DNA from: Bacteroidaceae bacterium
GTDB lineage: Bacteria; Bacteroidota; Bacteroidia; Bacteroidales; Bacteroidaceae
Reading direction: 5' to 3'
Assembly: GCA_017469925.1 (NCBI GenBank)
Contig: JAFUFK010000005.1
Span: 1 to 64,000, forward strand
Length of the DNA: 64,000 bases
Shown here in pieces: positions 1-64,000 of this stretch. The position numbers were made by a program, and so were the translations under genes. Position 1 is the first letter of the stretch, and the number at the start of each line of letters is the position of its first letter. The notes beneath the pieces are model-generated. The model searched no databases. It was given only the letters and a program-made list of their open reading frames with translations, and was not told where the DNA came from.

Positions 1-62
1 ACAAGAATCAAAAAGTCAACGCTTCCTTATGTCGTTTCTATGTTATGTTCTATCCACTCATG

Positions 63-863
63 TCATTTTAAGAGGTTTCTATTATCATCATTCTCCAGCA
101 CACGCATCTGATTGATGGCTATCTGATTGAGGCGGACAAGGCGGTCGCCCTGTGGCACTCCCTCATCAATGAGAACTGCATTGATGTTCTCCATATTTGC
201 CAGACAAATAAGTTCGTTGATGGAAGCATAGTCACGGATGTTCCCTTTCAGTTCAGGATGGGCTTCACGCCATTGCTTGGCCGTCTGTCCGAACATGGCT
301 ACATTGAGTACGTCTGCCTCTTCAGCATAGATGATGCTGGCCTGTGCTGCCGTCACCTCTTCAGGAATTAGGTTCTGCTTGATGGCATCCGTGTGAATGC
401 GGTAGTTGATTTTAGACAGTTCACGCTTCGCCGTCCACCCAAGTTGCTTCTGCTCCTCGTCTTTCAGCCGTTGGAACTCACGTATCAGATATACCTTGAA
501 CTCTGGGCTTATCCACATGGCAAACTCAAAGGCAATGTCCTTGTGGGCGTAGGTGCCACCATAACGTCCTGCCTTCGAGATAATACCGATGGCATTAGTC
601 TTTTCCGTCCACTCTTTCGCGCTGAGACGGAAACGGTTCAATCCAGCCTGACTTTTAATTATGTCGAATTCGGCACAATTAAAATTCGGGTTCATCAACC
701 GCTCCCAGATTCCAAGGAACTCAATGGTATTGCGGTTGCGTAGCCAGTTAGAAAAGAAGAATTCGCCATCCTTAGCCTTCAGCATGTCTGTAAGGCTGAT
801 GTAGTCATCTTCGTTCTGCTTAATGACCGTTATCTGCGTATTCTGTACTGTTATCTTTGCCAT
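63..863 (-). CDS. KilA-N domain protein
   Basis: 266 residues. The N-terminal half matches the KilA-N DNA-binding module: a short strand region followed by ISLTDMLKAKDG, then SNWLRNRNTIEFLGIWE and, near residue 95-120, GRYGGTYAHKDIAFEFAMWIS. KilA-N domains are known from phage and large-virus regulators and from many orphan chromosomal genes in Bacteroidetes; the role here is unknown. The C-terminal part is helical and lacks a module I recognise. I chose ATG 863, eleven codons inside the longest frame, because a TAnnTTTG promoter element (plus-strand 894-901) lies about 30 bp upstream and would overlap the longer start. No phage genes surround it, so it is probably a domesticated remnant or a stand-alone regulator. 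Confidence 0.85.
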   Translation of the reverse strand: MAKITVQNTQITVIKQNEDDYISLTDMLKAKDGEFFFSNWLRNRNTIEFLGIWERLMNPNFNCAEFDIIKSQAGLNRFRLSAKEWTEKTNAIGIISKAGRYGGTYAHKDIAFEFAMWISPEFKVYLIREFQRLKDEEQKQLGWTAKRELSKINYRIHTDAIKQNLIPEEVTAAQASIIYAEEADVLNVAMFGQTAKQWREAHPELKGNIRDYASINELICLANMENINAVLIDEGVPQGDRLVRLNQIAINQMRVLENDDNRNLLK

Positions 864-893
864 ATTGTCTGCTGTATTACAACCTTTGTGTTG

Positions 894-901
894 CAAAGTT
901 A
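894..901 (-). promoter_or_regulatory. -7 promoter element for the KilA-N gene
   Basis: On the minus strand the bases read TAACTTTG, the Bacteroidetes -7 consensus TAnnTTTG, about 30 bp upstream of ATG 863. A -33 element is weak. Confidence 0.6.
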
Positions 902-1157
902 CACATTATTCTCCCAATACAGGCAACTTGCCATATTAAATAAGGTGAAGAAGGCGTTTTTCACCTCATTTTTGCATAAAAACGTCACTTTCACCTTTTC
1001 TTTCCCTACCTTTTGAATCAATTTGCCCCAAAGATTATCTATCTGGCGACACATAAACATTGGTACGATTGGCAAACGTCAAAATTCCTAAATAGTTGTG
1101 CTTCAGCGGTTTATAGGACTGCTAAACAGCCCCACATGGAATACTTAACCTATGCGC
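902..1157. other. Intergenic region with no recognised gene
   Basis: AT-rich near the KilA-N promoter, then ordinary sequence up to the stop of the HU-HIG gene. A plus-strand open frame starts at 1013 but has no promoter, no family resemblance and runs antisense into the neighbouring gene, so I do not call it. I see no RNA gene or strong hairpin. Confidence 0.5.
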
Positions 1158-1796
1158 CTATTTCCTTTCCACGTACACCTTATGGGAATGTAGGCCCTGT
1201 GAGCGCAGGGGGCTGGACTTGTCGGCACACAGCCTTTGCAGTTCGCGGCTGGCTGTGGCGCGTGAGAGCCCCGTAAGATTGACGTAGTCGGAGAGGCGCA
1301 TATAGCCATGTTCCCGGATGTGGGCCAGTGCCCGCTGGATGCGCTCGTCCAGGCTGTATGGACTGCGACGCAGTGGACGTATGCCCTGCGTGTCGCGCTG
1401 CAGGTTGCCATGACAGCGTTTGTCAACTTCATAGACGAAGGAGCGGTGGGGCCTGAACTTGATGTCCGTGACGTGCAGACGGCTGGAGTTGGGCTCTCCG
1501 CCTTGGTGCTGTTCGGGAGTCTCGTCGGCATAGTCGTCGAGGCCCAGCGACGTGGCGAAGGTTCCCAGTTCGTCTATCGTTACGGTATAGCCTTGCGCCA
1601 GCAGGTAGGCGATGGCTCTCGACATCTCGCTGAGGATGCCTACGAATTCTCCCTGGCTCAGCATGCGCATCCTCATGTGCAGTTCACGGGCTAACTGCTC
1701 GGTGCCTGCATTTCCCAGTGAGCGCATTTCGTAGCGGTATTGTTTCTCTCCCGTGCCGTTCAGGTCGGCAATTTCCTTTTTGAAGTACGTTGGCAT
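1158..1796 (-). CDS. HU-HIG family DNA-binding protein with C-terminal winged helix
   Basis: 212 residues. Residues 1-125 resemble the HU-HIG (Bacteroidetes HU-like) family: an N-terminal strand, a helical pair around LARELHMRMRMLSQGEFVGILSEMSRAIAYLLAQG and the strand TVTIDELGTFATSLG. Residues 145-212 look like a winged helix-turn-helix (RLSDYVNLTGLSRATASREL, then a basic wing). This suggests a sequence-specific nucleoid or regulatory protein rather than a plain HU. ATG 1796 is preferred over an upstream in-frame start because the promoter -7 element is at 1914-1921 and the extra N-terminus is not family-like. The upstream region holds a four-copy palindrome array against the -33 box and 22-bp-spaced repeats in the leader. 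A paralogue lies at 59363. Confidence 0.8.
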   Translation of the reverse strand: MPTYFKKEIADLNGTGEKQYRYEMRSLGNAGTEQLARELHMRMRMLSQGEFVGILSEMSRAIAYLLAQGYTVTIDELGTFATSLGLDDYADETPEQHQGGEPNSSRLHVTDIKFRPHRSFVYEVDKRCHGNLQRDTQGIRPLRRSPYSLDERIQRALAHIREHGYMRLSDYVNLTGLSRATASRELQRLCADKSSPLRSQGLHSHKVYVERK

Positions 1797-1866
1797 GGTG
1801 TTGTTGTTATGGATGGTACAAGTTGTTATGTGCGACGCAGGGAAGTGCTGTCCCAAGGAGGTCGGG

Positions 1867-1918
1867 GTGTAAAGTTCCAGACACTTAGGTGCAAAGCCTC
1901 CGACGCCTTGGTGCAAAG
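1867..1918 (-). repeat. 22-bp-spaced leader repeats of the HU-HIG gene
   Basis: On the plus strand GTG(T/C)AAAG begins at 1867, 1889 and 1911, exactly 22 bp apart; on the minus strand these are CTTT(G/A)CAC units each followed by a CC(T/A)AAG-like stretch. The first transcribed-strand copy overlaps the -7 promoter box, so the others lie in the 5' leader. Similar CCTAAG-like units at the same pitch occur in the leader of the second HU-HIG gene (59268-59317). Confidence 0.7.
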
Positions 1919-1945
1919 ATACGAACTTCTCCGTGCTTAACCAAA
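1914..1945 (-). promoter_or_regulatory. Promoter of the HU-HIG gene
   Basis: Minus strand: -33 TTTG (1942-1945) and -7 TATCTTTG (1914-1921), 20 bp apart, matching the Bacteroidetes sigma-ABfr consensus. Palindrome A1 begins at 1946, directly abutting the -33 box. Confidence 0.8.
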
Positions 1946-2020
1946 TTCACGCCGTGAAATCTGCATCCCACGTCGTGTAATATAAGTCTCACGCCGTGGG
2001 ATAAGTGCTCCACGACGTGG
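1946..2020. repeat. Palindrome array A: four CACGnCGTG units at 21-bp pitch
   Basis: The nine-base core CACGnCGTG occurs at 1948, 1969, 1990 and 2011, exactly 21 bp apart, with central bases C, T, C, A. The first copy extends to a 13-base inverted repeat (TTCACG-C-CGTGAA). The twelve-base spacers are not conserved, so the signal is the palindrome and its spacing rather than a simple tandem duplication. The array lies immediately upstream of the HU-HIG promoter, at roughly -36 to -110. It is one of four such arrays in this window. Confidence 0.95.
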
Positions 2021-2049
2021 GAAAGACCTTGCGTGATAGGGCGGTTTTG

Positions 2050-2068
2050 ATATTTACAAAGTAAATAT
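2050..2068 (-). terminator. Small AT-rich hairpin after the AraC-type gene
   Basis: ATATTTAC-aaa-GTAAATAT, eight perfect pairs, about 26 bp after the AraC-type stop codon. AT-rich and without a clear T-run, so only a weak terminator candidate. Confidence 0.35.
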
Positions 2069-2093
2069 TGCAAGGGTGACGTGGGGGGAAGGC

Positions 2094-3017
2094 CTACTTG
2101 CTCTCGCGATAGGCCTTGGGGGAGGAACCAGTGTGAGACTTGAACCAACGGCCGAAGAAGGACTGGTTGGGGAAGTTGAGGCTGTACGAGACCTCCTGAA
2201 TGCTCAGTGTGGAGTACTTGAGGAGGTTCTTCGACTCCAGGACCACGTATTCGTCAATCCACTCCGAGGGACCGCGGCCCGAGGTCTCGCGGATGAGTTT
2301 GCTCAGGTACTTGGGCGTGAGGTTCATTTGGTTGGCGTAGAAGGCTATCTTGCGTTGTTCGCGATAGTTCTCTGTGACGAGTTGGATGAAGCGGCGGAAG
2401 GTGGCTTCGTGGTGGCTCAGGATGTGTTGGTCTTTGGGCTGTTCCATCTTTTGCAACCAGAGGGAGAGGAATCCGTAGCCGAACGTCCTTACAGAGCATC
2501 GCACGGCCTCGTGGTAGTAGGGGAGCGAGTGGGGTTGGGCTATGCTCTCGGAGACGATGATTGCCAGATGGTGGAGATAGCGGAACTGTTCGGGGGTGAA
2601 GGCCAGGCAGGCCGATTGGCTAAAGGCGCTGGCCAGGGGGATGACTTTCTGTATCGAGAGGTTCAACTGTTCGAAGAAGTCGCCGCTGGAGAGAATGGTG
2701 GAGACCTTGCAGTCGCGGGTCGAGGTCACTTGTACGATGGAGCCCGGGCGGACGACGAGTATCATGTTGGCGCCGATGGAGAGTTGCTGGAGGTCGCAGG
2801 TGAGCGTGATTTCGCCCTGTTGGCAGAACATGACGGCGAAGAGGTCGAGGCGGGTAGGGTAGCGGAAGAGTGATTCGCCCTTGTGGAGTTCCCTGTCGTT
2901 GACGTCGGTAATGACGTAGCAACGGTCTTCGTAGAGTTGTCCGCGGCTGATGTCGAGGGTGCCGTCCCTGAGCAGGCGGAAGATGGAGATGGTGTTGAAA
3001 ATGTGTGCGTCGGTCAT
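2094..3017 (-). CDS. AraC-family transcriptional regulator
   Basis: 307 residues. The N-terminal two-thirds has a cupin-like sensor region (for example LFAVMFCQQGEITLTCDLQQLSIGANMILVVRPGS). The last 100 residues form the AraC/XylS double helix-turn-helix: IAFYANQMNLTPKYLSKLIRETSGRGPSEW followed by the second element SIQEVSYSLNFPNQSFFGRWFKSHTGSSPKAYR. ATG 3017 is chosen because a TAAATTTG promoter box (plus-strand 3039-3046) sits just upstream and rules out the longer start. The gene is divergent from the RND efflux operon at 3186, so control of that operon by this protein is a reasonable inference. Ligand unknown. Confidence 0.9.
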   Translation of the reverse strand: MTDAHIFNTISIFRLLRDGTLDISRGQLYEDRCYVITDVNDRELHKGESLFRYPTRLDLFAVMFCQQGEITLTCDLQQLSIGANMILVVRPGSIVQVTSTRDCKVSTILSSGDFFEQLNLSIQKVIPLASAFSQSACLAFTPEQFRYLHHLAIIVSESIAQPHSLPYYHEAVRCSVRTFGYGFLSLWLQKMEQPKDQHILSHHEATFRRFIQLVTENYREQRKIAFYANQMNLTPKYLSKLIRETSGRGPSEWIDEYVVLESKNLLKYSTLSIQEVSYSLNFPNQSFFGRWFKSHTGSSPKAYRESK

Positions 3018-3038
3018 AGGTTGTTCTGATTTAGGCCA

Positions 3039-3046
3039 CAAATTTA
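3039..3046 (-). promoter_or_regulatory. -7 element of the AraC-type gene
   Basis: Minus strand TAAATTTG, about 22 bp upstream of ATG 3017, giving a very short leader. Confidence 0.55.
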
Positions 3047-3122
3047 GGTTTTTTATTTCAAATATCCCTAAAAAGTAATGCACGAATTCGACCTTTCGAA
3101 CAAAACTTATCCCTATAAGGCC

Positions 3123-3153
3123 TTTGCCGTGTGCAAAGAATAGTGTAACTTTG
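3123..3153 (+). promoter_or_regulatory. Promoter of the RND efflux operon
   Basis: TTTG at 3123-3126 and TAACTTTG at 3146-3153, separated by 19 bp: an exact Bacteroidetes consensus. It shares the intergenic region with the divergent AraC-type promoter. Confidence 0.85.
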
Positions 3154-3185
3154 CACCCGAAAACCGAAAATAAGAAAAACTGAAT

Positions 3186-4202
3186 ATGAAAAAGATGTTA
3201 TTGGTGCTTGCCAGCCTGGCCTTGGTGGCCTGTGGCGGCAAGCAAGAGTCGCAGACCGAGGAGGCCGTGCGCGTCGTGACGGAGAAGGCCGTGATGACGA
3301 GCGACTACAGCCAGTTGCCTTACGTGGGCGTGGTGGAGGAGGAGTCGAGCACAATGGTCAGCTTTACGGGCATGGCCGTCCTGAAGTCGATGACCGTGAG
3401 CGAGGGACAGAGCGTGAAGAAGGGTCAGCTATTGGCCACCATCGACGACACGCAGGCGCGCAACGCCCTGGCTGCTGCCAAGGCCTCGCTCGACCAGGCT
3501 CTCGATGCCCAGCAGCGCATGAAGCTGTTGCACGACAACCAGTCGCTGCCCGAAATCAAGTGGGTGGAGGTGGAGAGCCAGGTGCAGCAAGCCCGCTCGG
3601 CCTACGACATTTGCGTGAAGAACCTCTCCGACTGCCGCATCTATGCGCCCGTGAGCGGCGTTGTGGGCAGCAAGATTCTGGGCGTGGGCGAGACCGTACT
3701 GCCTACGGAGCCCGTCCTGACCATTCTGTCGATTAATAATGTAAAGGTGCGCGTGAGCATACCCGAGCGCGAGATAGCCTCCATTACGGCCCAGACGCCG
3801 ACCCGACTGACCGTCGATGCCCTGCCAGGCGAAACGTTCGTGGGCGGAACCATCGAGAAGGGCGTATCGGCCGACCCCATGACGCATACCTACGACATCC
3901 GCATCCGTGTGGCCAATCCCGGGCACAAGTTGCTGCCGGGCATGGTGGCCCGTGTCACGATGAACGGCTCGAAGGGCTTCGAGGACAAACGGCTCACCCT
4001 GCCCGTAAAGGCTGTGCAGCAATCGACCGACAAGTCGCTCTTCGTCTGGGTCGTCCGCGACGGTAAGGCCTATCGGCAGAGTGTCAGCGTGGGCGAGATG
4101 ACGGGCAATCGTGTCATCGTCCTTTCGGGCCTGACCGAGGGCGAGGAGGTCGTCGTCGAGGGATATCAGAAGTTGGGCGAAGGGAGCCCCATAACACGCT
4201 AA
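3186..4202 (+). CDS. RND efflux periplasmic adaptor lipoprotein
   Basis: 338 residues. The N-terminus MKKMLLVLASLALVACGG is a lipoprotein signal with lipobox cysteine at residue 16. It is followed by the membrane-fusion-protein order: beta-barrel/lipoyl half (MAVLKSMTVSEGQSVKKGQLLATIDD), an alpha hairpin (about 90-145, with QQRMKLLHDNQSLPEIKW), second lipoyl half (IYAPVSGVVGSKILGVGETV), beta-barrel and membrane-proximal domain (LTLPVKAVQQS...VWVVRDGKAYRQSVSVG). It would bridge the inner-membrane pump and the outer-membrane channel. It is the first gene of the operon, three bases before the pump gene. Substrate unknown. Confidence 0.93.
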   Translation: MKKMLLVLASLALVACGGKQESQTEEAVRVVTEKAVMTSDYSQLPYVGVVEEESSTMVSFTGMAVLKSMTVSEGQSVKKGQLLATIDDTQARNALAAAKASLDQALDAQQRMKLLHDNQSLPEIKWVEVESQVQQARSAYDICVKNLSDCRIYAPVSGVVGSKILGVGETVLPTEPVLTILSINNVKVRVSIPEREIASITAQTPTRLTVDALPGETFVGGTIEKGVSADPMTHTYDIRIRVANPGHKLLPGMVARVTMNGSKGFEDKRLTLPVKAVQQSTDKSLFVWVVRDGKAYRQSVSVGEMTGNRVIVLSGLTEGEEVVVEGYQKLGEGSPITR

Positions 4203-4205
4203 ACT

Positions 4206-7200
4206 ATGGACTGGCAGAAATCATGGGCCGCTTGGCCCATCAATAATTACCGCATCACGATTGTCATCACGGCCCTGCTGTTGGCATTCGGCCTCTATGG
4301 CCTCTACGTGATGCCGAAGGACGAGTTTCCGCCCTTTACCGTGCGCCAGGGCGTGGTCATTGCCGTAATGCCTGGTGCCACGAGCGAAGAGATAGAGGCC
4401 CAGGTGGCCCGCCCACTCGAGCGCTACCTCTTTACCTTCAAGGAGGTGAAGCGTGAGAAGACAACCACCACCAGCCAGAACGGCATGTGTATCGTGATGG
4501 TCCAGTTGCAGGACGATGCCGACCAGAAGGACGAAATCTGGAGCAAGCTGAAGCACGGCCTCAATACCTTCAAGAGCCAGTTGCCCAGTGGGGTGGTGGC
4601 GCTGATAGTGAACGACGACTTCGGCGACGCCTGTGCCCTCCTGATAACCCTCGAGAGCGACCAGCGCAGCTATCGCGAGTTGCAAGGCTATAGCGACGAA
4701 CTGACTGACCGCCTGCGCCGTGTGGCTTCGGTGTCGAACGTCCGCCAGTATGGCGAGGTGAAGGAACAACTGACCCTCTACGTCGATCGCGAGCGATTGG
4801 CCGCCTACGGCATTGGTCAGGCTGCCCTGATGCAGGCCATCGGCGGGCAGGGACTCACGACGATGGCTGGCAGCGTGACGGGTGGCGAACAGAACATCCA
4901 ACTCCATGTCTCGCCCACACAGCGGAGCGAGGAGGAACTGATGAACCAAATCGTGTTCTCGTCGGACAGCAGGGTGGTGCGCGTGCGCGATATTGCCACC
5001 GTGCGCCGCGAGTACGACACCTCGGAAAGCTACATCGAGAACAATGGCAACCGCTGTGTCATACTCTCCTTAGAGATGAGCGAGGGCCACAACATCGTGA
5101 AGTACGGCGAGGAGGTGGACGAGGTCATTGCCCGGTTCAAGGAGGAATACCTGCCCCAGGACGTAGAGATACGCCGCGTTACCGACCTTCCGCAGGTGGT
5201 GGGCGACTCGGTCCACGACTTCCTGCGCGACCTCATTGAGTCGATGATTGTCATCGTCCTGGTGATGATGATTCTCTTCCCTCTGCGTTCGGCCATCGTG
5301 GCGGCCATCACCATCCCCCTGAGCACGTTTACCAGCACGGGCATTATGTACGCCTGCGGCATCCCCCTGAACACGATGACGCTGGCCTGCCTCATCGTGG
5401 TGCTGGGAATGATTGTCGATAACTCGATTGTCGTCATCGACGGCTACCTGGAGTACCTGGGTAAGGGCATGGGCCGCAGGGAGTCGGCCGTCAAGTCGGT
5501 CCAGCAATACTTTGCCCCGATGATGTTGGCCACTATCTGTATCTGTGCCATCTTCTTCCCGCTCGTACTTACGATGACGGGCGAGGCCCACGACGTCATT
5601 GGTCAGTTCCCCGTCACCATCACCATCAACCTGATGGTCTCCCTGGCAGTGGCCGTGGCCGTCATTCCCGTGCTCAATGCAGCCCTCATCAAGCGCGTGG
5701 AGCCGCAGGAGGAGGGTAAGTTGAAGTTGACCGACCGCGTTCAGCTCATCTACGAAAAGGCCTTGAAGTGGACCTTCAAGAACCCCTGGCTGACGATAGT
5801 GGGCGCTGCGGTGTTGGTCATTGCCACCAGCTTCATTTTCCCTCAGCTGAAGATGCGCCAGTTCCCCTATGCCGACCGCAACCAGTTTGCCGTCGAGATA
5901 TTCCTGCCCGAGGGCGAAGGCCTCGACCGTACTCGCGAGATTGCCGACTCGCTGCGCGACGTCCTGAAGCGCGACGAGCGCGTCCAGAGCGTCACCTCGT
6001 TCATCGGGTGCAGCAGTCCGCGCTTCCAGATTTCCTACGCCCCACAGATGGGTGGCAGGAACTTTGCCCAGTTCATTGTCAATACGCCCGACATCCAGAG
6101 CACCTTCGACGTGCTAAACGAATATGCCCCCAAGTGGAGCAACCACTGGCCTGGCGCCTACGTGCGCTTCAAGCAGATGGACTTCCTGCCCGTGCCCACC
6201 TACGAATACCGCTTCTACGGAAACGACATGGACAGCATCAGCCGGGCCGCCGAAATGCTGATGGCCGAGATGCGCCGCATGCCCGAACTCGAGTGGGTCC
6301 ACACCGACTACGACCAGCCCCATCCCATCCTCGACGTAGCCCTCGACCCCGTCAGCTCGGCCCAGTTGGGCATCAATCGCACGACGGCCCAGTTGCAGTT
6401 GATGTTGCAGACGGGCGAGATGCAGGTCGGCAGCATTTGGGAAGGCGACTACGAAGTGCCCATCGTCGTGAAGGACGAGGCCTCGACCCACCTCACTCTG
6501 GGCGAGGTGGGCAATGCCTACCTGACAACCCAGACGGGCCAGAGTGTCCCCCTGCGCCAAGTGGCCAAGGTGCGGCCCACATGGTCGGAGGCAAAGATTG
6601 TCCATCGCAACGGCGAGCGTTGCATCAGTGTCCTGGCTGAGGGCAAGCGCGAGGTGCTGGCCGCTCCCGTGCAGGCCAAGATAGCCAAGGTCATCGACGG
6701 ACTGCAACTGCCCCGCGGCGTGCGCAGCGAGATTGGCGGCGAGGTGGAGAAGAACAACGAGATGGTGCCCCAGATATTTGCGGGCATCGGCATTGCGCTG
6801 GTCATTATCTTCTTCTTCATCCTCTTCAACTTCAAGCGCTTCGGCATCACCACCATCTGTATGGTAGCCATCGGCCTCAGTATGCCCGGTGCCATGATAG
6901 GCCTATGGATTGCCAACCGGACGCTGGGCCTGACCTCCCTCTTCGGATTCATCACCCTCATGGGCATCATTATGCGTAACGAAATCCTCATCTTCGAACA
7001 TGCCGACGACCGCATGGCGCAGGGCTGGTCGGCCCACGACGCTGCCTTCGACGCGGGGCGCCGCCGCATGGTTCCCATCTTCCTCACGACGGCCACGACG
7101 GCCGTGGGCGTCATCCCAATGATTATCGCAGGTTCGTCGTTCTGGATGCCCGTCGGCATCACCATCTTCGCCGGTGGCATCGGCACGCTCATACTTGTCG

Positions 7201-8630
7201 TCACCGTCCTGCCCGTCGTGTATTGGAAACTCCGGGACAAGACACCCTCCCGTCCTCCCCGAGGGGAGGGGAAGGCCATCGCCCTTGCGCTCTTGCTGTT
7301 ATTGCCCATGACATCCTGGGGCATGACAGGGGAGGAACAGGGGGAGAGGGTCCTCTCCTTGGACGAATGCCTGGAATTGGCAAAGCAGAACAACCGCACG
7401 CTCCAAAATGCGGCCCTCGACATCGAGATGGCCAAGGAGCAGCGCCGCGAGGCCTTCACCAAATACTTCCCCTACATCCAGGCCAATGTCTTGGCCTTCC
7501 GTGCCTTCGACGAGATGGTCAAGGGCGACGGCACCATACCGATGGAGATTGCAGCCATCAATCCCCAGTTTGCCGCCTACGCGGGCGCACCCTTCTCGTA
7601 CAGCGAGTTCAACCGTGCCTACTCGGCCGCCCTCGTCCTGACGCAGCCCCTCTATGCGGGCGGCCAAATCCGCGCCGGCAACCAGTTGGCACGCATCGGC
7701 GAGGAGGCGGTTACCCTGCAACGGCAGATGAAGGAGAAGGACGTCCTGCAGAAGGTCGCCGAGTGCTACTGGCAGACGGCTACCGTCAAGTACAACCTCT
7801 CCACCCTCGAGGCAGCCGAGAAGCAGGTCGGCGCCGTCTGCGATCTGGTGACCGACTACGTCAACGCCGGACTGACCACGCGCAACGACCTCCTCAAGGT
7901 CCAGCTGCGCCAGCAGGAGTTGGCCTCGAACCGCCTGAAACTGGAGAATGCCGAACACGTCCTCCTACTCCTTCTGGCCCAGCAGATAGGCATGGCCGGA
8001 AAGGCAATTGACATCGACCCCGCATCGCTCGAGCCCCGGAATCCTGCCGAGGTTAGGGTGGCCGTCGATGAGGCCGTCGCCCGTCGCGAGGAGATGGCCC
8101 TCGTGGAGAAGCAAGTCGAGGCCGGCGAGTGGCAAGTCCGTCTCGAGCGTGGCAAGTACCTGCCCACCCTGGCCGTCGGTGCCATGGGCTACAACGCAGG
8201 CATGGGCGGATTCTCCGACAACGTCAAGAAATACCTCGACACGAACATGACCAACGGACTCGTCTTCGGCACCCTCTCGGTGCCCATCATGTCGTGGTGG
8301 GGTGGGCGGCACGCCATCCGTCGCCAGCAACTGCGTGTCCAGCAGGCCCGCAACGAGGCCGACGACGCCCGTGAACAGCTGGCCCTCGACGTCGAGCAGG
8401 CTTGGAGCCAACTGACCGAGGCCTACAAGCAGACCGAGATAGCCCGCACCAGTGTCGAGCAGGCCGCCGAGAACCTGCGACTCTCCACCGACCAGTACCG
8501 TGCCGGCACGCTCACCCTCTCCGACCTCCTCGATGCCGAGACTCTCAACCGTCAGGCCCTCAACCAACTCTCCGAGGCCCTCGCCACCTACCAGGTCCGC
8601 CTCGCCGACTACCAACGCAAAACCCGTTAA
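4206..8630 (+). CDS. RND efflux pump fused to TolC-type outer-membrane channel
   Basis: 1474 residues in one uninterrupted frame. Residues 1-1015 are an AcrB/MexB-type RND permease: TM1 near 17-36, porter domains, the TM4 region VVLGMIVDNSIVVIDGY, a second porter half and the final TM block ending VVTVLPVVYWKLRDK. Residues 1024-1474 are a TolC-type outer-membrane efflux protein beginning with a signal-peptide-like stretch (KAIALALLLLLPMTSWG) and then LSLDECLELAKQNN, with the long coiled-coil repeats of the family. The join (1016-1023) is encoded by a small repeat with a CCTCCCC-ga-GGGGAGG inverted repeat (7254-7269), where a stop and an ATG would be expected. Pump-TolC fusions are known in Bacteroidetes CusA-like proteins. 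Release of the channel by signal peptidase at the internal signal is my inference. Confidence 0.9.
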   Translation: MDWQKSWAAWPINNYRITIVITALLLAFGLYGLYVMPKDEFPPFTVRQGVVIAVMPGATSEEIEAQVARPLERYLFTFKEVKREKTTTTSQNGMCIVMVQLQDDADQKDEIWSKLKHGLNTFKSQLPSGVVALIVNDDFGDACALLITLESDQRSYRELQGYSDELTDRLRRVASVSNVRQYGEVKEQLTLYVDRERLAAYGIGQAALMQAIGGQGLTTMAGSVTGGEQNIQLHVSPTQRSEEELMNQIVFSSDSRVVRVRDIATVRREYDTSESYIENNGNRCVILSLEMSEGHNIVKYGEEVDEVIARFKEEYLPQDVEIRRVTDLPQVVGDSVHDFLRDLIESMIVIVLVMMILFPLRSAIVAAITIPLSTFTSTGIMYACGIPLNTMTLACLIVVLGMIVDNSIVVIDGYLEYLGKGMGRRESAVKSVQQYFAPMMLATICICAIFFPLVLTMTGEAHDVIGQFPVTITINLMVSLAVAVAVIPVLNAALIKRVEPQEEGKLKLTDRVQLIYEKALKWTFKNPWLTIVGAAVLVIATSFIFPQLKMRQFPYADRNQFAVEIFLPEGEGLDRTREIADSLRDVLKRDERVQSVTSFIGCSSPRFQISYAPQMGGRNFAQFIVNTPDIQSTFDVLNEYAPKWSNHWPGAYVRFKQMDFLPVPTYEYRFYGNDMDSISRAAEMLMAEMRRMPELEWVHTDYDQPHPILDVALDPVSSAQLGINRTTAQLQLMLQTGEMQVGSIWEGDYEVPIVVKDEASTHLTLGEVGNAYLTTQTGQSVPLRQVAKVRPTWSEAKIVHRNGERCISVLAEGKREVLAAPVQAKIAKVIDGLQLPRGVRSEIGGEVEKNNEMVPQIFAGIGIALVIIFFFILFNFKRFGITTICMVAIGLSMPGAMIGLWIANRTLGLTSLFGFITLMGIIMRNEILIFEHADDRMAQGWSAHDAAFDAGRRRMVPIFLTTATTAVGVIPMIIAGSSFWMPVGITIFAGGIGTLILVVTVLPVVYWKLRDKTPSRPPRGEGKAIALALLLLLPMTSWGMTGEEQGERVLSLDECLELAKQNNRTLQNAALDIEMAKEQRREAFTKYFPYIQANVLAFRAFDEMVKGDGTIPMEIAAINPQFAAYAGAPFSYSEFNRAYSAALVLTQPLYAGGQIRAGNQLARIGEEAVTLQRQMKEKDVLQKVAECYWQTATVKYNLSTLEAAEKQVGAVCDLVTDYVNAGLTTRNDLLKVQLRQQELASNRLKLENAEHVLLLLLAQQIGMAGKAIDIDPASLEPRNPAEVRVAVDEAVARREEMALVEKQVEAGEWQVRLERGKYLPTLAVGAMGYNAGMGGFSDNVKKYLDTNMTNGLVFGTLSVPIMSWWGGRHAIRRQQLRVQQARNEADDAREQLALDVEQAWSQLTEAYKQTEIARTSVEQAAENLRLSTDQYRAGTLTLSDLLDAETLNRQALNQLSEALATYQVRLADYQRKTR
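7254..7269. repeat. Inverted repeat at the RND-TolC fusion junction
   Basis: CCTCCCC-ga-GGGGAGG, seven pairs with a two-base loop. It resembles the CCCTCCC-rich intergenic repeat at 62311-62461 and replaces the place where the TolC start codon would lie. Confidence 0.75.
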
Positions 8631-8697
8631 ACGGTTAAACTCTTAAACGATTAAACTCTTAAACGGTTAAACTCTTAAACGGTTAAACTCTTAAACA
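8631..8697 (+). repeat. Tandem TTAAA octamer repeat
   Basis: Eight-base units alternate as CGGTTAAA and CTCTTAAA (once CGATTAAA), an effective 16-bp period, filling almost the whole 73-bp gap between the pump gene and the permease gene. The same family, in the same sense relative to transcription, occurs at 23201-23229 and 47548-47690. Confidence 0.9.
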
Positions 8698-8703
8698 TTT
8701 ACA

Positions 8704-9924
8704 ATGAAAAAAGTCTCCCTGACCGAGCGACGCTACCTCGTCCCCTTCGTCCTCATTACCAGCCTCTTCTTCCTCTGGGGATTCGCCCGCGCCATCCTCG
8801 ACGTGCTCAACAAGCACTTCCAGACCGAGCTCAACATCTCCCTCACCCAGTCGTCGCTCGTCCAGGTCACCACCTATTTGGGCTACTTCCTCATGGCCCT
8901 GCCCGCCGGCATGCTCATCAACCGCCAGGGCTATCGTCGAGGCGTCGTCACGGGCCTCCTGCTCTATGCCCTCGGCGCACTGCTCTTTGTGCCCAGTTCG
9001 GCATCGGGAGCCTTCTCGGGCTACCTCGTGGCCCTCTTCGTGATAGCCTGCGGACTGGTGGTGCTCGAGACCGCCGCCAATCCCTATGCCACCCTGCTCG
9101 GTCCTGCCGAGACGGCCAGCAGCCGGCTCAACCTCTCCCAGTCGTTCAACGGCATGGGCTCGGCCCTGGCCCCCATCGTCGTGGGCGGGTTGCTGTTCAC
9201 CGGTGAGGGCGCCGACGTCTCGCTGCCCTACGTCGTCATGGCCGTTGTCGTCCTGCTCGTGGCCCTCGTCTTCTACAAATCCCAGTTGCCCGAAATTGCG
9301 ACCACCGACCCCTCACCTCTCACCTCTCACCCCTCACCTCTCACCTTTCATCTCTCCCTCCTAAAGGACCGTCGCTTCCTCTTCGGCCTACTGGCCCTCC
9401 TGGCCTACGAGGTCAGCGAGATAAGCATCAACAGCTACTTCGTCAACTTCACCACGGGCATGGGCTGGCTCTCCTCTGCCACCGCCTCCTACGTCTTGGG
9501 CCTGTCGCTCTTCATCTTCATGGGCGGCCGCTTCCTCGGCAGTTGGATTATGCGCCAAGTCCCTGCCCAGCGTGTACTCCTCTGGTGCGCCTGCGGCAGC
9601 GTCGTCAGTATCGCCCTGCTCATCCTCACCTCTCACCTCTCATCTCTCACCTCTCACCTCTCCATCGCCCTGCTCATGGCCAACTACCTCTTCGAGGCCA
9701 TCATGTTCCCCACCATCTTCTCCCTGACCCTGAGCGGGATGGGCGAGCGCACGAAGACCGCCTCCTCCCTGCTGATGATGACCCCCGTGGGCGGTTGCGG
9801 CTTCCTCCTGATGGCCCTTATGGCCGACGCCTCGGGCTCACTCGTCCTGCCCTTCCTCATCCCCCTGGTCGGCTACCTCGTCGTACTCCTTTTTGCCCGC
9901 CGACGCGTCAGGGAGGGAAGGTAA
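8704..9924 (+). CDS. FucP-like major facilitator sugar permease
   Basis: 406 residues with about twelve hydrophobic segments. The opening LVPFVLITSLFFLWGFARAILDVLNKHFQ and the stretch VLETAANPYATLLGP...SRLNLSQSFNGMGSALAPIVVGG are typical of the L-fucose:proton symporter / glucose-galactose permease family. It probably imports a hexose; the exact sugar cannot be read. Two low-complexity in-frame inserts made of CTCACCTCT-type DNA encode PSPLTSHPSPLTF (near 203-219, the central loop) and LTSHLSSLTSHLS (near 307-320). Because the second falls close to a membrane segment, function is plausible but not certain. Confidence 0.85.
   Translation: MKKVSLTERRYLVPFVLITSLFFLWGFARAILDVLNKHFQTELNISLTQSSLVQVTTYLGYFLMALPAGMLINRQGYRRGVVTGLLLYALGALLFVPSSASGAFSGYLVALFVIACGLVVLETAANPYATLLGPAETASSRLNLSQSFNGMGSALAPIVVGGLLFTGEGADVSLPYVVMAVVVLLVALVFYKSQLPEIATTDPSPLTSHPSPLTFHLSLLKDRRFLFGLLALLAYEVSEISINSYFVNFTTGMGWLSSATASYVLGLSLFIFMGGRFLGSWIMRQVPAQRVLLWCACGSVVSIALLILTSHLSSLTSHLSIALLMANYLFEAIMFPTIFSLTLSGMGERTKTASSLLMMTPVGGCGFLLMALMADASGSLVLPFLIPLVGYLVVLLFARRRVREGR
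9310..9360 (+). repeat. CTCACCTCT-type repeat inside the permease gene (copy 1)
   Basis: Pyrimidine-rich tandem copies of CTCACCTCT in frame within codons 203-219, encoding repeated (P/S)LTSH(L/P)S. The same sequence type occurs intergenically (41961-41982). Confidence 0.8.
9624..9663 (+). repeat. CTCACCTCT-type repeat inside the permease gene (copy 2)
   Basis: Second in-frame block of the same repeat, encoding LTSHLSSLTSHLS around residues 307-320. Confidence 0.8.
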
Positions 9925-9947
9925 TTTTCGAGTGCAACAAATGCAAA

Positions 9948-9983
9948 AAATGCAACAAATCGATTTGTCGATTTGTTGCATTT
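9948..9983. terminator. Bidirectional hairpin between convergent genes
   Basis: A perfect 16-bp stem, AAATGCAACAAATCGA (9948-9963) pairing with 9968-9983, loop TTTG. It lies between the permease stop and the convergent lyase-like gene stop at 10009. A-rich on one side and T-rich on the other, so it can serve both directions. Confidence 0.75.
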
Positions 9984-10008
9984 GGATTTTCGTCCCCGTT
10001 CTTTTGCG

Positions 10009-12807
10009 TTACCTGACAATCACTTTCCGGCCACCAACGATGTAGAGGCCCTTTTTCAGGTGAGAGGTGAGCGGTGAGGGGGTAGAGGAGTGAGGGGACA
10101 GTCGTCGGCCGGAGAGGTCGTAAACTGCGTTTCCCCACTTCGTCACTTCTCCGTATCCCCACTTCCTCACTTCCTCAATGGCGTCCCACGGGCCGACGGG
10201 CAGGAACAGGAAGGGGAAGTCCTGAAGTTGGGTGGTCTGGGTAATAAGGAGTTGGCCGTCGTCGGCGACCGACCAGAAGCGTTGGGTGGTGGCCGTAGTG
10301 CCAGAGTAAATGGCGAGTTGGGGGCTGTCTTGGGCGCCCCAGAGGTAGAAGGGGTAGGCGCCGGAGGTGGCTCCCTTGCCGGCGGTGTTGAGGTGGAGGC
10401 TGTCGGGCAGACTGATGAGGTTGTACTTGGCGGTCTCGCGCCGTTCTACGTACCAGACCTGGCCCTGAGTGGGGTGCTCGGCATCGCCCTCGAGGAAGGT
10501 GGCCAGTTGGTTCTTGCCCTGCGAGGTCAGGAGACGGCCCGAGGCGGTGTGGAGGATGACGTAGTTACCGGGCTCGATGAGACGGCTCCGCTCCGACTCG
10601 CGTACGTAGAGGTGGAAGTCCTGACTGATGGTCTGGCCGGCTACGTCGAAGGTGGCGGTCAGCAGGGTGGTGGCTTGGAGGTCGGTGAGGGTGAGCTCAC
10701 GCCCCGTCTCTCCCGTGTTCCAGTGGACGGCAGCGTTGGTGACGGTGGTGGGGGTGCGCAGGCCTATGGTCAGGTCGGTGCCGGCATCGACGACGATGGT
10801 TGCACCCTCGAGCGTGGTCTCGCCTTGGGTGATGTAGGGTTCGCAATAGTGGATGCCGAGGCGGAAGGTCTGATCGGAGGTGACGCCGTTGGTGTGGGTG
10901 TAGGTGACGGTGAAGCGGGTGGGGGTGCGCAGGGCCGAGGTGGTCATCTCCTGGGTGGTCTTGTTGTTCGACCACTTCCACTTGCCACCGCCCATCTGGG
11001 GCTCGGCCTTGAGGGTGGCCGTCTTGCCGTAGAGCAGGCTGAAGGTGTCGGTCTGCAGGGTCTCGCCGCCGTAGGTGACGTAGGGGGTGAGGCGGATGGG
11101 GTCGCCGTCGCCCTGGCAGGCGATGGGGAAGCACTGCTGGCTCTGGATGCCGTGTGAGTTGGTGTAGGTAACGCGATAAATAAACGAGCTCGAGGTCTCG
11201 ACGCTGATTTCACGGGTCTGCTGGCCCGTGTTCCACTGCCAGAGGCCGGTGTCTTCCTCGCCTTCGGGCAGTAGGGCCGAGAGGGTGAGCGTGCGGCCCG
11301 TGGGTACGGAGGGCCCCATGGCGGAGAATGTGTTGACGAGTCCACCCATTTCGTTGTGGCGGAGGGTCTTGCCGGAGAGGTTGCCCAGGCGGGTTTCGAC
11401 CGCAGGGCTGGGCACGAGCGAGTTGGGGGCTACGCTGGAGATAATCTGCGGCGTAAGTTCCGTAGGCACCTGGTCGGCGGGACAGAGCTGGGGCACGCGG
11501 GTATTCATCAGTACCGAGTAGCCCATGTGATCGTAGCCTCCGCTGGTTCCACCTTCGCCTCCGCCGTCGATGCCCATCTGCTGGAGCGAGACTTCGGAGT
11601 AGGGCATACGGACGCCCTTCACACCTTCGTAGATGCCGACGACGGTGCCCCAGTAGGGTCGCATCTGGGCGCCCAGGGCGGGACCGGTCATGAGCCACGA
11701 GCGGGAGTCGGTATAGTAGTAGCCGTTGTTGCCGTAGAGATAGTTGGTCCAGGGCAGGCCCTCGACGCTCTGGGTCTGGGCGGCCACGTACTCGATGCCG
11801 GAGGCCAGGCGGTGGTCCATGTAGGCAAAGAGGTCGTCGCCTTGGTTCCAGCCTATCTTGGCGATGTCGATGGCGAGGCCGAGGGCCATGGCCGAGTGGC
11901 CTGTGTCGCGCCCGCTCTCGTTCATCTGGCCCAGTCGGCCGTAGGCGGCGGTCTCGAGGGGGGATTCCACATCGGTCACGACGAGGTTGCCCAGATAGTC
12001 GGTCAGGCCCGTATTGAAGATGGCTTGGCCAGCATCGTCGCCGTGGCCGCTGACGTCTTGCAGGGTGGGGGGATTGGTGAAGGTGCCGACCTGGTCGTAT
12101 TTGAAGAACGACATGCCTTGGTTGTAGATATAGACGTCGTCGCAGAGAATGCCGATGGAGATGACGCAGAGGATGTTGCAGAGGCCCCAGTTCGACCAGT
12201 AGTGGCCAGGTGCCTGCCACCACTTGCCGGAGTTCTCCCATGTACCGTTGCGGTAGCGTAGGAAGTTGATGGCGCCAGGGTACCAGACGGTGAGCATCCA
12301 CTGGCGGAACTGCTCGAAGTCGGCTGGCGCCCAACCGTCGTAGTCGCGCATGAGCTCGGCGGCCTGGGCAAACTGGTAGCCGTAGAGCCCGACGGCCAGG
12401 GCGGCGTCGGAATTGCCCGTGACGACTTTCGTTGTTGTGGCCCATGCCATCAGGATGCGCACGGCGGCTTCGGCGTTGGCGCGGGTGCCGTCAATCTTCC
12501 AGCGCAGGGCGTTCTGGTAGGCCATCGTGGCCCCGCGGGCAGCGTTGATATAGTTCTCGCCCGAACCGCCTCCGCGCACGATGGTCTCGACGGGATAGGT
12601 CTGGACGGACGACTGGCTATAGCCGGCCGATTTCAGTTTCTGGTAGGCTTGGGTGACGGCAGTCGAACTCTTGTCCTTGATGAGTTGCTTGACACGGTCG
12701 AAGTCGGCCTGGGTGTGGAGCCCGCCCGGGTGGATGAACCCGCGGTCGGTGGTCTGTGCCTGAGCGGTCAGGCAAGAGAGTGCGAGGAGAAAGAAGAATC
12801 TTTTCAT
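10009..12807 (-). CDS. Secreted alginate-lyase-domain protein with T9SS-like C-terminal tail
   Basis: 932 residues. Signal peptide MKRFFFLLALSCLTAQA. Residues 25-400 resemble the alginate-lyase (alpha/alpha barrel) fold: GFIHPGGLHTQADFDRVKQLI, NYINAARGATMAYQNALRWK, NWGLCNILCVISIGIL and the motif MNESGRDTGHSAMALGLAIDIAK. The middle holds several immunoglobulin-like segments (about 480-760). The C-terminus contains VYDLSGRRL and KKGLYIVGGRKVIVR, like a type A T9SS sorting tail; sprA in this window supports the presence of that pathway. The tail region is interrupted by repeat-derived residues (SPHSSTPSPLTSHL and a KWG-rich piece). Polysaccharide substrate unknown. Confidence 0.75.
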   Translation of the reverse strand: MKRFFFLLALSCLTAQAQTTDRGFIHPGGLHTQADFDRVKQLIKDKSSTAVTQAYQKLKSAGYSQSSVQTYPVETIVRGGGSGENYINAARGATMAYQNALRWKIDGTRANAEAAVRILMAWATTTKVVTGNSDAALAVGLYGYQFAQAAELMRDYDGWAPADFEQFRQWMLTVWYPGAINFLRYRNGTWENSGKWWQAPGHYWSNWGLCNILCVISIGILCDDVYIYNQGMSFFKYDQVGTFTNPPTLQDVSGHGDDAGQAIFNTGLTDYLGNLVVTDVESPLETAAYGRLGQMNESGRDTGHSAMALGLAIDIAKIGWNQGDDLFAYMDHRLASGIEYVAAQTQSVEGLPWTNYLYGNNGYYYTDSRSWLMTGPALGAQMRPYWGTVVGIYEGVKGVRMPYSEVSLQQMGIDGGGEGGTSGGYDHMGYSVLMNTRVPQLCPADQVPTELTPQIISSVAPNSLVPSPAVETRLGNLSGKTLRHNEMGGLVNTFSAMGPSVPTGRTLTLSALLPEGEEDTGLWQWNTGQQTREISVETSSSFIYRVTYTNSHGIQSQQCFPIACQGDGDPIRLTPYVTYGGETLQTDTFSLLYGKTATLKAEPQMGGGKWKWSNNKTTQEMTTSALRTPTRFTVTYTHTNGVTSDQTFRLGIHYCEPYITQGETTLEGATIVVDAGTDLTIGLRTPTTVTNAAVHWNTGETGRELTLTDLQATTLLTATFDVAGQTISQDFHLYVRESERSRLIEPGNYVILHTASGRLLTSQGKNQLATFLEGDAEHPTQGQVWYVERRETAKYNLISLPDSLHLNTAGKGATSGAYPFYLWGAQDSPQLAIYSGTTATTQRFWSVADDGQLLITQTTQLQDFPFLFLPVGPWDAIEEVRKWGYGEVTKWGNAVYDLSGRRLSPHSSTPSPLTSHLKKGLYIVGGRKVIVR
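10058..10177 (-). repeat. Repeat-derived DNA inside the C-terminal tail of the lyase-like gene
   Basis: Two blocks: a GTGAGAGGTGAG-type block (10058-10095) and a CCACTTC(G/C)TCACTTC-type block (about 10135-10177). Both are in frame and interrupt an otherwise conserved C-terminal tail. Confidence 0.65.
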
Positions 12808-12838
12808 GCGAAAGATGTGTTTAAGAGGTTTTGCGATG

Positions 12839-12846
12839 CAAAATTA
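12839..12846 (-). promoter_or_regulatory. -7 element of the lyase-like gene
   Basis: Minus strand TAATTTTG, 32 bp upstream of ATG 12807; one base from the strict TAnnTTTG spacing pattern but in the right place. Confidence 0.5.
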
Positions 12847-12913
12847 CCCATTTCATCGGGATTTAAGGTGTATCAAATCGTGCAAATAGAGGGCTGAATC
12901 GTGCAAAGTCGGG

Positions 12914-13792
12914 TCAGGGGAGCCGTTTCAGTACATCGGACGTGGTGCCGCGGAAGGGTCCGGAGGCCTCCAACTTGATGCTGGCGACGGCCGAGGCAAA
13001 GCGGGCGGCCTGTTTGGGGCCGTCGCCCAGACGACGGCGCAGGACGTAGGCCATCACGTAGGTGTCGCCGCAGCCCGTGGCATCGACGATGTGCAGGGGC
13101 TCGTAGGCGGGAATGTCGAAGAACCGTCCATCGGCATAGACCACCGAACCATAGCTGCCCAGCGTAAGCAGTACCTCGCGGACGCCCCATGAGGCCAACT
13201 GTTCGCAGGCGCGATGTTGGTCGCGCTGGCCCGTGAGGACTTCGATTTCGTATTCGTTGACCTTCAGGATATCGACGTAGCGCAGGGCCTCGAGCTTGTC
13301 CTTCCAGTCGCAGGCGAAGACCTTCTCGTTGCGAACCTCGCGCAGGTAGCCTTGGGCATCGACGACGAGCGTGCCCCGACCGGAGAGGTGGCGCAGGACG
13401 TCGAGCGAAAAGTCGTCGGCCAGGAGCGAGCCGAGGACAATGTAGTCGGCCTCGACGTCGGCCAGGCCCTCGACGGTGAAGGGGTCGGCCTTGGCACGGA
13501 CGCGTTGCTTGCGGTTGTTTTGGTTAGCACCGTAGATGTTCTCGAAATAGACGGTCTGGCGCGAGGGGATGACTTCTACCTCGATGCCCTCGCGGCGCAT
13601 GTCCTCGACGGCCTGGATATCGCTCTCTGCCAGGGAGGTGATGAGGCGGTACGAGACGGCCTCGCCGTCGAGCAGGTGGTTGATTCCGTAAGAGAAGTAG
13701 AATGAGGTCCCGCCGGGCATGTGGACTTCGCGTTCGGGCGTTACAATGCGGTCGTGGGTGATGTGACCAATGCAGACGATGTCGGTTTTCAT
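12914..13792 (-). CDS. PfkB-family carbohydrate kinase
   Basis: 292 residues. The N-terminal signature is MPGGTSFYFSYGINHLL, and the C-terminal PfkB signature is DATGCGDTYVMAYVLRR, with the catalytic aspartate in the GCGD position and the anion-hole glycines. The family phosphorylates sugars or nucleosides (ribokinase, fructokinase, adenosine kinase); the substrate cannot be assigned here. It is divergent from the GH125/uxaC operon and lies next to a sugar permease and lyase-like gene, which favours a carbohydrate substrate. Confidence 0.88.
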   Translation of the reverse strand: MKTDIVCIGHITHDRIVTPEREVHMPGGTSFYFSYGINHLLDGEAVSYRLITSLAESDIQAVEDMRREGIEVEVIPSRQTVYFENIYGANQNNRKQRVRAKADPFTVEGLADVEADYIVLGSLLADDFSLDVLRHLSGRGTLVVDAQGYLREVRNEKVFACDWKDKLEALRYVDILKVNEYEIEVLTGQRDQHRACEQLASWGVREVLLTLGSYGSVVYADGRFFDIPAYEPLHIVDATGCGDTYVMAYVLRRRLGDGPKQAARFASAVASIKLEASGPFRGTTSDVLKRLP

Positions 13793-13818
13793 TATCAGAT
13801 GGTTACGGTTTCCAGATG

Positions 13819-13826
13819 CAAAGTTA
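13819..13826 (-). promoter_or_regulatory. -7 element of the PfkB kinase gene
   Basis: Minus strand TAACTTTG, 26 bp upstream of ATG 13792. Confidence 0.6.
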
Positions 13827-13887
13827 CGAATAATCTGTCAATTGGGCACACAAATAGGAGGATAAATCTCGGCCTGCCCACACAATA

Positions 13888-13903
13888 AAGACCTATCGGT
13901 CTT
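13888..13903. promoter_or_regulatory. Inverted repeat upstream of the GH125 gene
   Basis: AAGACC-tatc-GGTCTT, six-base arms, in the divergent region between the kinase and GH125 genes, 36 bp before ATG 13939. Could be an operator; no protein can be assigned. Confidence 0.4.
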
Positions 13904-13938
13904 CGTTATAGAGGAAAAGAACATAAAAAACGGATGTG

Positions 13939-15375
13939 ATGAAGAGGTTTTTTCTTATTTTGACTTTGTGCTTGGCCGGTGCTGTGGCCAATGCTGAGAT
14001 GCCCGAAGCCCGTCGGGACGTCCTGCGCGTCAATAATCGTCCGGCTCCCGAAGCGCGCCTGTTTCGTAGCGAGGCGGTGGAGCGCCAGATTCGTGAGGTG
14101 GCCAAACAACTGACTAACCTCAGGCTGGCCTGGATGTTTGTCAACTGCTATCCGAATACCCTCGATACGACGGTTCACTATACAGAGGCCGACGAACAGG
14201 GAATGCCCGATACGTTTGTCTATACGGGCGACATCCACGCTATGTGGCTTCGTGACTCGGGGGCCCAGGTGTTCCCCTATGTCCAGTTGGCTCCGCGCGA
14301 CAAGCATCTTCAGCGTATGCTGGCCGGCGTCGTCCTGCGCCAGCTTCGTTGCGTCTGTCTCGACCCCTATGCCAATGCCTTCAACCAGCAGCCTCGTCCC
14401 GATGGCGACTGGATGGGTGACCTGACAAAGATGAATCCCCTGCTGCACGAGCGCAAGTGGGAAATCGACTCACTGTGCTACGTTCTCCGACTGGCCTACG
14501 AATACTGGCGAGTGACGGGCGACGAGAGTGTCTTTGGTGACCTTTGGCTCGAGGCTGTGGGCCAGATTCTCACGACCTTCCGCGACCAGCAGCGTAAGGA
14601 GGGGCACGGGCAGTACCGATTCCAGCGCCGCACAGAGCGCGCTTCGGATACCATGCTCAACGATGGTTGGGGCGCGCCCGTTCGTCCTGTCGGACTGATA
14701 GCCTCGGCCTTCCGGCCCAGCGACGACTCTACGACGTTACTCTTCCTCGTGCCTTCGAATTTTATGGCCGTGACCCAGTTGCGCCACGCGGCAGAAATCC
14801 TGAACAAGGTGAACCGTCGTGCCGACCTGGCCCGGCAATGTACCGACCTGGCCGACGAGGTCAGCGACGCGCTGCAACGCTATGCCATTCACCAGCATCC
14901 CAAGTACGGGCCTATCTACGCCTTTGAGGTTGATGGGTTTGGCAACCAGATACTGATGGACGACGCCAACGTCCCCTCGCTCTTGGCAATGGCCTATCTG
15001 GGCGACGTTCCCGTAAATGACCCGATTTATCAGAATACACGACGCTTTGTCTGGAGCGAGGACAATCCCTACTTCTTCCGCGGAAAGGCGGGCGAAGGCA
15101 TCGGCGGACCGCATATCGGCTTCGACTACGTTTGGCCAATGAGTATCATGATGAAGGCTTTCACCAGTCAGGACGATGCGGAGATAAAGCAGTGCATCGA
15201 GATGCTCATGCGCACCGACGCCGAGACGGGATTCATGCACGAGTCCTTCTACAAGGACGATGCGACGAAATTCACACGCAAGTGGTTTGCCTGGCAGAAT
15301 ACGCTTTTTGGCGAACTTATCCTGCGGCTTATCAACGAGGGTAAACTCGACCTTCTTAATAGTATAAAAGACTGA
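13939..15375 (+). CDS. GH125 family exo-alpha-1,6-mannosidase
   Basis: 478 residues. Signal peptide MKRFFLILTLCLAGAVANA. The family hallmark GDIHAMWLRDSGAQVFPYVQ is near residue 95, followed by NAFNQQ and the late blocks FGNQILMDDANVPSLLAMAYLG and GPHIGFDYVWPMS, which match the GH125 alpha/alpha barrel. The family removes non-reducing alpha-1,6-linked mannose. I start at ATG 13939 because the preceding in-frame GTG is less likely. The uxaC gene follows after five bases, so the two are co-transcribed. Confidence 0.88.
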   Translation: MKRFFLILTLCLAGAVANAEMPEARRDVLRVNNRPAPEARLFRSEAVERQIREVAKQLTNLRLAWMFVNCYPNTLDTTVHYTEADEQGMPDTFVYTGDIHAMWLRDSGAQVFPYVQLAPRDKHLQRMLAGVVLRQLRCVCLDPYANAFNQQPRPDGDWMGDLTKMNPLLHERKWEIDSLCYVLRLAYEYWRVTGDESVFGDLWLEAVGQILTTFRDQQRKEGHGQYRFQRRTERASDTMLNDGWGAPVRPVGLIASAFRPSDDSTTLLFLVPSNFMAVTQLRHAAEILNKVNRRADLARQCTDLADEVSDALQRYAIHQHPKYGPIYAFEVDGFGNQILMDDANVPSLLAMAYLGDVPVNDPIYQNTRRFVWSEDNPYFFRGKAGEGIGGPHIGFDYVWPMSIMMKAFTSQDDAEIKQCIEMLMRTDAETGFMHESFYKDDATKFTRKWFAWQNTLFGELILRLINEGKLDLLNSIKD

Positions 15376-15380
15376 CGCAG

Positions 15381-16793
15381 ATGGATAAGGACTTCATGAC
15401 GAGCGACTTCCTGCTCCAGACCGAAACGGCTCGCGAACTCTACCACGAGCATGCCGAGGGACTTCCTATCATCGACTATCATTGTCATCTCGACCCTCGC
15501 GAGGTGGCTGAGGACCATCGATTTCGCTCTATTACGGAACTTTGGCTTGGCGGTGACCATTACAAGTGGCGTGCCTTGCGTTCGAACGGTGTCGATGAGT
15601 ACTTTATTACGGGCAAGGCTTCGGACTGGGAGAAGTTTGAGAAGTGGGCCGAGACGATGCCTTACCTCTTCCGCAATCCGCTCTACCACTGGACACATCT
15701 GGAACTCCGTACGGCGTTCGGCATCAACGAACAACTCAATCCCGAGACGGCACGTTTGATTTACGACCGTTGTAACGAACTCTTGCAGCAACCCGAGTTT
15801 TCCGCTCGGGGGCTTATGCGCCGCTATCGGGTGGAGGTGGTCTGCACGACTGACGACCCGGCTGATTCGCTCGAATACCATCGTGCCATGCGCGAAAGCC
15901 CGTTCGAGACGCGCGTACTCCCCACTTGGCGGCCTGACAAGGCAATGGCTATCGACAATCCTGAGACCTATCGTCGCTATATCCAGTCGCTGGCCCAGGC
16001 TGCCGATACCGACATTACAACCTTCGATGACTTGCTTCGTGCCTTGCACCTTCGCCACGACTTTTTTGCTCAGCATGGGTGCCGACTGAGCGACCACGGA
16101 CTTACGCGCTTCTTCGCCGAGCCCTATACCGATGCCCAGGTGCACCAGGCTTTCGACCGCGTAATGGCAGGCCATTCACTTTCCGAAGAAGAGGCTAATC
16201 GGTTCCGTTCGGCCATGCTCTACGAGTTTGGCGTGATGGATGCCGAAAAGGGGTGGACGCAGCAGTTCCACTACGGAGCTATGCGTAACAACAATTCGCG
16301 TATGTTCAGCCTCCTTGGTCCAGACACGGGCTACGACTCTATCGGCGACGTGGGCGGTGCGCTGCAAATGAGCCGCTTCCTCGATCGTCTTGCTTCTGAA
16401 GGACATCTCCCCAATACTATCCTTTATAACCTCAATCCAGCCGACAATGAAGTTGTGGCTTCGATGCTCGGAAACTTCCAGGAGGGACCGCAGCCAGGCA
16501 AGATTCAGTTTGGCTCGGGTTGGTGGTTCCTCGATCAGAAAGATGGTATCGAGCGACAAATCAATACGCTTTCCCTTCTGGGATTGCTCAGTCGCTTTGT
16601 GGGCATGCTTACCGACTCGCGCTCCTTCCTGTCTTATCCGCGTCACGAATACTTCCGTCGCATACTTTGCAACTTGCTGGGCAACGACGTCGAACAAGGC
16701 TTGCTTCCCTACGACGGTTATGAACGTGAACGCCTGGGGCAAATGGTAGAGGACATCAGCTATCGCAATGCCCTTCGATTTTTCAATTTCTAA
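15381..16793 (+). CDS. uxaC: Glucuronate (uronate) isomerase
   Basis: 470 residues, normal for UxaC. The amidohydrolase-like start IIDYHCHLDPREVAEDHRF supplies the metal-binding histidines; TDDPADSLEYH, FHYGAMRNNNSRMF, TGYDSIGD and the end HEYFRRILCNLLGNDVEQGLLP are family blocks. It converts D-glucuronate to fructuronate and D-galacturonate to tagaturonate in the cytoplasm. Its coupling to a GH125 mannosidase suggests use of a mannose- and uronate-containing glycan, which is inference. Confidence 0.95.
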   Translation: MDKDFMTSDFLLQTETARELYHEHAEGLPIIDYHCHLDPREVAEDHRFRSITELWLGGDHYKWRALRSNGVDEYFITGKASDWEKFEKWAETMPYLFRNPLYHWTHLELRTAFGINEQLNPETARLIYDRCNELLQQPEFSARGLMRRYRVEVVCTTDDPADSLEYHRAMRESPFETRVLPTWRPDKAMAIDNPETYRRYIQSLAQAADTDITTFDDLLRALHLRHDFFAQHGCRLSDHGLTRFFAEPYTDAQVHQAFDRVMAGHSLSEEEANRFRSAMLYEFGVMDAEKGWTQQFHYGAMRNNNSRMFSLLGPDTGYDSIGDVGGALQMSRFLDRLASEGHLPNTILYNLNPADNEVVASMLGNFQEGPQPGKIQFGSGWWFLDQKDGIERQINTLSLLGLLSRFVGMLTDSRSFLSYPRHEYFRRILCNLLGNDVEQGLLPYDGYERERLGQMVEDISYRNALRFFNF

Positions 16794-16840
16794 GGCTACC
16801 TTGCGCTTCGCATCAGCCCGTAAAGTAAGTCCTGAAACAG

Positions 16841-16870
16841 AAAAGAGAGGCCTTGTGACCTCTCTTTTTT
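16841..16870 (+). terminator. Rho-independent terminator after uxaC
   Basis: AGAGAGG (16844-16850) pairs with CCTCTCT (16859-16865), loop of eight, followed by a T-run to 16870. Confidence 0.85.
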
Positions 16871-16872
16871 CG

Positions 16873-16947
16873 TGATTCGGAAGGGGCTCGAACCCTTGAC
16901 CCGCAGCTTAGAAGGCTGCTGCTCTAATCCAACTGAGCTACCGAACC
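16873..16947 (-). tRNA. tRNA-Arg (anticodon TCT)
   Basis: 75 bases. Acceptor GGTTCGG pairs with CCGAATC (one G-T pair); D arm GCTC/GAGC; anticodon stem GCAGC/GCTGC with loop CTTCTAA giving anticodon TCT; T arm AAGGG-TTCGAGC-CCCTT; discriminator A. CCA is not encoded. Confidence 0.95.
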
Positions 16948-17020
16948 ATCCTTAAATCGGCTGCAAAGGTACGAAGAAAAATTAAAAATGAAAAGTGAAA
17001 AGTGAAAAATTAGCGTAAAG

Positions 17021-19888
17021 TTAGGTTTTTCGGTTACAAAGGGTTCGGAAATCGCAATACTTGCAGTGGTCCTTCGTCGGGTCGGCAGGCTCGAAGGGAC
17101 GTTTAGAGTCGTAGATTTCCTGAAGTACGCGGGTGAGTCCGTCGAGGTAGTCCTTGGCATGGTTGCGAATGTCCGTAACGACTTCCTTTCCGAGCCTGAG
17201 CGTAGGGTCGTAAGTCGTTGGGTCAGTGGCTGAAAGTACGTAGAAGAGGCAGGGACTGACGGGCAGCGCCTGCTCTCGACTCATCGCCAGCGAGTATAGG
17301 AACGTCTGGAGGTAGTAGCCGTGGGCCGTAGGACTGTCTCCGTCGAAGATGGCCTCGATGGTGCTTGGTGCCCTCTTCTCCCGTCCCGTCTTGTAATCGA
17401 CTACGCGCAGGGTGGGACGGCCGTCGATGTTCATGACGTCCATGCGGTCGATGCGTCCCCCAATGCTCACACTTATGACCTCCTTATCTGAAGGCACTTC
17501 GACCTGGGTGTAGTGGTCCTTCTCCATTTCGAAGATGGTGAAGGGCGTATGAGCGGCATCCCAGCGGATGAGTTGGGCAAAGAGTTTCAGCAGTACGTCA
17601 CGGATAATCATATTGATGCCCGTGAAATAGGCGTTTATGCCCTCGGCATAGAGCTGGCGCACGAGGGTGGCCAACTGTCCGCGGTCGTCAGTCTCGAGGA
17701 AGGGTTTGAGGAAGGCTTCTCGTTCGGCACCATGGTCGTAACTGTCGAACTCCGTCCCATGGAAATAATCGACCCAAAAAGCGAGGTCCAGATAAGGTGA
17801 GAGGTGAAGGGAGAGGGGAGAGAGGGTGAGGTCGTCGGCCAGGACTTGCTTGCGACCGGTAAGGCGAGTGAGGTGAGTATAGAAGAGTTCACAAGAGTCG
17901 TGGAAGAGGGTGCCGAAGAGGGCATTGTCGATGCCGTCCTGAGGACGATTGGGCATACGCAGACCTGCCACTTGCTGGTAGTAGAAACGCACGGGGCACT
18001 CAATGTACTGGTTGATGGCAGTGGGCGATAGCCTGTGTTTCTCGCGCAGACGGGCCATGATGCGCTCGTCCTTTGGAATCGGTTTCATCTCCGTAGGCAG
18101 TAGGGCAAGGGGGGCATTGAGGGAACCCTGTTCGATGTCGAGGGGTGTCTCCACCTTGAGCTGGCGCAGGAACCGGCTTTGCTCGCGTTGGCTGACTCCG
18201 CTTGAGTTGTCGTTATATACGAGCGTGATATCGTCGGCACGTTGCAGCAGTCGGTAGAAGGAGTAGGCATAGACGGAATCCTGACGCTCAGTGGTGTCGA
18301 GACCGAAGTGGGCCCGCAGGATGTAGGGAATGAGCGACGTCTCGCTGGCCTTCTTCGGGATGATGCCTTCGCCCACGCTGAGCATGATGAGGTGTTGGAA
18401 GTCCAGGTTGCGCGCTTCGAGTACGCCCATGATTTGGAGTCCTTGGTCCATCTCGCCGTGGAAGGGGATAGAGGCCGAAGCAAGCACTTGGCGAAGCAGG
18501 CGTCGCAGCGTGAGAATCGAAACCTCGAGTTCGGCATGCGTTAGCAACCAGTCAAACTGCCCCAGAATACGATAGATTTGGAAAGAGGCCTCGATGTCGA
18601 GCGGGCTGGCATCTTTGGTGCTGCCCAGACTGGTGCCAAGCGCCTCGAATGCAGCCGTGAGCCAGCGTACCAGCGTAAGGTTGTCGGTCTGGTAGGTAAG
18701 GGGCAATGTCTCCTGCGGGTAGCAGGTATAGAAGGGGTTCAGGCTGAGGCGTTCGAGTGCCGAAGGACGGAAACGACGCAGGTCGGGGTCGTAGCCGTCG
18801 GTCTGCAGGTCGATGAGTGCACTGTAATAGCCATAAACGGCGGTACTCGTGAGCGGATAGCCCATGGTCACGTTGACCGTCGTCTCGGGCATTGCATGCA
18901 GGGCCGGTTGCATAAGAGCCTCGTCGCACAGGATGATGGCTGATTGGTTTTCTGGTTTCGTCAGGTGCTCGCTGATCCACTGGGGCAGGTAACGCACCTG
19001 GGCATTGTCCGTCGAGGCCGAGAGGATGGTTACATGTTTGTCGTCGGAAATCAGATTGTCAAAAAGCGCTTCGGGCAAGGCGTTGGGGTAGAGTTTCAGG
19101 TTGTGGCGCAGGAAGAGGCCGGCCTCGTGGGTGCTTTCGGGCGAAGCATAATATAGGTCATAGTCCCAGTAGAAGAGGGTTTGTCCGCGGTCGCGCAGGG
19201 TGCCGAATAGGGCTTCCTCCACCTCGTCGAGCACATTGAAGCCCACGAAGCAGTAAACCTGCTCTCCCTCAGGCTCTCCCATGAAGGGGAGAACTTTCTC
19301 CACCACTTCGCGATAGAGGGCACCGCGATAGAGCATTCCTTCCCGCCGAAGGGTCTCGTTCAGTTGGCGGTACATCTCGGGCATTACCTTCCACACCTCG
19401 AGGAATCGCCGTTTCAGTTCAGTCTGACGCTCAGGGTCGAACTTTGTAAAAAAGTCACGCAAGGCCGCTATTTGCTTGTCGTCGAGATAATCCACTTCGT
19501 CCATCTCGGCCAAGTCAGCTACGTTGGTAAAGAGTTTCTCTGCATCGGCCAGATGTTTGTCGATGTCGTCGAAGTCGTTCATCAGCATCTCACCCCATCC
19601 GTAGAAGTCGTCGAGCGGTTTGGGATTGGTTACAAGTTGGGCATAGATGCGATAGAGCATGCATACCGAGAGTATAGGTTCACAGACGCTATAGGGCGAC
19701 ATCTGCTGGAAGAGTTCGTCGATGGTCACGAAACGGGGCGCCCACACTGGTCCTTGGGCGAAGTGCGAGAGGAACTGCTTCATGTATAGTTGTGCTCGCT
19801 TGCCGGGGAAGACTATCGTCACTTCCGACAGGTTGTTGCCGAAACGACCGATGAGGTCCTTTGCCACATAATATAGGAAGGGTTTCAT
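17021..19888 (-). CDS. AddB-like PD-(D/E)XK nuclease / inactivated helicase
   Basis: 955 residues. An N-terminal helicase-like part (VTIVFPGKRAQLYMKQFL) is followed by inactive UvrD-like blocks. The C-terminal nuclease domain has YIECPVRFYYQQVAGL, the catalytic block LRVVDYKTGREKRAPS and the final cysteines CKYCDFRTLC, which with the earlier ECP cysteine fit the AddB iron-sulfur cluster. It partners AddA in processing double-strand ends for recombination. ATG 19888 follows the addA-like stop by one base, so the two are translationally coupled. A repeat insert near residues 687-698 encodes LSPLSLHLSP. Confidence 0.88.
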   Translation of the reverse strand: MKPFLYYVAKDLIGRFGNNLSEVTIVFPGKRAQLYMKQFLSHFAQGPVWAPRFVTIDELFQQMSPYSVCEPILSVCMLYRIYAQLVTNPKPLDDFYGWGEMLMNDFDDIDKHLADAEKLFTNVADLAEMDEVDYLDDKQIAALRDFFTKFDPERQTELKRRFLEVWKVMPEMYRQLNETLRREGMLYRGALYREVVEKVLPFMGEPEGEQVYCFVGFNVLDEVEEALFGTLRDRGQTLFYWDYDLYYASPESTHEAGLFLRHNLKLYPNALPEALFDNLISDDKHVTILSASTDNAQVRYLPQWISEHLTKPENQSAIILCDEALMQPALHAMPETTVNVTMGYPLTSTAVYGYYSALIDLQTDGYDPDLRRFRPSALERLSLNPFYTCYPQETLPLTYQTDNLTLVRWLTAAFEALGTSLGSTKDASPLDIEASFQIYRILGQFDWLLTHAELEVSILTLRRLLRQVLASASIPFHGEMDQGLQIMGVLEARNLDFQHLIMLSVGEGIIPKKASETSLIPYILRAHFGLDTTERQDSVYAYSFYRLLQRADDITLVYNDNSSGVSQREQSRFLRQLKVETPLDIEQGSLNAPLALLPTEMKPIPKDERIMARLREKHRLSPTAINQYIECPVRFYYQQVAGLRMPNRPQDGIDNALFGTLFHDSCELFYTHLTRLTGRKQVLADDLTLSPLSLHLSPYLDLAFWVDYFHGTEFDSYDHGAEREAFLKPFLETDDRGQLATLVRQLYAEGINAYFTGINMIIRDVLLKLFAQLIRWDAAHTPFTIFEMEKDHYTQVEVPSDKEVISVSIGGRIDRMDVMNIDGRPTLRVVDYKTGREKRAPSTIEAIFDGDSPTAHGYYLQTFLYSLAMSREQALPVSPCLFYVLSATDPTTYDPTLRLGKEVVTDIRNHAKDYLDGLTRVLQEIYDSKRPFEPADPTKDHCKYCDFRTLCNRKT
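17794..17830 (-). repeat. GTGAGAGGTGA-type repeat inside the AddB-like gene
   Basis: The complement of the CTCACCTCT-type repeat, in frame, encoding TLSPLSLHLSPY between the iron-sulfur cysteine and the nuclease motif. Confidence 0.7.
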
Positions 19889-19889
19889 A

Positions 19890-22800
19890 TCAACTCTCAA
19901 CTTTCAACACTTCATTCTTATACACATACCAGAGCCACCCCTCGACGTGCAGGGTGGGGTACATCGACGCCAGAATGCGCATGTATTCCGCCACCTGACT
20001 CTTGTGTTCAGGCCGGGGCGTACCAAACTTGAAATCAACGACGACGATGCGGTCCTGCGACATCATCACGCGGTCGGGCCGTCGCTTCTCGAGGTGTCCT
20101 GTCTCAGGGGCGGGCACCAGAATGTTGCACTCGTTGAACAGTCGCATATTACCCGAGAACCACTCACGTACTCGCTCGTGGCGCAGTCCGCGGTGGGCCA
20201 GGTCGGCCACTCGTCGGAGTCGTTTTTCATCGGTAAGAATACCTTGCTTGCCCAGTTGGGTGACGATGGGGGTGATGTCGTCGGCCGTCCGGATTTTACT
20301 GAAAACATAGTGGAGCAACTTACCCTCGTTGATGTAGTGGCGTTGCTGGTCAGTCAGCCCGTCATCCTGTAATCCTGCGAACTCTTCGGCACCATGACTT
20401 TGGCGGAAGTTCAGGCTGCTCTCATAGGAGCACATCGGCACGTTCCTCCCCCTTTGTTGCTTGGGCCTCGTGGCCGTGATGGTGGGTTCTGTGCCGTAGG
20501 TGTAGAGGAAGGCTTCGGGCTGTTCGGGTGTGGGGTCACCCTTCAGAACGTCGTACATGAGGTCAGCCACCGTGATGTCGTACTTCCCTTGTTCCAGTTC
20601 CATTTCGCTCAATCCCCATACATAAAGGTTATCGCGTGCACGCGTAAAGGCCACATACAGGTCGTTCAGTTCGTCGGCCCTGCGATAGGCATGCTCTATC
20701 AGGTAGTCGTGGCCGAAAGCCGTGTCCTTCACCCGCGAGGAGAACTTCACAGGCAGTGACCCCATCTCGTCCAGCGGCGCCTCGTGTGGTGTGCTCCAGG
20801 TAAGGTCGTCGCGCATGTCCTTCTCGATGGTCCAATTGGCAAAAGGCATCAGTACGGTGCCGAAGGCCAGTCCCTTCGAGCGGTGGATGGTAAAGATGCG
20901 GATACCATCGACCTCGCTGTTCGGTATAGCCCGTTTGTGCATCTCGTCGTCCCAGAACTGGAGTAGGGTAGGGATGTCCGACGGGTTGTCACGCAGGTAC
21001 AGGGCCAGTTCGTCGAAGAAGGTCATCAGATAGGCATCCTGATTCTTTATTTCCTCGAGGCGGAGTGTGCGATACAGCGTCTCGCAAAGTTCGTAGAGGG
21101 GTTGTGTCAAGAGTCGTTCGCGACCCTGTGTGAGTTCCACAGGCAGTACGTCCTCGGGCTTGGCCATGCAAAAGTCGTTCTCCACCACCTCTCGGTGCTC
21201 TACGTCGCGCAGGTAGTGCTTCATCAGGTAGCAGTTGGTCACGGGGTTGCGCCCGGGGTCGGCCACGTATTGCAGTGCACTGATAATCATCCTGACGGCC
21301 ACGGAAGCCTCGAGCAGAAAGGCCTCGTTGCTTACCAACTTCACCCCCTCCATGTGTCGTGCAAAATAGTCGATGATGGGCTCGATGTAACGACTCTTTC
21401 GGAGCAGTATGGCCATCTCCTCGTAGGGCAGTCCCTTTTCGTGTAGCATCCGAACTTGTTGGCATAGGTCGTCAAGCATTTCCTCTTGCCAGGTGCCCTT
21501 CACGTCCTTGTCCTTTGTGTGGCACAGCCGCAGGCGTACGTATCCGCCCTCCTCGTCGCGCTTCACGCCCTGGCGGACGTCGTCGTATAGTGCCTCCAGC
21601 CGGAAGCCCTCGGCCTCGGCCAACGTGTCGAGCCGACATGCAGCCTTGTGGAAGAAGTCGCTGTTGAAGTCCACGATGTGTCCCAGGCTGCGGTAGTTGT
21701 CGTCCAGTTTTCGCTCTGTCAGTGGTGTGCCGTTGTGGCCTCGGGTGCCCAGTTCGTGCAGTATGCGCCAGTCGCCGCTTCGCCATCGGTAGATGCTCTG
21801 CTTGATGTCGCCCACGACCATGCTCAGACCGCCCGTAGCCAGGTTGTCGAGCAGCAGGGTGCGGAAGTTCTCCCATTGCAGTCGGCTTGTATCCTGGAAC
21901 TCGTCAATCATGATGTTGCGGAATCGGGTGCCAATGCGCTCGAAGATGAACGAGGCATCGTCGTCGCTGACCATTCGTTTCAGGAGTATAGGTGTGCGGG
22001 CCAGCATGAAGCGTCCGCGTTCGTTCGAGATGCGTGTAACCTCCTTGTCGATGGCGCCCAACAGCCCCATAGGCGACAGGTTTTGCAGGGCCACCTCAAT
22101 GCCCGTCATGCGACCTCCGATGCGTTCCTGCGCCTCGTGCAGTCGGGTCAGGCTATCCGATAGGCCTTGGTCGATGGGCTGCATGGCGGGCACCTTTCGG
22201 AGATTGCTCTTCAGTATGGCCTCGGGCTCCGTAGTCATCTTTTCCAGGTTCTTTCCGAAGTTGGCTTGCACATTGCCCTGTCTCAGGGCTTCCACGTAGG
22301 TTCTCACCTGTTTCCCGTAGTTCACTGCTTCCTCGTAGTCCAGTCCGTGCTGTCGCAGTATGTCCTCGAAGCGGTCAGCCGCTTCGCCAAGTTGTTTGGT
22401 CAGTGTGTCGCGCTCGTCGGTCAGCAGTTTGCGGAAGTGGCTGATATTGCCGATGTCGAAGGGCTTGTTCGTGGGGTCGAGCGACCGTTTCAGATACTCT
22501 TCCTCGAAGAGCATCCGTGCCATCTGTTTCAGTACTTTTCTGACGTCCCACGCACGGCCTTCGTCCAGTTGCTGTTCGATATACTCCCTGAGCCAGGGCA
22601 ACACGTCTCGGTTGTCGTGGCGCAATCCCTCGATAAGGTTCTCCACGGCCAACTCCACCACATCTTGGTCGGCGATATCGACTTGCATTCTGGCGTTCAG
22701 GCCCAGTTCGTGGGCCATGTTGCGAAGGACGCTCTGGAAGAAGGCGTCGATGGTCGATACCGTAAAGTGTCCGTAGTCGTGCAGAATGGCACTCAGGGCC

Positions 22801-23099
22801 CGGTGGCAACGCTCGCGCAAGTCCTCGTCAGCGAGTTCCACCTGATAGTCCTCGCGCAGCAGCCGTTTCAGGGCTTCGAAGTCTTCCGGCTTTCCCTCCC
22901 CCTTCCAGAAATTGTGGAGGAAGAGCAGTATGCGGTCCTTCATCTCCGCCGTAGCCTTGTTGGTGAAGGTCACGGCCAGCGTATGGCGGAATTCGTGCTC
23001 GCCCTGTGTCACGAGCAGTGCGATGTACTGCATGGCCAGGTTGAACGTCTTTCCGCTACCCGCCGAGGCCCTGAAAAGTAAGAATCTTGGGGTCATCAT
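19890..23099 (-). CDS. AddA-like UvrD helicase-nuclease
   Basis: 1069 residues from ATG 23099. The Walker A motif ASAGSGKT is at residues 11-18; Walker B/II is MIDEFQDTSRLQW; motif III is VGDIKQSIYRWR; motif V is IHRSKGLAFG; motif VI is YVAFTRARDNLYVWG. The C-terminus has a RecB-type nuclease site (VVVDFKFGTPRPEHKSQVAEYM). Together with the downstream AddB-like gene it would form the cell's end-resection enzyme. The longer frame upstream has no conserved residues and overlaps the promoter, so I reject it. The -7 box is so close that the mRNA may begin at the start codon. Confidence 0.92.
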   Translation of the reverse strand: MMTPRFLLFRASAGSGKTFNLAMQYIALLVTQGEHEFRHTLAVTFTNKATAEMKDRILLFLHNFWKGEGKPEDFEALKRLLREDYQVELADEDLRERCHRALSAILHDYGHFTVSTIDAFFQSVLRNMAHELGLNARMQVDIADQDVVELAVENLIEGLRHDNRDVLPWLREYIEQQLDEGRAWDVRKVLKQMARMLFEEEYLKRSLDPTNKPFDIGNISHFRKLLTDERDTLTKQLGEAADRFEDILRQHGLDYEEAVNYGKQVRTYVEALRQGNVQANFGKNLEKMTTEPEAILKSNLRKVPAMQPIDQGLSDSLTRLHEAQERIGGRMTGIEVALQNLSPMGLLGAIDKEVTRISNERGRFMLARTPILLKRMVSDDDASFIFERIGTRFRNIMIDEFQDTSRLQWENFRTLLLDNLATGGLSMVVGDIKQSIYRWRSGDWRILHELGTRGHNGTPLTERKLDDNYRSLGHIVDFNSDFFHKAACRLDTLAEAEGFRLEALYDDVRQGVKRDEEGGYVRLRLCHTKDKDVKGTWQEEMLDDLCQQVRMLHEKGLPYEEMAILLRKSRYIEPIIDYFARHMEGVKLVSNEAFLLEASVAVRMIISALQYVADPGRNPVTNCYLMKHYLRDVEHREVVENDFCMAKPEDVLPVELTQGRERLLTQPLYELCETLYRTLRLEEIKNQDAYLMTFFDELALYLRDNPSDIPTLLQFWDDEMHKRAIPNSEVDGIRIFTIHRSKGLAFGTVLMPFANWTIEKDMRDDLTWSTPHEAPLDEMGSLPVKFSSRVKDTAFGHDYLIEHAYRRADELNDLYVAFTRARDNLYVWGLSEMELEQGKYDITVADLMYDVLKGDPTPEQPEAFLYTYGTEPTITATRPKQQRGRNVPMCSYESSLNFRQSHGAEEFAGLQDDGLTDQQRHYINEGKLLHYVFSKIRTADDITPIVTQLGKQGILTDEKRLRRVADLAHRGLRHERVREWFSGNMRLFNECNILVPAPETGHLEKRRPDRVMMSQDRIVVVDFKFGTPRPEHKSQVAEYMRILASMYPTLHVEGWLWYVYKNEVLKVES

Positions 23100-23103
23100 G
23101 CTA

Positions 23104-23111
23104 CAAAGATA
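23104..23111 (-). promoter_or_regulatory. -7 element of the addA-like gene
   Basis: Minus strand TATCTTTG; only four bases separate it from ATG 23099, predicting a leaderless or almost leaderless transcript. Confidence 0.6.
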
Positions 23112-23175
23112 CGGATAAATAATTAAAAAATGAAAATTAAGAATGTAAAATGTTCGGCAACTCTTATGTTTTTTG

Positions 23176-23183
23176 TACCTTTG
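23176..23183 (+). promoter_or_regulatory. -7 element of panB
   Basis: TACCTTTG, 57 bp before ATG 23241, in the divergent region with the addA-like gene. Confidence 0.6.
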
Positions 23184-23200
23184 CACCCGATTTTGTGTCA

Positions 23201-23229
23201 TTAAACGATTAAACCGTTAAACGATTAAA
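23201..23229 (+). repeat. TTAAACGA-type repeat in the panB leader
   Basis: Three to four copies of an eight-base unit (TTAAACGA, TTAAACCG) in the 5' leader; same family as 8631-8697 and 47548-47690. Confidence 0.75.
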
Positions 23230-23240
23230 ATTTTACCTGA

Positions 23241-24059
23241 ATGGCAGGATACTTAGTAGAAGATACCCGTAAGGTCACCACCAGCCGCCTTATGGAGATG
23301 AAACAGCAGGGCAAGAAGATTGCCATGCTCACGGCCTACGACTATACGATGGCCCAGATTGTCGATGGTGCAGGCGTCGATGTTATACTCATCGGGGACT
23401 CGGCTTCGAACGTAATGGCGGGCAACATGACCACGCTGCCCATCACCGTCGATCAGATGATATACCACGCCAAGAGCGTCGTCCGCGGCGTCAAGCGTGC
23501 CCTTGTCGTCTGCGACATGCCCTTCGGCTCCTATCAGGTCAATGCCGCCGAAGGCATCACCAACGCCATCCGTATCATGAAGGAGGCCCACTGCGATGCC
23601 CTGAAACTCGAGGGCGGCGAGGAGATTATCGAGACCGTGCGCACCATCCTGGCAGCCGGCATCCCCGTCTGTGGTCATCTCGGACTGACGCCACAGAGTA
23701 TCAACAAGTTTGGCACCTACGCCGTTCGTGCCCGTGAGGAGGCTGAGGCCGAGAAACTCGTACGCGATGCCCACCTGCTTGCCGAGGCCGGTTGCTTTGC
23801 CATCGTGCTGGAGAAGATTCCCGCCGCACTGACCGAGCGTGTCTGCCGTGAAGTCCAGGTTCCCATCATTGGCATCGGAGGCGGTCAGGCCGACGGCCAG
23901 GTGCTCGTGCTCCACGACATGCTGGGCATGAACAAAGGCTTCTCGCCCAAGTTCCTTCGTCGTTATGCCGACCTCCACACGGTCATGACCGATGCCATCG
24001 GCCAGTACGTTGCCGACGTCAAGTCGTGCGATTTCCCCAACACCGACGAGCAGTATTAA
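23241..24059 (+). CDS. panB: 3-methyl-2-oxobutanoate hydroxymethyltransferase
   Basis: 272 residues, normal for PanB. Blocks: [30 protein letters not shown] (metal-binding aspartate), [44 protein letters not shown] and IIGIGGG. It adds a hydroxymethyl group from methylene-tetrahydrofolate to ketoisovalerate in pantothenate synthesis. It stands alone here; panC is not adjacent. No clear terminator follows, and palindrome array B lies downstream. Confidence 0.97.
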
Positions 24060-24085
24060 TTTTTTTTTTCAGATAGTGCGAGGTT

Positions 24086-24167
24086 GTGCCACGCGTGACA
24101 CTATGCTGTGCCATGGGTGGCACAACTTTGTGCCATCGGTGGCACGACCCTGTGCCATACGTGGCAC
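24086..24167. repeat. Palindrome array B: four GTGCCA-n4-TGGCAC units at 22-bp pitch
   Basis: Sixteen-base units start at 24086, 24108, 24130 and 24152, exactly 22 bp apart. Arms GTGCCA and TGGCAC are perfect in copies 2-4; copy 1 has TGACAC. The four central bases (CGCG, TGGG, TCGG, TACG) and the six-base spacers vary. The array lies between panB and the promoter of the fasciclin/SusCD operon, ending 47 bp before its -33 box. Confidence 0.95.
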
Positions 24168-24214
24168 GGCAAAGGGTATTTTTAATGTTTTTTAAGAGAA
24201 AAGTTAAAAAACCT

Positions 24215-24245
24215 TTTGTCGGGTCGTGGAATTGGCGTATATTTG
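24215..24245 (+). promoter_or_regulatory. Promoter of the fasciclin/SusCD operon
   Basis: TTTG 24215-24218 and TATATTTG 24238-24245, 19 bp apart: exact consensus. Confidence 0.85.
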
Positions 24246-24255
24246 GGGGATTTTA

Positions 24256-24270
24256 GGGCATAATATGCCC
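24256..24270. promoter_or_regulatory. Palindrome just downstream of the operon promoter
   Basis: GGGCATA-a-TATGCCC, seven-base arms, near +6 to +20 relative to the predicted start of transcription. The position suits a repressor operator or a leader hairpin; no factor assigned. Confidence 0.5.
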
Positions 24271-24311
24271 AATTATCGAGGAATACATATAAATTAACTA
24301 ACTAAATAAAC

Positions 24312-27179
24312 ATGAAAAACAGTATGCTAAAGCGAAGAATTGCCCGCTGGGCCGTTCCCGTTTGTGCTGCTTTCGTCATGGGTGGCGGACTATCGTCGTG
24401 CAGCGACGACCTGCTGGTCGGACAGCCCTCGTGGCTGGGCGAAAGCATCTACGAAGAGTTGGAGTCGGGCAGGCATGGCAATTTCAGTGAGACACTGAAA
24501 CTCATCAATGCCCAGGACGAGGACTACGCCTCCGTCTTGCGCAAGACGGGTTCGAAGACCCTGTTTGTGGCCGACGACGCAGCGTGGGCAGAGTTCTACA
24601 AGAACAATCCTTGGGGCGTCAAGAGCATTGAGGACATGAGCGACGCTCAGAAGAAACTCGTCTTCAAGGCCAACATGATCAACAGCGCCTATCTGGTGGA
24701 ACTGCTCGGTAACATCCCCAGCTCGACGGCCGACGACCCTGTAGAGGGTTCGTGCATGAGACGAGCCACGTCGGTGAACCTGATGGACTCCGTGCCCCTG
24801 GTGACGCGCGACAAGTACCCTGTGGTCAATGCCGCCCGCATCGACATGGCAACGGGTAAGCAGGTTGACTACTGGTCCGTCCTGCGCGACAAGGAGCAGA
24901 TGCGCATTCTGGAGGATGACGGTGTGCAGAGCATGATTCACTTTATGCCGAAGTTCATGCAGAACAACAACATCACGAGCGACGACGTTTCGTTCCTGAC
25001 CAATGGCGAAATCAACTCGAACGAGGGCGCCTTCGTCAACGGCAAGGTCATCACGCAGAAGGACATCACCTGCCAGAACGGTTACATCCACGTCCTCGAA
25101 GGCGTGGCCCTGCCGCTTGATAACATGGCCAACGTCATTGCAGGTAACCCGCAGTTCAGCATCTACAGCCGTCTGCTCGACCGATTCTCGTACCCCCACT
25201 TCGATGCCACGGCCAACCGTGAATACCATCGCCAGTACGGAGGCAACGACGAGGATACGGCAGTATTCGTGCGTAAGTATTTCAACAACCACAGCAACGT
25301 CTCCTTCGAGCGTATGGACGACAATACTCAGGTGAGTTCCGTGCTGCCCTATGACCCGGGATGGAATCTCTATCGCCTGAGCAGTACCAGCGGCATCACG
25401 TTCCAGCACGATGCAGCCGCCATGCTCGTCCCCACCGACGAGGCCCTGCGTCGCTACCTGGAGACCGACGGTGCCGACCTCGACGAGCGCTATGGCAAGG
25501 CTGGTGACGGCGAGACCGCTTGGGACAACGCACCCGACGCCGTAGTCCTGCCTCTCTTACAGAACACGATGCTGACGAGCCTGAAGGCCGCCGTGCCCAG
25601 CCAGTTCCAGAGTATCAATAATACTGCCGGTGAGCGCATGGGCGTGAAGAAGACTGACATCGACTCCGTACTGTGGGCCTGCAACGGTGTGATTTACCAG
25701 ACCAACAAGGTATATGTGGCTCCCGAGTACGTCAGTGTCTATTACCCCTGCGTAATCCGCGCCAACGACGACCTGCACATCGTCTATAGCGTTGTACAGC
25801 GCGATAGCCGTACGAGCAGCGACAACACCGACGCCGAAGGTTACTATGCCTACCTGAACAATATGGGCAGTAAGCTGAGCTTCATCATTCCTACGGACAA
25901 TGCCCTCCAGACCTACTACGACCCCGTGAGCTACAAGCGCACGAATACCCGTGACGAATCGACGGCATTGGCCTATAAGTTCAAGATGGATGGCGTAAGG
26001 GTTACTGCCGACCTGTATCCCGTCGATTGGACTGCACTCGACGACTACGGACGTGGTACCATTGACGAACAGGCCACTCGCGACTTCACGGTAGGAAGTT
26101 CGGAGAAGAACGACGCCTTCTACCACTTCAAGGACATCATGAACAACTCGCTGGCTACGGGCCTGTTCACTCCTGGCCAGAAATTCTACCAGAGCAAGAG
26201 CGGCTCCCCCATCATCGTGGAGTGGGACGGTGCGACGGTTAAGGGCGTGGCCGGTTCCTTCCAGTACGAACGTGGTTACTATGTACCCGTCCTTGAAAAG
26301 TACGAGAAGGCTGCCGGTAACGGACAGAGCTACATCATCGACAATGAGCCCCTGATGAGCACCTTCACAAGTCCCTATGCCGCCATCACAGACTCCCTAA
26401 GGATGGACCGCTTCGGCTCGTTTGCCAACCTGCTCGAGAGCATGGTGAACACCACCGACGGTGCCAATCATGCCACAATGGACAAGTGTCTGCCGACGCT
26501 GAACAATTACCACTATACCATCTACGTGCCTACTAACGAATCGATAGACGAGCTGGTGGACCAGCACTTGCTGCCCACATGGGACGACGTCGACGACGTA
26601 AACTCCTGCATCGAGGTTATTGACGACAAGATTGCCAAGGAAGAGGCAGCGGCTGGCGAAGAGGTGACCGACCTCATCAAGGAACTCACCGAACAGCGCG
26701 ACTACCTGGAAGGACAGGCTAAGGTGATGACACAGGTTATCGAAAACTTCGTCAACTATCACATCCAGGATAACTCAGTATTCCTGGAAGGTGAGGAACA
26801 TGCGAACGACGTATTCGAGAGTGCTTGCCTCGACACCCTGACCAACCGTTTCGTAAAGCTCTACGTCAACTACTCGCAGGGCGGCGACCTGACGGTGACC
26901 GACAACACGGGCAAGACCCATCGCGTAGATAAGGACTGCTGCAACATCCTGACCCGGCAGTACTACTTCAACGGCGCTTCGCTGCTGAAGAGCAATGCCT
27001 GCACGAGAATCTTCTCGTCGGCCTATGCTGTGGTTCACCAAATCGACTCTCCGCTGGTGCCCTTCAGCGGTTGCTACTATGACCCGGCAGAGTTTGACAA
27101 GGTGCAGGAGGTGCTGGCAGCTCACCCCGTGGATAACGACGTAACCCCAACTCCTAACCCTATTAAGCGCAGAAGATGA
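24312..27179 (+). CDS. Fasciclin-domain surface lipoprotein (955 aa)
   Basis: A long lipoprotein signal ends at LSSC (cysteine near residue 30). Fasciclin-like repeats are visible: KTLFVADDAAWAEFY with GYIHVLEGVALPLDNM, AAMLVPTDEALRRYL, SFIIPTDNALQTYY and TIYVPTNESIDELV. A helical insert (about 770-820) and the tail VTPTPNPIKRRR end the protein. Fasciclin domains usually mediate adhesion or protein contacts; in SusCD loci of this phylum such proteins probably act as surface accessory lipoproteins. First gene of the seven-gene operon; its stop overlaps the SusC start (ATGA). Confidence 0.85.
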   Translation: MKNSMLKRRIARWAVPVCAAFVMGGGLSSCSDDLLVGQPSWLGESIYEELESGRHGNFSETLKLINAQDEDYASVLRKTGSKTLFVADDAAWAEFYKNNPWGVKSIEDMSDAQKKLVFKANMINSAYLVELLGNIPSSTADDPVEGSCMRRATSVNLMDSVPLVTRDKYPVVNAARIDMATGKQVDYWSVLRDKEQMRILEDDGVQSMIHFMPKFMQNNNITSDDVSFLTNGEINSNEGAFVNGKVITQKDITCQNGYIHVLEGVALPLDNMANVIAGNPQFSIYSRLLDRFSYPHFDATANREYHRQYGGNDEDTAVFVRKYFNNHSNVSFERMDDNTQVSSVLPYDPGWNLYRLSSTSGITFQHDAAAMLVPTDEALRRYLETDGADLDERYGKAGDGETAWDNAPDAVVLPLLQNTMLTSLKAAVPSQFQSINNTAGERMGVKKTDIDSVLWACNGVIYQTNKVYVAPEYVSVYYPCVIRANDDLHIVYSVVQRDSRTSSDNTDAEGYYAYLNNMGSKLSFIIPTDNALQTYYDPVSYKRTNTRDESTALAYKFKMDGVRVTADLYPVDWTALDDYGRGTIDEQATRDFTVGSSEKNDAFYHFKDIMNNSLATGLFTPGQKFYQSKSGSPIIVEWDGATVKGVAGSFQYERGYYVPVLEKYEKAAGNGQSYIIDNEPLMSTFTSPYAAITDSLRMDRFGSFANLLESMVNTTDGANHATMDKCLPTLNNYHYTIYVPTNESIDELVDQHLLPTWDDVDDVNSCIEVIDDKIAKEEAAAGEEVTDLIKELTEQRDYLEGQAKVMTQVIENFVNYHIQDNSVFLEGEEHANDVFESACLDTLTNRFVKLYVNYSQGGDLTVTDNTGKTHRVDKDCCNILTRQYYFNGASLLKSNACTRIFSSAYAVVHQIDSPLVPFSGCYYDPAEFDKVQEVLAAHPVDNDVTPTPNPIKRRR

Positions 27180-30100
27180 AAACACTAAGATATACCATAT
27201 TATTATTCCTGTGTCTGACATCTACGCTTGTCAGTGCACAGATTACGCGCGTCAGCGGTTCCGTCAGCGACGAATTCGGAGAACTGCCTGGCGTGGCCGT
27301 AAAGGAGATTGACGCCTCGAACCGTATTGTCAGTTCGACGGTGACCGATGGCAATGGTAACTTCACGATGACGCTGAAGGATTCGAAGAAGAACAAACTC
27401 GTCTTCTCCTGCATCGGCATGAAACAGCAAGTCATCCATCCCATTACCAAGCAGGTCTATAAGATACACATGGCTGCCGACGTGAAGACCATGAAACAGG
27501 TCGATATCACGGCCAAGAAGATGGCAAAGTCGAGCGGTCTGGCCATTCCCGAGCGCGAGGTCAGCTATGCCGCACAGGGACTGGATGCCAAGGAGTTTGA
27601 GGGACTGGGTATCACCTCGGTCGATGAGGCCCTGCAAGGCCGTATCGCCGGTCTCGACATTATCGCCAGCTCCGGTAACGTGGGTGCGGGTTCGCAGATG
27701 CGTCTGCGTGGTGTATCCACCGTTTCTACCCTGACTAGCAACGAACCCCTCATCGTAGTGAATGGCGACATCGCCACCGATCTCGACCTCAGCGACTTCG
27801 ATGTGGCTACGGCTACGGACGAAAAGTTTGCCGAACTGCTGAAGGTCAACACCGAGGACATCCTCGACATCCGCGTACTGAAGGATGCCTCGGCTACGGC
27901 CATCTGGGGTAAGAACGGTGCAAACGGTGTCATCGAAATCACCACCAAGCGTGGTACGCGTGGCCCCGTGCGTGTGGGTTATTCGGGTAAGGTGACCATC
28001 AACGACAAGAACCGCCCCGTGAAACTCCTGAACGGTGACCAATACACCATGATGCTGAAGGAGGCATACTTCAACCCCCGCCTTTCGGATACCGACGGAA
28101 ACATCCCCGAACTGAACTACGACTACGAAGGATTCTCCGAGGCATACATGTACGACAACAATACCGACTGGACAAAACTTGTCTCGAAGTACGGTGTCCT
28201 GCAACAGCACTACCTGAACGTGTCGGGTGGTGACGAGAAGACCACCTTCCGTATCAGTGGTGGTTACGACCGCCAGACGGGTAACATCATCAAGCAGAAG
28301 ATGGACCGCTTCACGACACGTATGGCCCTCGACTACTATGTCAGCGACCGCATCAAGATTAATTCTGACTTCGCCCTTACCTACACCGACCGCGACATGA
28401 ACTACGACGGTCTTTGGGGTATTGCCATGGTGAAGATGCCTAACCTCTCGCCCTACTACGAGTACGAGAATGGCGTGCAGAGCAACGACTACTACTACAT
28501 GTTGCAGACCGCTGCCGGTGGCACCAACAAGTTGGACGACCAGAAAGGCCTGGCCAACCCGTTGGCAAGTGCCAACCTGGCCAAGTACAACCAGCGCACC
28601 TACAACCTGACTCCGAAACTGGAACTCGAATACAAACTGTTGGGCCTCGACGACGAGCACCATCAGCTGAGGTATAACGGCGTGGTATATATCAACGTCT
28701 CGAACCAGTACGACGACAAGGACTATCCCCGCGAACTGAGCACGGCCAACTTCCTGAACACCCATACGGCCTACTCGCATAGCGGTAAGAGCCTCTCGTT
28801 TACGACACGTCACGAACTGACCTATATACCTTATATAAAGAATCGCGACCACTCGGTACGTATGCTGGGTCGCTTCGAACTGAACAGCGGTAGCAACAGT
28901 GCGCAGAGCACCAATGCCAACCGTCTGCCCAGCGGCATCAGTTCGCCTTCGGCCGGTGGTATGATTACGGGCATGAGTTCCGACTTCGGACAGGGCAGGA
29001 GCCTCGACTACCTCTTCTCGGGTCACTACTCCTACAAGAGCAAGTACTCGTTGAGCGGCAACCTGCGTATGGACGGAACCACCCGCTTCGGTCCGAGCAA
29101 GCGTTGGCTGACCTCCTACTCCGTATCCGGACGTTGGAACGTCATCGACGAAAACTTCATGAACTGGTCGCGCGAAAAACTCAAGATGAGCATGCTGGCC
29201 GTCAGTGCCGGTTGGGGTGTCGTAGGTAACCAGCCTGGTTCCGACTACCTCTATATGAATAAGTACGGCACGGGCTCTTCGTACCTGGGACGCATCTCCA
29301 TGAACCCTGACGGACTGAAACTCACGGGCTTCGGACCTGAGAAGGTATCGTCGTGGAACTTGGGATTCAACCTCGGCTTCTTCGACGAGCGTCTGACCTT
29401 CCGTCTCGACGTCTATTCTCGTCTGACCACTGGCATGTTGATGCCTGGTGCAGGCATCACCTCCACGTCGGGTTATAGCAGCCTGAGCACCAAGAACGTG
29501 GGTGACATGAAGAACAATGGTTGGGAGTTCAACATCAATGGTAGCCGCCTGCTGAAGAAGGGCAAGTTCTCGCTCGACTTCTATGTGAACTTCGCCAACA
29601 ACCACAACATCATCACCAAGATGGACGAGAACGTGCTCGAAGGCCTGAACACAGAATTCTCCAAGAGCAATGCCTCGCTCTTGCAGCGCGTGCAAATCAA
29701 CAACCCCTTCGGCTCTATCTACGGATTCCGCTGCAAGGGTACCTACCAGTACAACTTCACCACTGCTCAGCGTATTGCCAAGGGTAAGATGCCCGAAGCC
29801 CTGGCCGCACAGGGATTCAATACCTTGCAGGATTGCATCGACGCAGGTATCACTTTCCCCGTGGCCCTGAATGCCGACAACCAAGTTGTGTATAACGAGA
29901 AGGGCGAACCCCTGCAGATGATGTTCTGCTACACCGAGGGTTCGGCACTGGGTAAGTTCAATGGTGGCGACGCCATGTACGAAGACGTGAACCACGACGG
30001 TCAGATTAATGAACTCGACCTCGTCTATCTGGGCAGTTCACTGCCTAAGCTTACTGGTGGTTTCGGCTTCACCCTGAACTATGGCCACTGGCGCCTCTCG

Positions 30101-30553
30101 ACCCAGTTCAACTATCGTGTTGACTACGACGTATTCAATATGGCTCGCCTGAACGTAGAGTCGATGAATTCGAACAACAACCAGAGCGAGGCCGTGAACT
30201 ACCGCTGGCGTAAGGAGGGTGACGGAGGCTTTGGCCAGTACATCCCCCGCGCACTGAGCAACAAGTTCATGACGAACTACAACACACTGGTGAGCGACCG
30301 CTTCGTAGAGGACGCTTCGTTCCTGCGCCTCAACTACTTGCAGCTCACTTACTCGTTCGACTCGAAGTTGATTAAGAAGTGGCATCTCAACCAGCTGAAG
30401 CTCTCTGCCAGCGCCAGAAACCTCTTCTGCCTGACAAAGTACAGCGGTGTTGACCCCGAAATCGGTTATGGCGGTTACAGCGTATCTACCGATAATGCCA
30501 ACACGCCTGGTCATGCCAAAGCCTATACCTTTAGTTTGAACATCGAATTCTAA
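27176..30553 (+). CDS. SusC-type TonB-dependent outer-membrane transporter
   Basis: 1125 residues. Signal peptide ending SAQ; a carboxypeptidase-D-like N-terminal extension (VSGSVSDEFGELPGVAV...FTMTLKD); plug domain with MRLRGVSTVST...PLIVVNG and IRVLKDASATAIWGKNGANGVIEITTKRG; then a long 22-strand barrel ending YTFSLNIEF with terminal aromatic. SusC proteins import oligosaccharides or peptides captured with SusD lids. Overlaps the preceding gene by four bases and precedes its SusD partner by 19 bp. Confidence 0.96.
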   Translation: MKTLRYTILLFLCLTSTLVSAQITRVSGSVSDEFGELPGVAVKEIDASNRIVSSTVTDGNGNFTMTLKDSKKNKLVFSCIGMKQQVIHPITKQVYKIHMAADVKTMKQVDITAKKMAKSSGLAIPEREVSYAAQGLDAKEFEGLGITSVDEALQGRIAGLDIIASSGNVGAGSQMRLRGVSTVSTLTSNEPLIVVNGDIATDLDLSDFDVATATDEKFAELLKVNTEDILDIRVLKDASATAIWGKNGANGVIEITTKRGTRGPVRVGYSGKVTINDKNRPVKLLNGDQYTMMLKEAYFNPRLSDTDGNIPELNYDYEGFSEAYMYDNNTDWTKLVSKYGVLQQHYLNVSGGDEKTTFRISGGYDRQTGNIIKQKMDRFTTRMALDYYVSDRIKINSDFALTYTDRDMNYDGLWGIAMVKMPNLSPYYEYENGVQSNDYYYMLQTAAGGTNKLDDQKGLANPLASANLAKYNQRTYNLTPKLELEYKLLGLDDEHHQLRYNGVVYINVSNQYDDKDYPRELSTANFLNTHTAYSHSGKSLSFTTRHELTYIPYIKNRDHSVRMLGRFELNSGSNSAQSTNANRLPSGISSPSAGGMITGMSSDFGQGRSLDYLFSGHYSYKSKYSLSGNLRMDGTTRFGPSKRWLTSYSVSGRWNVIDENFMNWSREKLKMSMLAVSAGWGVVGNQPGSDYLYMNKYGTGSSYLGRISMNPDGLKLTGFGPEKVSSWNLGFNLGFFDERLTFRLDVYSRLTTGMLMPGAGITSTSGYSSLSTKNVGDMKNNGWEFNINGSRLLKKGKFSLDFYVNFANNHNIITKMDENVLEGLNTEFSKSNASLLQRVQINNPFGSIYGFRCKGTYQYNFTTAQRIAKGKMPEALAAQGFNTLQDCIDAGITFPVALNADNQVVYNEKGEPLQMMFCYTEGSALGKFNGGDAMYEDVNHDGQINELDLVYLGSSLPKLTGGFGFTLNYGHWRLSTQFNYRVDYDVFNMARLNVESMNSNNNQSEAVNYRWRKEGDGGFGQYIPRALSNKFMTNYNTLVSDRFVEDASFLRLNYLQLTYSFDSKLIKKWHLNQLKLSASARNLFCLTKYSGVDPEIGYGGYSVSTDNANTPGHAKAYTFSLNIEF

Positions 30554-30572
30554 TGAAAGGAGGAAACCAGAC

Positions 30573-32429
30573 ATGAAAAGCAAGAATATAAAATCCATAT
30601 TGTTGGCAGCAGTAGCCTGCCTGACTCTGGCCAGTTGCGGCGATTTCCTGGAAATCAAGCCAAAGACTTTCGTATCAGAGGACAACTTCTGGAACGAGAA
30701 GACCGACATCGACCAAATGGTAACCGGCACCTATACAAAGATGCAGGATGCCGGATTCATCAGCCGTCTGATAATGTGGGGCGAAACCCGCAGCGACAAC
30801 ATTCAGGAAGGTCTGAACTGTACGAACCAACTCGATATCTATCGTACCCTGCAGGAGCAATTGCTCTCTACTAATCAGTATGCCGACTGGACCAGCTTCT
30901 ATGCTGTCATCAACCAGTGCAACATCATCATCCAGCGCGCTCCCGAGGTAAGTGAGAAGGACCCCGTCTATACGCAAAGCGACGTCTTGGCTACACAGGC
31001 CGAAGTCTCGTTCCTGCGCGACCTCTGCTACTTCTATCTCGTTCGTGCATACAAGGATGTTCCCTATTACACCTACGCTATCCAGAGCGACGAGGACGTA
31101 GTGCCCATAGCTGCTACGAACGGCGACGAAATCGTCCGTAACCTCATTGCCGACCTCGAAAGCGTGGTAAGTAATGCCCTCAAGGCCTATCCCAAGGACA
31201 ACAACGAACGGTATAACAGTAATTGCAACCGCGTAACGCAAAACGCCATCTACGCTCTGCTGGCCGATCTCTGCCTTTGGGACGGACAATACCAGAAGTG
31301 TGTCGATTACTGCCAGCGCGTCATAGATGCCAAGTTGCAGGAGTACTACGACGACTTCTCCTATGCCGACGGTGCTGGAAATTCAAGTACGGTGACCGTG
31401 AACGGACGTTCGCAGGCCAACGTACAACTCTTTAAGTGGGCCGATGACGACGGGGTAGGGTATCCCCTCATCCCTTGCTATAGCGGCAATCAGTATGGCG
31501 CCGACTTCAATGCCATCTTTGGTGGAAACGGCAACAGTTTCGAAAGCATCTTCGAACTCGCTTTCACCAAGCAGGGCGACGCCGACGGATACATCAACAA
31601 CTCCTCCCTGGCATCGCTCTATGGCAACTACTATAGCGCCACTGCTGCGGAGTCAAAGGGAAAGGGATACTTGGCTGCCAGTGACGGGTTACTCAACGAC
31701 CTGAACAACAACCTCAACCGTATCTTCTCGCACAAGTACGATTGCCGTTACTACACCAGCATGGACATCGATGCCGAATACACCTTTGCCTATGTGGCTA
31801 AAGGCGTGGTCAGCGACCGCACCATTACTACGGCGCAGAGCAGCACCTTCCCCTTTGCGGCAAGCCGCAATAATGAGGTGGCCAGTTATCACACACGCAA
31901 CTGGATTTTCTACCGTCTGACCGACGTCATGCTTATGCAGGCCGAGGCTCTGATAGAAATGGCTGCAAGCGATACCTATACGATTATGGATGAGGAGGGT
32001 CAGCCCGTAACGGGAGAATCTGGCGAACGCCTCTACGACGCAAGCCTGAAGAAGGCCTTCGGACTTATCTATGCAGTCAATCGCCGCAGTATTATGACCA
32101 ACACCATCGCTTCGAACACCGTGGTTACCACCAATGCCTTGAAACTCCAGGCATCGGCCACGAAGAGCGAACTGCGCACCCTGTGTCAACAGGAGCGCCG
32201 TCGCGAATTACTGTTCGAGGGTAAGCGCTGGTTCGACCTCCTTCGTTACTGCCGTCGCGAGAATTCGCTCAGCTACATTCCCACGAAGAAGGGTGCAACG
32301 AAGATTGTCAACACTGAGGCACTCTACTGGCCATACGCCAAGAATGAGTTGAAGAACAACCCGCTCTTGGAGCAGAAGCCGTTCTATGCCAACAACGACG
32401 AAGAAGGCAATTACACCAGTACTAAATAA
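30573..32429 (+). CDS. SusD/RagB-type substrate-binding lipoprotein
   Basis: 618 residues. Lipobox LASC near residue 21, then GDFLEIKPKTFVSEDNFWNEKTDIDQMVTGTY, the standard SusD opening, a TPR-like helical core (SFLRDLCYFYLVRAYKDVPYYTYA) and the late block QQERRRELLFEGKRWFDLLRYCR typical of RagB/SusD. It forms the lid of the preceding SusC transporter. Ligand unknown. Confidence 0.96.
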   Translation: MKSKNIKSILLAAVACLTLASCGDFLEIKPKTFVSEDNFWNEKTDIDQMVTGTYTKMQDAGFISRLIMWGETRSDNIQEGLNCTNQLDIYRTLQEQLLSTNQYADWTSFYAVINQCNIIIQRAPEVSEKDPVYTQSDVLATQAEVSFLRDLCYFYLVRAYKDVPYYTYAIQSDEDVVPIAATNGDEIVRNLIADLESVVSNALKAYPKDNNERYNSNCNRVTQNAIYALLADLCLWDGQYQKCVDYCQRVIDAKLQEYYDDFSYADGAGNSSTVTVNGRSQANVQLFKWADDDGVGYPLIPCYSGNQYGADFNAIFGGNGNSFESIFELAFTKQGDADGYINNSSLASLYGNYYSATAAESKGKGYLAASDGLLNDLNNNLNRIFSHKYDCRYYTSMDIDAEYTFAYVAKGVVSDRTITTAQSSTFPFAASRNNEVASYHTRNWIFYRLTDVMLMQAEALIEMAASDTYTIMDEEGQPVTGESGERLYDASLKKAFGLIYAVNRRSIMTNTIASNTVVTTNALKLQASATKSELRTLCQQERRRELLFEGKRWFDLLRYCRRENSLSYIPTKKGATKIVNTEALYWPYAKNELKNNPLLEQKPFYANNDEEGNYTSTK

Positions 32430-32443
32430 ATAAGATAGAATAT

Positions 32444-34561
32444 ATGAAATCTACTATGAAGAATATCCGTACATTGCTCGTCATAGGTTTGATGGGCATA
32501 GGAGCCTTGAGTGTAGTGTCTTGTAATGACGATATGCATGAAGAGAACTACTACACCTTTACAGGCGAAATGATGAGCGACTATCTTCAGAACCATGAAG
32601 ACTTTAGCCAGTTTGCAGCCATTGTCACGAAAGCAACTGGCAGCACTCGCGGCACCAACATCATGGACCTCCTCTCCGTGCGCGGACAGTACACCTGCTT
32701 CGCACCTACCAACGAGGCCGTGACCAAGTTCCTCTCGGAGAATGGCTACAAGAGCGTCGATGAAATCCCCAGCGATGTCTGTGACACCATTGCCCGTACC
32801 CACCTGATTAACGGTCGCGTCTATAACACCGCCGACTTCTCCGAGCTGTTGGGTGAATTCACCTCGGCCGATGTCAACAAGGTGAACATGAACGACCGCT
32901 ATCTCTCGCTTGAATGGGCATACGATGTTAACGAGAGTGGCGACACCTTGGTGGCCACCTATCGCCTGCAGGGAACTGGCGAAATCATAGCCTCTCTGGC
33001 AAACGACTCTGTGGAGAATGGTATCGTACATCCTATCAATGCAGTACTCTCGTCGTCGAACCTCGCCGTGCCCGACCTGATTGCCCAGAACGAGAAGATA
33101 CACCTCTTCTCCGAGGCACTGACACTGACCGGACTTGCCAACTACATGGCCACGAAGTTTGAAGACGAGACCTGGAACTACGATGCACCAGAGTATGAGG
33201 CTTATCATGGAAAGGTTATCTACTCCGGAGCCCAGAACGACTGGTGCGACATTCCGGAAAAACGTCGGTTCAAGTTTACCATATTTGCCTGCCCCGACTC
33301 TATCTTGGCCGAGAAGTACTCAATTACCGACCTTGAGAGTCTGTATAACTACGCACGCACCATCTATGGAGGTCCCGACTACTCGGCCGACCTCGACTTC
33401 ACCGACACCGCCAACCCGCTCCGTCGCCTGATGGCCTACCACTGCCTGCCCTTCGCACAGTCTTATGACCATTATACGACTATATGCACTATTGTCACTA
33501 ATGCCACCAAGGCATTCGTAAACCCCACGGAGTGGTACTCGACGATGGACACGCTGACCACCATGAAGGTGACTCGTCTGACCTCGGCTCGTGAGATTAC
33601 CCAGTATGGTGGCGTCTCGGGCGATATGTACCTCAACCGTAGCGACAACAATCGCTCGCTGGTTCACAACCCCGGTGTCCATGTATTCCGTCCCACGGGC
33701 GAATATGTGCAGGAGGCCCGCAATGGTAGCTACTTCCTTACCGATGGCCTGATTGACTATGGCGAAGATACGAAGACCGACATCTTCAACACGCGCATTC
33801 GTTTCGACATCATGGACTGCTTCCCTGAAATGATAAGCAACGACCTTCGTAACTACGACGAGTCGCACACAACCATTGGTTCGGACCGTCCCGAAGCGCC
33901 TGCTCGCAACTACATCTTGCCCAATGGCTATCTCGATGGCGTCAAGGTGAATTCCGATGGTGTCTTCATGTACCAAGGCGCACGCAACTGGTATTGGAGC
34001 TACGAAGGCGACGAATTCAACGTATATTCTGATGTCAACCACTACGATATCGAGTTCTACCTGCCCAGTGTGCCGACGGGAACCTACCAGATTCGTCTGG
34101 GTATGTGCGTAATGGCTTCCCGAGGCATTTGTCAGTTCTACCTCGACGACGAACCTAAGGGTACTCCCTTCGACGAGCGTAACAATGGTATCGTGGACCG
34201 TATCGGTTGGATAAATATCGAATCGTCCAACTATACCGACGAACAGAAGGAAGCCTATAAGAAGAACATGCACAACCTCGGTTGGTACCATGGTCCTGGC
34301 GGTGTCTTCAATACCAGTGGCTCTGGCTATAAGGATGGCCGCGATGCCCTTGCTCATTCGGGTGGTACATTCCGCTCACATGAGACGACACTTCGCTATG
34401 TACTTGCTACCGAACCGCTCGACGAACGTGTTCGCCACAAGGTTCGCATTAAGTCCGTATGGGCTGTAGGCTCGGCCTTGGTGATGTTAGACTATCTTGA
34501 ACTTGTCCCGAAGAGCGTCTATGGCGTTGAGGGAGAAGGAAAGGCTGAAGACGAGTTTTAA
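32444..34561 (+). CDS. Fasciclin-domain surface lipoprotein (705 aa)
   Basis: Lipobox VVSC (cysteine near 27). The first fasciclin domain has YLQNHEDFSQFAAIVTKA, GQYTCFAPTNEAVTKFL and ENGIVHPINAVLSSS; a second runs about 210-345. The C-terminal 250 residues include a beta-rich region (DIEFYLPSVPTGTYQIRLGMCVMASRGICQFYLDDEP) like a ligand-binding sandwich. A second ATG four codons in is possible. The N-terminus is closely related to the partial gene at 63824, so this is a family with copies at both ends of the window. Confidence 0.82.
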   Translation: MKSTMKNIRTLLVIGLMGIGALSVVSCNDDMHEENYYTFTGEMMSDYLQNHEDFSQFAAIVTKATGSTRGTNIMDLLSVRGQYTCFAPTNEAVTKFLSENGYKSVDEIPSDVCDTIARTHLINGRVYNTADFSELLGEFTSADVNKVNMNDRYLSLEWAYDVNESGDTLVATYRLQGTGEIIASLANDSVENGIVHPINAVLSSSNLAVPDLIAQNEKIHLFSEALTLTGLANYMATKFEDETWNYDAPEYEAYHGKVIYSGAQNDWCDIPEKRRFKFTIFACPDSILAEKYSITDLESLYNYARTIYGGPDYSADLDFTDTANPLRRLMAYHCLPFAQSYDHYTTICTIVTNATKAFVNPTEWYSTMDTLTTMKVTRLTSAREITQYGGVSGDMYLNRSDNNRSLVHNPGVHVFRPTGEYVQEARNGSYFLTDGLIDYGEDTKTDIFNTRIRFDIMDCFPEMISNDLRNYDESHTTIGSDRPEAPARNYILPNGYLDGVKVNSDGVFMYQGARNWYWSYEGDEFNVYSDVNHYDIEFYLPSVPTGTYQIRLGMCVMASRGICQFYLDDEPKGTPFDERNNGIVDRIGWINIESSNYTDEQKEAYKKNMHNLGWYHGPGGVFNTSGSGYKDGRDALAHSGGTFRSHETTLRYVLATEPLDERVRHKVRIKSVWAVGSALVMLDYLELVPKSVYGVEGEGKAEDEF

Positions 34562-34581
34562 CCTTGAAAACATTGAAAGTT

Positions 34582-36396
34582 ATGAATACAAAGAGATTTT
34601 CTAAGATTATAGCCGCCGCAGTGCTGGCCGGAGCACCAATGCTTTGGTCGGCTTGTACGGACACTTGGAACGAGCACTACGATGTGACCGAGGGTGGAAT
34701 GGCCGATCAGCCTACCATTCTCCAGAGCATTAAGTCCGATGCCAACCTGAGCAATTTCTACAAGGTCATCGAGGCTATCAGTGCCGGTCAGACACTCGAC
34801 TCTCCCGAGCAGCTCACCGTATGGGCGCCCAAGGGCCTTACCTCAGCCCAGGCCGATAGCGTGATTGCCATCTTCCAGGAAGACCAAAATTCGGGTCTGA
34901 AGTGGGAAGACAACCGTGCCGTAACCCAGTTCTTCCAGAACCATACGGCCTTGTATGCACGCACCATATCGTCGCTTACCAACGACACCATCGCCATGCT
35001 CAACAAGAAGTACATGCACCTTGTCGGTACCAGTGCTTCTTCGGGTTCGCTCGACGACAATCCTTTCGACGAGGCAGTCATCTGCAGCAATGGTATCCTG
35101 TATAAGACCCGGGGCGTGCAGTCGTTCTTCCCCAACGTACGTGAATATCTTGAGAAGACGGCCAACCTCGACAGTATGGCCCTCTTGGTGAAGTCCTACG
35201 ACGAGTACGAACTGGACGAGCGTTCCTCTGTTGCCGGTGGCATTGAGGATGGTAAGACGGTTTACCTCGACTCCGTGACGGTCCTCTCCAATACCTTGCT
35301 CAACAACTACGGGTACATCCAGCGCGAGGACAGCGTCTATACCCTGTTGGCTCCCACCAACGACGTTTGGACGAAGCTCTACGACCAGTACAAGGAATAT
35401 TTCGTGTACGACCCCACCGTGGCTCATGGCGACTCGCTCTCCGATGCCAATACGAAGACGGCCATCATCCAGGGACGCTTCTTCAACACCAGCACCGAGA
35501 ACAAGCACAACCGCCACCCCGAGGATTCGCTGGTCAACACACGCTATTTCGAGCGTCAGGCCCACAATCCCCGCAGCAACGTCTATTACAAGCCTTTCGG
35601 TGCCGACGGCATCCTCAACGGGCTTGAGAGCACCGTCTGCTCCAATGGCCAAGTCTATATCGACAACCGTGGCGTCATCGACCCCCACACGACCTTCCTT
35701 GGCCGCCACGACTATGAGGCCTATCAGGCACGTTACTACGAGATTCCCACCGACGGAAGCAACGAGGACAAGATGAACGTATCGCTGGGTCAGTACATCA
35801 TCTATGACACTGACACCACCTACAACATCCTGAAGAGCTACTACTACGCTCAGGTAACCTCAAAGGTAGCTTCGGCCCAGACCGAGCTCACCTATACGCT
35901 ACCCAACACACTCTCGGGTGTATATTATAATATATATATAGTAACCATCCCCGACACCTATTACAACCTGCCATGTTGGTTCCAGGTCAAGCACACCGAG
36001 AAGAACGACAAGGGCAACTATCCCACGGCTCAGAACTACATCAACCCCAACCCCGTAGTTGAGGATGAGGCTCTGCCCTGGACTGGCGTACTGGTTAAGC
36101 AGAGCAACTACAATCGTTGCTATGCCGCCTCTCCCGAGAAGGTTGACACCATTCTCATCCAGTCGGGCGTTCAGTTCAAGTACGCTGGCTATGGCCTCGG
36201 CGACGGAGTGGTGCAGCTCACCCTCAGTTCGTTCGGTCCCTCCAGTGCAACCTATCGTGAGAAGGTTTACACCCGCACGCTGCGCCTGGGCGAGATAATC
36301 CTTGTCCCCTTCGAAACCAAGGAAGAAGCCGAGGCAGCCGCCAACGATTTGGATGCGTTCAACGACGATATATTGGAAGCTAACAAGGAAAACTAA
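34582..36396 (+). CDS. Fasciclin-domain surface lipoprotein (604 aa)
   Basis: Lipobox WSAC (cysteine near 25). Two fasciclin-like domains: ILQSIKSDANLSNFYKVIEA with LTVWAPKGLTSAQ, and VYTLLAPTNDVWTKLYDQYKEYF with GQVYIDNRGVIDPH. The C-terminus is beta-rich. ATG 34582 is used rather than an upstream TTG. It lies 20 bp after the previous fasciclin gene and 6 bp before the second susC, so it belongs to the same operon. Confidence 0.82.
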   Translation: MNTKRFSKIIAAAVLAGAPMLWSACTDTWNEHYDVTEGGMADQPTILQSIKSDANLSNFYKVIEAISAGQTLDSPEQLTVWAPKGLTSAQADSVIAIFQEDQNSGLKWEDNRAVTQFFQNHTALYARTISSLTNDTIAMLNKKYMHLVGTSASSGSLDDNPFDEAVICSNGILYKTRGVQSFFPNVREYLEKTANLDSMALLVKSYDEYELDERSSVAGGIEDGKTVYLDSVTVLSNTLLNNYGYIQREDSVYTLLAPTNDVWTKLYDQYKEYFVYDPTVAHGDSLSDANTKTAIIQGRFFNTSTENKHNRHPEDSLVNTRYFERQAHNPRSNVYYKPFGADGILNGLESTVCSNGQVYIDNRGVIDPHTTFLGRHDYEAYQARYYEIPTDGSNEDKMNVSLGQYIIYDTDTTYNILKSYYYAQVTSKVASAQTELTYTLPNTLSGVYYNIYIVTIPDTYYNLPCWFQVKHTEKNDKGNYPTAQNYINPNPVVEDEALPWTGVLVKQSNYNRCYAASPEKVDTILIQSGVQFKYAGYGLGDGVVQLTLSSFGPSSATYREKVYTRTLRLGEIILVPFETKEEAEAAANDLDAFNDDILEANKEN

Positions 36397-36402
36397 TACG
36401 AT

Positions 36403-39400
36403 ATGAAAAAGCTTAATATATTCCTCCTTTCTCTCTTGATGGTTTCTCCTCTGAGTCTCTTTGCTCAGGAGGAGGCCGAGGTAACGCAAGACGAGACTGC
36501 GTCTGTGATTCAGATTCGCAAGACCAAGAAACAGGAACCCACCCGCACCATCAAGGGCCGTGTGCTCAGCCAGGCTGGTCATGAGCCTCTGGTCGGTGTG
36601 CTGGTGCAGAGCGTCGCCGGTGAGGGTTATTCAACACTGACAGAGGAAGACGGAACCTTCTCGATGGAGGTACCCCTCTATAGCAGTGCCGTCACCGTGA
36701 CCATCCCTGGTTACAATATGGTACGTGTCGGCCTGAACAAGTCGGGCCAGTTGCGCGACATTGTCATGCAGAGCGAGGCTGCCCGTCCCCTCTATGGGGC
36801 CGACGACAACGTCCTCAACAACGTCCGCACGGGTTCGCTCGAGTTCACTCCTGCCCGCAACATCACCTCCGAGATTGGCAACCAGTTGGCAGCCAACGTC
36901 CACACGGTGGCCCGCAGTGCGGCCCTTGCCGTAGGCAACTACATGAACATTGGCGGAGTCAACTCCCTCCAGAGCAACTCCCAGCCGCTGGTAGTCATCG
37001 ACGGTGTACTTATCGACCAACAGTATGGTCGCGAGATGCTCCACTCGGGCTACTACAACGACGTCCTCACCAATATCAATCCCAACGATGTCGAGAGCGT
37101 CGAGGTCATGTCGAACGGAACGGCCCTCTACGGTGCCAAGGGTGCCAACGGCGTCATCTTCATCAAGACCAAGCGCAACACCTCTCAGGCCACCCGCATC
37201 GAGGCCATTGTCAACATGGGTGTCGAGCTCCTTCCCAAGATGTATGATGTAATGGATGGCCTCCAGTACAAGACCTACGCATCAGGACTGCTCGAGAGCA
37301 CTGGCACGCGTGCCACAACCTTCAAGTTCCTCAATGCCGACCCCACCTACTACTGGTACCACAAGTACAACAACAACACCGACTGGGCCGACCACCTCTA
37401 CTCTGAGGCCCTCACCCAGAACTATGCACTCTCCGTCCAGGGTGGTGGTGACATTGCCAACTACATGCTCTCCGTGGGCTACACCCATGACAACAGCGTA
37501 CTTGACGAGAACAACTTCAACCGTCTCAACATCCGGTTCAACACCGACATCGAGATTACGCGGGCCCTGTCGATGCGTTTCGACGCCACCTACACCAACC
37601 AGACGCGTAAGCTCATGGACACCGGTGCCCCCGAGACCTACGACGAGAAGTCCATCACCAGCATCTCCTTCCTGGCCATGGCCAAGAGCCCGATGCTCAG
37701 CCCATACTCCTTCGTAGGCGACTGGGCCAACCGTCGCGGTTACATCAACTCCAACCACCTCGACATCGACGACGAGGACTACCTCAACGAAGTCTCCACC
37801 CTCAGCCGTGCCAACTATCGCCTGGCCAACCCCGTAGCCATCAACCACTACGGTACTGCTGAGAACAAGAACTACTTCGACAACTCCTACGTCAATCTGG
37901 TCGTAACCCCCAAGTACCAGTTCAACAAGCACCTCTATCTGAGTTCCATGTTCAGCTATACGTCGCTCAACACCAACGAGAAGTACTACGTACCCCTCAA
38001 CGGCGTTCCCAGCTACTACGTATCGTCGCTGCAAAACATCATGGAGAACGAGATTGGTTCGCAGTACGGCAAGCAGAACACCGTCAACAGCGACTCGAAA
38101 CTCGACTGGCGCAACGCCTACAACGGCCACAACATCCACTTGCAGGGCGGCTTCCGCTACATCAACGAGAGCTACTCTCTCAACACCCAGCACGGATACA
38201 ACTCGGGTAACGACAAGACCCCCTTCATCAACAACACCTCCAACAAGACCTCCGACGGTACCAACAACAAGTGGGCCACCATCACCTGGTACGGTCAGGC
38301 ACAGTACAACTATGCCAACCGCTACTACCTCGACGGAGCCCTCGCCGTAGAGTCCAACTCCCAGTTTGGTCGCGACGTCAAGAGTGGCTTTAAGTTGGGT
38401 GGCGTTGTTTGGGGCGTATTCCCCAGCATCCAGGCCGGTTGGGTAGCCAGCAACGAGAAGTTCTTCGACGTTCCCGGCATCGACTACCTGAAGCTTACCG
38501 CAGGCTTCGGCATGAGTGGTAACGACGACTTCTCCTACGACTCGTCGCGCAGCTACTTCACCAGCCAACTCTTCCTCAGCAAGGTGTCTGGTATTTCGCT
38601 TGGCAACATCGGTAATACCGAACTCCAGTGGGAGACCACCAAGCGCTTCAATGCCGGTATCGAGTTCCGTGGCATCCACAACCGTCTGGGCATCAACTTC
38701 AACTACTTCCACTCCTGGACCGACCACCTGCTCACCCTTCAGGAACTGGGCTTCGTGAGCGGTCTCGACTACAACTGGTCGAATGGCGGCTCCCTGAAGA
38801 ACCAGGGCTTCGACGTCACCGTCAATGCCCATCTGGTAGCCCGCAAGAACTGGAACTGGACCATCGGAGCCAGCATGGGTCACTACGTCAACGAACTCAC
38901 CTCGTTGCCCGACAATCAGACCCTCATCGACACCCAGGTACTCGGAGCCACCGTACGCAGCCAGGTAGGCGCTGCCATCAACACCTTCTACGGCTACCGT
39001 ACCGACGGCGTCTTCTCCACCAGTGAGGAGGCAGCCGCCTCGGGTCTCTTCATCGAGGACGAGACTGGTGCCCGCACCTACTTCGGAGCCGGCGACATGC
39101 GCTTCATCGACCGCAACGGCGATGGCAAGATTTCCGACGACGACCGCACCGTTATCGGCGATGCCAATCCCGATATCTATGGCAACATCTTCACCTCGCT
39201 CAACTGGAAGCATCTGACGCTCGATGTCAACTTCAACTACAGCCTTGGCAACGACGTCTATAACTACATGCGCCAGCAACTCGAGAGCGGAAGCCGCTTC
39301 ATGAACCAGACCACCGCCGTCCTCAACCGTTGGACCAACGAAGGTCAGGTCACTGTTGTCCCCAAGGCCACCTATGCCGACCCCATGGGCAACAGCCGCT

Positions 39401-39657
39401 TCAGCGACCGCTGGATCGAAGACGGAAGCTACCTGCGCCTGAAGAGCCTCACCCTCAGTTACAAGCTGCCCATCAGCAACACCTACATCCAGGGCATCAC
39501 CATCTGGGGCCAGGCCAACAACCTGCTCACCCTGACCCGCTACCTGGGTACCGACCCCGAGTTCTCTATGGGCAACAGCGTGCTCTCCCAGGGTATCGAC
39601 CGCGGTCTCCTCTCTCAGGGACGCAGTTTCTATCTCGGTGTAAAGGTTAACCTCTAA
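36403..39657 (+). CDS. Second SusC-type TonB-dependent transporter
   Basis: 1084 residues. Signal peptide ending LFAQ; N-terminal carboxypeptidase-D-like domain (RTIKGRVLSQAGHEPLVGVLV); plug with MNIGGVNSLQSNSQPLVVIDGVL and VEVMSNGTALYGAKGANGVIFIKTKR; barrel ending GRSFYLGVKVNL. It has a different plug and barrel from the first SusC, so the operon encodes two distinct transport complexes. Confidence 0.95.
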   Translation: MKKLNIFLLSLLMVSPLSLFAQEEAEVTQDETASVIQIRKTKKQEPTRTIKGRVLSQAGHEPLVGVLVQSVAGEGYSTLTEEDGTFSMEVPLYSSAVTVTIPGYNMVRVGLNKSGQLRDIVMQSEAARPLYGADDNVLNNVRTGSLEFTPARNITSEIGNQLAANVHTVARSAALAVGNYMNIGGVNSLQSNSQPLVVIDGVLIDQQYGREMLHSGYYNDVLTNINPNDVESVEVMSNGTALYGAKGANGVIFIKTKRNTSQATRIEAIVNMGVELLPKMYDVMDGLQYKTYASGLLESTGTRATTFKFLNADPTYYWYHKYNNNTDWADHLYSEALTQNYALSVQGGGDIANYMLSVGYTHDNSVLDENNFNRLNIRFNTDIEITRALSMRFDATYTNQTRKLMDTGAPETYDEKSITSISFLAMAKSPMLSPYSFVGDWANRRGYINSNHLDIDDEDYLNEVSTLSRANYRLANPVAINHYGTAENKNYFDNSYVNLVVTPKYQFNKHLYLSSMFSYTSLNTNEKYYVPLNGVPSYYVSSLQNIMENEIGSQYGKQNTVNSDSKLDWRNAYNGHNIHLQGGFRYINESYSLNTQHGYNSGNDKTPFINNTSNKTSDGTNNKWATITWYGQAQYNYANRYYLDGALAVESNSQFGRDVKSGFKLGGVVWGVFPSIQAGWVASNEKFFDVPGIDYLKLTAGFGMSGNDDFSYDSSRSYFTSQLFLSKVSGISLGNIGNTELQWETTKRFNAGIEFRGIHNRLGINFNYFHSWTDHLLTLQELGFVSGLDYNWSNGGSLKNQGFDVTVNAHLVARKNWNWTIGASMGHYVNELTSLPDNQTLIDTQVLGATVRSQVGAAINTFYGYRTDGVFSTSEEAAASGLFIEDETGARTYFGAGDMRFIDRNGDGKISDDDRTVIGDANPDIYGNIFTSLNWKHLTLDVNFNYSLGNDVYNYMRQQLESGSRFMNQTTAVLNRWTNEGQVTVVPKATYADPMGNSRFSDRWIEDGSYLRLKSLTLSYKLPISNTYIQGITIWGQANNLLTLTRYLGTDPEFSMGNSVLSQGIDRGLLSQGRSFYLGVKVNL

Positions 39658-39670
39658 TTCATTGATAACT

Positions 39671-41869
39671 ATGAAGAAATATATTTTCTCCCTGGTCCTT
39701 ATCGGCGCGATAGCCGGTATGACCACGTCATGCGAAGATATGCTTGACAAAGGAAACGAATACGTCATCTACGCCGACGACCACATGATTTCCGACCCTG
39801 CCGACACCGTGACCTCCGTGATGGGTATTCTCGGTAAACTTCAGGGTATCGCTGTGCGCAACAATCTCTTCGGCGAACTCCGTGCCGACCTGGTCAACGT
39901 GCGTTCCAACGCCCATATCGACCTCAAGGCCATTGCCGACAACGACGTCGATGACGACAACCAGTACAACGTGCCGCGCGACTACTATGCCGTTATTAAC
40001 AACTGCAACTACTTCCTGGCCAATGCCGACTCGCTGGCAGGCAACACCAACCGCAACGAGCGCTACTTCGCAGCCGAGATAGCCCAAGTCCACAGCATCC
40101 GCGCCTGGACCTATCTCCAGCTCGTACTGCTCTACGGCAAGGTGCCCTTCGTCACCGACCCCGTCATCACTAAGTTGCAGTCCGATGCCCAGTACCCCAT
40201 GTACGGTATCGAGCAAGTCTGTGAGTACTTCATCAACGACCTGCGTCCCTACTACGGCAAGTACTATCCCGACTACCAGTCCATCGAGAGCATCGACCCC
40301 CAGATGTGCTTCTTCCCCACGCAGGTAGTCATGGGCGACCTCTATCTCTGGCTCGCCGCCGTGCGCCAGGATGCCGAAGCCGCCCGCCAGGCAGCCAAGT
40401 CCTACTACGACTATATCGTCTGGGACCTCAGCGGCAAGAAGAAACTCATGACCGGCAGCGACCGTGTCTATTGGTCGCCCAACACCCTCTACACCAACAG
40501 CTATAACGGTCCCGTGGGTCGTCTCAGCTACAACCCCAATCAAGCCTGGGGAGCTGAGAACAGCGACGCCATCACCGCCATCCCCATGGACTCGGCAGCC
40601 GCCGACGGCCACTACAACCAGTTGCGCCTGCTCTACAACACCCAGCGCACCGACGACTTCGTAGAGGCCAGCATCGAACCCTCCGACGTCCTGCGCGAAC
40701 TCAGCGAGGCCCAGACCTATATGGGCTACGACTCCCAGAACCAGATTGTCACCGTCACCCGCGACCGCTTCACCGACGAGCAACTCAAGCGCGGCTACCT
40801 CGGCGACCTTCGCTATCAGGACAACTACGACCAGAACACCATGAAGTGGAACGCCCAGGAGGTAGATTACCAGAACATCTCGAAGCACAACTCCCAGCAC
40901 ATCGGCATCTATCGTGCCTCGCAGCTCTACCTGCGTCTGGCCGAAGCCCTCAACTACGCTGGCTATCCCCGCTTCGCCCGTCAGATACTGACCATGGGAC
41001 TCTCCAACAACGTCATCCAGTACGAGGTGCAGCCCTACTACGGTTCGGCCGCCGACTCCACCTTCCTCCGCTACTTCGACTTCAACAACACCGACTTCAT
41101 GCCCTACGCCCAAGGCTATGCCGAGACGCGTAACGCCAGCGGAGTGGTCACCGGCTATGTGCTCCAGCAGCGCGGAACCCAGGAAGTCAACATGTGGGGT
41201 ATCCACGCACGCGGTTCGGGCCTGCCCTTCCTCGACGAGGGCTACATCCCCCTCTCCGTGGTCGATAGCACCGACTATCCCCGCGAACTCGAGGAGAACA
41301 TTGGCCGACGTCCCGTCAGGTCCGACTTCGACTATCCCACGACGCCCCGCGTCGTAGTCAAGCCCTCCACCTGGGATGCCTATCCCAACGTAGTCGTTGA
41401 CGAGGATACCTACAAGACCATCAACCCCCGTGCCCTCTCGGCAGCCTACATGCGCTACGTCAGCAACGACTCCGTAGGTAAGTACAACACCTACATCACC
41501 GAAACCCTTCCGCTCTATCAGGCCCAGACCGACTCCGTCGAGGCCGTCTATCAGGAAGCCGTCGATGGCTATCAGGCCCGTCTCGACGAGTTCACCGCTG
41601 CCTTCAACCAGTGGCACGTGCAGGTATATTCCGTCCCCAGCTTCATCGCTGGCGAGCAGGCCGTCGTCGATAAGGCCATCCTTGACGAGCAAGCCCTCGA
41701 ACTTGTCTATGAGGGCAACCGCTTCTACGACCTCATGCGCCATGCCTATTGGAACGGCGACCCCACCATCCTCTCCTCGGCAGTCGCCAAGCGCGACGCC
41801 ACCGTGGGTGCCAAACTTGCCAACAAGGACAACTGGTTCATCCGCTGGAAGGACAAGATAGGTCTCTGA
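39671..41869 (+). CDS. Second SusD-like substrate-binding lipoprotein
   Basis: 732 residues, longer than most SusD proteins. Lipobox TTSC near residue 18, then EDMLDKGNEYVIY; helical core with IAQVHSIRAWTYLQLVLLYGKVPFVTDP; C-terminal IAGEQAVVDKAILDEQALELVYEGNRFYDLMRHAYW, the RagB/SusD end block. ATG 39671 is preferred to an upstream TTG. The last gene of the operon; a strong terminator follows. Confidence 0.93.
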   Translation: MKKYIFSLVLIGAIAGMTTSCEDMLDKGNEYVIYADDHMISDPADTVTSVMGILGKLQGIAVRNNLFGELRADLVNVRSNAHIDLKAIADNDVDDDNQYNVPRDYYAVINNCNYFLANADSLAGNTNRNERYFAAEIAQVHSIRAWTYLQLVLLYGKVPFVTDPVITKLQSDAQYPMYGIEQVCEYFINDLRPYYGKYYPDYQSIESIDPQMCFFPTQVVMGDLYLWLAAVRQDAEAARQAAKSYYDYIVWDLSGKKKLMTGSDRVYWSPNTLYTNSYNGPVGRLSYNPNQAWGAENSDAITAIPMDSAAADGHYNQLRLLYNTQRTDDFVEASIEPSDVLRELSEAQTYMGYDSQNQIVTVTRDRFTDEQLKRGYLGDLRYQDNYDQNTMKWNAQEVDYQNISKHNSQHIGIYRASQLYLRLAEALNYAGYPRFARQILTMGLSNNVIQYEVQPYYGSAADSTFLRYFDFNNTDFMPYAQGYAETRNASGVVTGYVLQQRGTQEVNMWGIHARGSGLPFLDEGYIPLSVVDSTDYPRELEENIGRRPVRSDFDYPTTPRVVVKPSTWDAYPNVVVDEDTYKTINPRALSAAYMRYVSNDSVGKYNTYITETLPLYQAQTDSVEAVYQEAVDGYQARLDEFTAAFNQWHVQVYSVPSFIAGEQAVVDKAILDEQALELVYEGNRFYDLMRHAYWNGDPTILSSAVAKRDATVGAKLANKDNWFIRWKDKIGL

Positions 41870-41909
41870 CCCCGGCCACAACCTCTGTCTTTTGTAATAA
41901 ACAGATGTC

Positions 41910-41948
41910 GGAGCACGCCCCTCTCACATTCGGGCGTGCTCCTTTTTT
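41910..41948 (+). terminator. Rho-independent terminator of the seven-gene operon
   Basis: GGAGCACGCCC (41910-41920) pairs perfectly with GGGCGTGCTCC (41932-41942); loop of eleven; six Ts follow. Confidence 0.93.
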
Positions 41949-42040
41949 GTACCGGCTTAACCTCTCACCTCTAACCCCTAACCAGCGCGCAGCGCTTACC
42001 CCAGCACGTACTGCTTATGGTTTATCGTCTATATCCCTGT

Positions 42041-42125
42041 GCCGAAAGACGCGCGTCTTTCGGCTGTAAGATGCGCGTCTTTCGCTTGTAAGATGTGCGT
42101 CTTTCGGCTGTAAGATGCGCGTCTT
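42041..42125. repeat. Palindrome array C: four AAGAyGyGCGTCTT units at 22-bp pitch
   Basis: Fourteen-base cores at 42046, 42068, 42090 and 42112, exactly 22 bp apart. Copy 1 sits in a perfect 24-base palindrome (42041-42064). Central variants are ACGCGCGT, ATGCGCGT, ATGTGCGT and ATGCGCGT. Here the eight-base spacers are also alike (TCGGCTGT twice, TCGCTTGT once), so the array still looks like a recent duplication. It lies beyond the operon terminator. Confidence 0.95.
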
Positions 42126-42270
42126 ACATTGCAGACTTCTATACATTTCCCTTGAGGCAGTCAGACATTTCGGGCAAAGCGCTTAGGCAATGCGACCTTT
42201 GCATCGCCTCTTTTTGTAAGCAACCCACAAAAAAACGACCGTTCAACGTTAAACATTAAACTTTTATTTG

Positions 42271-42278
42271 TATATTTG
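42271..42278 (+). promoter_or_regulatory. -7-like element before the BspA-like gene
   Basis: TATATTTG, 25 bp before the short frame at 42303 and 192 bp before ATG 42470. No good -33 box at the usual spacing. Confidence 0.45.
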
Positions 42279-42469
42279 TGGCAGATAACGACCTATTTGC
42301 CTATGAGTACACAAGCAATGACCCGCAAGATAGCCGAGTACTTCAAGACGCTAACCTCTCCCCAGCACGAAGCGCTTTAACCCGTTCGCTCGGCATCCCA
42401 AAGGGTGACGCTTGCGTAACGAAGATGAGCAAGAACCTGTTAACCTATTAAACTTTTATTTATACCACT

Positions 42470-45400
42470 ATGAAACATTTAAGATTACTCCTTTCCGTGC
42501 TCCTGCTGTTAGCAGTGGGTACTGTCGAAGTGAAGGCAGTAGAAGCCTATGTCAGTTACGACAATGGTACTTTGACCTTCTATTTTGACAATTACCGTTC
42601 GTCACATACAACAACGTATGATTTAGATGGATGGGTGTATGAAAAACGTCCTTGGGTGTTGTATCATCAGTATGATATTACTTCCGCCGTTTTCGACTCT
42701 TCGTTTGCCAATGCGGACCCCACGACTACAAGCCATTGGTTCGAGGGTTGTCTTAATTTAACTTCCATAACTGGCCTTGAGTTTCTCAACACTTCGAGTG
42801 TAACCTCTACGATCTACATGTTCAAAGGTTGCACAAGTCTGACCTCGCTCGACCTTTCTAACTTCAATGCGGAAAACGTCGAACACATGAATTCTATGTT
42901 CTAGGGCTGCACCTCCCTGAAGACCATCTATTGCGCCAATAGTTGGAGTGCACCTAATTCAACTGATATGTTCAAGGGTTGCACGTCTCTGGTAAGCCAG
43001 ACATCCGGACTCAGTTACGATGCGTCGAAGACCGATGTCACCTATGCCAACCCCATAACGGGTTACTTTACAGACACGCCCTATGCTGCCTATACACCTA
43101 CGAACAATACGCTGACTTTCTATCGCGACAACCAAAAGGCCACACGCGCAGGCACCATCTTCGAGTTGAATAAGGTGGGATATTATCCTGGCTGGGTAGA
43201 AAATAGTAATGTTACGATTAAGCATGTGGTGTTCGATGAGTCGTTTGCCACTGCACGGCCAAAGATCACCAGCGACTGGTTCCGTAAATTGACGGTGTTG
43301 GAGGACATCACGGGACTCAGTTACCTGAACACCGAGGAAGTGACATCCTTTGGCAGTATGTTCTACGAGGCATCGGGCCTTACCGATATTGACGTCTCCT
43401 CATTCAACACCAGCAAGGCCACCGACATGAGTTGCATGTTCTATGGCATGAGTAGTCTTTCCAGTCTCGACGTGAGTAGTTTCGACACGGAGAACGTAAC
43501 AGATATGGGCAACATGTTCACGGATTGCAGCAGTCTGACCACCCTCGACCTCTCGAACTTCAATACTAAGAAAGTACGCCGCATGACCCAGATGTTCAAT
43601 GATTGCAGTTCACTGACGACCATCTACGCAGGCGACAACTGGAACACTGATGCCGTGACTGGAAGTTCTGTCATGTTTCTGAACTGCACAAGCATCGTGG
43701 GGCGCAACGGAACGACGTACGATGCAAGCCACATCACCGCAGAATATGCCCGCTTGGACAACGCACCGACCAGCCCAGGCTACCTGAGCGACACCAGCAG
43801 CGCAAGTTATCAGAACGTCAGCCTGCAAGTGACCATCCTGGGCGAGGGCACGCTGATTCTGACCAACAGCGAGGGAGAAGGTGTAGAAACCATCACCGGT
43901 GGCTCAACGGCGACTGTCAACTGGACGAAGGGCACCCGCCTGCAACTGGTGGCTAGAGGTCCCGAGGGCACTGACCTCACCGACGCTCGGGCCTATATCT
44001 TCGTCGACGGCGTTTCTCGTGAGATGGTGAAAATTACAGGAGTCGACAACATCTTCTTCCAATATGAGATGGAGGAAGTCATTAAGGCCCACACCTTCAC
44101 CGTCGTGATGACAGGCATCGGCTCGAAAACCGACCTCATCGAGTTTGCCGATGAGAACGTGAAGGCCATCTGCGTAGAGAACTGGGATACTGACGGCGAC
44201 GGTGAACTCTCGAAGCAGGAGGCTGCTGCCGTGACGACGCTTTTGAAAGACGGCAATTCGGTATTTAAGAGCCTCAAAGACCATGTGACTTCGTTCGATG
44301 AATTCCAGTACTTCACTGGCCTGACAACCATTGAAGATTACGCTTTCTACAATGACAGTCTGAAGAGTATCGTACTGCCCAGTACGGTTACGTCTATAGG
44401 TGATTATGCATTTTATTATAACAGGTTTAAAACTATACGTCTTCCTGAAGGAATAACAAGCATTGGTAATTATGCTTTTTATGGTTGTAGGAACCTCGAA
44501 GAATTGACTTTGCCGGAAAGCTTGACGAGTATTGGGTACTTTGCCTTCCAAGGCTCTGCTATTAAGCAAATCTTTATACCAAAGAATGTCAACAGTATCA
44601 CGCCAGGTGTAGGTGCTGACATCTTCTCTAATTGTAAGAGTCTGGTAAGCATTGCGGTAGATGATGACAACCAGACCTATGACTCGCGCAACAATTGTTC
44701 GGCAATTATTTGGAATACTTCATCCAGTACCTATCTGCTCTATGGCTGTAAGAAAACGATTATTCCCAATGGAGTGACAACAATATGGATGCAGGCGTTC
44801 CGAGAGTGTGGACTTACCAAAATCACAATCCCAGAGACCGTAATGGCCATTGGACGGAGTGCTTTCGTTGCTAATCAGTTAGACACTCTAATCATGGAGC
44901 GCCGCGAGCCTATCACGTTTAATAAGAATTCGTTTAATGAGTTCTCTTCGTCTTCAACGCTTAGTGAGATATCGAATTGCGTTCTCGTTGTTCCCAATGG
45001 AACTCTGACGGCATACAACAATGCTGGCTGGAAGACAATAGATGATGGCGGATACTTCAAGGAAATCGTGGAGGCTGCTGAGGATAATCCAGAACCCACA
45101 GAGTATCAAGTCAAGGTTTCAAGCACAGAGGGTGGAGAGACGACGATTTACTATACGGATCCGAACGATGAAACTTGGAATGCCTTCTTTAATAACGAGA
45201 ATAGTACTATACGTTACGCCATAAAATCTGGCACAGACGTAAGATTTGTGTTTAAACCAATTCAGGGTCGTGAACTGGGCTTTGTGGTTGCAGGTTCGAA
45301 CCGAACCATCGGTGAGGGTTGTGACATTGTTCCTCAGGACGACGGCACTTATGAATTTACCCTTTCTGCCAGCGAGTTTGATAATGGGCAGGCCCATGTC

Positions 45401-45502
45401 ATGGTTTACTACAAGAAACGCGACGGCGACGTGAACGGCGACGGTAGTATTACCATTGCCGACGTGACGAAACTGGTGAATAAGATTCTTGGAAAGGAGT
45501 AG
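42470..45502 (+). pseudogene. BspA-like leucine-rich surface protein interrupted by one amber codon
   Basis: A signal peptide (LLLSVLLLLAVGTVEVKA) starts a 1010-codon frame with one internal stop, TAG at 42902-42904, exactly where the repeat motif MFKGCTSL expects lysine (MF-stop-GCTSL). Everything after it stays in frame to 45502. Codons 60-270 hold BspA/DUF285-type repeats (SSLTTLDLSNFNT...M). Codons 430-700 hold LRR_5-type repeats (LPSTVTSIGDYAFYYN, LPEGITSIGNYAFYGC). The end DGDVNGDGSITIADVTKLVNKIL is dockerin-like. Such proteins are surface adhesins. It is either a recent pseudogene, a readthrough gene or a sequencing error; a second piece could start at ATG 42968 but would lack a signal peptide. 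Confidence 0.85.
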
Positions 45503-45566
45503 GCTCCTTTCCAAGAATCAGTTCAAAGTGCAGAGTTAAGAGTTGTTGTTAGAAAAACTTTGAACT

Positions 45567-45608
45567 GGCAAAAGGACCTGCAAGCATTGGCTTGCAGGTC
45601 CTTTTGCC
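45567..45608. terminator. Long perfect hairpin after the BspA-like gene
   Basis: A 19-bp perfect stem (45567-45585 with 45590-45608), loop ATTG. T-rich end inside the stem; probably a bidirectional terminator. Confidence 0.8.
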
Positions 45609-45613
45609 TTTAG

Positions 45614-45644
45614 TTTGCGGGGGCTTGTGTTGATTGTATCTTTG
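45614..45644 (+). promoter_or_regulatory. Orphan consensus promoter
   Basis: TTTG 45614-45617 and TATCTTTG 45637-45644, 19 bp apart. The next gene starts only at 45865 and has its own promoter. Confidence 0.5.
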
Positions 45645-45800
45645 ACCTACGGTCGCGCTCACTTATTCGTACTTTGGCTACGCCGAAGATACTCACGCTC
45701 GGGAGTTGCAAACAGACCTACCGGCCGATCTTGTCTCGGGATGCCCATCTTAAGAACGAGCTCTTAGGAGACCCTCCCTGCGACAAAAATCCTTGATTTG

Positions 45801-45832
45801 TTTGCAATTCCACTCGCTTATTCGTATCTTTG
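45801..45832 (+). promoter_or_regulatory. Promoter of the toxin-antitoxin pair
   Basis: TTTG 45801-45804 and TATCTTTG 45825-45832, 20 bp apart, 33 bp before the antitoxin ATG. Confidence 0.75.
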
Positions 45833-45864
45833 CAGACGAGTAACGAACTGAATACAGAAAGGAT

Positions 45865-46095
45865 ATGCTGAGAACGGTTAATATTGCAGATGCGTATATG
45901 GCAGTTTTAGGCTCAATGAGCTCCAATGACAAACTGGAACTTATTGCCAAACTGACAAAGTCTATACGAAACGACAATTCGCCCAAGCGGAGACCGATAG
46001 ACCTTCGTACTTGCTTTAAAGGAGACTGGAGTAACATTTCCAGCGTGGAACTAAGAAAAAGGTCGTATCACGGACGTAAAGTGGAGGTGTGGTAG
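45865..46095 (+). CDS. Probable VapB-type antitoxin
   Basis: 76 residues. The sequence is not itself diagnostic (MLRTVNIADAYMAVLGSMSSNDKLELIAKLTKSIR, then a basic and aromatic tail), but it directly precedes a PIN-domain toxin by two bases, as antitoxins do, and its length fits. The LELIAKLTKSIR helix resembles short antitoxins that follow an addiction-module helix pattern. It would neutralise the toxin and probably autoregulate the pair. Confidence 0.7.
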   Translation: MLRTVNIADAYMAVLGSMSSNDKLELIAKLTKSIRNDNSPKRRPIDLRTCFKGDWSNISSVELRKRSYHGRKVEVW

Positions 46096-46097
46096 AG

Positions 46098-46511
46098 ATG
46101 GCTGGTTATCTTCTTGATACTGACATCTGCATCGAAATCTTCAAGCACAATGAGAAGGTGCTTGACAGGATTGATGCTGTAGGGCAAGAGCACTGCTTCG
46201 TCACAGAGATTACGATTGCTGAACTTTATTATGGTGCAGCTAAGTCTGGGCGTTCGCAACATTATCGAGACGTAGAGTTTATCCAAAGAGCTTTTGGGAC
46301 AATTCCTCTGACGTCCTCCCTGCAACTTTATGGTACGAACAAGGCTGAATTGGAAAAGACGGGGAGTCGGATTGGTGAATTTGACCTGCTCATTGGCTCT
46401 TGTGCTGTGCATAATAAGTTAGTGATGGTTACTTCGAATGTAAGGCATTTCGACCATATCCCCGATATCCAAATAGAGGATTGGGCTGGCAAATCCAGGT
46501 ATAAAAGGTAG
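46098..46511 (+). CDS. VapC-like PIN-domain ribonuclease toxin
   Basis: 137 residues. PIN acidic residues are in place: YLLDTDICIEIF (first aspartate), TEITIAELYYGAAKS (glutamate), EFDLLIGSCAVHNKLVMVTSNVRHFDHI (later aspartate and the TSN/RHF motif). Known VapC proteins cleave tRNA or rRNA. ATG 46098 follows a GGAGG at 46083-46087 and the antitoxin stop; an upstream GTG would overlap the antitoxin. Confidence 0.9.
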   Translation: MAGYLLDTDICIEIFKHNEKVLDRIDAVGQEHCFVTEITIAELYYGAAKSGRSQHYRDVEFIQRAFGTIPLTSSLQLYGTNKAELEKTGSRIGEFDLLIGSCAVHNKLVMVTSNVRHFDHIPDIQIEDWAGKSRYKR

Positions 46512-46544
46512 TGCATCTTAAAGGATTGCGAATAATGACCACAG

Positions 46545-46580
46545 AGCACCCGCAAGCCCGGTGAAAGGTTTGCGGGTGCT
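46545..46580. terminator. Hairpin between toxin and SGNH hydrolase genes
   Basis: AGCACCCGCAA (46545-46555) pairs with TTGCGGGTGCT (46570-46580). Between convergent genes; no strong T-run. Confidence 0.65.
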
Positions 46581-46645
46581 AAACGTTAGTTTGTGATTAA
46601 ACGTTAAACAGGCTCGTAGAGCCGATAAAGCGTTTACTAATCCTT

Positions 46646-47293
46646 TTACTTGTCTTGCTGCATCAGGCGGAGGAGGAAGCGTTCGCCCCAGGGTAGGGCG
46701 AGCTGGTGGCCTGCGGCGTTGAGGTGGGCATGGTCGTCGGGCGCCTGGAAGTATTGGCGACGGAAGGCGTCGTCCCTGACGCGGATGGGACTGCGGCGCG
46801 TGTCGAGCACGGGGATGTGGTGGCGGCGACAGGTGTGGTGGATGGCCCTGATGACAGGGCGGAAGCCAGGGCGATCGACGTGCCACGGGGTGACGAAACC
46901 TATGCGGGCCCGGGGATACTTCTGGCGAAGCCGCTGGCAGAGAAGGTCGAGCGAGTCGCGAAACATGCGCAGCGAGTCGCGGCTGTGGCCTATCATCGTG
47001 GCGTCGTTGTGGCCGGCAATGACGAGGACCAGGTCGGCAGTGTCGGTCATCTCCAGACAGCGCTGCACCATGCGGGGGCCGAAGCGCTCGCGGTCCCAGG
47101 CTATGGAGGAGCCGTTGCGCCCATAGTTGCGATACTGCCATCCGTGGCGCTCGGCTACCTGGCTGTGCCACGCCTCGGAACGTGGACGCCGGTGGTTGGC
47201 CACATAACTGTCGCCCAGGACTATCATGGTCTGGGCCAGTGTGGGGGCGCAGCAGAGTAGGGCAAGGCTTAAGAGTAGGGCCTGCCGCTTCAT
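46646..47293 (-). CDS. Secreted SGNH/GDSL-type esterase
   Basis: 215 residues. Signal peptide (MKRQALLLSLALLCCAPTLAQ). Block I IVLGDSYV carries the serine nucleophile; NYGRNGSSIAW supplies the block II glycine; VIAGHND gives the block III asparagine; DDHAHLNAAGH has the block V Asp-His pair. These are the SGNH catalytic residues, used by esterases that deacetylate glycans or lipids; the substrate is unknown. ATG 47293 overlaps the stop of the upstream small gene by one base. Confidence 0.88.
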   Translation of the reverse strand: MKRQALLLSLALLCCAPTLAQTMIVLGDSYVANHRRPRSEAWHSQVAERHGWQYRNYGRNGSSIAWDRERFGPRMVQRCLEMTDTADLVLVIAGHNDATMIGHSRDSLRMFRDSLDLLCQRLRQKYPRARIGFVTPWHVDRPGFRPVIRAIHHTCRRHHIPVLDTRRSPIRVRDDAFRRQYFQAPDDHAHLNAAGHQLALPWGERFLLRLMQQDK

Positions 47294-47535
47294 CACTTGA
47301 GTTTCTTGAAGAGCCAGAGTACGAGGGCTGCGCCTACGGCGGCGGTGACGATGGAGCCCAGGAGGCCTCCGCTGGTCTGGATGCCGAGGAGCGAGAAGAG
47401 CCAGCCGCCTACGCAGCCGCCTACTACGCCGAGAAAGAGATCGACAAGGCAGCCTTTGCCCTGTCCGTCGGTCAACTTGGAGGCGATGAAGCCTGCCACG
47501 ATGCCGGTAATGATTCCTGCGATGAGTCCGTTCAT
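47293..47535 (-). CDS. GlsB/YeaQ/YmgE-type small membrane protein
   Basis: 80 residues with three hydrophobic, glycine-rich segments (LIAGIITGIVAGFIASKL, CLVDLFLGVVGGCVGGWLF, GSIVTAAVGAALVLWLF). This is the transglycosylase-associated/stress-response membrane family of unknown mechanism. It is coupled to the SGNH hydrolase (one-base overlap) and lies downstream of sprA across a TTAAAC-repeat region. Confidence 0.85.
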   Translation of the reverse strand: MNGLIAGIITGIVAGFIASKLTDGQGKGCLVDLFLGVVGGCVGGWLFSLLGIQTSGGLLGSIVTAAVGAALVLWLFKKLK

Positions 47536-47547
47536 TTTTATAAGGGT

Positions 47548-47690
47548 TTAAAAGTTTAATCGTTTAATCGTTTAACCGTTTAAGAGTTTAACCGTTTAAG
47601 AGTTTAATCGTTTAACCGTTTAAGAGTTTAACCGTTTAATCGTTTAAGAGTTTAACCGTTTAAGAGTTTAAAGGTTTAATCGTTTAATGG
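47548..47690 (-). repeat. Large TTAAAC-type tandem repeat
   Basis: About 17 imperfect 8-base units (on the minus strand TTAAACGA, TTAAACGG, TTAAACTC) fill the gap between sprA and the small membrane gene. Same family and same orientation relative to transcription as 8631-8697. Confidence 0.9.
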
Positions 47691-47707
47691 TCTAAGGTGC
47701 CTGGGGG

Positions 47708-50700
47708 CTATCGGGTCAGGGAGACTTTCATGCTGAGGCCGAAGTCCTGGGTGATGGTGGGGTAACTGGTGCTGGAGAGCAGGGGGTTGTTCTTCTGCCG
47801 GTCGTAGTAGAGGCTCATGGTGACCATGCGGCTGACGGCGTAGGAGGCGCGGAACGAGGTCTTGATGGCCTTGTTGCCGGAGGTGGCTTCGGTCAGACGG
47901 GTCTGGATGTCGCGGCGCAGGGCGTCCTGGTTGCGGAACGAGAAGTCGAACGAGAGGCTGAGGGCGTGGGCGAAGTTGTTGCGCGTCGAACGGGTCGAGC
48001 GGTTGTTGTTTGCGGCATTGTTCTTCGCCTCGTCGTCCTGACCGGCTTTGCCCTTCTGGTTCTTGCCCTTGACTTGTTTGCCACTGGCCTTCTTGCTGCC
48101 GAAGAGGCTGCTCAGTTTGAAGTCGTCGATCTTGTAGCCCCAGCCGAAGACGATGTCCTTCGACGAGGTTTCGTTGATTTGGGCCGAGGTCATGCTGAGG
48201 GTGACCACGCGCGTGGTGCGGTATTCGAGCTTCAGGGTCATGTTGTTGTTCATCGTCACGTTGACGCCGGCCAGCGGGGCAAACGATTCGTTGATGCTCA
48301 CGGTCGATATGTCGTACATCGACGAGGGGACGTAGGACTCGGTGGTGGTGTTCTCGACGAAGCCCAGGTCGCTGCCCGTCATGGCGGAGAGCCACGAGGA
48401 GTAGGTGTTGTACGAGCCGATGGCATAGACCGACTTGTAGCCGTGGGTGATGTTGACCGACTTGAAGTGGTCGCGGAAGAAGGGCAGGGTAGAGAGTCCG
48501 CGGTAGGTCAGGGTCCAGTTGGGCAGCATCTTCTTCAGGCCGGGGAACAGGTTGAGGCTTGCCTTACGGGGATTGCCTCCCGTGTAGGCGGCCAGGAAGG
48601 CGGGTATCATGACGTCGCTGCTGTAGGTATCGACGGTGCCGTTCTCGGGGTTGAAGCGTCCCGTGTGGCCCGAGCCTTCGGGGTACTGGACGCCCTGGTA
48701 GCGGGCTTCGACGCGCTGCTGGAATACGTCGAGGTAGTCGCAGAACTGGTTGAACGTCTTCGAGCGGTAGCCGTTGTGGGCATTGCCTCGGCTGGCGAAG
48801 GCCGAACGCAGGGAGATGGTGGTCATGTTGAACGAACCCGTCTCGGTGGTCGGATTGCCGCGGTACATGTATTGTACCGACTGGCTGCGGTTGCGGGTGC
48901 GCGACATCGAGAGGTCAATCTTCAGGTCGGTGAAGGGTTCGAGCGAGGCTTTTACCTGCAAGTCCTCGGTCGAACTGGTGGTGGCGGGCGTAGCTACGCT
49001 GTCGGCGCAGAGCAGCCAGCCGTTGTCCTTGGCTTCCTCGATGTAGGAGTCGCCGACGAGGCCAAAGGCATACTTCAGTCCGGGCTGGAAGAGGCCTCCG
49101 CGACGGGTCTGGCCGAGCATGCTGCCGACGTTGGGCAGGAAACCGGGCAGGGCCAGGTTGTAGTTGTTGCGGTACGAGACGCTGACGTTGCGCACCATCA
49201 TGGCGAAGCGGGCCACGGCCTGGGCCATGGTGTACCACTTCTCGTCCTCCAGTTTGGGCTTGGCGAGGACGTTGACGCGTACCTTCATCGAGTCGAGGTT
49301 CTCGATGAGAATCTTGTTGTCGTCGAGTTTCTTGTACTTCAGTTTATAGGGATGGCCTTCGCTGTCGCGGGCGGTGACGACGATGCGCTTCGACTTCTGG
49401 TTGTGGCTGACGGTAGTCGTCGTGTCGGTGTGCAGTTCCACCTCCTGGGCGAAGCCCTTCTGCTTCTGGTTGTTCTTTTGCTGGCTGACGCCGCGGGCGT
49501 TGCTTTGCTTCTGGGCCAGGATGGAATCTACGGGCACGCCCTTCTGCTTGGCTTCCTCCTCGGCCTTTTGGCGTTCCTGCTTCTTTGCGTCGTTCTCCTT
49601 CTTCTTGGTGTCGGCCTTCTTCTTCGAGGCGCTCTTGGCCTTCGAGGCGGTGAATCGCTTGTTGGCCTCCTTGAGGAAGTTGGAGTGGTTGTAGAGGGTC
49701 TCCATGGCGAACTTGCCGTTGAGGTTCATCGTGCGCTGGGTGTTGATGGTGTTGCCCAGCGTGCTTCCGTCTTCCTGCTCGGCACCGCGCTTCCAGGAGT
49801 AGGTGCTGTTGTAGGAGGCGTCGGCCGTAATCCAGTCGAACATCGGAATCTTGTTGATGGGCAGTTTGTACGACATCTGGGCCGTCTGGCTGTAGTCGAG
49901 CGGGCGGCCGAAGTGGCGCAGGCTGTAGCGCACGGAGTCCTTCCAGGCGTCGTACTGGTCGGCATAGAGGTCCTTGTTGACGGGGGTGTAGGGTTCCTCC
50001 ACCTCGGCGTGGGTGCCACTCTGGAACGAGAAGTGGAGGGCCTTGAAGATGTCCCACTTGAGCGAGAACTCGCGGTTCCACAGGTACGACTGCGAGAAAC
50101 TGACGGGGATGGATTGGGTGTTCTCCATGTTCTCGACGTCGCGCTCTTGCAGTTCGTAGTATGTGCGGTTGAGGTCGGTCGAGAAGGTCAGGCTCTGCGG
50201 GGCGAAGGCCAGGTTCTGGTCCTTGACAAGTTGTAGCCACTTCGACTTCGACTTCAGGTTCTTGAAGGGCTCCCAGTTCTTCCAGTTGGGGCTCCACGAG
50301 TAGTTCATGCCGGCGCGCCACTGGCGGTCGTACTCATAGACGGTCGTCACGCCCTCGCGGGTGGTGCTCCGGCGCGAGTAGTTGAAGGTGAAGTTCGACG
50401 GGTCGTAGGGCATCGGGTGCTTGCGGCTGCTGATGTTGACCTTTACGCCCGAGAGCGAGAGGTTGCGCTGGGTCTCGGTGGTCGTGGTCAGTGCCTTCAG
50501 CGAGTCCTTTTCCTCCTTCGTCTGCAGGGCGTCGAGGGCGTCGCTGAGCAGCATGTCGGTGTCGAGCGGGTTGTACTTGGGCTTCACCGTCTCCTTATTA
50601 TAAGAGTAGTATAGGGGCGCGTTGACCTTGGCCTTTTCGGGGAACACCTTGCCCAGGTCGAACTGGGTGGTGATGGCGTAGTTGTAGGTGTCCTCGTCCT

Positions 50701-53700
50701 TGCGGTCAGCCACGCTCTGTTCGATGCCTCCGAATCCGGCCGTCTCGACGTGGCCCGTGGCGTTCACGCTGCCGAGGTCGGAGAGTTGTATGTTCAGGCT
50801 ACCTTGTGCGGCCCATCCGCCTTCGTTCGAGAACTCCTGCAGGCGCAGTTCGTTGGCCCAGACTTCGACGCTCTTGACCGTGCGTCCGTTGTTGCGCACA
50901 CCAATCATGATGGTCTTCACCTCGCCCAAGGTCGGGTTGCCCATGATGGAGACGCGGTTGCTCGGGTGGTTCTCGTCGTAGGAGTAGAAGAGTTGGTTGA
51001 AGCTCGTCAGCCCGAGGCTCTTCTGCTTGTTGCGCTCCTTCTTCAGGTCGGTGAGGATGTCCATGTCGATGTTGATCATGTTCTCCTCGGGCCATACGGC
51101 GCGGCAACCGGCTGCCGAGTAGGTGTCGTAGTTGCCCTCGGGCGTCAGTTTCAGGGGCACCTCGTATTCGTAGAAGTTGCTCTTGTAGTCGCTACCCAGG
51201 CGCAGGAAGACGCTCGTCTCGCCGTCCTGCAACTCGGTGATGTCATTCATCAGGGCATTGGCATGGACGAAGAGTTGGAGGTGCTTGTACTGGCGCATGT
51301 CGTAGTTACAGTTCTTATAGACGGCCTTCGCGTCGCCTGGCGACAGGTTCTCCACCACGAGGCTCAGGGCCTGCTCGTTCTCCTCGACCAGTTGGCTCTG
51401 GTTCGGGTCGGTGACGCGGCTGATGCCGGGAGGCAGCACGTAGTTGACGGGCTGCTTGCTGCTGTTCTCCTCGATGTTGACGGTGGCCACCGTCATTGTG
51501 GCGGCTTGCGAGGGTGCCTCGCCCTGGTATAGTCCCTGTTCGTAGCTGCGCCAGTCGCCATGGACGAGGTCGAGGGTGGCAAAGCGCAGTACGACGTCCT
51601 CCTCGAAGCCCGTCAGGAACATGCGCATGAAGCGGATGCTCGTGAAGTCGCTGATGTTGCCCACCTTCGACTCGTAGTTGTCGAGGGGCACGCGGAAGAG
51701 GTACCAGTTGATTTCCTCGCTTTCGCCGTTGCGCAGCTTCGGGCTAGCCGTGCGCTTATCTACGATGTAGTTGCGGCCGACCACGAAGTCCTCGGGCCGG
51801 ATGGAGATGTGGTACTGGAAGTACTTCTCGTATTCGTTCAGCGTGTAGTCCTGGTTCAGGTCCTCGACGTCGGGTGTCGTCTTGTAGGCCGTCTCGTAGC
51901 TCTCGGGCGAGTTGCTCGAGTCGGGCGAGTTGCCCTCGGGCATGTTGATGCGCTTGTAGCGGTCGAGGATGCTCTTCTTGGCCTGGTCGAAGTCGGAGCC
52001 GCGGTAGTAGTGGTAGTCGTCGCCTGCGGGGTCGGCGTAGAGGCTGTCGAAGACCTGGGCGTTGACGCGTCCCTGCATCTCCTGGAGGTACTGGGCGTAG
52101 GCACCGAACGTGCGTTCCTCGTCCGACGAGAGTCCGTTCAGACCGATGTCCTGTCGCGACCGGGCACCGCCCTCGTTGTTGAAGGCATAGGTCACGCTGG
52201 TCGTATTGGGCACGCGGCCCCAGGCAGTTTCGGTGTAGTACGACTGGTCGCCGTCGATGGGCATTCCGCTCTCGAAGTACTTCTTGCCGTCCTTCAGGAT
52301 GTCCTCCGATATCTCGCCGAGGTTGATGTAGAAGTCACCGCCGTGGTTGCCCGGCTTGCCCTGCTTGTAGATGAAGGGGTCGAGCATCCAGAACTCGATG
52401 TACTCGACGTTCATGGTCTCGAAGTCGGTGTTGTCCATCTTACGCATCATGCCGCCCCACTTCTCCTCGGGGTGGAGGAACTTGCCCTCCTGGTCAACCT
52501 CGGTCGAGAGGTTGTATGCACCGCGCTCCTTCGGGTAGTAGGCCAGGTTCAGCACGTTGAGCGACGTGGCCGAGGTATAACTATTCTGGGCCTTCTGGGG
52601 ATAGAGTTCGCGCTCATAGACCTCGCGGACGTAGTGGTTCGACAACTGGGTCATGTCGCTCTTGATGTGGCTGGGCGTCAGCGTGCTCGAGCGGCGGGTG
52701 AAGATGGGATCGACGTAGTACCACGCGAGCAGGGCGCGGTTGTAGCCGTACTGCACGTCGTTGGTCATCTTGCTTTCGGGGAACATCGAGGGTGTGCTCG
52801 CCTGGGTCCAGTACTGCGGCGTGGAGAGCGACTCCTTGTACGACGAGTTCTCGAAGTCGTCGAGGTACGAGGCACTGCCCTGTATCTTCTTGTTCTGTCC
52901 GGCCATCAGTTGGGCAAACTCGGCATTGAAGCTGATTTGGCTGGGTTGCGTGGCACGGATAAGGGGCAACTTGTCAATCATGTTGGTGAGCCACTGGCTC
53001 TCGCGCTTCCACGAGAGGTGGCCGCCCCACAGTGTGTTGCGCAGGGGCTCGTTGCCCATCGACACTTTGGTGGTCAGCGGCTGCTCGTTGAGGAACATGA
53101 TGGAGCCACCGACGGTGAAGTTCTTCGACAGTTCGTAGTCGAGGTTGACGCCCAGCATCGTCTTGCGTTGCATGCCGTAGTTGTCGTTCGACTCCACCGA
53201 GGCACTGATGTTCGTGCCTGCGTCGATGATGCTCTGGTTGATGATGGTCACGATGCCCATGTTGTAATCGACCGTGTAGTCCGAGTTCTCGGTCAGCGTG
53301 ACGCCACCCGCCGTGACGACTACCGAGTTGGGGGCAATGTTCGTGGCGCCCAGGTCTATCTGGCTGCCGTTCGTGCCCTTGTACCGGCCGGTCAGCAGGT
53401 ACTTGTCGTGCTCGGCTATCTGTTTGGCCACGGTCTTCGTGCTGTCGTAGAGTTCGGGGAAGCAGTACTTCTGGGCCAACTGGTCGTTGCCAATCCACTG
53501 GCGCAGGTGCTCACCGAAGGGTTCTGCCACGGGGAAGTAGATACGTCCCTTGCGGATGGTGTAGCCCTCGACGAAGTCGAACTGGCCGTTCGAGTTGGCC
53601 TTGTTGTTATTGTCCAGGCGGTCGAGGTTCATGGCCTTCAGCAGGGTGGTGTTCTTCAGGCTCTGTTCAGGCAGGTAGGTGATATAGACGCCGCTCGAGT

Positions 53701-55483
53701 CGCTCTGGTACTTGATGTCGAGCCGGAAGCGGTCGCTCGATACGCTCGTGGCGCCCAGGTTATAGACGTTCTTCATCATCAGTCGCCACGTGGGCAGTTG
53801 CGGACTGCCGCTCGAGGCCTTCAGCAACTTGACGTAGAGGGCCTTCGAGTTCTCCGTCACGTCGGCACTGAACTCGCCCACCTGATAGGTCACTCCGCCA
53901 TAGGTGTATTCGTAGGCAATGCCCAGCACGTCGTCGGTCTGCAGGGTGGAGTTGAGGGAGATGTAGCCGAGGGCCGTGTTGACGAAGTATTCGGAGTTGG
54001 AGAGTAGGCGTGCGCTCTGCAACTTCTCGTAGTCCTCGCCGCCCACCATTCCGTAGCCGTCGAGCAACTGCGTGGCCTGGCTGATGTCGCGGGCTCCGGC
54101 CAGGGCGTTGACCATGGTCTGGTACTCGGTGTTGGCCTTGTTCGAGGGCACGCTGACCGAGCCCGGTCCCCACAGTTGGGTGTTGCCGATGATGTCGTGC
54201 TCGCCCAGGTCGGCCAGGGCGATGATGTTGCGGTTGTTATTGGCGTTCGATGTCTTGTTGGTCACCCATACCTCCACGCGGGTGATGGTGGCTCCGCTGG
54301 CGATGGTGGGCAGGGTCTTCATGCTCTTGTCGTACTGCTGGCGGAAGTAGTGCGAGAGGTAGAAGTGGCGGTTCTCCTCGTAGTTCGTGGCCGAGAACTC
54401 GAAGTTGGTGGTCGAGGCGCCGCCCTTCGACGATACGCTCTTCGAGGCACTCCGCTTCTGGCTCACCACGGTCTGCATCTTCAGTCGGCCGAACTGTATG
54501 TCGGTGCGCAGGCCGAACAGGCTCGAGACGCCCGGGATGAGGCTATTGTTCGAGGGCATCTGTACGTTACCTGCCTCCACCAGTTTGATGATTTCGTCCT
54601 CCTTGCCGTCGTACTTCAGTTTCATGCTCTGTGCGTCGAAGTCGAACGAGGCGTCGGTGTTGTAGTTCAGTTTCAGGTTTATCTTGTCGCCCACGCTTCC
54701 GTTGAGGCTCAGGTCAATCTTCTCGTCGAAGTCGAAGCCTGTGGTCTTCCGTCGGTTGGCGGCCAGCGAGGGGTTATCGACCTTTTTGGTGTTCATGCCC
54801 AGTTTCAGTTCGGCCGAACCGTTGGTCTTTATCTGCACACCACCCGGGCCAAATATCTTCTCGGCCGGACCGAGGTCGAACTTCATGTCGGTGAAGTCGA
54901 ACTTCTCCTTGCCCCTCGACTCGAAGGCTTCGGCATTGCGGTCGCGGAAGTATCGGGTCATGCTCAGGCGCATGGTCCAGTCCTGATATTCCTTGGGCGA
55001 CATCAGCAGGGGTGCCGACAGGTACGAGTTGGTCAGGCTGAGCGGTGTCTGCGTACTTGCCGTGTAGCCCAGTCCGGTGGCTGTGCCAGTGCTGGTGACG
55101 TTCGTGGCGTTGCGGCTTTGCTTCGTATTCGAGTTCTTACTGGTCTTGCTGGTGCTGGTCGTGGTGTTGCGGCTGTTCTGCGTCGTGCGGCTGTTGCCCG
55201 ACTTGCTGCTGCCCTTGCCCGTGCCGCTCGAGAGGGTGGTGCCCACCGAGTAGGTGTTGTCCTTCTCGTCGTAGGCCACCTCGGTCTGCACGTTGTCGGG
55301 GTCGCGCAGGTCGATGGCCTTGGGCTCGGCCTCCTTTTGCGTGTCGGCCGTGGTCTTCTTCACCGAGTAGCGCGGCTTCTTCTGGGTGACGCTGTCCTTC
55401 GGGGCCTCATAATACGCACCAAAGGCCGCAGTGTCTCCGACCACGGCCATCAGCAACAATAATATGAGTCTCCTAACCTTCAA
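47708..55483 (-). CDS. sprA: SprA, T9SS/gliding outer-membrane translocon protein
   Basis: 2591 residues, in the range of SprA/Sov proteins (about 2400-2500). Signal-peptide-like LILLLLMAVVGDTAAFG; then PLSLTNSYLSAPLLMSPKEYQDW, repeated SprA_N-type blocks (FGPGGVQIKTNGSAELKLGMNTKKVDNP near 210 and the related one near 1000) and a very large barrel ending LSMKVSLTR. SprA forms the giant outer-membrane pore of the type IX secretion system. The only start giving a signal peptide is TTG 55483; ATG twelve codons later would cut the signal. Repeat-like DNA surrounds that start. It follows ruvA, the usual order in this phylum. A lysine/glutamine-rich insert (about 1950-2010) is low complexity. Confidence 0.93.
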   Translation of the reverse strand: MKVRRLILLLLMAVVGDTAAFGAYYEAPKDSVTQKKPRYSVKKTTADTQKEAEPKAIDLRDPDNVQTEVAYDEKDNTYSVGTTLSSGTGKGSSKSGNSRTTQNSRNTTTSTSKTSKNSNTKQSRNATNVTSTGTATGLGYTASTQTPLSLTNSYLSAPLLMSPKEYQDWTMRLSMTRYFRDRNAEAFESRGKEKFDFTDMKFDLGPAEKIFGPGGVQIKTNGSAELKLGMNTKKVDNPSLAANRRKTTGFDFDEKIDLSLNGSVGDKINLKLNYNTDASFDFDAQSMKLKYDGKEDEIIKLVEAGNVQMPSNNSLIPGVSSLFGLRTDIQFGRLKMQTVVSQKRSASKSVSSKGGASTTNFEFSATNYEENRHFYLSHYFRQQYDKSMKTLPTIASGATITRVEVWVTNKTSNANNNRNIIALADLGEHDIIGNTQLWGPGSVSVPSNKANTEYQTMVNALAGARDISQATQLLDGYGMVGGEDYEKLQSARLLSNSEYFVNTALGYISLNSTLQTDDVLGIAYEYTYGGVTYQVGEFSADVTENSKALYVKLLKASSGSPQLPTWRLMMKNVYNLGATSVSSDRFRLDIKYQSDSSGVYITYLPEQSLKNTTLLKAMNLDRLDNNNKANSNGQFDFVEGYTIRKGRIYFPVAEPFGEHLRQWIGNDQLAQKYCFPELYDSTKTVAKQIAEHDKYLLTGRYKGTNGSQIDLGATNIAPNSVVVTAGGVTLTENSDYTVDYNMGIVTIINQSIIDAGTNISASVESNDNYGMQRKTMLGVNLDYELSKNFTVGGSIMFLNEQPLTTKVSMGNEPLRNTLWGGHLSWKRESQWLTNMIDKLPLIRATQPSQISFNAEFAQLMAGQNKKIQGSASYLDDFENSSYKESLSTPQYWTQASTPSMFPESKMTNDVQYGYNRALLAWYYVDPIFTRRSSTLTPSHIKSDMTQLSNHYVREVYERELYPQKAQNSYTSATSLNVLNLAYYPKERGAYNLSTEVDQEGKFLHPEEKWGGMMRKMDNTDFETMNVEYIEFWMLDPFIYKQGKPGNHGGDFYINLGEISEDILKDGKKYFESGMPIDGDQSYYTETAWGRVPNTTSVTYAFNNEGGARSRQDIGLNGLSSDEERTFGAYAQYLQEMQGRVNAQVFDSLYADPAGDDYHYYRGSDFDQAKKSILDRYKRINMPEGNSPDSSNSPESYETAYKTTPDVEDLNQDYTLNEYEKYFQYHISIRPEDFVVGRNYIVDKRTASPKLRNGESEEINWYLFRVPLDNYESKVGNISDFTSIRFMRMFLTGFEEDVVLRFATLDLVHGDWRSYEQGLYQGEAPSQAATMTVATVNIEENSSKQPVNYVLPPGISRVTDPNQSQLVEENEQALSLVVENLSPGDAKAVYKNCNYDMRQYKHLQLFVHANALMNDITELQDGETSVFLRLGSDYKSNFYEYEVPLKLTPEGNYDTYSAAGCRAVWPEENMINIDMDILTDLKKERNKQKSLGLTSFNQLFYSYDENHPSNRVSIMGNPTLGEVKTIMIGVRNNGRTVKSVEVWANELRLQEFSNEGGWAAQGSLNIQLSDLGSVNATGHVETAGFGGIEQSVADRKDEDTYNYAITTQFDLGKVFPEKAKVNAPLYYSYNKETVKPKYNPLDTDMLLSDALDALQTKEEKDSLKALTTTTETQRNLSLSGVKVNISSRKHPMPYDPSNFTFNYSRRSTTREGVTTVYEYDRQWRAGMNYSWSPNWKNWEPFKNLKSKSKWLQLVKDQNLAFAPQSLTFSTDLNRTYYELQERDVENMENTQSIPVSFSQSYLWNREFSLKWDIFKALHFSFQSGTHAEVEEPYTPVNKDLYADQYDAWKDSVRYSLRHFGRPLDYSQTAQMSYKLPINKIPMFDWITADASYNSTYSWKRGAEQEDGSTLGNTINTQRTMNLNGKFAMETLYNHSNFLKEANKRFTASKAKSASKKKADTKKKENDAKKQERQKAEEEAKQKGVPVDSILAQKQSNARGVSQQKNNQKQKGFAQEVELHTDTTTTVSHNQKSKRIVVTARDSEGHPYKLKYKKLDDNKILIENLDSMKVRVNVLAKPKLEDEKWYTMAQAVARFAMMVRNVSVSYRNNYNLALPGFLPNVGSMLGQTRRGGLFQPGLKYAFGLVGDSYIEEAKDNGWLLCADSVATPATTSSTEDLQVKASLEPFTDLKIDLSMSRTRNRSQSVQYMYRGNPTTETGSFNMTTISLRSAFASRGNAHNGYRSKTFNQFCDYLDVFQQRVEARYQGVQYPEGSGHTGRFNPENGTVDTYSSDVMIPAFLAAYTGGNPRKASLNLFPGLKKMLPNWTLTYRGLSTLPFFRDHFKSVNITHGYKSVYAIGSYNTYSSWLSAMTGSDLGFVENTTTESYVPSSMYDISTVSINESFAPLAGVNVTMNNNMTLKLEYRTTRVVTLSMTSAQINETSSKDIVFGWGYKIDDFKLSSLFGSKKASGKQVKGKNQKGKAGQDDEAKNNAANNNRSTRSTRNNFAHALSLSFDFSFRNQDALRRDIQTRLTEATSGNKAIKTSFRASYAVSRMVTMSLYYDRQKNNPLLSSTSYPTITQDFGLSMKVSLTR

Positions 55484-55514
55484 TTCGTAACTCGCAATTC
55501 CTAACCCGTAACTC

Positions 55515-56108
55515 TCAAAGCATCTTCAGTGCCCGTTTGATGACTTGCTCCACGGGAGCGTCGGGCTCCTCGGTGAGCAGTTTGGTGACTACCTTGGCCG
55601 ACGGGGCGGGACTGAAGCCCAACATCGTCAGGGCTGCCACGGCCTCGTCCTGCACGGCCTTGTTGACGGCAGGTGCATTGCCTTGGGCCGAGGTGGGCGT
55701 GATGTCGAGACCCATAATCTTGTCCCGCAAATCGACGATGACGCGTTGGGCCGCCTTCGGGCCGATGCCCTTCACCGACTTTAGCGCGCGGTCGTTGCCC
55801 GAACTGATGACGTCCACCAGTTCGCTGGGCGTGAAGGCCGAGAGTATCATGCGAGCCATGGCTGCTCCGATGCCGCTGACGCTGGTCAGCTGGAGGAACA
55901 ACTCGCGCTCGCTCTTCGTGGCAAAGCCCCACAGCGTGTAGGCATCCTCGCGGATGACCTCGACGGCGTACAGCTTCACCTCCCGCTTGCCCTGGATGGC
56001 CGAGAAGGTCCCCAGGCTGATGTTCAGGCCATAGCCCACACCTCCGCAATCGACCACGGCCAGGGCCGGTGTCAGTTCTTCTAAAGTGCCTTTGATGTAT
56101 TCTATCAT
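55515..56108 (-). CDS. ruvA: Holliday junction branch migration protein RuvA
   Basis: 197 residues, normal size. N-terminal OB fold [31 protein letters not shown]; helix-hairpin-helix pairs [16 protein letters not shown] and [24 protein letters not shown]-terminal domain [16 protein letters not shown]. RuvA binds four-way junctions and loads RuvB. Located directly upstream of sprA with 31 bp between. Confidence 0.96.
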
Positions 56109-56185
56109 AACGTACGTATTCGCGTTTAATTACCTATTATATAACGCACGCACGCGCGCTTTATTGTGTAATGTCGCGAAATTCG

Positions 56186-56217
56186 TTTGCTCGGTTCGCC
56201 CTTTTTCATTAACTTTG
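56186..56217 (+). promoter_or_regulatory. Promoter of the cysQ-like gene
   Basis: TTTG 56186-56189 and TAACTTTG 56210-56217, 20 bp apart, 25 bp before ATG 56243. Confidence 0.75.
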
Positions 56218-56242
56218 CAGTCAATAACACAACACCGCATCT

Positions 56243-57064
56243 ATGGAACAGAACAATACGAAGTCCGCCCTCGGCCTGGCCATACGCGCCGCACTGGCTG
56301 CCGGGCGCGACATTATGGACATCTACACCGACCCCAGTCAGGACTTCGGCATCGAACGGAAGGCCGACAATTCACCCCTTACGCTGGCCGACAAGGCCGC
56401 CCACCGCCGCATCGTCGAGATGCTCTTGCAGACCACCCTCCCCATACTGAGCGAGGAGGGACGCCACGAGAACTACGAGGACCGCCGCAACTGGGTGGCC
56501 TTCTGGCTCATCGACCCTCTGGACGGTACCAAGGAGTTTATCAAGCGCAACGGAGAGTTCACGGTAAACATCGCCCTTGTGCTCGACGGTCGTCCTCACC
56601 TGGGTGTCATCTACGTTCCTGCACGTCGCGAACTCTACTTCGGCGACCCCCTGCTCGGGGCCTATAAACTGACCGACATCGACTCGCTGGGCGACGACGA
56701 GCGCCTGCCCGACCTCTTGCAACGTGCCACCCAGCTCCCCCTTCCTCAGCCCGAGGACCGGCCCTATACCATCGTAGCCAGCCGCAGCCACCTCTCGCCC
56801 GAGACGGAGCAGTTTATTGAGGAGGCCCGTCGGGAACGGGGCCGGGTGGAGACCCTCTCAAGCGGCAGCAGCCTGAAGATTTGCCTCGTGGCTGAGGGCG
56901 CGGCCGACGTCTATCCCCGCTATGCCCCCACGATGGAGTGGGACACCGCCGCAGGCCATGCCATTGCCTGTTGTGCGGGTCGCCAGGTCTATGAGGCCGG
57001 CACCGACCGTCCCCTCCGCTACAACAAGGAGGACCTGCATAATCCTTGGTTCATAGTTCGTTAG
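56243..57064 (+). CDS. cysQ: 3'(2'),5'-bisphosphate nucleotidase
   Basis: 273 residues. Inositol-monophosphatase-fold metal sites: LSEEGRHENY (glutamates), WLIDPLDGTKEFIKRNGEFTVNIAL (the DPLDGT motif) and the late APTMEWDTAAGHAI (WDTAAGHA). CysQ hydrolyses the PAP left after sulfate activation and sulfotransfer. The KEFI form of the motif favours CysQ over inositol monophosphatase. Two bases separate it from the next gene. Confidence 0.93.
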   Translation: MEQNNTKSALGLAIRAALAAGRDIMDIYTDPSQDFGIERKADNSPLTLADKAAHRRIVEMLLQTTLPILSEEGRHENYEDRRNWVAFWLIDPLDGTKEFIKRNGEFTVNIALVLDGRPHLGVIYVPARRELYFGDPLLGAYKLTDIDSLGDDERLPDLLQRATQLPLPQPEDRPYTIVASRSHLSPETEQFIEEARRERGRVETLSSGSSLKICLVAEGAADVYPRYAPTMEWDTAAGHAIACCAGRQVYEAGTDRPLRYNKEDLHNPWFIVR

Positions 57065-57065
57065 C

Positions 57066-57557
57066 ATGAAGCGCATCGGCCTCATGAGCGACACCCACGC
57101 CTGGTGGGACGACCGCTACCTGAAGTACTTCGAGGAGTGCGACGAGATATGGCACGCCGGCGACATCGGTTCGCTGGAGTTGGCCATGCGACTCCAGGAG
57201 TTCCGTCCCTTGCGTGCCGTCTATGGCAATTGCGACGGGGGCGACCTCCGTCGGCTCTTTACCGAGAAGTTGCGCTGGACCTGCGAGGGAGCCTCGGTGC
57301 TCATGACCCACATCGGCGGCTACCCCGGCCGCTACGAGCGCAGCATCTACCCACAACTTTGTTCGAACCCGCCCGACCTCTTCATCTCGGGCCATAGCCA
57401 CATACTGAAGGTGCAGTACGACGAGCGCCTCCACCTCCTGCACATCAATCCCGGAGCCGCAGGCCTGCAGGGCTGGCACCAGGTACGCACCCTCGTCCGC
57501 TTCAGCGTCGAAGAGGGGCAGTTCCGTGACCTCGAAGTCCTTGAAATCCCTCGTTAA
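57066..57557 (+). CDS. YfcE-type metallophosphoesterase
   Basis: 163 residues. The full set of calcineurin-like motifs: GLMSDTHAWW, WHAGDIGS, YGNCDGGD, THIGGYP, ISGHSHI. Small YfcE/MJ0936-type phosphodiesterases have broad activity; the natural substrate is unknown. Operon with cysQ. Its last four bases overlap the convergent MATE gene. Confidence 0.92.
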   Translation: MKRIGLMSDTHAWWDDRYLKYFEECDEIWHAGDIGSLELAMRLQEFRPLRAVYGNCDGGDLRRLFTEKLRWTCEGASVLMTHIGGYPGRYERSIYPQLCSNPPDLFISGHSHILKVQYDERLHLLHINPGAAGLQGWHQVRTLVRFSVEEGQFRDLEVLEIPR

Positions 57558-58927
57558 CTTCTTTTCCCCTTCACCTTCCTAATCAGCCACCAAAGCATGC
57601 CGATAGACGTAAAGAAGGCGGCAAGGTCGCTGACCGGTATGGCCATCCACACGCCGTCGAGCCCAAAGAAACGAGGGAAGATGAGCAGGCCCGGAACGAG
57701 GAAGAGGGCCTGACGCGTTACGCTCTGGAAGATGCTCTTGCCCGCATGGCCGATGCTCTGGAAGAAGTTGCCGATAACCATCTGGGCGCCTACGAGCGGG
57801 AACACCAGTACGTCGAGCCGGAACCCGTGGTCGGCCATCTCGATGATGGGTTGGTTGTCGGTAAAGAGGCGGGTGAGCACGTTAGGACAAAGTTCACCTA
57901 CGAGGAAGCCCGTACACGTCACCACCTCGGCACAGATGATGGTCAGGCGCAGGGTGCTCCATACGCGCTCGTCCTGCTTCGCCCCCCAGTTGTAGCCCAC
58001 GATGGGCTGCATGCCCTGGTTCAGGCCCATCACCATCATGACGAAGAGATAGACCACGCGGTTGACGATGCCGTAAGCCGCGATGGCCGTGTCGCCCCCG
58101 TACTGCTTCATGCCCGTATTGATAAGCACCACCACCAGGCAGGCACACAGGTTCATGAGGAACGGGCTCAGGCCGATGGCCAGAATCTGGCGCACGATGT
58201 CGGGTCGCAGTCCGTAGATGCCCCGTTGCAGGTGCAGCATTTGGTTCGGGTTGCTCATAATCTGGAACTGCCACGCCAGCGAGATGCACTGCGACAGTAT
58301 GGTAGCCAGCGCCGCGCCCTGTATGCCCCAGCCGAACCAGAAGATGAAGATGGGGTCGAGTATCGTATTTACCACCACGGTGAGCAGTGTGCAGTACATG
58401 GCCTTTGTCGGGTGTCCGCAGGCACGCAGCGTGCCGTTCATGCCGAAGTAGAGGTGGCTGAAGACGTTACCTCCGAGGATAATGAGCATGTAGTCGCGGG
58501 CGTAGGGCAGGGTGGCGTCGCTGGCGCCGAAGAGGCGCAGTATGGGGTCGAGCCAGTAGATGCCTGCTACCATGAAGATGAGTCCCAGGACAATCTTCAG
58601 CACGATGCTGTTGCCCAGGACCTGCTTTGCCGTTTCGTAGTCGCGCTGTCCCAGACGGACCGAAATGACCGTCGAGGCGCCCACGCCCACCATGGCCCCC
58701 AGCGCGGCCGAGATGTTCATGAGGGGGAAGGTCAGTGCCAGGCCCGAGATGGCCAGCCCGTCGGAGTTTCCCCACGAGCCGTCGGGTCCGATGTGGCCGA
58801 TGAAGATGCTATCGACGATGTTGTAGAGCGAGGCTGCCGTCATGGCAATGATGGCAGGCACGGCATACTCGAAGAGCAGTCGTGACACCTTGCGCGTGCC
58901 GAGTTCGGTGGGAACGTATTGGGCCAT
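57554..58927 (-). CDS. MATE family efflux transporter
   Basis: 457 residues, about twelve TM segments in two halves. Opening YAVPAIIAMTAASLYNIVDSIFIGHIG, then ALGAMVGVGASTVISVRLGQRDYETAKQVLGN and the second-half equivalent MGLNQGMQPIVGYNWGAKQ are NorM/MATE blocks. It would export cationic compounds using sodium or protons. ATG 58927 is chosen because the -7 box (58937-58944) overlaps the longer TTG start; the leader is then only a few bases. Confidence 0.93.
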   Translation of the reverse strand: MAQYVPTELGTRKVSRLLFEYAVPAIIAMTAASLYNIVDSIFIGHIGPDGSWGNSDGLAISGLALTFPLMNISAALGAMVGVGASTVISVRLGQRDYETAKQVLGNSIVLKIVLGLIFMVAGIYWLDPILRLFGASDATLPYARDYMLIILGGNVFSHLYFGMNGTLRACGHPTKAMYCTLLTVVVNTILDPIFIFWFGWGIQGAALATILSQCISLAWQFQIMSNPNQMLHLQRGIYGLRPDIVRQILAIGLSPFLMNLCACLVVVLINTGMKQYGGDTAIAAYGIVNRVVYLFVMMVMGLNQGMQPIVGYNWGAKQDERVWSTLRLTIICAEVVTCTGFLVGELCPNVLTRLFTDNQPIIEMADHGFRLDVLVFPLVGAQMVIGNFFQSIGHAGKSIFQSVTRQALFLVPGLLIFPRFFGLDGVWMAIPVSDLAAFFTSIGMLWWLIRKVKGKRS

Positions 58928-58936
58928 AATCGACTG

Positions 58937-58944
58937 CAAAGATA
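58937..58944 (-). promoter_or_regulatory. -7 element of the MATE gene
   Basis: Minus strand TATCTTTG, nine bases from ATG 58927. Confidence 0.6.
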
Positions 58945-59025
58945 GTGCAAAACGGGCGAAACGCCAAATATATCGGGCATTTCTTGCTCTGCCAGGTACG
59001 ACGGACGCCTCCTCTCGCCCCAGTC

Positions 59026-59053
59026 GCCTAATGGTTGTCGCCCGTGCGCCTAA
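59026..59053 (+). repeat. GCCTAA units upstream of array D
   Basis: GCCTAA at 59026 and 59048, 22 bp apart, each followed by a G-rich and GTCG-containing stretch, like the units at 59268-59317 (exactly eleven 22-bp steps further). Confidence 0.55.
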
Positions 59054-59111
59054 AAGGGTCGGGTGGGCCTCCCTTACGTGATAGACATCGCACTATCACA
59101 CATGATGTATC

Positions 59112-59189
59112 GAACCACGGTTCAAACGACATCGAACCATGGTTCAATATATAACGAACCACGGTTCAACGGAAAACGAACCATGGTTC
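59112..59189. repeat. Palindrome array D: four GAACC-rY-GGTTC units at 22-bp pitch
   Basis: Perfect twelve-base units at 59112, 59134, 59156 and 59178, exactly 22 bp apart, with central bases AC, AT, AC, AT in alternation. Ten-base spacers are A-rich but not conserved. The array lies between the MATE and HU-HIG promoters, ending 34 bp before the -33 position of the latter. Confidence 0.96.
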
Positions 59190-59222
59190 GATACACTTTG
59201 AAGCATGATTCTCGTTGGAAAA

Positions 59223-59254
59223 CTTGCAGGAGTCAGGAGAATGTCTTACCTTTG
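59223..59254 (+). promoter_or_regulatory. Promoter of the second HU-HIG gene
   Basis: CTTG 59223-59226 and TACCTTTG 59247-59254, 20 bp apart. Confidence 0.7.
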
Positions 59255-59267
59255 TCCTGTAAAGAGG

Positions 59268-59317
59268 GTCTAAGAGGCTCGCGACGAACGCCTAAGCGCG
59301 TCGCGGCGGATGCCTAA
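59268..59317 (+). repeat. 22-bp-spaced CCTAAG-like leader repeats
   Basis: G(T/C)CTAA at 59268, 59290 and 59312. The middle unit is part of a hairpin CGCGACG (59280-59286) with CGTCGCG (59299-59305). They lie in the predicted 5' leader of the HU-HIG gene, as do the related units at 1867-1918 for its paralogue. Confidence 0.65.
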
Positions 59318-59362
59318 AGGTTTCCCTCCAGACGATAGGATAAAATATTAAAACCAACGAAT

Positions 59363-59833
59363 ATGGCAATCAATTACAGCTACGTCCCCATTACGTCGAA
59401 TCCGCGGGACAAGAAGGCAAAGTGGCATGTCTATGCCAACGTGCAGAGCACGGGCACGGTGACAACCCGCGACATTGCGGCCCACCTGGCCAGTCATAAC
59501 TCGGTGTTCTCCGAGGGCACCATCATCGGCCTCCTGCAGGATGCCCACCGTTGCATACTGGAGCAACTGCAACGCGGGGCGTACGTCAACCTGGACGACC
59601 TGGGGACCTTCTATCCGACGCTGAAGTGCCGCGGGGCGGACACGGTGGAGGAGTTCACGCAGGACAACATCGAGCGCATCAACATCCGCTGGCGCCCCTC
59701 GAAGCGCATGGAGAAGGCCATACAGCGCACTCCGCTGAACCTCGTCTCGAGGCGTGAGGACCAGCGCCGGAGCAAACGGAAGATGGGCGAACAGCTCAAC
59801 CAAGAAATTGCTGAGTCAAAAGTACACGAATAA
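59363..59833 (+). CDS. HU-HIG family DNA-binding protein
   Basis: 156 residues. The HU-like fold is seen in [53 protein letters not shown] followed by [23 protein letters not shown]; the C-terminus is strongly basic then acidic. The N-terminus [27 protein letters not shown] matches the Bacteroidetes HU-HIG subfamily. It probably coats or bends DNA as a nucleoid protein. It lacks the C-terminal winged helix of the paralogue at 1158. Confidence 0.88.
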
Positions 59834-59865
59834 TTTGCTTTTTCCGTTGTTTTGATGTATCTTTG
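59834..59865 (+). promoter_or_regulatory. Promoter of the decarboxylase operon
   Basis: TTTG 59834-59837 and TATCTTTG 59858-59865, 20 bp apart, 45 bp before ATG 59911. Confidence 0.8.
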
Positions 59866-59910
59866 CAGGCGAATTTTGTGATACCTTATAATAATAATCA
59901 TTCTACAAAG

Positions 59911-61482
59911 ATGAGCAAACAACAAGAAAAAGTAGGAGAACTTATTGAACTCCGTGCCAAAGCCCGCCTGGGCGGCGGCGAGAAGGCCATCGAGAAGCAG
60001 CACCAGAAGGGCAAGTACACCGCGCGCGAGCGCATTGCCATGCTGCTGGACGAGGGCTCGTTCGAGGAAATGGACATGTTCGTCCAGCATCGTTGCACCA
60101 ACTTCGGTATGGACAAGAAACACTATCTGGGCGACGGCGTGGTGACCGGTTGCGGTACCATCGACGGTCGTCTGGTCTATGTCTTCGCACAGGACTTCAC
60201 CGTCAGCGCCGGTTCGCTTTCGGAGATGCTGGCTTCGAAGATTTGCAAGGTGATGGACATCGCCATGAAGGTGGGTGCACCCGTCATCGGCCTGAACGAC
60301 TCGGGCGGTGCACGTCTGCAGGAGGGCATCAATGCCCTGGCCGGTTACTCGGAAATCTTCCAGCGCAACATCATGGCCTCGGGCGTAGTGCCCCAGATTT
60401 CGGCCATCATGGGCCCCTGCGCAGGTGGTGCCGTATATAGCCCCGCGCTGACCGACTTCACCCTGATGATGGAGAACACCTCGTACATGTTCCTGACCGG
60501 CCCCGCCGTAGTGAAGACGGTGCTCGGCGAGAACGTAACCCAGGAGCAGCTGGGCGGTGCCAGTGTCCACGGTACGAAGTCGGGCGTATGCCACTTCACG
60601 GCCAGTACCGAGGAAGAGGCCATCGCCATGATTAAGCAACTGGTGTCGTACATCCCGCAGAACAACCTGGAGAAGACTCCCCGCAAGGTCTGCACCGACC
60701 CCATCGACCGCAAGGAAGACCGCCTGAACGAGATTATCCCCGAGAACCCCAACGAGGCCTACGACATGTACGAGGTTATCGCCTCCATCGTCGATGACGG
60801 CGAGTTCTTCGAGGTTCAGCCCAACTTTGCCAAGAATATTATCATCGGCTTCGCCCGCTTCAATGGCGAGAGCGTAGGCGTAGTGGCCAACCAGCCCAAG
60901 GTTATGGCTGGCGTGCTCGACAGCAACTCGAGCCGCAAGGCTGCCCGCTTCGTGCGCTTCTGCGACGCCTTCAACATCCCCTTGGTTACGCTTGTTGACG
61001 TTCCCGGCTTCCTGCCTGGTACGCAGCAGGAGTACAATGCCGTCATCCTGCACGGCGCCAAGCTGCTCTACGCCTACGGCGAGGCCACGGTGCCCAAGGT
61101 TACCGTCACACTGCGTAAATCGTACGGCGGAAGCCACATCGTGATGAGCTGTAAGCAGTTGCGTGGCGACATGAACTACGCATGGCCCTCGGCCGAAATC
61201 GCTGTCATGGGTGCTGCCGGTGCCGCCGCGGTGCTATACGCCAAGGAGGCCAAGGCCCTGAAGGAAGAAGGCAAGGAGGAAGAGGCAAAGGCATTCATCA
61301 AGGAGAAGGAGGACGAGTACAACAAGCTCTTCGCCAACCCCTACAATGCTGCCCGCTACGGTTACATCGACGACGTCATTGAGCCGCGCAACACGCGCTT
61401 CCGCATAATCCGTGCGCTCACTCAGCTCGAGAACAAGAAGCTTCATAACCCTGCCAAGAAGCACGGTAACATTCCTTTGTAA
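59911..61482 (+). CDS. mmdA: Methylmalonyl-CoA decarboxylase alpha (carboxyltransferase) subunit
   Basis: 523 residues. Acyl-CoA carboxyltransferase fold in two halves: [37 protein letters not shown] and [18 protein letters not shown] in the first; [51 protein letters not shown] and [17 protein letters not shown] in the second. It moves carboxyl from methylmalonyl-CoA (or a related acyl-CoA) to biotin. The operon with gamma, biotin-carrier and beta subunits fits the sodium-pumping decarboxylase of propionate-forming Bacteroidales. ATG 59911 lies downstream of the promoter; the longer frame overlaps it. Confidence 0.92.
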
Positions 61483-61503
61483 CAAAATTGACAATTGACA
61501 ATT

Positions 61504-61827
61504 ATGATACTGTTAACAACTGACTGGGGACAGGCCTGGTCGATGGCCGGCATCAGCGTGGGCGTGGTATTCTCGATACTCGTGCTCCTGGTGCTCATCC
61601 TCCAAGTGTTCAGTCTCGTAGCTGCCGGCAAGAAGGTGAAGCCCCAGGCCGCCGCTGCTCCCGTTGCTCCGAAGTCGGGGGCGAAGGGTGGCGACGCCGA
61701 CGAGGCCGCTGTGGCCACTGCCGTGTATCTCTACCTCAACGGCCGCCACGACGAGGAGAGTGGCATACTGACCATCCACGTCAACGAGCACTCGCTCTGG
61801 CACGAAGAACTGAACGAGAGATTGTAA
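61504..61827 (+). CDS. Decarboxylase gamma/delta membrane subunit (OadG family)
   Basis: 107 residues: one N-terminal TM segment (ISVGVVFSILVLLVLILQVFSLVAA), an Ala/Pro/Lys linker and a soluble tail (DEAAVATAVYLYLNGRHDEESGILTIHV). The layout matches OadG-type subunits that hold the complex together. Starts at ATG 61504 rather than an upstream TTG; 21 bp after mmdA. Confidence 0.85.
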   Translation: MILLTTDWGQAWSMAGISVGVVFSILVLLVLILQVFSLVAAGKKVKPQAAAAPVAPKSGAKGGDADEAAVATAVYLYLNGRHDEESGILTIHVNEHSLWHEELNERL

Positions 61828-61866
61828 TCCCCCCCCCTTTGACATTAACATTTAACCTTTCAAGAA

Positions 61867-62310
61867 ATGAATGACTTCAAGTTTAAGATAGACGGTAAGG
61901 ACTACACGGCCAACGTCGTGGAGGAGGAGAGCGGCAAGCTCACCGTTACCGTCAATGGTAAGAGCTACGAGGTGGAAGTGCCCGGACACGTAGCCGCCCA
62001 CACTCCTGTGCAACACATCAAGCCTGCCGCAGCCCCCGCTGCCGCTGCTCCCGCAGCCGCAGCTGCTCCGGCTGCCGCTCCGCGTCCCTCGGCCGGTGGC
62101 GCTGCCATTGCAGCACCGCTGCCCGGCACCATCACCAGCATCGAGGTGAAGGTGGGCGACCAGGTAAAGGCTGGCCAGACCGTCATCGTCATGGAGGCCA
62201 TGAAGATGGCCAACAACATCACGGCCGAGGCCGACGGCACCGTAAAGGCTATCTTCGTTCAGCAAGGTGCCCAGGTGCAGTCGGGCGACGCACTGATTGA
62301 AATCGGCTAA
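61867..62310 (+). CDS. Biotin carboxyl carrier subunit
   Basis: 147 residues. N-terminal beta region ([35 protein letters not shown]), an Ala/Pro linker (about 55-82), and a biotinyl domain with [34 protein letters not shown], where lysine of EAMKM carries biotin. It shuttles carboxyl from the alpha subunit to the membrane beta subunit. Confidence 0.95.
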
Positions 62311-62461
62311 AGACCCACCCCCTGCCCCTCCCTTGTAGGGCGGGGGGCGGTCACAGTTGTATAATTCACAAAAAGCAAAGAAGAATAATGAATAACATAT
62401 CTAAAACTCTTCGGAAGTATATACTCCCCTCCATACAAGGGAGGGGCAGGGGGGTGGGTCT
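62311..62461. repeat. Inverted repeat pair flanking the oadB start
   Basis: The 27-base segment 62311-62337 is the reverse complement of 62434-62461 with one extra G. The left copy is intergenic; the right copy is inside the beta-subunit gene (codons 16-25, [10 protein letters not shown]). The ATG at 62388 lies in the 96-base loop. Confidence 0.9.
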
Positions 62462-63719
62462 GCTCTTCCTCCTCCTGCTCGTCGCTACCCCGATGATGGC
62501 CGCCGACGGCTTCAGTCTCGGAAGCGCCATGGAGAAGTTCTGGGGCGAGATGGGCTTCATTTCATTCTTTCATGGCGACGGCTGGAAGAATGCAGTGATG
62601 ATTGGCATCGCCTGCTTCCTCCTCTACCTGGCCATCAAGAAGGAGTACGAACCCCTGCTGTTGCTGCCCATCGCCTTCGGTATGCTCCTCTCGAATATAC
62701 CTGGCGGAGACCTGTTCCATACGTCGATGTGGAACGACGAGTTCCTGAACCCCAACAGTCCCTTCTACCACTCGTATCGCCACGTGATGGCCGAGGGCGG
62801 ACTGCTCGACGTACTGTACATCGGTGTCAAGGCCGGTGTCTATCCCTGCCTCATCTTCCTCGGCGTGGGCGCCATGACCGATTTCGGTCCGCTGATTGCC
62901 AACCCGAAGAGCCTCCTCCTGGGTGCCGCTGCCCAATTGGGTATCTTCGCCACCTTCCTGGTGACGCAGATGGATTTCTTCGGTTTTGTTCCTAAGGAGG
63001 CAGCCTCTATCGGTATCATCGGTGGTGCCGACGGCCCGACGGCCATCTTCCTCACCACCAAGTTGGCTCCCCACTTGCTGGGTCCCATCGCCGTAGCCGC
63101 CTACTCGTACATGGCCCTGGTGCCCGTCATCCAGCCGCCCATCATGCGCGCGCTTACTACTAAGAAAGAGCGCCAGATTCGCATGGCTCAGTTGCGCACC
63201 GTGTCGAAGAAGGAGAAGATACTTTTCCCCATCATCGTGACCATTGTAGTGGGTCTTATTCTGCGTTCTGCCGCCACGCTTATCGGTTGCCTTATGCTGG
63301 GTAACCTGATGAGGGAGAGTGGGGTAGTGGAGCGCCTTAGCAAGGCCGCTCAGAACGAGCTGAACAATATCGTGGTCATCTTCCTCGGTACCACCGTCGG
63401 CGCTACCGCCACGGCAGAAGCCTTCCTGAACTTCCGCACCATCTCCATCCTTTGCGTAGGTATCGTCGCCTTTGGCGTAGGTACCGCAGGTGGCGTCCTG
63501 TTGGCCAAGTTGATGAACCTCTTCCTGAAGGAGAAGATCAACCCGCTGATTGGCTCGGCCGGTGTGAGCGCCGTTCCTATGGCTGCCCGTGTGAGCCAGA
63601 CCGAGGGTCAGAAGGCCGACCCCAGAAACTTCCTGCTCATGCACGCCATGGGTCCCAACGTGGCCGGCGTCATCGGTTCGGCAGTCGCTGCAGGCATCCT
63701 TTTGAGCTTCTTGGGCTAA
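62388..63719 (+). CDS. oadB: Sodium-translocating decarboxylase beta subunit
   Basis: 443 residues, slightly longer than usual because of an N-terminal extension. Multi-spanning; hallmark blocks are [82 protein letters not shown] and the final [21 protein letters not shown]. This subunit decarboxylates carboxybiotin and pumps sodium outward. The first 40 residues (with repeat-encoded [10 protein letters not shown]) are absent from typical members, so an alternative start or signal-like extension is possible. Confidence 0.94.
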
Positions 63720-63734
63720 TATTTGCCCATAAAT

Positions 63735-63770
63735 CAAAGAAAAGCGCGGATAATTTCGCGCTTTTCTTTG
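63735..63770. terminator. Terminator hairpin after the decarboxylase operon
   Basis: A perfect 14-bp stem, 63735-63748 with 63757-63770, loop GATAATTT, followed by TGTTTT. Confidence 0.85.
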
Positions 63771-63789
63771 TGTTTTAATCATAAATGAT

Positions 63790-63797
63790 TATCTTTG
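63790..63797 (+). promoter_or_regulatory. -7 element of the final partial gene
   Basis: TATCTTTG, 26 bp before ATG 63824. Confidence 0.65.
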
Positions 63798-63823
63798 TCC
63801 CGAAGAATGTATAATAAGAAGCT

Positions 63824-64000
63824 ATGAAAAACCTAAAAACTGCTTTGCTCGGCGCGGTCGTCGCCTTGATGACCGTGGCATCCTGTACCGAGAACATCGA
63901 CATGTCGAACCGGTACACCTTTACCGAGGAGACTATCACCAGTTATCTGGAGAAGCATGACCAGTTCACGGAGTACGTGAAGATTTTGGGCGAAGTGAAC
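63824..64000 (+). CDS. Fasciclin-type surface lipoprotein, 5' part only
   Basis: The first 59 codons, running off the window. Lipoprotein signal with lipobox VASC (cysteine at 21), then ENIDMSNRYTFTEETITSYLEKHDQFTEYVKIL. This closely parallels the 705-residue fasciclin lipoprotein at 32444 (YYTFTGEMMSDYLQNHEDFSQFAAIV), so a second fasciclin or SusCD-type locus probably starts here. Confidence 0.75.
   Translation, partial: MKNLKTALLGAVVALMTVASCTENIDMSNRYTFTEETITSYLEKHDQFTEYVKILGEVN

Follow-up and report, generated by a model that had tools for sequence, protein, structure and literature searches.

REP and BIME elements are short palindromes that recur in intergenic DNA, often close to the ends of genes, and their tag-bearing palindromes are linked to a RAYT transposase. 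Ordinary operator arrays of the Lrp, IHF or CRP type consist of helically phased sites beside promoters. HU-HIG (HU_rel) proteins, which we regard as a paralogous branch of the HU/IHF fold, were reportedly proposed by Burroughs and colleagues in 2017 to recognise mobile elements, and that analysis is not known to contain palindrome arrays of the kind described here. We know of no accepted DNA target for the expanded HU-like proteins of Bacteroidales, and our literature searches returned no account of one. BrickBuilt of Porphyromonas gingivalis is a dispersed intergenic repeat of 19 copies with tandem repeats at a constant 23-nt pitch and variable count; it has been described as a MITE with leader and tail, and BrickBuilt_14 lies next to a gene annotated PF00216 (PMC4596501).

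The window, a stretch of 64,000 nucleotides from contig JAFUFK010000005.1 of a Bacteroidaceae bacterium (genome G000), holds the four arrays of unlike palindromes that had been noticed in the original prediction, here called A to D (Table 1). The weaker fifth copy of array D occupies 59198-59213. The four arrays realised 22-24 of 28 possible arm pairs, against a maximum of 21 in ten Markov shuffles of the window; this score alone is not specific, because a simple 8-bp repeat at 47600 (pitch 24) was also picked, with 23 pairs. Arrays A and D both lie 149-150 bp upstream of HU-HIG genes (149 bp to the gene start for array A), and the promoter-like box between array A and its gene is of the Bacteroidetes -7 type. 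Near array A, an AraC-type gene of the opposite strand overlaps the plus-strand frame that begins at 2076.

Table 1 Arrays of the window with their neighbouring promoter-like boxes and genes.
Feature	Position	Strand	Details
Array A	1945..2022	-	four odd-centred palindromes, core CACGNCGTG, pitch 21 bp; 5' of minus-strand HU-HIG gene
Promoter-like TATCTTTG box	1914..1921	-	between array A and its gene
HU-HIG gene beside array A	1158..1796	-	212 aa from start used; PF18291
Array B	24086..24167	unassigned (.)	four palindromes GTGCCAY-N2-RTGGCAC, pitch 22 bp
Promoter-like TATATTTG box	24238..24245	+	3' of array B
Fasciclin-domain gene	24312..27179	+	3' of array B; start 24312 or 24378
Array C	42045..42126	+	four palindromes AAGAYGYGCGTCTT, pitch 22 bp
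Promoter-like TATATTTG box	42271..42278	+	3' of array C
DUF285 gene and BspA-type leucine-rich-repeat gene	42470..45502	+	3' of array C
Array D	59110..59213	+	four palindromes GAACCAYGGTTC and a weaker fifth copy, pitch 22 bp
Promoter-like TACCTTTG box	59247..59254	+	between array D and its gene
HU-HIG gene beside array D	59363..59833	+	156 aa, basic C-terminal tail; PF18291

The array D protein scored 88.2 bits against PF18291 and the array A protein (frame 1158-1916) 46.8 bits, both above the Pfam gathering cut-off of 26.2; against TIGR01201 (HU_rel, NCBIfam cut-off 68.6 bits) they reached 71.9 and 50.2 bits, respectively. The C-terminal part of the array A protein resembled a winged HTH (DIP2311-like_C, 22.1 bits, below the cut-off of 27), and Pfam gave no winged HTH in the array D protein, which we propose as the candidate reader of array D. 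PADLOC gave no match for the four proteins searched, and no relative of solved structure was found by sequence with profile A1.

Arrays A-D are members of a large class. When 1.87 Mb were scanned without a preset motif and with a detector floor of three copies, the kind of inverted-repeat search that the original prediction had called for, the scan recovered 86 arrays of 3-7 palindromes at a pitch of 20-23 bp, against none in shuffled sequence, or one in a single set; 200 kb of E. coli gave no array. The predicted constancy did not hold up in this collection. Rather than always four, the copy number was 3 (n = 35), 4 (n = 39), 5 (n = 4), 6 (n = 6) or 7 (n = 2), and one further locus (L020) had 9-10 copies. 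The median pitch was 22 bp in 66 of the 86 arrays, and the rule of 21 bp for odd and 22 bp for even centres had to be given up: the 14 odd-centred arrays had a pitch of 21 (n = 3), 22 after rounding (n = 7) or 23 bp (n = 4), and the 72 even-centred ones a pitch of 22 (n = 61), 21 (n = 5), 20 (n = 5) or 23 bp (n = 1). In the intergenic DNA of the own genome, same-strand pairs of 6-mers peaked at spacings of 22 bp (618 pairs) and 44 bp (414 pairs); each of the remaining spacings between 8 and 60 bp gave 9 to 177 pairs, and this excess is a signature of the arrays that needs no motif. We also observed that such arrays are dispersed between genes of gut and rumen bacteria. The flanks had also hinted at another direct repeat of 22 bp (CCTAAG), which was dropped after CCTAA pairs at 21-23 bp were found in only 4 of 296 intergenic stretches.

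Four palindrome types were followed through the own genome, with 14 arrays of type B, eight of C, four of D and at least 14 of a fourth type, AACCAGTSACTGGTT (AACCAGT). Four copies was the mode, with exactly four in 34 of these 40 arrays, including 8/8 of type C. One C array lies upstream of a HU-HIG gene (C19:77585), and one AACCAGT array lies 278 bp upstream of another (C22:25299), by the start used. D-type pairs occurred in two of 139 genus genomes, the own included; in the second, G045, a HU-HIG gene whose product is 58% identical to the array D protein carries a D-type array, and a further D-type site with two copies lies elsewhere. Adjacency pointed to no reader of B, which is among the largest types and had no HU-HIG neighbour in the own genome and, by coordinates, none in six other genomes with this type, where some B arrays lie near contig ends.

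Across all sets, 30 of 82 HU-HIG genes had an array in the 450 bp upstream of them, compared with 46 of 1397 other genes. This association was present in the own genome (8/16 vs 18/583; Fisher p 4e-8), in the genus set (16/42 vs 26/551; p 1e-9) and in other families of the order (6/24 vs 2/263; p 5e-6), where seven further HU-HIG genes had an array just downstream (vs 6/263; p 1e-5), giving 13 of 24 loci with an array on either side. No array was detected within 450 bp on either side of 45 of the 82 HU-HIG genes, and in Bacteroides-group records only one of 11 HU-family loci had an array directly beside the gene. The HU-HIG loci of named MAGs had an array upstream in 7 of 8 cases, which is not independent evidence because several share contigs with the genus set. 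Where palindromes adjoin HU-HIG genes, their outer arms are rich in A and their core varies, both within the genus and outside it in other families. Overall, the similarity of the proteins and that of their palindromes were only weakly correlated (rho 0.13, permutation p 0.03, 44 protein-array pairs), with no detectable correlation below 55% identity, and a general link of the two was not retained. The position of arrays next to HU-like genes suggests that such a protein may read its own palindrome.

Counting array D, a promoter-like box lies in the stretch from array to gene at 13 of the arrays adjacent to HU-HIG genes. In the subfamily nearest the array D protein (150-166 aa, start MAI, MAV or MAL; a filter chosen after viewing the data), the distance between the TAnnTTTG box and the centre of the last palindrome is 41.5 + 22k bp at 7/7 of the promoters that have such a box; the L078 array of this subfamily has none, and six HU-HIG promoters outside it have no common 22-bp register. 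These promoters are paralogous, and hence the seven cases are not independent. The description of the arrays as regulatory elements is only partly supported: it agrees with the 13 boxed sites and fits less well the dispersed arrays between convergent genes or after stop codons. The predicted fixed distance to a start codon did not survive. The downstream genes had been partly misassigned, and some B-, C- and D-type arrays between convergent genes have no downstream start.

Based on these associations, we consider it probable that each HU-HIG paralogue reads its own row of palindromes, at its own promoter and at dispersed sites. The arrays would be the predicted binding sites of this family, and one palindrome would be bound by one paralogue as a dimer. 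With about four palindromes two helix turns apart, roughly the same number of dimers could then line up along a single face of the double helix, and a loaded array would form a single defined nucleoprotein patch of roughly 90 bp. At the reader's own gene the array would provide feedback control, and the dispersed arrays of the same palindrome would make up the reader's target set, at promoters or gene ends; possible roles of the patch at gene ends are those of a roadblock, a boundary or an anchor of the nucleoid. The earlier idea of one architecture read by paralogous proteins fits the data in its observable part: arrays of one geometry and unlike palindromes do lie beside HU-HIG paralogues, both in the own genome and in its genus and other families of the order, and the palindromes recur elsewhere in the own genome. 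The binding itself is something we infer.

A reading in which HU-HIG proteins are the readers and the arrays serve chromosome organisation, as anchors or boundaries with little effect on single promoters, is somewhat unlikely in our judgement, though to be taken seriously. It is favoured by the packaging of DNA by the HU/IHF fold family and by the placement of the dispersed intergenic arrays: the 43 classified arrays away from HU-HIG genes (11 convergent, 27 tandem, 5 divergent) were more often convergent and less often divergent than the general run of 560 intergenic stretches (83 convergent, 334 tandem, 143 divergent), and so lean away from promoters, which also speaks against the main reading. 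However, some HU-adjacent arrays precede promoter-like boxes at stepped distances, and the number of arrays per counted type is low, from 4 to about 14. Another DNA-binding family might instead read the arrays, with HU-HIG genes merely among its targets, and both the lack of a HU-HIG neighbour of B in 7/7 genomes carrying it and the many HU-HIG genes without an array agree with this. We hold it to be quite unlikely, as the HU-HIG link persists with different palindromes in several families, reaching more than half of the loci in other families, and among those neighbours that were annotated, no other gene family was noticed to recur beside unlike arrays.

Selfish REP- or MITE-like repeats, dispersed by copying and carried or assisted by HU-HIG genes, are an unlikely source of the class as a whole, although the AACCAGT type has several of their traits: a single one of the 139 genus genomes contains it, one altered copy (AAGGAG/CTCCTT) recurs unchanged in 14/14 arrays listed, and common flanks were found in 22 of its 91 array pairs, as in 10 of 28 C-type pairs. 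Many arrays also lie directly after stop codons or between convergent genes. In contrast, common flanks occurred in 1 of 91 B and 0 of 6 D pairs, yet four to five copies are kept in most arrays of both types, and one B array occupies an orthologous locus in two species, where its arms are conserved (39/40 arm positions agree vs 28/42 other positions). Passengers would likewise not be expected to be enriched next to HU-HIG genes across several families and with many unrelated palindromes. The positions near gene ends would also suit RNA hairpins acting as terminators or stabilisers, an explanation that we regard as highly improbable in view of the fixed 22-bp pitch and the many arrays upstream of HU-HIG genes. 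Moreover, pair 7/10 of B is mispaired (C opposite A) in 22 of 54 units and the half-site keeps a pyrimidine at position 7 in 108/108 halves, which indicates a DNA half-site rather than a hairpin. No compensated arm changes were seen in type B units, and Rfam gave no match at the arrays and only a tRNA in the window.

If HU-HIG paralogues do read their own palindromes, one array yields a predicted target set for its reader, and a part of the expanded HU-like proteins gains a concrete candidate DNA site. We tentatively offer a bolder conjecture, which has a real chance of being right but which we would not yet favour: HU-like proteins, usually taken for unspecific packagers, may have given rise in Bacteroidales to as many as about 20 different readers in one genome, which together form a many-channel system of DNA addressing. 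Each would have a private palindrome, repeated about four times with two helical turns between copies, by its own gene and at scattered intergenic sites. Four in-phase bends could wrap about 90 bp into a defined particle, and a joint change of gene and array would open a new channel. This suggests that a branch of the HU/IHF fold was perhaps turned into a diversified sequence-specific family.

Compared with known systems, the arrays share with BrickBuilt the order Bacteroidales, intergenic dispersal, a constant pitch and a variable count; no specific protein reader is known to have been proposed for BrickBuilt (PMC4596501). The two are not the same element: the published BrickBuilt unit is not significantly palindromic, its score being reached by 13,989 of 20,000 shuffles of itself, and its pattern (AGAYCATARTATCCTCTCRTRTG, 39-base tandem stretch, at most three mismatches) occurred in 0 of 393 genomes of the order including G000, a sample apparently without P. 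gingivalis. Dispersed intergenic palindromes, of four types and in 40 arrays in the own genome, are a trait of the REP and BIME kind, from which the present arrays differ by palindromes set head to tail at a fixed 22-bp pitch, by the presence of several unrelated types in one genome and by their link to HU-HIG genes. Helical phasing next to promoters is common to ordinary operator arrays, whereas rows mostly of four at two-turn pitch, many mutually unrelated palindromes and the additional non-promoter positions are not. The genes beside arrays A and D belong by score to HU-HIG (PF18291), and the family descriptions of HU-HIG and HU_rel (TIGR01201) name no DNA target.

All four arrays of the original prediction, which had proposed one geometry with unlike palindromes and a possible undescribed class of regulatory element, were found in the window (see table). 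Each gave 22-24 of 28 possible arm pairs, against 21 for the best of ten Markov shuffles of the window; 23 pairs were also scored by a simple 8-bp repeat within the window. Such tandem repeats can also be read as period 16 or 24, and a similar run lies near a gene of the HU-HIG family (PF18291) at locus L006.

A motif-free detector, requiring at least three similar palindromes in an evenly pitched run (tolerance one base, pitch 15-45 bp), was applied to the window plus 60 stretches (1.19 Mb) and then to 40 further stretches (0.68 Mb). Median pitch was 20-24 bp in 88 arrays, 83 of them intergenic by our crude gene calls (coding density 85-90%); after exclusion of two pitch-24 arrays, both inside genes, 86 had a pitch of at most 23.5 bp, 66 of these exactly 22.0. 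Copy-to-copy spacing peaked at 22 bp (192), with 14 bp as runner-up (24). Shuffled controls yielded arrays of such pitch zero times for the 1.19-Mb set, once for the 0.68-Mb set and never in five 464-kb shuffles, and the same detector found no array at any pitch in 200 kb of E. coli K-12. The four window arrays belong to a larger array class. A random sample of the own draft genome (2.87 Mb, 28 contigs), 16 stretches of 320 kb in total, held 11 arrays, which extrapolates to about 100 for the genome as a whole. Across 69 kb of its intergenic DNA, same-strand 6-mer pairs were most frequent at spacings of 22 bp (618 pairs) and 44 bp (414); all other spacings from 8 to 60 bp gave 9-177.

Arrays and related repeats by position (L, locus)
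Feature	Position	Description
Array A	window 1945-2022	adjoins HU-HIG gene
Array B	window 24086-24167	
Array C	window 42045-42126	at BspA-type genes
Array D	window 59110-59213	adjoins HU-HIG gene; weak fifth copy
C array	L308 6057-6305	four copies; between trypsin/PDZ protease gene and sigma-70 gene (regions 1.2, 2, 3, 4), 169 bp upstream of the latter
C array	L310	between two genes without Pfam name here (one scanned)
C array		between mechanosensitive-channel-like gene and leuA
C array		between DNA polymerase IV-like gene and hsp90-like gene
C array		beside glycosyltransferase gene
C array		beside nucleotidyltransferase gene
C array	C19:77585	at this HU-HIG gene
Tandem 8-bp repeats	window 8627-8696, 47546-47696	TTTAAACG-like
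CCTAGG-N4-CCTAGG arrays	L085 3489-8100, L113 157-1015	five in two genomes (G025, G060); pitch 20, not 22
Double arrays	L076 11477-11615, L192 5310-5448	three TTCG-CCGCGG-CGAA palindromes beside three TTCGATGCGCATCGAA-like ones
Single TTCG-type arrays	L182, L183	
Array after HU-family gene	L351 4463-4569	five palindromes, pitch 23, starting 16 bp after the gene
AAGATTAGTAATCTT array	L061 8995-9124	six copies, pitch 23; 877 bp upstream of HU-HIG gene, about 40 bp from another gene

The same palindromes recurred across the own genome: the B pattern in 14 arrays, C in 8, D in 4 plus one pair, and a fourth type, AACCAGTSACTGGTT, in 54 pair matches, the loci examined comprising 14 distinct arrays. 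Control searches for all four patterns gave no match (for B, the reversed pattern). Exactly four copies were present in 34 of these 40 arrays (B 12/14, C 8/8, D 2/4 with five in the others, fourth type 12/14). The neighbourhoods of the C arrays, two of the eight lying between convergent genes (L306 and L310), indicate that array sites are not promoters only. Of the arrays not near HU-HIG genes, 43 were classified as convergent (11), tandem (27) or divergent (5). The corresponding numbers in a baseline of 560 intergenic stretches of at least 80 bp from the own and genus sets were 83, 334 and 143, so that the arrays lean towards gene ends. The CCTAGG-N4-CCTAGG arrays are wedged between or overlap genes, within about 35 bp.

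The own genome contains 19 HU-HIG matches, 17 above the family cut-off, and several further HU-HIG genes had arrays of different palindromes in their surroundings. Counting arrays up to 450 bp upstream, with own HU-HIG genes assigned by our own profile, we found one at 8/16 HU-HIG genes versus 18/583 others in the own genome, at 16/42 versus 26/551 in genus stretches picked for an HU-HIG match irrespective of arrays, and at 6/24 versus 2/263 in other families, where 7 more of the 24 (6/263 others) had one just downstream. Overall, 37 of 82 HU-HIG genes were flanked by an array on one side, leaving 45 without one. The closest named loci found, from MAGs assigned to Bacteroidaceae, Prevotellaceae or Bacteroidales (several of ruminant-gut origin), had an upstream array in seven of eight cases (L020-L023, L025-L027; one and the same array in L026 and L027), L024 being without one; several are contigs that also occur in the genus set. 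When plasmid records were searched by tblastn with one HU-HIG query, 12 matches were obtained, of which all except the Treponema one were scanned: one had an adjoining array (L351, from the culturable Parabacteroides distasonis), four had three-copy runs farther away and six had no array. Across 44 HU-HIG-adjacent arrays, positions 6-9 to the 5' side of the palindrome centre were A-rich (A 0.45-0.61) and the core was variable, alike in the genus and other families. Protein and palindrome similarity were visibly linked above 55% identity and not below it.

These data suggest that each palindrome would bind one dimer, placing about four on one DNA face; an array at its reader's own gene would give feedback on that gene, and distant arrays of one palindrome would form a shared set of sites. 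If functional, the L308 array would let one HU-HIG protein touch the promoter of a sigma factor, and the double arrays possibly serve two readers at one site. Support for a promoter role is strongest at the arrays adjoining HU-HIG genes. One HU-HIG subfamily comprises the closest relatives of the D protein, the HU-HIG product encoded beside array D (filtered by length and first residues, a filter chosen after the data were seen). In 7/7 of its promoters with a TAnnTTTG box (-7 consensus), the box lay 41.5 + 22k bp (k 0-3) away from the centre of the last palindrome; an eighth array of this kind (L078) had no such box. Six boxed HU-HIG promoters outside the subfamily did not share the 22-bp register, and phasing over all 13 was weaker (p 0.02 for 22 bp and for 10.5 bp, 0.17 for 11 bp), these values being nominal because the promoters are related by descent. 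Arrays at gene ends may equally well serve as roadblocks, boundaries or anchors. B arrays had no HU-HIG neighbour in any of the seven genomes carrying them, some lying near contig ends.

The types differed in distribution. Among 139 genus genomes, B-type pairs occurred in seven, fourth-type pairs in one and D-type pairs in two (the own genome and G045); in G045, one D-type array adjoins an HU-HIG gene whose product shares 58% identity with the D protein, while another site, of two copies, lies elsewhere. The same pair of orthologous genes (proteins 88% and 72% identical) flanks a B array in the own genome (L140) and in G180 (L220), with agreement at 39/40 arm letters and 28/42 others (Fisher p 3e-4; one locus). 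Flanks were common to 1/91 pairs of B arrays, 10/28 of C, 0/6 of D and 22/91 of the fourth type, indicating that some types spread recently together with their surroundings and others did not.

Judging from base patterns, the arrays appear to act at the level of DNA, not of RNA. Among 54 units of type B, the pyrimidine at position 7 was kept in both half-sites despite mispairing in 22 units, and arm changes showed no compensation; Rfam matched only a tRNA in the window.

Among the titles and abstract openings listed in literature searches, no account of such an element was found. The nearest described element is BrickBuilt, a dispersed tandem repeat with a 23-nt unit that has one of its copies next to a gene of family PF00216 (PMC4596501). 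Its unit is not significantly palindromic, unlike the palindromic units here, and for this reason the arrays were not filed as BrickBuilt.
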